29,036 nt of DNA from a virus, in the IMG/VR virus record IMGVR_UViG_3300020213_001063, positions 1 to 29,036 of that record. One strand, given 5' to 3'. Positions within the stretch are counted from its first letter, which is position 1. Every line of letters begins with the position of its first letter. Made by a program: the position numbers and the translations under genes. Positions 1-29,036 of this stretch are shown one piece after another. The notes below the pieces were generated by a model, which saw nothing but the letters and a program-made list of their open reading frames with translations, did no database searches and was not told the origin of the DNA.

Positions 1-297
1 TCATCGACGCCGCCCTGCACGTTCCCTGCGCGTATCCACGGCCCGGCGCAATTCGCTCACCAACCGTTTCTGCTCCACCGCTATCGCGCTGAGTTCGCGC
101 TGCAGATCATCCACACGCTCCGCATCGGTCTTCTCCGCCAGCGGCTCCACACGCACGGAAGGCGCTCTCTCGACATCGAGCACGATGGTTTGCGACGGCG
201 GGTCGGGCTGCGCCTGCGGCAACACCAGCATCGCGCCCGCGCCGACTGCAGCGACGACGGCGACGGCGCCCGCGACGTCCAAGATCGGATGGCTCAT
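1..297 (-). CDS. Small membrane-anchored coiled-coil protein, spanin- or holin-like
   Basis: A 98-residue protein whose TGA stop is the first three bases of the window. Residues about 7-27 form one hydrophobic alanine/valine/glycine-rich segment that can anchor it in the inner membrane. A proline-rich linker follows, and residues about 55-92 are charged and heptad-like, compatible with a periplasmic coiled coil. Its ATG overlaps the TGA of the endolysin gene (ATGA), so the two are translationally coupled and form a lysis cassette. One N-terminal membrane segment followed by a helical periplasmic domain is the layout of an inner-membrane spanin (Rz type); a signal-anchor holin is the alternative. 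No outer-membrane spanin lipoprotein is visible inside it. The role is inferred from topology and position only. Confidence 0.6.
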   Translation of the reverse strand: MSHPILDVAGAVAVVAAVGAGAMLVLPQAQPDPPSQTIVLDVERAPSVRVEPLAEKTDAERVDDLQRELSAIAVEQKRLVSELRRAVDTRRERAGRRR

Positions 298-707
298 GCC
301 GCCTGCCCGCGCACAACCGGCGCACCGCCGTCGGGATACGCTTTGCGATCAAGCTCGATGTGCGGACCGTCCTTGAAGCGCAGCCAATCGCCGCCCCAAA
401 CGATAGCGACGCCCAACTCGCGCGCCGCTCGCTTGAACGCATCGGCGATCAAGAAGAACGGAGGCCACTTCCACGTCACTTCACCATTTACCACGGGCGC
501 AAAGTCGATTGCATGACCCGAGAGATGCCGCGACTTTAGCGTCTTTGACGCGCCCGCCGCCACCAGTTCGCGCTGCCGTTTCATCGACCGCAAACCTTCA
601 GTGACGATGAAGTCGACCTCGCTCAAATCCACCGCGCGCTTAACGACGCGCACGAGGTCTTCGTGAACGCCGTCAAGCTTCTTCAGGCTCCGTTCGTCAA
701 GTTCCAT
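294..707 (-). CDS. Endolysin, M15-family L-alanyl-D-glutamate or D-Ala-D-Ala peptidase
   Basis: A 137-residue zinc peptidase of the M15 (VanY/T5-endolysin) type, which cuts peptide stems of peptidoglycan to release progeny. The metal-binding signature is complete: SRHLSGHAIDF at residues 59-69 supplies H61 and D68, and KDGPHIEL at 112-119 supplies H116. The length matches single-domain M15 endolysins with no separate cell-wall-binding domain. It has no signal peptide, so it needs a holin or another route to the periplasm. It lies at the end of the late cluster, after the 2OG oxygenase and directly upstream of the spanin-like gene, with which it overlaps by four bases. The start is ATG at 707. 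Confidence 0.9.
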   Translation of the reverse strand: MELDERSLKKLDGVHEDLVRVVKRAVDLSEVDFIVTEGLRSMKRQRELVAAGASKTLKSRHLSGHAIDFAPVVNGEVTWKWPPFFLIADAFKRAARELGVAIVWGGDWLRFKDGPHIELDRKAYPDGGAPVVRGQAA

Positions 708-722
708 GTCAATCTCCCGATG

Positions 723-1343
723 TCAGCGGAATGGGGGGCCTTTGAACCACGCCGTCAACGACCGCCGCTCGCCATCCTTGATCGGCGTAACCCGGTGCTT
801 CAGCAGGGACGCGAACACCGCGACACTGCCTTGCGGCACGAACGCCTCCAGCGTAAACGGCCCGAAATCGGCGTCGAGAAATTGCAGCCGCCCGCCGCGA
901 TATAGTTCGGGCGCGCTCAGTTGCAGCACAACGCTCACCTTGCGGATTGGTCCGTTGCGCACGCGCAGCATGTCCTTGTGCCATTCGAAAAAGTCGTTTC
1001 TCCGGTAGACCGCATACTGCATGTGATCGGCGTCGTTCAGCGCGAAGTCCCATGCCTCGTTCGCGCGATCGGCAAAGCTCTTCGCAATCTCGAAAATCCA
1101 ATCGCGCTCCTGCAGCCACCCGACGGATGTCATGCGCACGTGCGCGTCGTAGAACCGCTCGTTCGTCAGGTTGCTGTGCAGCGGGCCGGGCTCGAGCGTG
1201 CGGGCGTCGCCGCTCGCGACAATCCTCTCGCAAACTTCAACAGGAACGGCTGCGGGAAATACCTGTAACCGGTCCGCGGCCCACGCGGGTACGCACGGCT
1301 CACCGCCGGTCGGCCTGACGCCGACCACAATCGATTGATTCAT
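723..1343 (-). CDS. 2-oxoglutarate/Fe(II)-dependent dioxygenase, prolyl-4-hydroxylase-like
   Basis: A 206-residue protein when started at the ATG at 1343; an open frame extends upstream to 1457 but would overlap the previous gene. It has the full double-stranded beta-helix signature of P4H-type oxygenases: H122 and D124 in EWHKDM, distal H183 in KHRVTP, and an Arg at 193-194 in ERRSLTAWF that would bind the 2-oxoglutarate carboxylate. Such enzymes hydroxylate protein side chains or act on nucleic acids; the substrate cannot be read from sequence. It lies 10 bases after the small tail protein gene and before the endolysin, so it is expressed late. Related oxygenases occur in several phage genomes, usually of unknown role. 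Modification of a tail protein or a host envelope protein is possible. Confidence 0.85.
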   Translation of the reverse strand: MNQSIVVGVRPTGGEPCVPAWAADRLQVFPAAVPVEVCERIVASGDARTLEPGPLHSNLTNERFYDAHVRMTSVGWLQERDWIFEIAKSFADRANEAWDFALNDADHMQYAVYRRNDFFEWHKDMLRVRNGPIRKVSVVLQLSAPELYRGGRLQFLDADFGPFTLEAFVPQGSVAVFASLLKHRVTPIKDGERRSLTAWFKGPPFR

Positions 1344-1353
1344 CGCTCGCTGC

Positions 1354-1815
1354 CTATGGAATCGCACCGACGCCGACACCACCGCCGCCGACACCGACCG
1401 GCGCGGACCCCGTGTCCTGCAGGTAATAGGTGAACGTGTCGAGGATGGCACCTCCATCGCTTACGTTCGAAACGGTCGCCGTTCCCTCCCATTCAGAGAC
1501 GTTGGCGGAGTTGACGAAGTGATATTGCAGCGTCTGCCCGTTGATCAGCGTAACATCGATCGTGTTGCCGGAGTTTCCGTACGTCAGAAAAACGCTGTCG
1601 CGGTAGATCAACACGGTGCGATTGGCGGCCATGGCTCCGGTCAGCGTCAAACGCAGCGTGATCGTCGTGTCGATACCGGTGATGGTGACGACATTCGTAC
1701 CGGCCGAAGCCGTCAAGCCGGAATCCGAAACGTCGCTGAACGCAATGGCATTAGGCGTCGCATCCGTGCCACCGCCGCCCGAGCCGAAGCCGGCAAGCTG
1801 TGTGAGTTTCAGCAT
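1354..1815 (-). CDS. Small tail-associated virion protein, beta-rich, glycine-rich ends
   Basis: About 153 residues. ATG at 1815 is preferred over the TTG at 1821, because it begins two bases after the TGA of the tail-fibre gene. A glycine run (GSGGGG) near residue 11 precedes a beta-rich core of threonine- and valine-rich strands, and the C-terminus is a second glycine-rich stretch (GVGGGGVGVG). There are no cysteines, no signal peptide and no membrane segment. The composition resembles short beta-sandwich appendage proteins. Position directly after the tail fibre suggests a fibre tip, fibre chaperone or receptor-binding accessory. The family was not recognised, so the function is inferred from position. 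Confidence 0.6.
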   Translation of the reverse strand: MLKLTQLAGFGSGGGGTDATPNAIAFSDVSDSGLTASAGTNVVTITGIDTTITLRLTLTGAMAANRTVLIYRDSVFLTYGNSGNTIDVTLINGQTLQYHFVNSANVSEWEGTATVSNVSDGGAILDTFTYYLQDTGSAPVGVGGGGVGVGAIP

Positions 1816-1817
1816 GA

Positions 1818-3170
1818 TCAATTGTCCGTGTTGGCGTTGGTCGTGTATAAGACAGCGACCCCATGCAGCCGCGCATCGATCGCCAGTGTGTCCTCGCCGT
1901 GTGTCGAATCGCGATAGACCTCGAACACCACGAAGTCGTTCTCGGCCGGTGAGCCGGACATCGTCAACGCCGACGTTTCTGGCGAGCGATAAAGTCTGCT
2001 CGCACTCCCGCCGGTGTCCGTGACTGGGACCGGTGTACCGAACGCGACGTCGATATCGTCATTGTCCGACAGCGCTACGGCGCGGATCGCCCATCGCACG
2101 CCGAAATTGACCGAAGTGGTCGCATGCGACCACACGAAAACGGCGCTTACGGCGCCCTCATTCCACCCTTTAGGCATTTGAATTTGGAACTGTGCATGCT
2201 CCGCCGTGGCCGCGTCGAAGTCCAAGGTCCGCACCATCACCTTGTTCGCGGTTGTCTCGATCGTTCCCGAGGCCGCGCCGTTCGTCGTCCGTGCCGTCAT
2301 GGACCCGGCCGGAATCCAAACAGCGTGTTTTCCGACACCCAGCTCGGCCATCAACACCTTATGGACCGACCCGTCGGCGGCCTTCCGCGCTTGCACCTCG
2401 AATTCCGTCTGGTCGGCCCCGCTCGGAGTCGTGTCGGTCGAGTTCATGATGATGTTCGACATGAAATCGATCGCGCGAACTTTATTCGACGCGTTGGACT
2501 CCGAAACGTCAACGAAGGCCAAATAGTCCGAAGCGGCTCCGCCCGACGCATCGGTCGTCAGCAAATTCAAGTCAACAGCGCTTCCAATCCCCAACGTCGT
2601 ACGCGCTGTCGCCGCATCAGCATCATCCAGCAGCGTGCCGATGAACGACGACACCGTCTGCAGCGACAAATCAACCGGGGCCTTGAGTTCAAACCCATCA
2701 CCCGTCGCAGTCACGCCCAGAATCTGATTGCCGACCGCTGGCCGCGGCTCGGGCAAGGCGATGTCGCTGAGCGTCGCGCCAACACTGAACCGCGGACTGC
2801 GCGCGATCAACTCACGCAGCGTTTGAACCTCGGCCGCCAACTTGTCGAGCTGCATTTCGACATTTTCGGCGGCGAACGAACCTGACGCTATTAGGTCAAG
2901 ATCCTGCGTCAGGGGCATATCGCGCACGATGACGATCGTCTGCCCCGACGACGGCGCAGAGGCGAAGACGACGTTGCCGGCATTCGGATACGACGCAACA
3001 TCCACCGAATAATCGCCGCCCAGGGTCTGCAGCGCGTCAGCCAGCGTCGTGTTATTGCGCAGATAGACTTTCAGGTTCGCCGCCGCCCAAATCTTGAAAC
3101 CAAAAGCGAATGTCGTCGTCGCGCCGTTCGCCGCATACGAAACGCGCGATGACGTCGTGCTTAATGTCAT
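1818..3170 (-). CDS. Tail fibre protein with T7-type N-terminal attachment domain
   Basis: A 450-residue protein. Residues 1 to about 125 resemble the T7 tail-fibre N-terminal domain (Phage_T7_tail family): an NGATTTFAFGF start, a G-DYSVD turn, a VVFASAPSSGQTI strand and VRDMPLTQDLDL, then a short coiled coil around 103-123 ending the attachment arm. The rest is beta-rich (about 130-450) and probably trimerises to make the distal receptor-binding shaft; the final third is presumably the host-specific part. ATG at 3170 is preceded by GGAG at good spacing. A strong stem-loop lies just upstream (3190-3222), between this gene and the internal virion protein gene. Together with tail tubular proteins A and B it defines a podovirus (T7-like) tail. 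Confidence 0.9.
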   Translation of the reverse strand: MTLSTTSSRVSYAANGATTTFAFGFKIWAAANLKVYLRNNTTLADALQTLGGDYSVDVASYPNAGNVVFASAPSSGQTIVIVRDMPLTQDLDLIASGSFAAENVEMQLDKLAAEVQTLRELIARSPRFSVGATLSDIALPEPRPAVGNQILGVTATGDGFELKAPVDLSLQTVSSFIGTLLDDADAATARTTLGIGSAVDLNLLTTDASGGAASDYLAFVDVSESNASNKVRAIDFMSNIIMNSTDTTPSGADQTEFEVQARKAADGSVHKVLMAELGVGKHAVWIPAGSMTARTTNGAASGTIETTANKVMVRTLDFDAATAEHAQFQIQMPKGWNEGAVSAVFVWSHATTSVNFGVRWAIRAVALSDNDDIDVAFGTPVPVTDTGGSASRLYRSPETSALTMSGSPAENDFVVFEVYRDSTHGEDTLAIDARLHGVAVLYTTNANTDN

Positions 3171-3189
3171 GTGTCCGCTCCAAAGAAGA

Positions 3190-3222
3190 ACGGACGCAAA
3201 GTCCTCGCGGGCTTGCGTCCGT
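3190..3222 (-). terminator. Stem-loop terminator or attenuator ahead of the tail fibre gene
   Basis: A perfect 10-bp inverted repeat (ACGGACGCAA / TTGCGTCCGT) encloses a 13-base loop that can itself pair partly (GCC with GG). Read on the minus strand it is followed directly by TTCTTCTTTG, a pyrimidine-rich stretch with six T in ten. It sits after the stop of the internal virion protein gene (3246) and just before the GGAG ribosome site of the tail fibre. A leaky terminator that lowers tail-fibre expression, or an RNA-processing hairpin, would fit. Confidence 0.55.
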
Positions 3223-3245
3223 CGTTTAAACTCGAGACTGTCAAA

Positions 3246-4706
3246 TTATTGGCGCGTCGTGCCGGTCTCAGCGCGCCCCTCAACACTGCTGACCTTCACA
3301 CCCAGTACATCGTTCAGCGTGTCGAAAATCCCACCGCCGGCCCGCCCCGCAAACTGTTGCGTACGCCGCTCACGCTCGCGCACAGGCACGTCGATGCTCT
3401 CACGCGACAGACGTACCGCTTCATGCCAGTCGACACCGGATTCGGCAATGTCGACAATCTCGTGCGCCTCACCCAACACATGCCTGTCGACGCGCGCGGT
3501 GAGAGCGGAGTCAATGCTTTCCAGCGCTTGAACCAGCTTTACGCCGGCGATCACGCGCGACGCGTCATCGGCCAGCACCAAGTCGTTGATCGTCCTCGCC
3601 AGCGTCCTAGGAAGAATGCCGGCCACCGCAGTGAAGGCCACGTCACGCTCCCGGTCTTGCTCCTGATCGCGACCGCTGCGTTCCAGGTCGCGCGTATAGA
3701 CAATGTCGGCGCCGTCGGCTTGTTCTTCGTTCTCGGGATCGAGCTTCAACCCGCCGGCGAGCCGTCCTCGTACGGTGGCCGCCGCCTTCTCTCGATGCCT
3801 TTGTGTCTTTCGGACGTCGCGAATGTCGCGCCGCAATTGGCGCGCGAGCGACCCGCCGATCTTGTTGAGCCCAACGACGGACAGACCGTCCGCCGCGTCC
3901 TCGCCGCGCCCGACGGCATCGACCGCCGCACGACGATCGGACAGCATGCGCGCCGCATTCACCCCGCGACTGATCTCCTGCGCGCGGCCGTCATCTTCAA
4001 GCTTGGCCTGCGCTTGCTTGCCGATCAACCGCACGACCGCCGGCGCCAGGCCGAACCTCGGATGCGCTGGCCCCTTGCGCCGTTCGATCAGATCGATCGC
4101 GTTCGCTGGTTCTCGCTCCGCCAGCGCCATGAGTGCGGCACGCGGAATCTCCGGCAGACGCGCGCGAAAGGCCTTCACAACTTTTACCGGCAGCGGTAGG
4201 TCGGCCAATACCTGCCGCCCCGCCTCGTGGTGCGCCTCAAACCGCATCGGGTTCGCGCGTGCCGCCGCGACCAGATCGTCGATCGCCTTGCCGATCAACG
4301 CAATCCGCTCGCGCGCACGCGTGCCCGCCTCAGCCCTCAGCGCGCGATCGAGGAACTCGCGGTCCAAGTCATTCGACCGGCCCTTCAACTGCTCAAGCGC
4401 TTGCCCGTTGAGTGCGCCCGCCAAACGCTCGGCCTTGACCTTCCTCAGTTCGCCCCCGAAGCGCTTCGCAAAACCCTTGCCCGTCTCGCCGCGCTCTTGC
4501 GCCTCGCGCAGCTTGTCGAGCAAAACCCGTCGTGACCGCGCCGTCTCGCGCGCGGCGCTCACGCGCGCATCGATGCCGTCTCGCTTCTCCAACGCTTCGC
4601 TGCCGATCCGGTCGAGCTTGTCGCGCAAGGGATCCGCCTTCACGACCGTCCTCCCCTTGACGACAGGCACGGTAAACCCCGCAGCCTGAGAGCCACGCAA
4701 AAGCAT
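3246..4706 (-). CDS. Internal virion protein, helical (T7 gp15-like position)
   Basis: About 486 residues, almost entirely alpha-helical and very rich in Arg, Ala, Glu and Asp, without membrane segments, signal peptide or cysteines. The reading frame opens with GTG (4715), ATG (4712) and ATG (4706); the AGGTG ribosome site overlaps the first two, so the ATG at 4706 is preferred. Position between the muramidase-containing internal protein and the tail fibre matches the inner-core genes of T7-like phages, which are ejected with the DNA and help form a channel across the envelope. Sequence similarity to T7 gp15 itself was not recognised. The stop is TAA at 3246. Confidence 0.6.
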   Translation of the reverse strand: MLLRGSQAAGFTVPVVKGRTVVKADPLRDKLDRIGSEALEKRDGIDARVSAARETARSRRVLLDKLREAQERGETGKGFAKRFGGELRKVKAERLAGALNGQALEQLKGRSNDLDREFLDRALRAEAGTRARERIALIGKAIDDLVAAARANPMRFEAHHEAGRQVLADLPLPVKVVKAFRARLPEIPRAALMALAEREPANAIDLIERRKGPAHPRFGLAPAVVRLIGKQAQAKLEDDGRAQEISRGVNAARMLSDRRAAVDAVGRGEDAADGLSVVGLNKIGGSLARQLRRDIRDVRKTQRHREKAAATVRGRLAGGLKLDPENEEQADGADIVYTRDLERSGRDQEQDRERDVAFTAVAGILPRTLARTINDLVLADDASRVIAGVKLVQALESIDSALTARVDRHVLGEAHEIVDIAESGVDWHEAVRLSRESIDVPVRERERRTQQFAGRAGGGIFDTLNDVLGVKVSSVEGRAETGTTRQ

Positions 4707-4753
4707 GCGCATCACCTTTCTTGTTATCGGCTAGCCGCCAACGAAGCCGTGCG

Positions 4754-5185
4754 TCAGTCCTGCCCGAGCGCGGTCGCGCCCAGCCCCATCACAAAGTGCA
4801 GCACATGCGCCGCCAGAAGCGTCACGCCAAGCCGCACCGCAGCCCCGCTCTCCGGCTCAATCGGACGTCGCCGGAAGTAGAACCACAACGACCCGACCGT
4901 ACAGGCCGCAAAAAGCGAGAACACCAATACGGCAACGCCCAACGCAAACTGCAGGAAGGAGTTGAGCTTCGGGCTCACGGCAAAGCCGAAAATGATGATC
5001 GCCCAAACTACCGCGAACCAAGCAGATAGGCTGAACACAAACAACGCCACGCGGTTCGGATAATCACGCCACGTCAGCACCGCGCAAAACATGAGGCACG
5101 CGATCAGCACGTAGAAATAGTACGGCAAAATGAGGCTGGCGCCGACGACGGTCAGCACGACACCCGTAACCGGATCGCTGATCAT
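4754..5185 (-). CDS. Four-helix membrane protein following the muramidase-domain protein
   Basis: A 143-residue integral membrane protein with four hydrophobic segments: about 8-37, 45-68, 77-103 and 118-138. A basic loop (FYFRRRPIEPE) precedes the last. The ATG at 5185 has a GGGGG stretch a few bases upstream. It starts 18 bases after, and in the same frame as, the TAG stop of the upstream internal virion protein gene, with no other stop between them. It could be a holin, a membrane-embedded immunity protein for the upstream muramidase-like domain, or a superinfection-exclusion protein. No family was recognised. By analogy with the other large-protein/small-partner pairs in this window I favour a protective role, but a holin is equally possible because no other clear holin is seen. 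Confidence 0.6.
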   Translation of the reverse strand: MISDPVTGVVLTVVGASLILPYYFYVLIACLMFCAVLTWRDYPNRVALFVFSLSAWFAVVWAIIIFGFAVSPKLNSFLQFALGVAVLVFSLFAACTVGSLWFYFRRRPIEPESGAAVRLGVTLLAAHVLHFVMGLGATALGQD

Positions 5186-5203
5186 ATGCCCCCAATAGTC
5201 CGC

Positions 5204-7489
5204 CTAAAGCGGATGCATCTGCTGCCGGATGAATCCGGCATTGACCCTATGACGCTTGCCGGATTCGCCCGGCTCAGGCGAGTAGTAACCGTCGCGTTTC
5301 ATATCCTCGTCGTACCTCGCGCGAATTCGCTCGCGGCCTTGATTGTAGTACTCGACGATCAATGCGTCACGGTCCTCGATTGCCATACGCCCCCACGCAT
5401 CGGGGATTTTGCTCTCGAACCAGCGCGTCGCCTCTTCCACCATCAGGCCGGCAAAAGCGGCGGTGGCGGGTGCGCGCGCTGACCCCAAATCGTGCGCAAG
5501 CACATCATACGCGTTGTTGTATTTCTTGAGACCCAGCGGGTCGGAGTTGGGATATCTCTGGTTATACTCGCGCAACATCCGGATGGCCGTATGGAGACGG
5601 ATCTTGCCGTGTCCGATGTCGAGCGTCGCCGGATACCGGGCCTTGGTGATCCCGGTGGTCACCATATCGGCGATGACACCAAACCCCGTCTGGGGATCGC
5701 CGGCGAGCGGATTCCGCGCCAGCTCCTGCTCCCAAGCGTCGTAGTCGGCCGCAATGTCCTTGTGCGTCTTTCGACTTAGTATCAGCCACTTGAAGAAGGA
5801 CTGACCGTCCTCCAGCAGTCCGCGGCGTCGCGCATCGTCAAGCTCCTCTGCGATGCACCCGCCGATGGCCGTCTCACTCACGCCGAGCTTTTGGGCGACA
5901 TCGAGAATGGGCTGCCGATAGTCTCGTACGGTCTGCAGGTCCGCGTCGTCATAGAGACGCGCATCACGCCGCCCCGAAGGCCCCGGTGTCACCCCACCGG
6001 GGATGATCCCGCCATATGGACTTCCATAATCCAATTCGGAGGCTTTGGCCCGTCCGTCATCGACATAGGGCCCTCGATCCTCGACAATCTTGTCGCGTTC
6101 CGGCCGGTAGAGAAGGTCACGCGGCTCGATGTCGACGGCTTCACGCAACGTGTCCCAGAACGCGGCGCCATCCAAGCGAACATCAAAGGCATGCCGTCGC
6201 GACTCTTGTTGTTCCGGCGTAAGAGACGCGGCCGCCTCGATCCTCTTCACGGCCGCATCGTCGCTGAATCCCGCGTGGGTCAACGCACCGAAATCGTGGC
6301 CGAACGCACGGATGTCGGGCGGCGCCCATTCGAGCAATCCGTGCGCCGGATCGCCCGCATCCTCCAGATCCATGAGCATGCGCCCCGCAAAAGCCCGCTT
6401 CCCGGCATCGCGCGCATACACGCCGCTGCGAATGGACTCGCGCACCACGTTCGGCGTGTGACTTGCCGCCCGAGAGATCCACGCCATGCGATGACGCGCA
6501 GGTGTTGTCCAAACGCTCTCACCCACAACGGCCTTCACGAAGGCGTCTACGGCATCGGCACGCTCGATCCGATCCCACCTGGTCGCACGGCCGCGCAAGA
6601 TGTCGTGCGCGGTCATTGCGATCGCTTTGGCGTAGGTTTGCGCTTCTCGCACTGTCTTGTCGAACTCGGGCTCCAACCGCTCCGCGCTCTTCGCATCCCA
6701 ATCGTAAGCATCGATAATGTCGTGATAACCGCGCCACATCTCGCGAGGCTTCATCCCTGGCTTAACGCCGTAGACCCGAAGCCCAGCGCGGGTATCGAGC
6801 ATCTTCACCTGCGCGTTGATATGCGGCAGGTTTTGCTCGGTATCAAACGCACGCTGCGCTGCCGTCTCCAAGTCCTCGCGCGCCTCTTCCGAGATGCCGA
6901 GATCTTCCTGCGCATAACCTGCTCGGCTGCGCAGCATTTCCAACGCGGCCTTGGGATTGTCCCTGATGAGTCCGCGAAAATACTGCTCGTTCATGCGCTC
7001 GCGCGCCGCGGCAAGATCTTCGGCGTCGTCGTCGCCGACAATACCCGAGAGGCCGTCCGCCTCATCGCGATAGTCACCGATACGCGACGGGTCCTTGAAC
7101 GCCGCGTCCGCAAGATCGTCCATCGCTTCGCCAATATACGCCCGGCGCTGCCGCCGCCGCTCGTCTGCCAGCCGCCGCAGCTGATCGTCAAACACGTACG
7201 CCGGATAAGCCCGCCGCCCGCGCGCGGACGGATCGCGGTCGCTCTCCGAGGAATGCGGCGGCTCCGGCGCATCGTCGTCACTCGAACCCGGCGCGCGCCT
7301 GTGTTGGTCGCCCGCATCCGCCGCGTCCCGCGCGCCCTCATCGGCATCGTTACGCGCCTTGATCGCATCAGCCAAAGTAAGGAATGCGTCGGCGAATGGC
7401 GCGACGGTGTTGTACGGTTTTTGATATTCAAGCTTCCCGAGCTCAGCGATTTTCGAACCAAGTTTGGGTATCGTGATCTTGTTGGCCAT
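5204..7489 (-). CDS. Large internal virion protein with C-terminal muramidase/transglycosylase-like domain
   Basis: 761 residues from the ATG at 7489 (product begins MANKIT; GAGG lies about 11 bases upstream); an open frame extends back to a TTG at 7561 but looks non-coding. Residues 1 to about 500 are helical and charged, as expected of an ejected core protein (T7 gp15/gp16 position). After a Gly/Pro linker (around 490-505) the C-terminal ~235 residues resemble a lysozyme-like fold: AIGGCIAEELD near 541-551 with candidate catalytic E548/E549, an LDIGHGKIRLHTA segment near 623-635 like the conserved core of transglycosylases, and VEYYNQG at 712-718 like the terminal YNAG-type motif. T7 gp16 also carries a transglycosylase, but at its N-terminus. 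The domain could open peptidoglycan during entry or act as an antibacterial effector. The stop is TAG. Confidence 0.7.
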   Translation of the reverse strand: MANKITIPKLGSKIAELGKLEYQKPYNTVAPFADAFLTLADAIKARNDADEGARDAADAGDQHRRAPGSSDDDAPEPPHSSESDRDPSARGRRAYPAYVFDDQLRRLADERRRQRRAYIGEAMDDLADAAFKDPSRIGDYRDEADGLSGIVGDDDAEDLAAARERMNEQYFRGLIRDNPKAALEMLRSRAGYAQEDLGISEEAREDLETAAQRAFDTEQNLPHINAQVKMLDTRAGLRVYGVKPGMKPREMWRGYHDIIDAYDWDAKSAERLEPEFDKTVREAQTYAKAIAMTAHDILRGRATRWDRIERADAVDAFVKAVVGESVWTTPARHRMAWISRAASHTPNVVRESIRSGVYARDAGKRAFAGRMLMDLEDAGDPAHGLLEWAPPDIRAFGHDFGALTHAGFSDDAAVKRIEAAASLTPEQQESRRHAFDVRLDGAAFWDTLREAVDIEPRDLLYRPERDKIVEDRGPYVDDGRAKASELDYGSPYGGIIPGGVTPGPSGRRDARLYDDADLQTVRDYRQPILDVAQKLGVSETAIGGCIAEELDDARRRGLLEDGQSFFKWLILSRKTHKDIAADYDAWEQELARNPLAGDPQTGFGVIADMVTTGITKARYPATLDIGHGKIRLHTAIRMLREYNQRYPNSDPLGLKKYNNAYDVLAHDLGSARAPATAAFAGLMVEEATRWFESKIPDAWGRMAIEDRDALIVEYYNQGRERIRARYDEDMKRDGYYSPEPGESGKRHRVNAGFIRQQMHPL

Positions 7490-7504
7490 GCTGCGATCAG
7501 CCTC

Positions 7505-7545
7505 AAAAAACGTCGTGCGCCTTCGCGCGGCAAACGCCCCGCGCG
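7505..7545 (-). terminator. Possible weak terminator upstream of the internal virion protein
   Basis: On the minus strand a CGCGCGG / CCGCGCG stem (plus positions 7539-7545 and 7524-7530) with an 8-base loop is followed, after 13 further bases, by six T (plus AAAAAA at 7505-7510). The distance from stem to T-run is longer than ideal, although a second small GCGC stem bridges it. It would separate the membrane protein at 7639-7881 from the internal virion protein. Confidence 0.25.
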
Positions 7546-7638
7546 CCTTAAACCAGGACAAAGTTAGAGAAAGCAGATTATAGCGGCTTCAAGCGGCACC
7601 GCTTTTGGCGGCGTTGTCGCAAAAGGCGTCAGGCACAG

Positions 7639-7881
7639 TCAAAGATGGCGCTGCCGCGAAAACGCGACGTCAAGACCGACGGCGACGCCCCAGGCGACCG
7701 ACAAGCCTGCGATAGTGACCGTCGCCTCAATCACGCGCTCGACGCCCAGACCGCGAAACCAAGCCGCAACGGGAATGAGGCAGAGCGCCACCAACATATA
7801 AAGTGTTCCGCTCACAAACCCGCGCCAAAAGCGTTCGGCGCGGCTTGACTCGGCGTTCTCAGGAGGTGGGGTCTCTGTCAT
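7639..7881 (-). CDS. Small two-helix membrane protein, candidate immunity partner
   Basis: 80 residues from the ATG at 7881. The longer frame to 7938 would run deep into the upstream gene and is not preferred. An acidic, proline-rich cytoplasmic N-terminus (MTETPPPENAE) is followed by two hydrophobic segments at about 23-42 and 50-72, then a short basic tail. The start lies 23 bases inside the end of the upstream gene, so the two are translationally coupled. A tiny inner-membrane protein coupled to a large protein with a hydrophobic, glycine-zipper C-terminal domain is the usual layout for a pore-former and its immunity protein. No family was recognised; a holin is the alternative. Confidence 0.55.
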   Translation of the reverse strand: MTETPPPENAESSRAERFWRGFVSGTLYMLVALCLIPVAAWFRGLGVERVIEATVTIAGLSVAWGVAVGLDVAFSRQRHL

Positions 7882-9226
7882 CCTGCCAAAACCAGTCGTT
7901 GAATTGCTGCTCCAAGTAGTCCATCGCAGCATCCGCATTCTCGATGAAGCGACTGAAGCCCTCCATGAAAAGCTTCAACGCTTCTTGGGAAAGGAACTCT
8001 ACTTCTACCGCAAACACTTCCTTGATCAGCTTAGATACTAACTTACCAGAAGCCTGCGACCAATCCGTGCTACCAAATTTATTCCGGAATCTCTCCTTAC
8101 CATACTTCCCCCAAAGGCCGGCGCCAACGCCAGCGCCGATGGCGCCCCAATAATTGAGTTCGGCCTCCTTACCTTCCTCAGCTGTCACCATGTCTTCAAC
8201 CAAGGATCCAAGGACTGCGATTCCCGCCTCCAACTTCCAAGGCTCGACCGGCGAAAGATCCACAAACCCACTTGCGGCACCCTGAGCCCCGGAGATAAGC
8301 ACGCTCCGCCAATCTGGATACTCCCATTTGTCACGCGGCTTGAGCGAATTTGCGGCCATACTAACCACGATGTCAGCACCGGCCGAATAGGCCGCACTCT
8401 TCGCCGCCTTGATTAGACGCTCGCGCGCAATCCAACCGACGATCATCGGAATGGCCGGTAGGATGACTTCTCTCGCTTGCCCGCCCCCGCGATTGCGGGG
8501 CAATCCCCTGCGGTCTCCGTCACTGGACGGTACGTATTGCACCACGTGGTCACTCTCCACCGCCGCACGCGCCGGTCCACGAATGGTACCGTCGCGGCCT
8601 TCGATTTCGTCCCTTAGCGCTAACGCCATACGCCCACCGGGACCGCCGTCATCCGGAGTCGATCGAGTGATCGCCTGCGCATAAGGCTTCAGGTTGGTCC
8701 GAGATAAGTCTTCAGCAAGTTGGCGTCCCACCGGACTATCCGCGGGAGGGCGCGCTGAATAATGAGCATCCGCTAAAGAGATTCGCTGCATCGATCCCGC
8801 AACTTGCTGCGCCACATGGGCCCTGACGCTGGGATCGAGGCGTGAGATCAGGGAGTCGAACGCCGGCTGTTTCTTCTGTCTGTCCATTTGGTCGAAGACG
8901 CGCGCCATCGAGCGCGCAAGATCGTTCGGTAGAGGCAAGTGTTCGAACACGCCACGCCCACCAGCCGCGTTGTCCTTGCGCCAGCTATGGATGACTGAGT
9001 CAAGCGATGCCGCGTGCGCGCCCACGTCACCACTCCAAAGCGCGCGCAACGCCTGATGCTGCTTCGCCGTCGTCTCGGCCGACCGTGGTGCCTCTTCTGG
9101 GTCATCACTCCCATCGGAAGGTTTCTCCAAGACATGAGCTTTGCGACTCGCCGCGCGGCCAAGAACGCTCGGTCGCAGCGCGTCATTGTGCAAGCTCCAG
9201 TCATATCGGCCCACATGGTTCAGCAT
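7859..9226 (-). CDS. Modular effector-like protein: shared helical N-domain plus hydrophobic C-terminal domain
   Basis: 455 residues; the ATG at 9226 follows a strong GAGGAG site. Residues about 57-150 match residues 52-146 of the M23 peptidase protein at 20083-21468: over 57 ungapped positions (GRGVF...QVAGSM against GVPVF...EVAQLM) I count 18 identities by eye, preceded by a common GD-GA motif. A low-complexity linker with charged and glycine stretches covers about 160-250. The C-terminal part (about 255-455) has several moderately hydrophobic stretches (255-268, 311-322, 335-348) and a glycine-zipper run AIGAGVGAGLWG (362-373), as in membrane-active toxins. It has no signal peptide. It lies between the secreted protein gene and a coupled two-helix membrane protein. 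I infer virion cargo with a membrane-active domain; the catalytic or pore function is not proven by any motif. Confidence 0.6.
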   Translation of the reverse strand: MLNHVGRYDWSLHNDALRPSVLGRAASRKAHVLEKPSDGSDDPEEAPRSAETTAKQHQALRALWSGDVGAHAASLDSVIHSWRKDNAAGGRGVFEHLPLPNDLARSMARVFDQMDRQKKQPAFDSLISRLDPSVRAHVAQQVAGSMQRISLADAHYSARPPADSPVGRQLAEDLSRTNLKPYAQAITRSTPDDGGPGGRMALALRDEIEGRDGTIRGPARAAVESDHVVQYVPSSDGDRRGLPRNRGGGQAREVILPAIPMIVGWIARERLIKAAKSAAYSAGADIVVSMAANSLKPRDKWEYPDWRSVLISGAQGAASGFVDLSPVEPWKLEAGIAVLGSLVEDMVTAEEGKEAELNYWGAIGAGVGAGLWGKYGKERFRNKFGSTDWSQASGKLVSKLIKEVFAVEVEFLSQEALKLFMEGFSRFIENADAAMDYLEQQFNDWFWQDDRDPTS

Positions 9227-9320
9227 GCGCGTCTCCTCAAGTGCCAGAATTCAGTTGAAACAACGCTCCGCGATCACGGCCGCGCGCGGCCCGCCACAAG
9301 TGAAGGCGGTTAGCGCGCCG

Positions 9321-9899
9321 TTACGTGCAGACGATGTTGAGTCCTTGCCACGAACAGGCGTGCGACGGTGGCGGCGGTGGGTTCGAGTGCCCGCGCTGCA
9401 GTTCGTCGCGCCAACTGTCGGCGAGCGCAACGCGCTCAACACTGGTCGCCGCGAAGTAAGCGCGCTCACGTGTCTGAAACAACGCAAGCGCCTCAGCGGA
9501 AAGCCCATTCGCCGCACCATACGAAATGGCGCCCTGCTGTAAATAATCGAACACCTGATCGGCCTGGTAGTAGAGTGTCGCGTAAGCCGGCTCCAACAAC
9601 GGATGATGCGACTTCACCGCCGCCAACCGCAGCTCGCGGCAAGGCCGCGTCTTCCGCACCCGAAGCCGCAAAGCGGCGGCCTCGCCCTCGTCCGCAAAAC
9701 GCGCATCAGCCAACTGCGCCGCCGACGGACTACGCCGCGCAAACTTCGCATTCACGACGGCAAGCGCGGGATCCCGGTCCATGGTCTGGAAACACGCCGC
9801 GATCTCCTTTTCGGCGTCCGGCCATGTCGCCGCCTCCGCGACGACGGCGGCCGCCATGGCGATTAGCGCAAAGGAGACGACCCTCAGAACATGCATCAT
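9321..9899 (-). CDS. Secreted periplasmic protein, lysozyme-inhibitor-like layout
   Basis: About 192 residues from the ATG at 9899 (TTG at 9902 and ATG at 9896 are alternatives). A clear signal peptide (hydrophobic run LRVVSFALIAMAAAVVAEA, cleavage near AEA|ATW) exports it. The mature protein is helical with four cysteines: one in IAACF, one in TRPCREL and two at the end in CSWQGLNIVC, suggesting two disulfides. Phage structural genes are not normally exported, so this is a moron or protective gene in the late cluster. It follows the gp14-like gene and precedes the modular effector-like gene. A periplasmic inhibitor of a muramidase (for example the domain in 5204-7489) would fit, but no inhibitor family was positively recognised. 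Confidence 0.65.
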   Translation of the reverse strand: MMHVLRVVSFALIAMAAAVVAEAATWPDAEKEIAACFQTMDRDPALAVVNAKFARRSPSAAQLADARFADEGEAAALRLRVRKTRPCRELRLAAVKSHHPLLEPAYATLYYQADQVFDYLQQGAISYGAANGLSAEALALFQTRERAYFAATSVERVALADSWRDELQRGHSNPPPPPSHACSWQGLNIVCT

Positions 9900-9931
9900 C
9901 AATGGGATTCACCCGAGGCAGGACAATTTGC

Positions 9932-9957
9932 CGGCTAAGTGTACACTGACGGCTAAG
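9932..9957. promoter_or_regulatory. Palindrome flanked by direct repeats between two genes
   Basis: A perfect 10-base palindrome AGTGTACACT (9938-9947) lies between two copies of CGGCTAAG (9932-9939 and 9950-9957, 18 bases apart). It sits in the short gap between the gp14-like gene and the secreted protein gene. It could be an operator for an independent promoter of the secreted protein. No convincing -35/-10 pair was found. Confidence 0.3.
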
Positions 9958-9963
9958 CAAGCT

Positions 9964-10416
9964 CTAGCCAATGCCTTTGCCAGCCCACCAATCCGTTCGA
10001 ATCCCCTGCGAGGCAAAGCCGACGACTCCGCCGAGGATCGACTCATACATCGCGTTTCGCCCGGCCTCCCGCATGCGCTTTGCCTGCACGTCTCCGTGAT
10101 ACCGCGCGAGTTGGCCCTCATGCTCTTTCACCAACGCGGCATAGTCGAGGTTGCCGGCCGCCTCCGCAATGACGTCGACCAACGACGCGCTATCGCCGGC
10201 AACGCCGCGTGCGCCGAACGCGGCACGGAACGTGCCGATGTCCCGCTGATTGTTGTAACGAATCTGCTCGGCCTCTGCGACAGCCGACTGCTGCGCATAA
10301 CGCGCCTCATTTTGGGCCTGAATCGCATTCGCCTTGGCCGCTTTATTCGCGGCAGCACCCTGCGCGATCTGCGCCCCAAACTGAACCCCGGCCATAACGC
10401 CTGCGAGTGAACACAT
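9964..10416 (-). CDS. Internal virion protein, T7 gp14-like
   Basis: 150 residues from the ATG at 10416, which follows a GTGAGG site with ideal spacing; an upstream GTG-type extension to 10449 is not needed. The N-terminus MCSLAGVMAGVQFGAQIAQGAAANKAAK is an Ala/Gly-rich amphipathic or membrane-inserting helix. A long Gln/Ala/Arg helix follows, with the AFGARGVAGDSASLVDVI core typical of the small internal virion proteins of podoviruses (FGA-GV-G-S), then a second helix and a Gly-rich C-terminus. Proteins of this type are ejected first and form the outer-membrane part of the ejection channel. Its place after tail tubular protein B and before larger internal proteins matches T7-like gene order. 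The stop is TAG. Confidence 0.8.
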   Translation of the reverse strand: MCSLAGVMAGVQFGAQIAQGAAANKAAKANAIQAQNEARYAQQSAVAEAEQIRYNNQRDIGTFRAAFGARGVAGDSASLVDVIAEAAGNLDYAALVKEHEGQLARYHGDVQAKRMREAGRNAMYESILGGVVGFASQGIRTDWWAGKGIG

Positions 10417-10481
10417 GTTTTCCTCACGATCATAAAAATAACGGCGCAACGCTCAAGAGTCATCACGCGCCAATCCCTCAG

Positions 10482-10895
10482 TCACCCAAGCAGCGGCGGC
10501 ATCATCGGCGTTAGCGCGAACGACGCACTTTCTCGATCTGATCGATATTCTGGGAGTCTTGCGTGTGCCAGAAACTGTCCAAGCACCGGCTCGGCATCCA
10601 TGAACACCTCCCAGGCCGTTGCGGGCAGCACGTAGAGAAATGGCGATGTCTCGATCTCGACGTGCTTGATATCGTCACGAAGACGTCCCGCCAACGCTTC
10701 AGCATCCGCAAATAATGTGAAGCGCAAGCGCACGGCGACGATCGATCCCCACGGCATCGGACCCTCACCCTCGGCTTTCCGATAGGCGTCGATGCGTGAC
10801 AACATCCGGTCGACGTTCCAACGTTTGATCCGCGCTTCGCCTGGAGGAAAACGCGTCAGCGAAAAATCGATGATATCGTCGCCCGAGAATACCAA
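10482..10895 (-). CDS. Uncharacterised phage protein, 5' end uncertain
   Basis: About 137 residues. The only in-frame start before the coding-looking part is TTG at 10895, with no good ribosome site; a TAG at 10926-10928 closes the frame just upstream. The product is mixed alpha/beta, with several Trp, Phe and Arg and no signal peptide or membrane segment (motifs FSGDDIIDFSLTRFPPGE at the start, ALTPMMPPLLG at the end). The interval 10929-11067 holds two other frames that look protein-like: one from ATG 11067 (with GGGAG), and another reading PNAAAVRVETLDGSVLSPAW into this gene. The gene may therefore have lost its 5' part by frameshifts. It lies between tail tubular protein B and the gp14-like protein, so it is probably a minor virion or assembly protein. 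Confidence 0.5.
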   Translation of the reverse strand: MVFSGDDIIDFSLTRFPPGEARIKRWNVDRMLSRIDAYRKAEGEGPMPWGSIVAVRLRFTLFADAEALAGRLRDDIKHVEIETSPFLYVLPATAWEVFMDAEPVLGQFLAHARLPEYRSDRESASFALTPMMPPLLG

Positions 10896-11094
10896 CCGCT
10901 TCCGGGCCAGGCTGGGCTCAACACGCTACCGTCCAACGTCTCTACGCGCACAGCGGCCGCATTCGGCGGCTCTTCCTCCCGTCCAGGATGCGGCTCTCAG
11001 ATTGTCGGCGTAGCTCCGCCGGTGAGAAATAGTCCACGAACGTCTTTCGCGATCCATGAAGACACATCTCTCATCTCCCGAAATCGTCGATTGC
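10896..11094. other. Short interval with broken reading frames
   Basis: Between the tail tubular B stop and the TTG-initiated gene there is no intact gene. A 41-codon minus-strand frame from ATG 11067 to TAG 10942 has a good GGGAG ribosome site (seven bases before the ATG). A different frame downstream encodes a plausible peptide (EEEPPNAAAVRVETLDG near 10971-10930). This looks like the remains of a frameshifted 5' end of the following gene, or of a lost small gene. Confidence 0.35.
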
Positions 11095-13770
11095 CTACCC
11101 ATTCACCACGCTCATCACCGGCATGATCGACAGCACGTCGAGCGGCATCGGGTCGTACTGCACGAACGCCACCCGCCCATCGAGGTCGAAGTCGCTGGCG
11201 AGGAAGACGTCGAAATCGCCGGAGCGGATCGGTGGGCTTGCGTCCATCGCGTCGCCTTGCTCGCGCCGCACGAGGTCTTCCATCTGGCTCTCGTCGGCCG
11301 GCCCCGCGAGCCCACCGATGCCCAGATGCACGCGCACCGTCAGACGCAGCACGCGCTTCGTCTTGCCTTGCGCGCCGCCCATCGCCGGCGCGTCGAGGCG
11401 CAGCGTGCGCAATCGGCTGATATAGGTAAGCCCAGCCCACACATTGGTCGCCGGATTCTCAAGCGCGGTCTTGCCGCCCGTCACGACACGATCTGGCTGC
11501 AGCGCGCCGTCGGCAACAACCTTCACAGTCCGCCCCTCAAGATGGAACAAGCCTGACAGAGCGCTCGTCGCCGGCCCCGCGTAACGCAGCGCGCTGTCGA
11601 GATAGCCCATCAGACTCTTGTCGTGCGGATGCGTCGGCTCGAACGGCGGCGCCAGATATTCCACGTAGCGTTTGGTCACGCCGTTGATCGTCCGCCGCAC
11701 GATCACCCACAGATCGTCGATGGTGCCGTCGGGCGAAGGGATGACCGCGATGCTCTCGACGAAGCCGTCCATCGGATGCTTCGCCCAGGCATAAACCTGC
11801 TGCTCGCGCCGGTACGTCATCGACATCAGCACGCCGTCGCTGCGCAGGGCCCACAACAGCGACGCCGGGTTCTTCGCCCACGCGACCCGCACGATCGTCG
11901 AATTCAGAGTGAGATGCTCCGCCAGTTCCAAGAGGTCCGTGGCGACGTAGGCGCCGACATCCGACTGATTGGCCAGCGAAAACACTTTGCGTCCCGAGCG
12001 ATTGACGAACAGCGTCTCGACGCCGACCTTCGCCGGCGGCACACCGTTCGAACCTTCGCCCGATTGCGGCACGATGCGTGTGTTCGTGGGCGTGATCGGA
12101 TCGCCAAGCCCGCCGCCGAACGCCGCAAACTCCTGGCTCAGCGTCCCGATCGCAAGATCCGATCCCGACGTGATCCAGCGGATGGGATCGGCCTGGTTCG
12201 CCGCAATATTGTAGCCGATGGTTTCGTCGTCGCGCGTCCCTGGTAGGAAGTTGCCGAAGTCCGCCGACGCCGATGCCCAAAATCCGAACGGCTGCTGCAG
12301 CGTATTGCCGAAAACAAGGCGCTGCTCGTGCAACGCGACGACCGCGGGATACCCGCGCGCTTCCGAGAACGCACTGTGCGCCCAGAGCCACGTCGCATAA
12401 CGGCGCGCATTGCCGCCCGAGGTATAAGTTCCAAGAGCGATCGAATTGGCAAGATCGAACGTGTTTGCCGTGACGTTGATGATCTTCCAATCGCCATTGG
12501 CCCCCGTCATGCCGCCCACGCTCTCGATGGAGACGTAGTCCCCCTCGTTGTACCCGTGCGCTGCCAACGTCACCCTGAACAAGCCGCTGCTGTTCGCCAC
12601 GTTCGTGATAGTCTTAAACGGCGGCCCGAGCCCGTTGCAGAGATACGTGATGATGGTGCCCGACATGTTCTTCGAGTTGCCGAACGTGTCCAACCGGACA
12701 ATCGCCCAGCGCGAATGCAGATAGCGCCACTTCTTGTAGTTTGTGCCTGACCCGCCCGTCGGATTGTCCCAGGCGTCGCCTTCCGTATGCGAGGGGATCA
12801 CGCTACCGGTCGACGTGCCGGCGCCCACATTGACGAGCTCATAGACGTTGCCGCTGCTCGAAACCTGCGTGCCTAGCGCGGTCGAGAGCGCCAGCGTTGA
12901 CGCCCAAGGGCTCACTGCCAATTGATCCAAATACATTTCGCGCATGAAGAAATAGCTGCCTTCATGCGCTTTGGTGAATATCGGACCGCTCGCTTTGATC
13001 GTCATGCTGTCGCCGGGTTGATTGCCGGACGGCATGCACATCACCCGGAGCGAGTCGTCACCGTTTAGCGCCGCGAATGGCCCCCGTTCCAGCGGCAGCG
13101 CTGCAAGAGTCCATGCGGTATGACCCGTCCGCGTCAGCGAATATGGCGGACGATTCGGATGCGCGATGTACAGCGTATCGGCCGATTGCGATACGAATAG
13201 CCCATCCAGCTGAGCTTCGGGATATGGCGACGGAATCTCATAAATCCTCGATACGGTCCCGCCCGTCGTGTAGGTGTCGTAATCGCTCGAATCCACGCCC
13301 GACAGTTCGAAGGTGTCGGCGGTCTTGTTGGCGACCGTGAACTCGCGATTGTTCGCCTGCCCCATGCCGCCGACGCCCGCCACAATGATCTTGTCGCCGT
13401 TGACGAAACCGTGCGCGGTCGCGGTTACGACCGCGGGATTCGCTTTGCTGACGCCGCTGATCGTCACCGTCGACGATGTAATCGGCGCATAGTCCTTCCA
13501 GAACCTGATATACCCGTCGCCAAACTCCAGCATGTAAGCCTGCACCGTCGAGAACACGAACGGGATCAGCCGCGACTGCTTCGCGTGCGCCCGCGTCTCG
13601 CCGGCGAACCGCGTGCCGTGCCGCCGCATCACGCCGCCTTCCGGCCGCACGATATAGTTCTCGACCGTCTCCGCTCCCGCCGGATACTTCTGCAAATCGA
13701 CGCGCCCATAGAGACGCGGGCTCAGCTCGCCCGCAACGAACGAGGGCTGTTGTATGTTGACGCGCGCCAT
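11095..13770 (-). CDS. Tail tubular protein B (T7 gp12-like nozzle protein)
   Basis: 891 residues. The N-terminus (QQPSFVAGELSPRLYGRVDLQKY, then AETVENYIVRPEGGVMRRHGTRF) is the hallmark of the tail-tubular-B / phage stabilisation protein family, which forms the nozzle of short-tailed phages. It has two related beta inserts: about residues 100-175 (TAHGF-GD...GGMGQAN...TF-LSGVDSSDY-TYTTGG) and about 385-457 (AAHGY-GD...GGMTGAN...TFDL...GTYTSGG), the small module seen repeatedly in such proteins. The ATG at 13770 overlaps the TAA of tail tubular A by one base (TAATG) and is preceded by GAGGT. The rest is beta-rich and forms the fibre-docking part of the tail. Confidence 0.92.
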   Translation of the reverse strand: MARVNIQQPSFVAGELSPRLYGRVDLQKYPAGAETVENYIVRPEGGVMRRHGTRFAGETRAHAKQSRLIPFVFSTVQAYMLEFGDGYIRFWKDYAPITSSTVTISGVSKANPAVVTATAHGFVNGDKIIVAGVGGMGQANNREFTVANKTADTFELSGVDSSDYDTYTTGGTVSRIYEIPSPYPEAQLDGLFVSQSADTLYIAHPNRPPYSLTRTGHTAWTLAALPLERGPFAALNGDDSLRVMCMPSGNQPGDSMTIKASGPIFTKAHEGSYFFMREMYLDQLAVSPWASTLALSTALGTQVSSSGNVYELVNVGAGTSTGSVIPSHTEGDAWDNPTGGSGTNYKKWRYLHSRWAIVRLDTFGNSKNMSGTIITYLCNGLGPPFKTITNVANSSGLFRVTLAAHGYNEGDYVSIESVGGMTGANGDWKIINVTANTFDLANSIALGTYTSGGNARRYATWLWAHSAFSEARGYPAVVALHEQRLVFGNTLQQPFGFWASASADFGNFLPGTRDDETIGYNIAANQADPIRWITSGSDLAIGTLSQEFAAFGGGLGDPITPTNTRIVPQSGEGSNGVPPAKVGVETLFVNRSGRKVFSLANQSDVGAYVATDLLELAEHLTLNSTIVRVAWAKNPASLLWALRSDGVLMSMTYRREQQVYAWAKHPMDGFVESIAVIPSPDGTIDDLWVIVRRTINGVTKRYVEYLAPPFEPTHPHDKSLMGYLDSALRYAGPATSALSGLFHLEGRTVKVVADGALQPDRVVTGGKTALENPATNVWAGLTYISRLRTLRLDAPAMGGAQGKTKRVLRLTVRVHLGIGGLAGPADESQMEDLVRREQGDAMDASPPIRSGDFDVFLASDFDLDGRVAFVQYDPMPLDVLSIMPVMSVVNG

Positions 13771-14390
13771 TACTCACCTCGCCAATCGCGATAGACGCCG
13801 GCCCCGCCGTCAAGCCGGGCATCGGCCCAGCTGCCGCGCGGCAAGCTGTCGGGTTGCCCCTCTTGCGCATCGCGCCGCCGCGCCTCGACCAGCTTCGACT
13901 GATAGACCTGCCATAGCCCCTGCGCACGGCTGACGCTCTCGCTCAACTGCACGGCGATGTCGGACGCCACACGCGCTGACAGCGCTTCGACGAACAGCGG
14001 ATCGAACGCCGCCGTCTGTGTGACGAGCGCCGTGTACTTGATGAAGATCGGATCCCCTATATCGGTCAGGATCTGCCGCCCCTCGACGACCCACTTCTCC
14101 GCATCGCCGTCGAACACCGACCGCACGAGAAGACAGTCGGCTGGCAGATCGTAAGCGTTCGCGTACTCGAACGCCGGCGCGATGGCATTCTTCGGCAACT
14201 CCGCGCGCCGCGCCGCAAAATTCCAGTCATACGCGCGCAGACAAGCATCGCGCGCATACGGATAGCGCAGCTTGCACGCACGCGCCGCCTGCGACGCCTC
14301 GTCGATCGACGTGATCTGCGCCCCGCGCCCGATCTCCGCCAACGCCATGTTGCAAATCGCAACTTCGGAATACTCGCCCAAAGTCGGCAT
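13770..14390 (-). CDS. Tail tubular protein A (T7 gp11-like adaptor)
   Basis: 206 residues, the usual size for the podovirus adaptor that joins the portal to the nozzle. Diagnostic features are the N-terminal EVAICNMALAEIG segment, the central YPYARDACLRAYDWNFAARRAEL helix and loop, and the YDLPADCLLVRSVF strand, all typical of tail tubular A proteins. The C-terminal ~40 residues are Arg/Gly-rich and variable. It is directly upstream of tail tubular B with overlapping stop and start. The ATG at 14390 has an AAGGG site about 10 bases upstream. Confidence 0.92.
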   Translation of the reverse strand: MPTLGEYSEVAICNMALAEIGRGAQITSIDEASQAARACKLRYPYARDACLRAYDWNFAARRAELPKNAIAPAFEYANAYDLPADCLLVRSVFDGDAEKWVVEGRQILTDIGDPIFIKYTALVTQTAAFDPLFVEALSARVASDIAVQLSESVSRAQGLWQVYQSKLVEARRRDAQEGQPDSLPRGSWADARLDGGAGVYRDWRGE

Positions 14391-14452
14391 GATGCATCGA
14401 CCCTTTCGTGTGAGAGGGAGGTGAAAAACGGAAGTGAAAGAAGGAGAGCCGC

Positions 14453-15040
14453 TTAGTACGGCGCGTCGCGCAATTTATAGACGAAGGCGTTGGACGTGAC
14501 GTCCACCACGTTCGCGGTCGGCCCGCGCGCTGCGGGTCTGTCGAAGGCGTGGAACTGTAACTCGATTTGCACCGCGCGCCCCCACGGCAGGTCCGGTTTC
14601 TTCTCCATCAGAAGGACACCCGACACATGCTGCATCATGGCGTGCAGACTCACGCGCACCAAGCGCGACTCGCCAGGCCGCAACACCGTTGGCGGCCTCG
14701 TCAAAGGCGCGCTGTCCGAATAGATGAGGCGGCCGGAAGATCCATAGCCGTACCAGCCGCTGCTCAGATAATCGGTGCGGCTCAACATGCGCCCGCGCAG
14801 GTCGCTGACTTTCCAATACAACATCCACGGCACGTCGCGCAGTGGCCGTTCGTAATCGATCTCGTACACGTCGATGAATCGTATCATGCACGCGTCGCTG
14901 ACATTGACGATCAGAATGCGAAGCTCATCACCTCGCACATCCAGAAACACATCGCCGTTCGCCGCCGGCCGTTCGCATGCCCGCGCGGTCGGACTGATAG
15001 CCCAGCAACATAGCAGCGCCAGTAAGAGTGCAAGCCGCAT
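14453..15040 (-). CDS. Secreted periplasmic protein, candidate immunity for the NlpC/P60-like protein
   Basis: 195 residues from the ATG at 15040, which has GAGGT at ideal spacing. A typical signal peptide (MRLALLLALLCCWAISPTARA) is followed by a beta-rich domain with a cysteine pair (C22 in ACERP and one in SDACMIRF), DVFLDVRGDELRILIVN strands and a central YLSSGWYGYGSSGRLIYS segment. It lies 60 bases downstream of, and on the same strand as, the large NlpC/P60-like protein gene, and before tail tubular A. An exported protein has no place in virion assembly, so it is best explained as a cargo or moron gene. A periplasmic inhibitor of the neighbouring peptidoglycan hydrolase is my inference. 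No family was recognised. Confidence 0.65.
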   Translation of the reverse strand: MRLALLLALLCCWAISPTARACERPAANGDVFLDVRGDELRILIVNVSDACMIRFIDVYEIDYERPLRDVPWMLYWKVSDLRGRMLSRTDYLSSGWYGYGSSGRLIYSDSAPLTRPPTVLRPGESRLVRVSLHAMMQHVSGVLLMEKKPDLPWGRAVQIELQFHAFDRPAARGPTANVVDVTSNAFVYKLRDAPY

Positions 15041-15100
15041 CACGCACCTCGCTCATTCAACCTGTCCAGTCTAGGGCGGCGGGCATGGTCACGAAAGTGA

Positions 15101-16555
15101 CTAACGTCGCCGACGGTGAAACTCCCACCGATAGCGGCGATCGCGGAGGTGCGGAAAGCGATTCTCAGGATCCGCCCCCGGCCATTGTTTATCGATATCG
15201 GTCTCAATCGGCCCTTCGTCGAGCGTTCCCCTTTTTCCGCGCACACGTATGCGCGGCCGCCCATTCACGACGGTGATCGAGGTGATGACCGCGGCATGGA
15301 CCGGCTTACCCTCCCTGTCGCGGTAAACAACGACATCACCTACCCGCGCGCCATCGCGAACGGGCTCATAGTCGTCCTCCAAGATGATGGCAATTTGGTC
15401 GGTTGGGCGTGTCTGCCCCTCCTCGTCGACTTGCGGGTCAATCCAGACCTCCCCATTCGCGAACACATATCCGAAACAATTCGTGTCCATTCGTCGTTCG
15501 CGCCCGCGGTTTCGCCGCGCAACAATCGGCCTGTCGTTGTCTGTCCTGATTGTGCCAAACGTCACCTCGTGCCACTGCCTGTTCTCCCGCACCCGATCGT
15601 CATACAGCTTCTCAAACTTGACCCGACCGCGCTCACGCTTGACGAGTTCCACAACTTCGGCGCGGTCGTCGTCGGGTCGATAGGGAAGCGTCCGCACGCT
15701 CCCGCTTGCCTCCTCACGGTCCAGGTCAGGCGGACTCGGTTCGGCCTCATCCGCGGGCACCACGGTCGTGTCGTCGCCATCCGGTGCAGCGTGAGAGCGC
15801 TCGGGACCGGCATTTCCGCCTGACGACGACGCGAACATCCCCTCGGTACCGGCCCTCGCCGCCGTTGCGACCGCGTAGCCTGCAGCGCTGGCGATCGCAG
15901 AGCTTTCGGGGCTGCCGCTATCGTGAGAGCCTTCCGGCGCGAGCACCTCGCTCGCCGGATGCCGCCCACCTTCCGTTTGCGCTGGCGCGGGTTCGCCGCT
16001 TGAAGGGCGGTCGGCCTCGACGGCGCGCAGAAGATCGTTGGCCGTGCGCGTCATCGCGCCGGCATCGCCAGAGGTCTTCGCCGTGTCCCAACGCTTGCGC
16101 GCATCGGCAACCGCTTCGGATTCCGGAGAGGCGGGCTTCTCGCGCGGCATCGGCGGCGGCGCTTTGTGTGCCCCTGCGTGCCGGGCGCTCGGCCGCAAGT
16201 ACGACTCAAGCGGATGGACATGCTCCTTGAACACATAACCGGACGGCCCCTTCTCCACCGTCCAGCGGTCCTTCACCTGCCGCTTCATCATGTTGAAGGC
16301 GGCCCCCATGTTGGCCGTGCGCACATACCCCTCGCGCGCCGCGTCGATCGCGAACTCGAGCAGTTCGCGCGGAAACACCGTACCCTCCTGCTGCCGGTAG
16401 ACCTTGGTGGTCCGCGCCATCGAACCCGCGCGCTGCGCCGCGATCGGCTTCTCGCGCGGTGGCGCGTCGACGGGCTCGACCGGCGCATTGCGCAACGTAC
16501 CCGGCACGCCGTCGTCATCATCATCGTCGAAGGAAGAAGTGCCGCTCGGCCTCAT
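15101..16555 (-). CDS. Modular protein with C-terminal NlpC/P60-like cysteine-histidine domain
   Basis: 484 residues. Three parts can be seen. Residues 1-45 are acidic and low-complexity (DDDDDD). Residues about 46-125 form a compact domain starting MARTTKVYRQQEG. Residues about 135-330 are a Pro/Ser/Ala-rich linker containing a short GDAGA-helix motif at 163-180, which resembles the start of the N-domain shared by the proteins at 7859 and 20083. The C-terminus carries DTNCFGY with catalytic-type C360, VGDVVVYRDREG at 405-416 and H420 in PVHAAVI, the order of an NlpC/P60-type peptidase or amidase. It starts just after a terminator following the capsid operon, so it probably has its own promoter or is reached by read-through. 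A secreted partner gene follows at 60 bases. I infer a peptidoglycan-cutting cargo protein. Confidence 0.65.
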   Translation of the reverse strand: MRPSGTSSFDDDDDDGVPGTLRNAPVEPVDAPPREKPIAAQRAGSMARTTKVYRQQEGTVFPRELLEFAIDAAREGYVRTANMGAAFNMMKRQVKDRWTVEKGPSGYVFKEHVHPLESYLRPSARHAGAHKAPPPMPREKPASPESEAVADARKRWDTAKTSGDAGAMTRTANDLLRAVEADRPSSGEPAPAQTEGGRHPASEVLAPEGSHDSGSPESSAIASAAGYAVATAARAGTEGMFASSSGGNAGPERSHAAPDGDDTTVVPADEAEPSPPDLDREEASGSVRTLPYRPDDDRAEVVELVKRERGRVKFEKLYDDRVRENRQWHEVTFGTIRTDNDRPIVARRNRGRERRMDTNCFGYVFANGEVWIDPQVDEEGQTRPTDQIAIILEDDYEPVRDGARVGDVVVYRDREGKPVHAAVITSITVVNGRPRIRVRGKRGTLDEGPIETDIDKQWPGADPENRFPHLRDRRYRWEFHRRRR

Positions 16556-16582
16556 CGGATGTCTCGCCCGCTTATGTTGGAC

Positions 16583-16614
16583 AAAGAAAAGGCGGAGCCC
16601 GGTGAGGCCCCGCC
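16583..16614 (-). terminator. Rho-independent terminator after the capsid genes
   Basis: On the minus strand GGCGGGGCC pairs with GGCTCCGCC (nine pairs, one G-U), with a six-base loop, and is followed at once by TTTTCTTT. The stem is at 16591-16614 and the T-run at 16583-16590. It sits 21 bases after the stop of the decoration-like protein gene. The position is equivalent to the T7 terminator after gene 10, which limits transcription beyond the abundant capsid proteins. Confidence 0.8.
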
Positions 16615-16634
16615 ATCATGTGTAAACGCGCGTA

Positions 16635-17057
16635 TCAGGTTTGCGCGAAATAGAGATCGACGAACAACGTGCCCGACGCCGGCAGCGACGCCGCGGCGAT
16701 CGTGATGAACACGGTCTCGTCGGTCGTCAGCTTCGCCGACGCGGCCGCAACCACGCCGAACGTCTCGTAAGCCGTTGTCGACGTGAACACCGCCGCGGAG
16801 CGGTATTTCCCGGTCGTACCGGAAACGCCGATCGCGACCGTGGAGCTGCCAAGCGAGGTGTCGCTGCGCAGCGTACCGTACAAGAACGTCTCGCCCGCCG
16901 ACGGATAAGCGACCACGATCGTGTCCGAGGTCGTTTGCGATGCCAGCGTAATCTTCTCGCGATAGACGCGCACGTGCCCGCCTTGAACGCTGCCGTCGAC
17001 CTGGCCCACGGGCGTGGTCGAACGCGGCGTCGTATAGGCGCCGTAAAGAACTGCCAT
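16635..17057 (-). CDS. Capsid decoration or stabilisation-like protein
   Basis: A 140-residue, Thr/Ser/Val/Ala-rich, all-beta protein without cysteines, membrane segments or signal peptide (for example VYREKITLASQTTSDTIVVAYPSAGETFLYG). It follows the major capsid gene after 27 bases, has a strong AGGAG site upstream of ATG 17057, and is followed by the terminator that closes the capsid operon. A small beta protein co-transcribed with the capsid protein most often decorates or cements the shell; a head-tail joining role is the alternative. Function is inferred from position and composition. Confidence 0.65.
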   Translation of the reverse strand: MAVLYGAYTTPRSTTPVGQVDGSVQGGHVRVYREKITLASQTTSDTIVVAYPSAGETFLYGTLRSDTSLGSSTVAIGVSGTTGKYRSAAVFTSTTAYETFGVVAAASAKLTTDETVFITIAAASLPASGTLFVDLYFAQT

Positions 17058-17084
17058 GTGATGTCTCCTACTAGATGATCGCGA

Positions 17085-17966
17085 TTATTCGAGGCAGGCG
17101 ACTTCGACGACGCCGACTTCTTGCATGCGCGTGGCCCCGACCGACATCGAGTAAAACACCTGCGTCGCATAGTTCTTGTCGGCGCGTTCGGTGATGCGCG
17201 CTTGCGGCTGAGCGCCGATGCCAAGCACCACCTGGTCCTTCTGCCACGCCACCACCGCGCGGTCCGATCCGGTGATGAACGGCAGGATCTTTCCACCGTC
17301 GATGCGCAACCCGTCGACGCGGATGAAGTTGAAGCCGAGGAATGTCTCGAGCTCGCCCTGTACCAACGCCTTCACCGTATTGAAGTCGGCCGAGGTCACG
17401 GTCGTGTTGTTGAGCAGATCTTCAAGCTGCTCCGACGTCACCGCGATATAGCGGCCCTCGTTGTCGATATCGGCCGCGTCCATCAGCTTCTTCGCCGAAA
17501 TCAGCTTGGCCAACGTCAACCCCGAAGCCGCCACTGCGATCTTCTGCCCGGCAGGCAGCGTCACCGCCGTCGACCCCGTCTCGCCCGTAAAGGACGTGCC
17601 GCGGATCGCATCGACGATGACTTCGTCGATCGCGCGACCCATCGCGTTCGCCGCCGACTTCGCATAGGTCGACGTCGGATCGATCAACATACGGACTTTG
17701 TCCTCCTGATCGATCATGTCGGCCCAGTCGAAATCCTCCAGCGAACAACGCCGGCGCGCGTGCGGCGTATCCATGCGCGGCGTATCCGAGTGCCGCGAGG
17801 TACGCCGGCGTGCCGCCGTCGCGCCGATCTGGTCGAAAAAGGATTGCTTGCCGGTCACGTTCTCGACGCGCACGGCATCGCGCAGCTTCGAACCTTTCTG
17901 CTGCGCCAGCATCATCACGTTCGCCGCATACTGCTGAACGAACGCGGTCGTCACTTGAGTAGACAT
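17085..17966 (-). CDS. Major capsid protein, HK97-fold (podovirus capsid family)
   Basis: 293 residues, typical for the compact capsid family of Bordetella BPP-1-like and related podoviruses. Recognisable segments are the N-terminal MSTQVTTAFVQQYAANVMMLAQQKGSKL helix, the DWADMIDQEDKVRMLIDPTSTYA region leading to the long spine helix AANAMGRAIDEVIVDAI (about 107-127), the SGLTLAKLISAKKLMDAADI helix, and C-terminal strands with FLGFNFIRVDGLRIDGG and ITERADKNYATQVFYSMSVGATRMQEVGVVEV. The fold is the HK97 capsid fold. The ATG is preceded by GGAGAG. It is separated from its scaffold gene by about 3.6 kb of inserted genes, which is unusual. Confidence 0.9.
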   Translation of the reverse strand: MSTQVTTAFVQQYAANVMMLAQQKGSKLRDAVRVENVTGKQSFFDQIGATAARRRTSRHSDTPRMDTPHARRRCSLEDFDWADMIDQEDKVRMLIDPTSTYAKSAANAMGRAIDEVIVDAIRGTSFTGETGSTAVTLPAGQKIAVAASGLTLAKLISAKKLMDAADIDNEGRYIAVTSEQLEDLLNNTTVTSADFNTVKALVQGELETFLGFNFIRVDGLRIDGGKILPFITGSDRAVVAWQKDQVVLGIGAQPQARITERADKNYATQVFYSMSVGATRMQEVGVVEVACLE

Positions 17967-18300
17967 TGAGTCTCTCTCCGCCTCTTGAGTCCCCCGAAGC
18001 CTCTGGCGTTGGGGGATTGCTTGTTTCAGATTTACGAGTGAAGCGGAGCGGGTCCCGACCGAAACGGGCGGCCGCCTCCTGAGCGACTAACGAGCGCTCT
18101 AGAAACCGGCCCGACTTACAGGCATGCAGCGGGGCGCGAAGCGCGCGTGTCCGCGGAAGTTCGTTGTCCGGCGGGCAGGCCTAACTAGAGAATGCGCCCC
18201 CCTCGCCACACGGCATAAAAAGGTCGAGCCGTGACAGATTTGGGCTCAGAATTGCCACAAACCGAGGTCAAATCGCGCCCGCTCTGGTGGGAGTCTGCTC
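17967..18300. other. Non-coding interval ahead of the capsid gene
   Basis: 334 bases with no convincing gene on either strand. It must hold the leader (and perhaps a promoter) of the capsid gene on the minus strand and the promoter of the secreted protein gene on the plus strand. A stem-loop (CCCCC at 17991-17995 with GGGGG at 18011-18015, extended inward with one mismatch) lies about 25 bases before the capsid start. A GCGC-GAA-GCGC stem occurs near 18136. The GGGAG site of the plus-strand gene is near 18288-18292. No clear -35/-10 pair was recognised. Confidence 0.4.
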
Positions 18301-19152
18301 ATGTCGAACGCACGCTTGTTGGCACTTCTGCTCTCATTCGTATCTCTGGTCGCGCCGTCCACGGCGAGATCGGACGACCACCTGCTCGACCTCTTCAAGA
18401 AGCATTCGCACAAAGTCCTGTCCTGCGAACCGAAGGTGTTGCATGACGATTCGATACTCACCATCCGGATGCCTGAACCTCACGGCGACTTTCTAGTCAT
18501 AGCCTCAGACTGGCACCAGATTCCGGTTCACGTCGTGTATCCGCGGCCTCGATGGCCATTGATGCTGAAGGCAGCCAAGTTCCGCACTTTATCCACGGTA
18601 AGCTGGAAGGTTCGCGACATTCGGGGAGTCTTCTACGGCCTCCAAAATGCGTTCTGGACGACAGGCCGCCACGCGATCTTCGTTGGATCGGGCTTCGATA
18701 CGCCGAACCCAATCGTCGACGGTTGGTGCGAGGTCGAATATGTAGAGTCCGATCCTCCCCGGCCATCCAACCGTCATAGCCCGGGACCCTACCGCGAAGG
18801 CGAAGCGTGGAACAAAATGAAGTGCTCGCCGTCGACCGTCACACGCGATTCGGTACTCACCATCAACATGCCCTATCCGCACGGTTCTTACTTGGCAGTA
18901 TTCCCGGATGGAAACTACGCCGAAAGAGACAAGCATTTCATCTATCCTGCAACGGCACACCCAGCTGTTGAAGGTTTCTACCGGATGCGGTCTCTGTCGA
19001 TCCGCGTCAATGATATCCGGGTCTGGGAAAATGGCCGACAGCGGCCTGTGTTCGACAAACCTGGCCGCTACATGATCAACCTGGGGAGTCATTTCGAGAC
19101 CGACGGTGGTCCGACAATCGAAGGCTGGTGTCGCGTCATCCTCAAGCGATGA
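18301..19152 (+). CDS. Secreted protein with two copies of a periplasmic domain, candidate immunity protein
   Basis: 283 residues with a signal peptide (residues 1-22, hydrophobic LLALLLSFVSLVAPSTA). Two homologous domains follow, at about 40-150 and 172-281. Each begins with a Cys in (S/K)C-P, then S-LTI-MP-PHG-(F/Y)L-V, a V/I-YP strand, a DIR motif, (T)GR(H/Y), and ends in (V/E)GWC-V. The two cysteines per domain probably form a disulfide. The same domain occurs once in the protein at 19643-20086. A GGGAG site precedes the ATG. It runs opposite to the surrounding virion genes, so it can be expressed in the silent prophage, and it converges on the decayed M23 remnant with a 19-base gap. A periplasmic inhibitor of M23-type peptidase is inferred from genetic linkage only. 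Confidence 0.75.
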   Translation: MSNARLLALLLSFVSLVAPSTARSDDHLLDLFKKHSHKVLSCEPKVLHDDSILTIRMPEPHGDFLVIASDWHQIPVHVVYPRPRWPLMLKAAKFRTLSTVSWKVRDIRGVFYGLQNAFWTTGRHAIFVGSGFDTPNPIVDGWCEVEYVESDPPRPSNRHSPGPYREGEAWNKMKCSPSTVTRDSVLTINMPYPHGSYLAVFPDGNYAERDKHFIYPATAHPAVEGFYRMRSLSIRVNDIRVWENGRQRPVFDKPGRYMINLGSHFETDGGPTIEGWCRVILKR

Positions 19153-19171
19153 TGGCAAGCGTCCAATTCTA

Positions 19172-19545
19172 CTAAGAGCGGTCCTCCCGCGTTGGCTGCT
19201 GCCCCGTGTAGCCTTCCGGCTTGAGCCTGCGAGGCGGCCGTTGATAACCCAAACCGGTCAGCGGATCGCTCTGGGTTCTTGCCGTCGTGGCAGGACTGTG
19301 CGGACTCGGCCCTTGCAGCGGCTTCATTGTTTCAGAATCTACCGGCGTCCCCGGCGGGTAGTAGGAAATATGTGTATGCGCAGGAACACGCGACCCACCC
19401 TTCTTTTTGCGCGACCCGTCGGACACACCGATCATCTGACCCGCGTAGACTTCATCACCCGCCTCCAAACCTTCCAAGGCGCCTGTATGTGCGAACCTAC
19501 GATAGAGCCGTCATCGAGCAAGACGATTCAATTGCGATTGGCTGC
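19172..19545 (-). pseudogene. Decayed M23 peptidase, C-terminal remnant
   Basis: The minus strand encodes a strong match to the C-terminal half of the M23 protein at 20083-21468, from GALEGLEAGDEVYAGQMIGVSDGS through PAHTHISYYPPG (the H-x-H zinc motif) to PEGYTG near the end. Upstream, the homologous segment LLDDGSIVG continues in another frame: one base is missing near 19495 (GG then TTC). Further back there is an in-frame TGA at 19528-19530 where the family has an aromatic or aliphatic residue (N-stop-IVLLDDGS), and two more stops at 19546-19551. The N-terminal domain and the first zinc-ligand motif are absent. The gene therefore cannot make an active peptidase. It remains convergent with its former partner gene 18301-19152, which is intact. 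Confidence 0.75.
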
Positions 19546-19642
19546 CTATCAGGTGTCGGCGCCGGCGCTGGCCCGGTCGACACAATTTCGCCTCAACTGG
19601 TTGCTGTGCTTACACCGTGGATTTGTGTGAGGTCACAGCATA

Positions 19643-20086
19643 ATGCGATCCGTCATTCTACAAACCGTTTTTGCCATCGGCGCGCTTGCTTTGGTTTCGG
19701 CGGCGCCAGACGACGCCGGCGCACGTTCATCCCGCGACACCATGAAGTGCGCTCCAAAGACCGTGAACCAGCACAGCACGCTGAAAATCACCCTGCCCTA
19801 CCCTCACGGCCCTTATCTCGCGGTGTATGACAAACACAACAACCCTGGAACGTTCATCGTCTATCCGCATCCGGCAGTGGAACTTATGATCTCGCCCGAA
19901 GCGTTTCCGCAGATGAAGGAGGTGGAATTCAACGTTGGCGAGATCAAAGGGCATGACGGAGCCAAGTTTGCGCCGGTATTTGTCCAGCCAGGCCGCTACC
20001 GAATTCTTGTCGCCTGGGATCTCGAGACTGGGGCCTCTACGGTGGATGGCGAGTGCAGCGTATCCTATTCGCCCCTTCCTCGTTAG
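19643..20086 (+). CDS. Secreted single-domain protein, candidate immunity for the M23 peptidase
   Basis: 147 residues with a signal peptide (hydrophobic ILQTVFAIGALALVSA, cleavage near residues 20-28) and one copy of the domain that is doubled in 18301-19152. It reads MKCAPKTV, S-LKITLPYPHGPYLAVY, FIVYPHPAVE, QPGRYRI and VDGECSV, with two cysteines at the two ends of the domain. GAGGT lies 10 bases before the ATG. It is convergent with the intact M23 gene, and the two stop codons overlap: forward TAG at 20084-20086 and reverse TAA at 20083-20085. Expression from the opposite strand would let a lysogen make it while the late genes are off. The immunity role is inferred from linkage and from the duplication of the whole pair. 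Confidence 0.75.
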   Translation: MRSVILQTVFAIGALALVSAAPDDAGARSSRDTMKCAPKTVNQHSTLKITLPYPHGPYLAVYDKHNNPGTFIVYPHPAVELMISPEAFPQMKEVEFNVGEIKGHDGAKFAPVFVQPGRYRILVAWDLETGASTVDGECSVSYSPLPR

Positions 20087-21468
20087 TTCGGCGGCCATGG
20101 AATTCGTTTCCTGGGTAGGAACCGCACCGGCGTGCGCCCGGTGTAGCCTTCCGGGTTCAGCCTTCGCGCATCGCGCATTAGTTCAAGGCCGGACAAGGGA
20201 TCGCTCTGCAAACGAGCCGGAGCATTTGGATCGCGAGCATTCGGTGCTGACAGCGGTTTCTTGGTAACGGGATCGACTGGTGATCCCGGAGGATAGTAAG
20301 AAATGTGTGTGTGAGGCGCCGGTGTCTGAGCGGTTGAGTCCCAAGTTCCGGAACCGTCGGACACGCCAATCTGCTGACCAGTATAGACCTCATCACCTTC
20401 TTGCAGGCCCTTGAGTGCTCCAGTATGCGAGAAACCAACGATACTTCCGTCATCGTTCAAGATGAAAATCTGATTACCGCCCTCTGCGGAGTTTTCTTCG
20501 ATCCGAAGAATGGTTCCATTTCTCGGCGAGAAGACCGGTCCATTCGGTTCGCGGTTCCGAAGGTCGACCCCGGGATGGAACTCCACCCGCCCATTGCGCT
20601 CTCTCAGATCATACGGGCTTATGATTTCAACCTCGGTTTTCCCGTCCTCCGGCTGCACCGGCCATGAAACACGATCTTTATACGGATCATCCGGGTGCGG
20701 TGCTTTGCCACTCAGAAAGATCGGTGGGTTGCCCTTCGCCTGCTGCTTTGCCCTCTCGTCCAGCGTGAGCTTCTCTCGCGGCGTGCGAAACACGCCGCCA
20801 AGGCTTGTCCATGCCTCACGGTTCTCGTAGTCGTCACGAATTCGGCCGCCTTCCTGCGTTCGCTCCTGAAACTCTCGGTCCCACGAGCGCTCGTTGGGTC
20901 CAGCGTTTGCCGGCACGCGCGGCCGTTCCCCAAACAACGAGAATCTTGGCTGCGGCTTCCACGTCGGCGCGTGTGGGATGCCTTGAACAGATCCTCCGGA
21001 CCCGGAACGAGCGCCAGTGCCGGGCAGTGACGGCATGAGCTGAGCTACCTCTTGCGAAACGCCTCGGCGCACGCCGGGTTCAAAAGCCTCCACGAGGCGC
21101 TCGAACTCCTTCGCTTGGTGAGGCTTCGGCAAACGCCGAAGAGCATCGGCGACATGGCCCGCAAGTTGAGGAGGCAGGATTGGACGCGCGAACACGGGCA
21201 CGCCTTGCTGTTGAAAGTGGGCGCCGGTTAGGCTCAAAATGTCCGCCGCCTGTTTGCGGGCTCCCGCGTCATCACCATGTTGCCAATTCCAGAAAAACTC
21301 GTCTATCGCCTCGTCGATCTTCGGGACTTCAATTGGCCGCCGAAAGCGCGCATCGACTTGATCATCGGTTCCAAACCGATCTTCCGGCGCCCGCAAATCG
21401 AGCGGCCCGTCGTATCGCACGCCACTCCCAAAGCCCTGCGGGCCACGACTGCGTAAGCGCATCGCCAT
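20083..21468 (-). CDS. Modular effector-like protein with C-terminal M23 metallopeptidase
   Basis: 461 residues (ATG at 21468; the ATG at 21462 has better spacing from GGAG and is an alternative). The N-terminus is basic and Gly-rich. Residues 52-146 form the helical domain shared with the protein at 7859-9226 (GDDAGA, GVPVF, LPPQLAGHVADAL, PGVRRGVSQEVAQLM). A linker of about 100 residues follows. The M23 (LytM/lysostaphin) domain covers about 265-400: HPGVD supplies H298 and D302, FSHTG H348, and PHTHISYY H386/H388, a complete zinc and catalytic set. M23 enzymes cut peptidoglycan cross-bridges. It has no signal peptide, so it must be delivered by another route, such as the virion or cell lysis. 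It lies between the scaffold and capsid genes and is paired with a convergent secreted protein gene. Confidence 0.85.
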   Translation of the reverse strand: MAMRLRSRGPQGFGSGVRYDGPLDLRAPEDRFGTDDQVDARFRRPIEVPKIDEAIDEFFWNWQHGDDAGARKQAADILSLTGAHFQQQGVPVFARPILPPQLAGHVADALRRLPKPHQAKEFERLVEAFEPGVRRGVSQEVAQLMPSLPGTGARSGSGGSVQGIPHAPTWKPQPRFSLFGERPRVPANAGPNERSWDREFQERTQEGGRIRDDYENREAWTSLGGVFRTPREKLTLDERAKQQAKGNPPIFLSGKAPHPDDPYKDRVSWPVQPEDGKTEVEIISPYDLRERNGRVEFHPGVDLRNREPNGPVFSPRNGTILRIEENSAEGGNQIFILNDDGSIVGFSHTGALKGLQEGDEVYTGQQIGVSDGSGTWDSTAQTPAPHTHISYYPPGSPVDPVTKKPLSAPNARDPNAPARLQSDPLSGLELMRDARRLNPEGYTGRTPVRFLPRKRIPWPPN

Positions 21469-21568
21469 TTCTCCGAGTTGATTCTGTATGACTGCAGGCC
21501 CGGGGCTCGCCTAAACCTCACCGGCCCGCCACCGATATCGCCGGTATGATCGACGACACGACGACGGT

Positions 21569-22417
21569 TCAAAACTCGTTCGAATACACACGCTCGAACA
21601 GTTGCTGCACTTGCTCGACGGTCGAGCCGTGCTCCGCATGGTCGCGGTTGGTGTAGGCGGGTGAGCCCATCAGCTTGGTCGCTTCGCGCCGCGCTTCCTC
21701 GGGTGTGATGGAGAAGCCGTGCGCGCGCCCGATCTTGAGCGAATCCTCTGTCATCATCGAGCCGATCTTCGCGAACGTGCGCACGAGTTCTGGATTGTTG
21801 CCGATGCCGCTCTGGTTCAAGAACTCGATCAGTGGCTCGCCGCCGAAATAGCGTGCGGCGCGCGCGGCTTGCGCCACCTTCGCGTCGTAAGTCGGTCCCC
21901 ATTCCTGCTGCAGCAAGCCGACCGACTGCGTTTCGTCCTCCATGCGGCCGCGCATAGTCGATTGAAGCGAGTGCGACTGATGCCCGGCATAGAACTCGAG
22001 CAGCCCCTGCACCTGCGCTGGCGTCAGACCCAGCTTGTGCGCGACAGGCAGCGCCGCCTTCTCGAACGCCTCGTCATACGTGATGCCCTGCGGCAGCTCC
22101 GGCCGGTTCAGTTTGTAACCGCCGGCCTCGCGCGGGATGCCGAGCTTCGCGCGCGCGACCTCGTCCCACACACCGTCCTTGGGCAGCGGAATCTTGTCCG
22201 CGCCGATCGCACGCTGCGCATGCGCATAGGCCTGCACCACGTCGGCCGGCGTCTTGTAGCCCTTGGTCTCGACGATCTGTCGAAGTTCGGGCGAAAGCGT
22301 TGACGTCCATTCGGCGCTTTCGCCAAACGGATCAGCCGCGGTCCCCGCCGCTTCGCTCGGTCCCGTGTCATACGTGAACGCAGGCGAAGTGTCGTCTAAG
22401 GCGGACGCGTCAATCAT
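21569..22417 (-). CDS. Capsid scaffolding protein
   Basis: 282 residues from the ATG at 22417, chosen because GGAGG lies eight bases upstream; longer starts at 22432 or 22438 lack this. The protein is acidic at the N-terminus (IDASALDDTSPAF) and helical. It contains the conserved region LRQIVETKGYKTPADVVQAYAHAQRAIGADKIPLPKDG followed by GIPREAGGYKL, typical of scaffold proteins in podovirus head modules, and a helical C-terminal part (TVEQVQQLFERVY) that would bind capsid subunits. Scaffold normally sits right next to the capsid gene; here the M23 and secreted-protein block intervenes. Confidence 0.85.
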   Translation of the reverse strand: MIDASALDDTSPAFTYDTGPSEAAGTAADPFGESAEWTSTLSPELRQIVETKGYKTPADVVQAYAHAQRAIGADKIPLPKDGVWDEVARAKLGIPREAGGYKLNRPELPQGITYDEAFEKAALPVAHKLGLTPAQVQGLLEFYAGHQSHSLQSTMRGRMEDETQSVGLLQQEWGPTYDAKVAQAARAARYFGGEPLIEFLNQSGIGNNPELVRTFAKIGSMMTEDSLKIGRAHGFSITPEEARREATKLMGSPAYTNRDHAEHGSTVEQVQQLFERVYSNEF

Positions 22418-22685
22418 GTGGTCTTCCTCCATCGGCAATGGTCACAAAGTCGGAGGGCTCCAAGCCGCACATCCGGGTGATGTGCAGCCACACGCGGCGC
22501 TTGCCCTCTTCAACGCCGCGATCGAATTCGCCGCCGCCCTGAATGGGCGCGGCCGCGTTGCAAAACATGGCGAGGTCCCTGAGCAGCAGATCGCGCCCCT
22601 CCAGCGCCTGGCGGTACTCGCCGACCACCTGCGGCGCCTGCCGGCGCCCCCACAACGTCACGACCAGATCGGGAAGAGTCGGCAT
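22410..22685 (-). CDS. Small phage protein, Bbp19-like
   Basis: 91 residues from the ATG at 22685 (product begins MPTLPDLVVTLWG); the frame is open to 22739 but the extra residues look non-coding. A central DLAMFCNAAAP segment followed by a short Asp/Arg region and EEGKRRVWLHITRMCGL resembles the small conserved proteins found beside scaffold genes in Bordetella BPP-1-like phages (Bbp19 family). The function of that family is unknown. Its 3' end overlaps the scaffold start by eight bases, indicating co-translation. The family assignment is from memory of the motif pattern. Confidence 0.65.
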   Translation of the reverse strand: MPTLPDLVVTLWGRRQAPQVVGEYRQALEGRDLLLRDLAMFCNAAAPIQGGGEFDRGVEEGKRRVWLHITRMCGLEPSDFVTIADGGRPHD

Positions 22686-22820
22686 GAGACCTCTTAAGTT
22701 GCTGGATTCCCTGGCGTCATCGCCGGTGTGACCGCGCACGACCGCAGCACCGTTAATCGCAATCCACGTGTGCTTGGCTCTTGACGATCGGGCCCCACCT
22801 GACGCCTGCTGGGGGAACCG

Positions 22821-23210
22821 ATGCGTGCGCCATTCGCCATTGCTGCAGTGCTAGCCGGGCTGGTCCTTTGGACCGCGCCGGCGATGGCGCATGACGCGCA
22901 ACGAGCGGCCGGCAAATCGATCGTCACCGCTGAAAAAGACCTGCCCACCGGCCCGCGGATCTGCCTGTTCTCGCAAAACGGCAAGCGCGCCGAACCATCG
23001 CCCGACAGCAGCGAACAAATCGAACCGCGAGACGACGCGCGGCCCGCCGGCGACAACGCGGAACACGAAGCCGCCGCACCGGCCAAAATCGAAGTCGCAA
23101 ACGACGAATCCCGAAAAGACGCAAAGGCCGAAGCGCCCGCGCCTACGCGTCAGGCCAGCGAGCGTGTTTGCGACACGGACGTCACAACACCCGCCGCGCC
23201 GCACGGTTGA
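22821..23210 (+). CDS. Secreted low-complexity protein, function unknown
   Basis: 129 residues with a signal peptide (MRAPFAIAAVLAGLVLWTAPAMA, cleavage before HDAQ) and a mature part rich in Ala, Pro, Glu, Asp and Lys, probably disordered. There are only two cysteines (C48 in ICLF and C117 in RVCDTD). GGGGG lies five bases before the ATG. It is on the plus strand, against the virion genes, and 72 bases upstream of the RidA gene, so the two may share a transcript. It may be a host-type moron gene. No family was recognised. Confidence 0.6.
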   Translation: MRAPFAIAAVLAGLVLWTAPAMAHDAQRAAGKSIVTAEKDLPTGPRICLFSQNGKRAEPSPDSSEQIEPRDDARPAGDNAEHEAAAPAKIEVANDESRKDAKAEAPAPTRQASERVCDTDVTTPAAPHG

Positions 23211-23222
23211 GCTGCCTTCCGT

Positions 23223-23251
23223 TTGACCCGCACACACGCTTTCGCCTAACA
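23223..23251 (+). promoter_or_regulatory. Possible promoter for the RidA gene
   Basis: TTGACC (23223-23228) and CTAACA (23246-23251) are 17 bases apart, a fair match to a housekeeping promoter with a strong -35 and a weak -10. The site lies 32 bases before the RidA start codon and would allow expression independent of the late phage transcript. Confidence 0.35.
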
Positions 23252-23282
23252 GACCGCACCCGCGATCTTCAGGAGCAAAGCG

Positions 23283-23666
23283 ATGGTTCAACTAATCTCT
23301 TCCGGTTCGCCATTCGAGCGCGACATGGCGTATTCGCGTGCGCTCATCGACGGCGACTGGATCTTCGTGTCAGGCACCACCGGCTATGATTACGCGACGA
23401 TGACGATTTCAGACGACCCCGCGACGCAAGCCGATCAGTGCTTCCGCAACATCGCCAAGGCGCTGGAGCAAGCGGGCGCCACACTCGCGAACGTCGTGCG
23501 CGTGCACTACATCCTGCCCAACGCCGCAGACTTTCCGCAATGCTGGCCAGCGATGCGCAAGCACCTGGGCGACGTACGTCCGGCCGCGACCATGTTCAGC
23601 GCCGGCCTCGCCGACCCGAAGATGAAAATCGAAATAGAAGTGACGGCACGCCGCGGCAATCGCTAA
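23283..23666 (+). CDS. RidA/YjgF family enamine/imine deaminase
   Basis: 127 residues, the family length. Diagnostic features are the N-terminal YSRALIDGDWIFVSGTTGYD region, DDPATQADQCFRNIAKALEQAGATLANVVRVHYIL, and the C-terminal PAATMFSAGLADPKMKIEIEVTA. The conserved R-A-x-T active-site segment appears here as RPAATMF. RidA proteins hydrolyse reactive enamine/imine intermediates from amino-acid metabolism in the cytosol. AGGAG lies upstream of the ATG, and a hairpin follows the stop. A metabolic gene inside a virion cluster, on the opposite strand and with its own signals, is a moron or a later insertion. Confidence 0.92.
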   Translation: MVQLISSGSPFERDMAYSRALIDGDWIFVSGTTGYDYATMTISDDPATQADQCFRNIAKALEQAGATLANVVRVHYILPNAADFPQCWPAMRKHLGDVRPAATMFSAGLADPKMKIEIEVTARRGNR

Positions 23667-23678
23667 CGAACAAGCAAA

Positions 23679-23705
23679 CGGCCGCTCCGGTTTCCGAAGC
23701 GGCCG
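23679..23705. terminator. Bidirectional stem-loop between convergent genes
   Basis: CGGCCGCT pairs with AGCGGCCG, with an inner CGG-TTT-CCG stem. On the minus strand it is followed by TTTGCTTGTT, giving a fair terminator for the Cys-rich protein gene. On the plus strand, after the RidA gene, there is no T-run. It sits in the 59-base gap between the two convergent genes. Confidence 0.6.
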
Positions 23706-23725
23706 CTGTGTCACGTCAAGATAGG

Positions 23726-24106
23726 TTAGTCTCTGCGGCACGCACGGTTGGCGACGATGTACCCGCCGGAACGGCGGCACTGACGCGTCGTCGACCACCA
23801 ATCTGCACGACCGCGCTTGCAGCAAACGCGCGTATTCTGATAGCCCACGCGGCCGTCACGGCACGCGCGGTTCGCCGTCACATAACCGCCGGAACGACGG
23901 CATTGACGATACGTGGACCACCAGTCCCGGTATCCGCGTTTGCAGCACACGCGATTATCGCCGCGATATTGGACTTGAAGTTCAAGATCGGCGACTTTGG
24001 TGTATTGCGGCTCACTCGCCGGCGCAGCGTTTCCGGCCGCTGCCGTGCTAAACGCCGCACCAGCCGCGAGGACGGCCGCGATTGCAAATTGTTTGATTCG
24101 AATCAT
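23726..24106 (-). CDS. Secreted cysteine-rich protein with two tandem repeats
   Basis: 126 residues from the ATG at 24106, which has GGGAG at ideal spacing. A signal peptide (residues 1 to about 28, AIAAVLAAGAAFSTAAAGNA) precedes two near-identical 35-residue repeats, at 51-85 and 92-126. Both follow the pattern RVCCKRG--DWWST-RQCRRSGGY--ANRACR, with four cysteines each at identical spacing (54, 55, 69, 82 and 95, 96, 110, 123). The mature protein is strongly basic. It is probably a small disulfide-bonded secreted or periplasmic protein; an antimicrobial or envelope-binding role is possible but not supported by a recognised family. It is transcribed with the virion genes and ends at the convergent hairpin. 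Confidence 0.75.
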   Translation of the reverse strand: MIRIKQFAIAAVLAAGAAFSTAAAGNAAPASEPQYTKVADLELQVQYRGDNRVCCKRGYRDWWSTYRQCRRSGGYVTANRACRDGRVGYQNTRVCCKRGRADWWSTTRQCRRSGGYIVANRACRRD

Positions 24107-24162
24107 AAGCGTTGCTCCCTTGGGTAGTCGTTGCATCTCAACGCCCAAGCCCGCCCCTTGGT

Positions 24163-24372
24163 TCAGGCGGAACTCGCGTTATTGTCGTCCCGGCGCCAAT
24201 CCTGGACCAAGACACGTCCCAACATGAACGCGCCCACAGCCAAACCGATCCAAACTGTCACCCGAAGGATCTCAAACGCGATCATGCCCGCCGGCATGCC
24301 AATAATGCTCGCGGACAAGGCAAACGAAGCACTAAGCGCCAACCATAGTCCGACGCAAGCAACCCGAAGCAT
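24163..24372 (-). CDS. Small two-helix membrane protein
   Basis: 69 residues from the ATG at 24372, preceded by a textbook GGGAGG site; the longer open frame upstream is not used. Two hydrophobic segments (about 3-23 and 29-53) are joined by a short turn (GMPAG), with a charged C-terminal tail (DWRRDDNNASS). Size and topology fit a class II holin, an immunity peptide or an anonymous small membrane protein. It follows the repetitive virion protein gene by 55 bases on the same strand. The position, far from the endolysin, argues somewhat against a holin. Confidence 0.55.
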   Translation of the reverse strand: MLRVACVGLWLALSASFALSASIIGMPAGMIAFEILRVTVWIGLAVGAFMLGRVLVQDWRRDDNNASSA

Positions 24373-24427
24373 GGCGCACCTCCCTGACGGGTTAAGAACG
24401 TCCAAGCCCCTGGATTGTTCCGCGGCC

Positions 24428-25321
24428 TCACGCGTCCTCACCGACAAATCGGACCACGGCGTGAGCAATTTCCGCTTCAACAATCTCGTCGAGATAGCAG
24501 CTCAGCTTCCGCTTTGCCTCACGCGCGCGCCGCGCCTGCTCATAGCGCCGCCGCTGCGCCAAAAGCGACCGCGCCCGCTCGCGCGCAACCTCGGGCGTCA
24601 CCACCATTAACCGCCACGCCGGCGCTTCGACCTTGGGCAGATTGGGCCAGGCCGCAGCGCGCGGCTTGCGCGCGGCCGGACGCGGCGTCCACCCGGCAAC
24701 ACTCAGCGTACCAATAACCTCGAACACGTACACACCATCGACGCGTGGCGCATGAATAGCGCTGCCGCTCGCGACCGACGGCGCACCCATCACCCCCTCG
24801 TGTCCCGCCGCCGGCGCGTATGCGCTTGCGGCGCTAGCATAAGCCGTCGGCGACAAACGCAACGTCAGCCGCAACGCGCCAAACGACGGCGCATTCGTCA
24901 GGGACGCCGGCGAAAGCAGATCACCATCGTCAACCGCCGGATGAAAAACAGATCCCGAAGCAGCCAATGCCTCCGGCAGCAAAGCAATCCGCAGCACCGG
25001 CGCACCGAACGACGATCCGTTCGCGAACACGCCCGGCGCCACGCCGACGTCCGCATCGACGGCGGCGTCGAAATATGCGCTCAAGCTGCCAACCGAGACC
25101 GGCTTCAGAGTGACGCGCACCACCGGCGCGCCGAAAGCCTGTGCGCCGCCAAGCAACGTCGCCGAAACAGAACGGCGCAACGACGGCGCAAAGCTTGCGC
25201 CGTCCGACGGTACATACGCCGGCGAAATCGCGCCGCCGCCAACCGCTGCGGCGCTCAGCACTGCGAGCGGCGACTGCACACGCTGCGGCATGCGAAAGAC
25301 GGCGCGGAAGATTCCGCTCAT
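24428..25321 (-). CDS. Repetitive virion protein with coiled-coil C-terminus
   Basis: 297 residues. From about residue 15 to 205 it is built of degenerate repeats of roughly 40 residues with a recurring S-FGAPVLR-(I/T)L-P core (for example AQAFGAPVVRVTLKP, SSFGAPVLRIALLP, PSFGALRLTLRLSP), separated by Ala/Ser/Pro-rich turns; this suggests stacked beta units. A basic linker (ARKPRAAAWP) leads into a long charged helix (ARERARSLLAQRRRYEQARRAREAKRK) at the C-terminus. ATG 25321 follows a GGAG site. It lies in the row of structural genes after the portal and is likely a head or tail appendage protein. No enzyme motif is present. Confidence 0.6.
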   Translation of the reverse strand: MSGIFRAVFRMPQRVQSPLAVLSAAAVGGGAISPAYVPSDGASFAPSLRRSVSATLLGGAQAFGAPVVRVTLKPVSVGSLSAYFDAAVDADVGVAPGVFANGSSFGAPVLRIALLPEALAASGSVFHPAVDDGDLLSPASLTNAPSFGALRLTLRLSPTAYASAASAYAPAAGHEGVMGAPSVASGSAIHAPRVDGVYVFEVIGTLSVAGWTPRPAARKPRAAAWPNLPKVEAPAWRLMVVTPEVARERARSLLAQRRRYEQARRAREAKRKLSCYLDEIVEAEIAHAVVRFVGEDA

Positions 25322-25346
25322 GACGCGTCACTCCGCTGAAAGACGA

Positions 25347-25832
25347 TCAACCGCCGATCTCTTCGAACCACAACGTACCCGACATGGTCACGCTGTCGGC
25401 CGGTGCCGACTCCAATTCCAGCGCCCACCGGTTTCCCGGCGAAATCACCGGCCGAAACTCCGGCAGCCAAATCAAATCGAACGGTACACGCACGTTCCAA
25501 GCAAACGACTCAAGCTCCTCAAGCGAGCCCGACCCCGCTGCCATCACGGTGGTATTATTGCGCTCAACAGTTCCGCCGAAAGCGGAATCACCATCACTGA
25601 CCGGCTGCGAGGTGACACTCCCCCCGCCCGACCCGGACGTGACAGCGCCAACGCCGCGATTGGTCGTCAACCGCAACATCTCCTCCGCCGCATCGCCGGT
25701 CTCAGTCGACTGCGTAAGCATGACGCGATGGACGACAGTCACCGCATCGCTGGCCCCCGCCACCTCAAACAAATCCTGCACCGCCGTCACAGCAATGTCC
25801 TTGAACACGGCGGTGTACATTCTTCCAGGCAT
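25347..25832 (-). CDS. Conserved virion structural protein, beta-rich
   Basis: 161 residues with a clean GAGGT site before ATG 25832. The start MYTAVFKDIAVTAVQDLFEV, the QSTETGDAAEEMLRLTTNRG segment, a serine/glycine hinge (TSGSGGGSV) and NVRVPFDLIWLPEFRPVISPG near the C-terminus form a pattern I recognise from structural proteins of proteobacterial phages whose function is not established. It overlaps no gene but follows the previous stop closely. A surface or decoration role is likely. Confidence 0.65.
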   Translation of the reverse strand: MPGRMYTAVFKDIAVTAVQDLFEVAGASDAVTVVHRVMLTQSTETGDAAEEMLRLTTNRGVGAVTSGSGGGSVTSQPVSDGDSAFGGTVERNNTTVMAAGSGSLEELESFAWNVRVPFDLIWLPEFRPVISPGNRWALELESAPADSVTMSGTLWFEEIGG

Positions 25833-25836
25833 CTCT

Positions 25837-26502
25837 CTACCTCACCAAAAACGGTTGCATCGGCGACGCAACGATCAGCGACTCCGGCGGCATCGCCCAA
25901 CTGGCGCAACAGCCCGAACAATCCGCCGTCGCGCCGTTGAACACGACGGATCGCCCGGTCTGCACGGTCAGCTGCGAAATAGAACCGCCGATATGGCGCG
26001 ATCCGTCGAAGGAAACATCGTAATTTTCGGTGAGCCCCGTCGTTATGAACGCTGTACCTGACGTGGCGTTTGATCCCACACCGATTAGAACCCCGTCGTC
26101 GGGAACGTCGATCAGCATGGAGATCGGATCAGCGGTCGCAAACGCCGTGTCGTAAGGCGTTGGCGACGTGATGCCGGTGACGCGCCAGAGACCAACGTGG
26201 CAATAAACCTGACCGTTGTTGAACGTCACCGAGACCGTGCCGCTTGTGCCGATGGGGACCTTCGCGATCAGCATGTAACTATCGACTCCCGAGGCATCTT
26301 CATCGACGTCGACGACAACGCTGGCCGACACCCCGCCGATGGTCACGCTGGCGATGCCATACGGCAACGCCGCCGTCCTTTCCGCCGTCACGCCGCAAAC
26401 GATGTAGCGCTCCTGCGCAGGTTGACCGAACGGAGCGCTCGCAAGGTTATAGGTAGTGGCCGAGGACGAACTGCTGACGATACCCAAATATTGGAGCGAC
26501 AT
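25837..26502 (-). CDS. Beta-sandwich virion protein
   Basis: 221 residues from the ATG at 26502, which overlaps the TGA of the upstream gene by one base (TGATG). The product is Ser/Thr/Val/Gly-rich with predicted beta strands throughout (ASVTIGGVSASVVVD, SGTVSVTFNNGQ) and a Cys-rich patch (DCSGCCASW) near the C-terminus. The sequence resembles lectin-like or Ig-like appendage proteins. It is one of four consecutive small structural genes after the portal. The stop is TAG. Confidence 0.6.
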   Translation of the reverse strand: MSLQYLGIVSSSSSATTYNLASAPFGQPAQERYIVCGVTAERTAALPYGIASVTIGGVSASVVVDVDEDASGVDSYMLIAKVPIGTSGTVSVTFNNGQVYCHVGLWRVTGITSPTPYDTAFATADPISMLIDVPDDGVLIGVGSNATSGTAFITTGLTENYDVSFDGSRHIGGSISQLTVQTGRSVVFNGATADCSGCCASWAMPPESLIVASPMQPFLVR

Positions 26503-26918
26503 CAGAGCGTAAATATCCCGCTCGCGTTCCACTGTACTGTCACGTCCCCGCCCGACGGCGTGAACGGCATGCCGGCGATCGACGTGTCGAGATAGAGCGC
26601 CAGGCGCGAGGTCGCCTCCGATCCTGAGTCGACGTAGAGCACGATCGCGCCCACCTCGTTCGCGCCCGACAACGCCGTCGTCGTCGTGTCCGCCGCATCG
26701 AACGTGCCGTTCGCGAACGTCTTCGACGCGAGCGACACGGCCGAGCCATAGTTCGGATTGTCGTTCGCGCCTAAATCGTCGACGAACTCATGCGCACCGC
26801 TGTAGGTGTAGGCCGAGCTGATGTCGACGAAGGTTTGCTTCACCGTGCCGCCCAGCGACGTGTTCGACGTCGCCTGCATCACTTCCTGTTTCCAGATCGG
26901 GTATAATGCGTTAGCCAT
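26502..26918 (-). CDS. Virion structural protein of the post-portal block
   Basis: 138 residues from ATG 26918 with an AGGAG site. The start MANALYPIWKQEVMQA, the VKQTFVDISSAYTYSGAHEFVDDL segment and NGTFDAADTTTTALSG form a pattern common to small structural proteins in many proteobacterial phages, function unassigned. It overlaps the upstream gene by eight bases and the downstream gene by one base, so the block is translated as a unit. Confidence 0.7.
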   Translation of the reverse strand: MANALYPIWKQEVMQATSNTSLGGTVKQTFVDISSAYTYSGAHEFVDDLGANDNPNYGSAVSLASKTFANGTFDAADTTTTALSGANEVGAIVLYVDSGSEATSRLALYLDTSIAGMPFTPSGGDVTVQWNASGIFTL

Positions 26919-27276
26919 GTATGTCTCCTATCGCCGCCGCGGCGAGTTCAAGTCCGTGTGAGATGAGTTGCCGGCGGCAGCGTTCCCGCTCATTCAACGC
27001 CGCCCGCCTCAACCAAAAGCCCAGTGCCTTTCTGAGGCTGCCACGAAACGTAACCGCCTGCGCCTTGATGACCGGATCGCCCGTGCGCTCCGCCACCGAT
27101 ACGATCTGCGTCAAGGCCTGCTCGGCCAGCGCATCGAGCGTCACGACCGGCCCGTGCCGCGCCGTCATCGCCGGCGGAAACAGAATGAAGCTGTTGACGT
27201 GATTGACGCCGTCGTTTCCTCTTTCGACGCCGCGATAGATCGCAGCCCCGTTCAATCGATCCGGTTTCAGAAACAA
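26911..27276 (-). CDS. Small helical protein after the portal, TTG start
   Basis: 121 residues. No ATG is available at the 5' end; TTG 27276 has AGAGG five bases upstream, which decides the start. The C-terminal half is helical and charged (FRGSLRKALGFWLRRAALNERERCRRQL). There is no membrane segment. Its position between the portal and the small structural proteins suggests a head-assembly or portal-associated role. No family was recognised. Confidence 0.6.
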   Translation of the reverse strand: MFLKPDRLNGAAIYRGVERGNDGVNHVNSFILFPPAMTARHGPVVTLDALAEQALTQIVSVAERTGDPVIKAQAVTFRGSLRKALGFWLRRAALNERERCRRQLISHGLELAAAAIGDIHG

Positions 27277-27317
27277 GTCGACCTCTTTGCGTTGGGTGCG
27301 AGTGACGCCTTGGTTGT

Positions 27318-28535
27318 CTAAGCCGCCGGCCGGCCGCCGCGCAGCGCACCGCGCAACATCTCGATCGCCTGCCCCACATCGGCCCCGCCCGCAGGCGTCT
27401 GACCGCTCTTGATCGCGGACTCACCGGCCTGGGCGCCGCTCTTCGCTGAGTCGGCGACCTTCTTCATCACGTCGGCCCCCTGCGCACCCATCTGCAGGCT
27501 TTGCTGCATCGCCTGTTGCTGTTGGCGCTTCTCGCGCAGTTCCTTGATCTGGTCGGCGCCGCGCATCAGCTTCGCCGGCACGGCCCACCCGCGACCCAGA
27601 ATCTGCACCGCCTGATCGTGATCGACGTTATCGAGCACGGAAGGGTCGATCTGCGCGATCATGCCCAATCCCTGATAGAGCCGCTGCACGGCCTGCGCTT
27701 CGCCCGCCATCTGCGCCCGCGCCAGCGGCGACACATATTCGATCGTCATCGCTGTACCCTGGATTTCCTCCGGCGGAGGCGGCAATTGATCCGCCCGCTG
27801 CAGCAAGCCGAAGCGCCGCTTGATCAACGGCGACAAGAACTCGCTTTGAATACGTCCGAGATTGGGCCCCAGCAGCCGCAGCTTCTCTTCCTGCCGCCCC
27901 ATCCATTCCGTCGCCGTCATGTTGGGCGACCCCACCATCTGCATCAGCGAGAAATAGAATCCTTCGCGCACCGCGTTGCGCCGCTGCTCCATCATCTCCT
28001 GCGTCAAACCGACATTACCGCCGGTGAACAACGGCCGCAGCAGCTGCTGACCGTTCTGATCGATCGCGCCGTAAGTAATGCCGCCCGGCCACGTCCGCGC
28101 CGCCTTGATCACGCCCTCGTCGGCTGCGGCCAGCGGCGGGTCGGCGATCTTCTGCGCCGCCTTGATCGCCGTCTCGTCCATGCGGTTCAGCATCTTCACA
28201 TCGGGCAGCACCTGCTCGCCGATGCCGCGGCCGTAGACTTCGCCGGCCGCCTGCGCCCAACGCGGCACCTGATACGGCAGCTCGTAATACCCGCTCTCCG
28301 CCACCAAATGACGCGTATCTTCCTCAATGTAAGCCGACAGAAACGGCCGTGTCTTTTGATCGAGCTTCTCGGGCTTATAATCGGCGTTGGGATATACGCA
28401 GTGAATGAAATAGATCAGCGCGAACGCGTCTTTCTCCGCCACACGCGCGGTGCGCTCGCTCAATCCCTCGCCGAACATCTCGATCGCTTGCTTGCCCGTC
28501 AGTGAGAAGCGGCGATAGACCGTGTCGACTTCGCC
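27318..28535 (-). pseudogene. Head-tail connector (portal), C-terminal two-thirds beyond an in-frame TAG
   Basis: About 405 codons continue in the same frame directly after the TAG at 28536-28538, beginning GEVDTVYRRFSLTGKQAIEMFGEG. This region carries family features of the podovirus portal: PYQVPRWAQAAGEVYGRG, a long helical stretch with GGNVGLTQEMMEQRRNAVREGFY, and a Gln-rich C-terminus (KRQQQQAMQQSLQMG). The first in-frame ATG (28478) has no ribosome site, so this part should be made only by read-through or suppression. The two parts together give about 572 residues, the normal length. The stop is TAG at 27318-27320. Confidence 0.8.
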
Positions 28536-29036
28536 CTAGGCGCTCTCACCGATCACGCATTCCGACAGGGGACGGACGTTGTCGTTGATCCGCCCCTGCC
28601 CCGGAATCTCTTCGGAATAAAATACTGCGGTGCCGAAACACGCGAGGTCCGCATACATCGACGGCAGCACCGAATAGAACCGCGACACCTGCGGCCCAAA
28701 CGAATGCAACAACCGCGTCTCGACCTCATAAAGCCAATCGCGCACCGGATCGAACTCGTTCAGTTCCTCATCCTGCAGCTTCAGCGCAAACCACCGGTTC
28801 GCCGGATTGGTCATCATGCCGTAGATGCCGCCGGCAAAACTGTCCGCCGCCATCAGCGGCGTCGAGTCGAAAATGCGTGTATGCCGCTTGTCCCCCGGCG
28901 TCCGCATCGTGGTGAACTCGGAACGCAGCGGCCGGACATAGTCGGCAATCTCCTGCCACGTGCGCTCAAACTGCGAACGTTCCGATTTCAACTTGTTCCA
29001 GTGAAGGACGAGTTCTTGGGGGCTGCGCCCGGTCAT
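28536..29036 (-). CDS. Head-tail connector (portal), N-terminal third, ends at in-frame TAG
   Basis: 166 codons from an ATG at the very end of the window to TAG at 28536-28538. The sequence is a good match to the podovirus head-to-tail connecting protein family: LVLHWNKLKSERSQFERTWQEIADYVRPL, RIFDSTPLMAADSFAGGIYGMMTNPANRWFAL, and the SMYADLACFGTAVFY helix. It stops at VIGESA, in the middle of the fold. The reading frame continues without shift after the stop, so a single nonsense change (for example CAG to TAG) explains the break. Alone this fragment cannot form the twelve-subunit portal ring. Alternatives are suppression in the host or a sequencing error. Confidence 0.85.
   Translation of the reverse strand: MTGRSPQELVLHWNKLKSERSQFERTWQEIADYVRPLRSEFTTMRTPGDKRHTRIFDSTPLMAADSFAGGIYGMMTNPANRWFALKLQDEELNEFDPVRDWLYEVETRLLHSFGPQVSRFYSVLPSMYADLACFGTAVFYSEEIPGQGRINDNVRPLSECVIGESA

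Follow-up and report, generated by a model that had tools for sequence, protein, structure and literature searches.

Why should the head and tail genes of a short-tailed phage be interspersed with large proteins whose C-terminal ends resemble envelope-attacking domains, each of them next to a small protein that is exported or lies in the membrane? The question is raised by the window analysed here, a viral fragment from IMG/VR of 29,036 nucleotides (29 kb). A sequence-only reading had proposed a podovirus-derived antibacterial delivery system, with entry lysins and a block on superinfection as its alternative. The explanation we favour, to which we give a probability of about two in three, is a podovirus-derived, probably domesticated particle locus with a polymorphic toxin-immunity system, in which packaging, delivery, toxicity and neutralisation are predicted from the genes.

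Relatives were gathered by using the capsid, scaffold and TubB proteins as queries, and comprise viral contigs as well as prophage-like loci of alphaproteobacterial genomes; when protein E (described below) was used to look for close relatives, the identical contig was all that it returned. These genomes were assembled from metagenomes; beyond the window, genes were called with a simple script, and some of the relatives' genes contain frameshifts.

Virion genes of the window

Read from right to left, the minus strand of the window encodes a portal, a scaffold, a major capsid protein, tail tubular proteins A and B (TubA and TubB), a gp14-like protein, two ejection-type proteins, a fibre and lysis genes, which together form a podovirus-type set of head and tail genes. 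The portal gene (27318-29036) matches phrog_332 on both of its parts and is split by an in-frame TAG at 28536-28538; relatives L006, L010 and L033-L035 have intact copies. Given this split, the window's copy of the locus may be dead, or misread through a sequencing error. Beyond it on the same strand lie a scaffold-like protein (21569-22432, phrog_3742), the major capsid protein (17085-17966, phrog_3437, 4e-89), a conserved, small, decoration-like protein recognised after the capsid gene by comparison with relatives (16635-17057), TubA (13770-14390, from position and homologues), TubB (11095-13770, phrog_376), a gp14-like internal virion protein (9964-10413, phrog_418, 5e-17), a tail fibre with a T7-fibre-type N-terminus (1818-3170, phrog_1640) and, in the lysis module, an M15-type endolysin that was recognised by eye from its sequence pattern and is conserved in relatives (294-707). 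The genes that had been called T7-like are podovirus-type virion genes by their PHROG matches, but the nearest isolated phages by capsid are the HTVC010P-type Pelagibacter podoviruses and not T7 itself.

Several further genes share this region. A RidA-like gene on the opposite strand within the virion cluster (23283-23666, plus strand) occupies the same place in genomes G001, G002 and G003, and a 2OG-Fe(II) oxygenase-like gene (723-1457, phrog_61) between the fibre and lysin genes is conserved in G001 and G002. A small exported protein at 23726-24148 has a repeated cysteine/tryptophan motif (RVCCKRG.DWWST..QCRRSGGY). Another exported protein (9321-9896, minus strand) belongs to a family found repeatedly in the company of gp14-like or tail genes, independently of any single toxin, and that was duplicated jointly with these genes in G013 and G002. 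Because of this company we dropped it as a candidate immunity protein for protein C; it may be a separate exclusion factor. Among the relatives, a "stripped" sublineage (L036, L043-L053, L071, L003, L004, L007 and L008) retains, within the reach of its contigs, the portal, scaffold, capsid, tail tube, fibre and lysis genes, and lacks gp14, the ejection proteins and all cargo wherever a contig covers the site.

Carrier proteins and their partners

The four large proteins singled out by the sequence-only reading, and their small neighbours, were found where it had placed them. The simple hydropathy rule that we applied detects no N-terminal signal in any large protein and assigns all four partners to the exported or membrane class, as had been claimed. 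Protein E (20083-21468, minus strand), between the scaffold and major capsid genes, joins a carrier module (residues about 20-200), common to proteins of G001, G002 and G005 in an all-against-all comparison, to a C-terminal M23 peptidase (Pfam, 8e-12). Its partner (19643-20086, plus strand), exported by hydropathy, meets it 3'-to-3' with a 4-base overlap and has a homologue adjoining an M23 homologue in G001. Between this partner and the capsid gene lie two elements that the first reading had missed: a remnant M23 C-terminus (19172-19477, minus strand), 60% identical to residues 352-449 of E, and, again 3'-to-3', a second, paralogous exported partner composed of two repeats of the 19643 family (18301-19152, plus strand). 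As judged by sequence comparison, the two form a duplicated toxin-end/partner cassette akin to the orphan modules of CDI and Rhs systems.

Protein D (15101-16555), identified by comparison with relatives between the decoration-like gene and TubA, combines a D-type carrier (residues 1-220) with an NlpC/P60-like C-terminus and has no counterpart at the same site in near relatives. Its end has a Cys/His pattern (N-C-x-G-Y ... H) that is kept in a relative, and gave no significant match to Pfam or the PDB. The exported partner of D (14453-15040) has homologues in G001 and G013 that adjoin this same end, and a remnant of a partner of this family, likewise missed earlier, lies between TubB and gp14 (10482-10895). 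Protein C (7859-9226) has an E-type carrier module (E-values 3e-8 to 9e-4) and a glycine-rich hydrophobic C-terminus that weakly resembles G002.rc 40325-40738 (5e-5) and found no match in a family search; its membrane partner (7639-7881) has two predicted membrane segments. Protein B (5204-7489) unites an ejection-protein-like carrier (residues about 100-460) with a C-terminus weakly matching lysozyme g (3wyh, E 0.004), and is followed by a membrane partner with homologues in G005 and G002 (4754-5185) and by A, a paralogue of B without a toxin end (3246-4712). All of these genes of C, D and B, with A, lie on the minus strand. The ends of B and D gave poor AlphaFold models (pLDDT 41-43). Among the labels given earlier to the four ends, M23 is borne out by Pfam; NlpC-like, muramidase-like and glycine-zipper, for D, B and C, respectively, were not confirmed by family matches and are plausible assignments.

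E-type and D-type carriers have a common motif of about 39 residues (hhalign E 9e-5, probability 60), and B-type carriers weakly match (probability 64) the protein after gp14 of relatives; in L026 and L070, this protein is an internal virion protein that contains an endolysin domain. Neither the E-type module nor protein B found a match among 50,697 phage records. Across 147 related genomes, the E-type carrier occurred only where at least parts of the locus are present (6/9 versus 0/138), several of the nine being counted as locus-bearing from fragments alone.

Exchange of toxin ends among relatives

Near relatives either lack D and its partner, with the tail genes directly abutting, or have different cargo in these places. 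L033/G001 has an M23-bearing E homologue between TubB and gp14, beside an 18301-type partner; here, the end of the window's D is fused to ejection protein B and followed by a 14453-type partner. At the E site, G002 has the E carrier with another M23 family, and G005 has it with an AHH nuclease (Pfam, 8e-10), after which comes an Imm11-type protein that has no signal (5e-4; its G002 homologue 6e-7, above the cut-off). An AHH remnant with Imm11 in G002 forms an orphan cassette of toxin end and immunity gene. Carriers also occur in rows of up to four: three stand directly after the terminase in G013, with near-identical N-termini of about 150 residues and different ends, and two tandem carriers in G005 follow the same pattern of near-identical N-termini and different ends. 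Some cassettes are next to the terminase, outside the structural operon, and several carriers lie within the late operon on the coding strand.

At least nine families of C-terminal ends occur on the same carrier N-termini, including three of M23, an NlpC-like family, two of zincins, an AHH nuclease and a coiled coil; a lipase end (Lipase_3, above the cut-off) also occurs on these carriers. The zincin ends of G001/L035 and G002/G013 are counted apart because a single family was not demonstrable, and the two have related partners, as do M23 families b and c. The end of G002.rc 56192-57664 has a sub-threshold match to the ATLF family. In addition, partner-like genes from three families stand in line at G002.rc 45107-48274 with no toxins among them, forming a poly-immunity island, and exported beta-propeller-like proteins adjoin carriers with lipase and other ends (G005.rc 20911-30373 and G002.rc 54830-56062); these are likely to be a further partner family.

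Pairing of ends with partners

In all-against-all comparisons, N-termini and ends cluster independently, and ends and partners cluster together. Across 22 occurrences, which were chosen by adjacency and given family labels by hand from the same comparisons, recurring ends share a partner family in 17 of 17 same-end comparisons, even where carrier and site differ. Not one of 200,000 shuffles equalled this value (shuffle mean 2.0, in a statistic that ignores the relatedness of the genomes), and the concordance persists when each genome contributes a single copy. Of the partners, 30 of 34 count as exported or membrane proteins, compared with 132 of 316 background genes, and none of the toxins has a signal. 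The compartment of the partner also matches the type of toxin: the Imm11-type partner of the AHH nuclease is cytosolic, whereas the partners of types that act on the wall or membrane are exported or located in the membrane, which supports a toxin-immunity interpretation.

The pairs proposed in the window fared unevenly in the relatives. The M23/19643-type and NlpC-like/14453-type pairs recur elsewhere, the latter on a different carrier, and for these two a toxin-immunity relationship is strongly supported by the sequence comparisons. The complete glycine-zipper and muramidase-like pairs were not found again, though their partners or ends have relatives. With constant N-termini and varied ends, an adjacent partner of matching family and orphan cassettes, the locus is, by its gene organisation, a polymorphic toxin-immunity system in which the partner is predicted to neutralise the end.

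Alternatively, the end enzymes could open the wall for the entry of phage DNA, while the exported partners of a lysogen block the enzymes of incoming virions. This would account for the position of B where ejection proteins sit, and where L026 and L070 have their endolysin-domain proteins; for the PDB chain named Gp16, which the M23 end matches most closely; and for the placement of the partners where such enzymes would act. It sits poorly, however, with the nuclease and its Imm11-type partner, the lipase and the zincins that ride on the same carriers, with carriers in rows of up to four, and with near relatives that keep their tail genes but have no carriers at these sites. We consider it quite unlikely for the locus as a whole. 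It does explain B taken alone, and B may be an entry lysin.

Probable residence of the locus in its hosts

The terminase and portal enclose the same host genes in five or more related genomes. The series of genes runs from the terminase through cargo, a dipeptidase, an "LRQTK" protein and a TonB-type protein to the portal, and is found, whole or in part, in G001, G002, G003, G011, G012 and G013, and in G003 the terminase abuts the dipeptidase, leaving the cargo site empty; RpoB is 95-96% identical among G001-G003. The structural genes are under purifying selection, with dN/dS of about 0.06-0.29. A search for tyrosine integrases found none on the three large cluster contigs, no early module lies in the cluster, and repressor-like and DnaB-like genes stand apart from it (12 kb away in G001). 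Genome G001 also provides an internal control. Its contig C19 (L202-L204) holds a compact cousin prophage with the terminase near the portal, an integrase fragment and no carriers, in contrast to the domesticated-looking locus, which does not have the contiguous terminase-portal-tail genes, tyrosine integrase and replication genes of an ordinary temperate podophage. The fixed order of host genes, the result of the tyrosine integrase search, the dN/dS values and the contrast with the cousin favour a resident element, similar to a gene transfer agent, over a mobile prophage. The locus is vertically inherited at a single, fixed position, as gene transfer agents are, and is probably a domesticated, GTA-like locus of an alphaproteobacterial lineage.

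These observations bear on two other explanations. One is an active, still mobile temperate phage whose MuF-like cargo arms its lysogens, consistent with the classification of the contig as viral by IMG/VR, with the intact terminase domains, capsid and lysis genes of several genomes and with the repressor and DnaB-like module near the cluster in G001. Host genes conserved between terminase and portal, the absence of a tyrosine integrase from three cluster contigs, the cluster's lack of an early module and the different appearance of the true prophage cousin make this unlikely. The other is that cassettes merely gather at hot spots of a prophage in decay, with lysis or a secretion system to deliver them. 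The portal stop in the window and an in-frame stop that interrupts TubB in G002 suggest that some copies may be dead, and these lesions speak for this explanation, as do the cassettes beside the terminase. But strong purifying selection on the structural genes, signal-less carriers confined to locus-bearing genomes and carriers encoded within the late operon argue against it, and of the alternatives we weighed it is the least likely.

Under the toxin-immunity reading of a resident particle locus, the non-secreted carriers (the E-type and D-type modules and ejection protein B) would be produced together with the head and tail proteins, and loaded into the particle, probably alongside the ejection machinery. 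On ejection they would pass, accompanying or replacing the DNA, into a target cell related to the producer. There the exchangeable ends would attack the envelope from the periplasm or, rarely, nucleic acid in the cytoplasm, and the adjacent partner, located in the compartment of its toxin, would protect the producer and its kin. The antibacterial delivery system of the sequence-only reading gains from vertical inheritance with host genes inside the locus and from the AHH/Imm11-type pair on the same carrier, while delivery by the particle is a step that we infer. The stronger proposal, that a podovirus-type particle was tamed as a dedicated interbacterial weapon ejecting replaceable toxins into kin or competitors, with self-immunity in the same locus, is a tentative one that we hold at somewhat under even odds. 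Such a weapon would be a short-tailed, capsid-bearing counterpart of tailocins and contractile injection systems.

Comparison with known systems

The nearest known kind is the MuF polymorphic toxins of temperate phages, which are capsid-linked and have adjacent immunity genes (Jamet 2017, PMC5576092; Bxa, PMC11699363). They resemble the present locus in having exchangeable toxin ends on a phage head protein, immunity genes alongside and suspected loading into the capsid. We rejected membership in this group since the carriers have no MuF match in Pfam or PHROGs and their genes do not adjoin the portal. Several carriers occur per locus: they lie between the scaffold and capsid genes or between the capsid and tail genes, form part of ejection-type proteins, or adjoin the terminase. 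Their ends are mostly of envelope type with exported partners, and the locus appears domesticated. The carriers, their positions, the envelope bias and the domesticated-looking podovirus-type locus are what is new.

Gene transfer agents (RcGTA; Caulobacter GTA, PMC9632790) are likewise vertically inherited, phage-derived particle genes without a mobility module of their own, but the present locus has a podovirus-type structural set, interleaved host genes and toxin-immunity cassettes. CDI and Rhs toxins (PMC3482391) share the constant N-terminus, the variable C-terminal toxin, orphan cassettes of toxin end and immunity gene, and the Imm11 and AHH families; unlike them, the carriers described here have neither a secretion signal nor RHS/CdiA architecture and are bound to phage structural genes. 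Finally, T7-like ejection proteins with wall hydrolase domains (phrog_342) are similar to B in its position after gp14 and its wall-hydrolase-like end, but here the end is exchanged between families, with a partner gene beside it. We found no description of such a locus in the open-access literature, and there is a substantial chance that it represents a new type of weapon.

If this is true, short-tailed phage particles would join the machines that bacteria have tamed for warfare, and loci resembling gene transfer agents would acquire a second possible role, the delivery of toxins. The carrier modules would be new means of loading proteins into podovirus capsids. Our findings also open to direct test the idea that toxins can ride on phage ejection proteins, and the idea that virion cargo acting on the envelope can be recognised by its exported immunity proteins.
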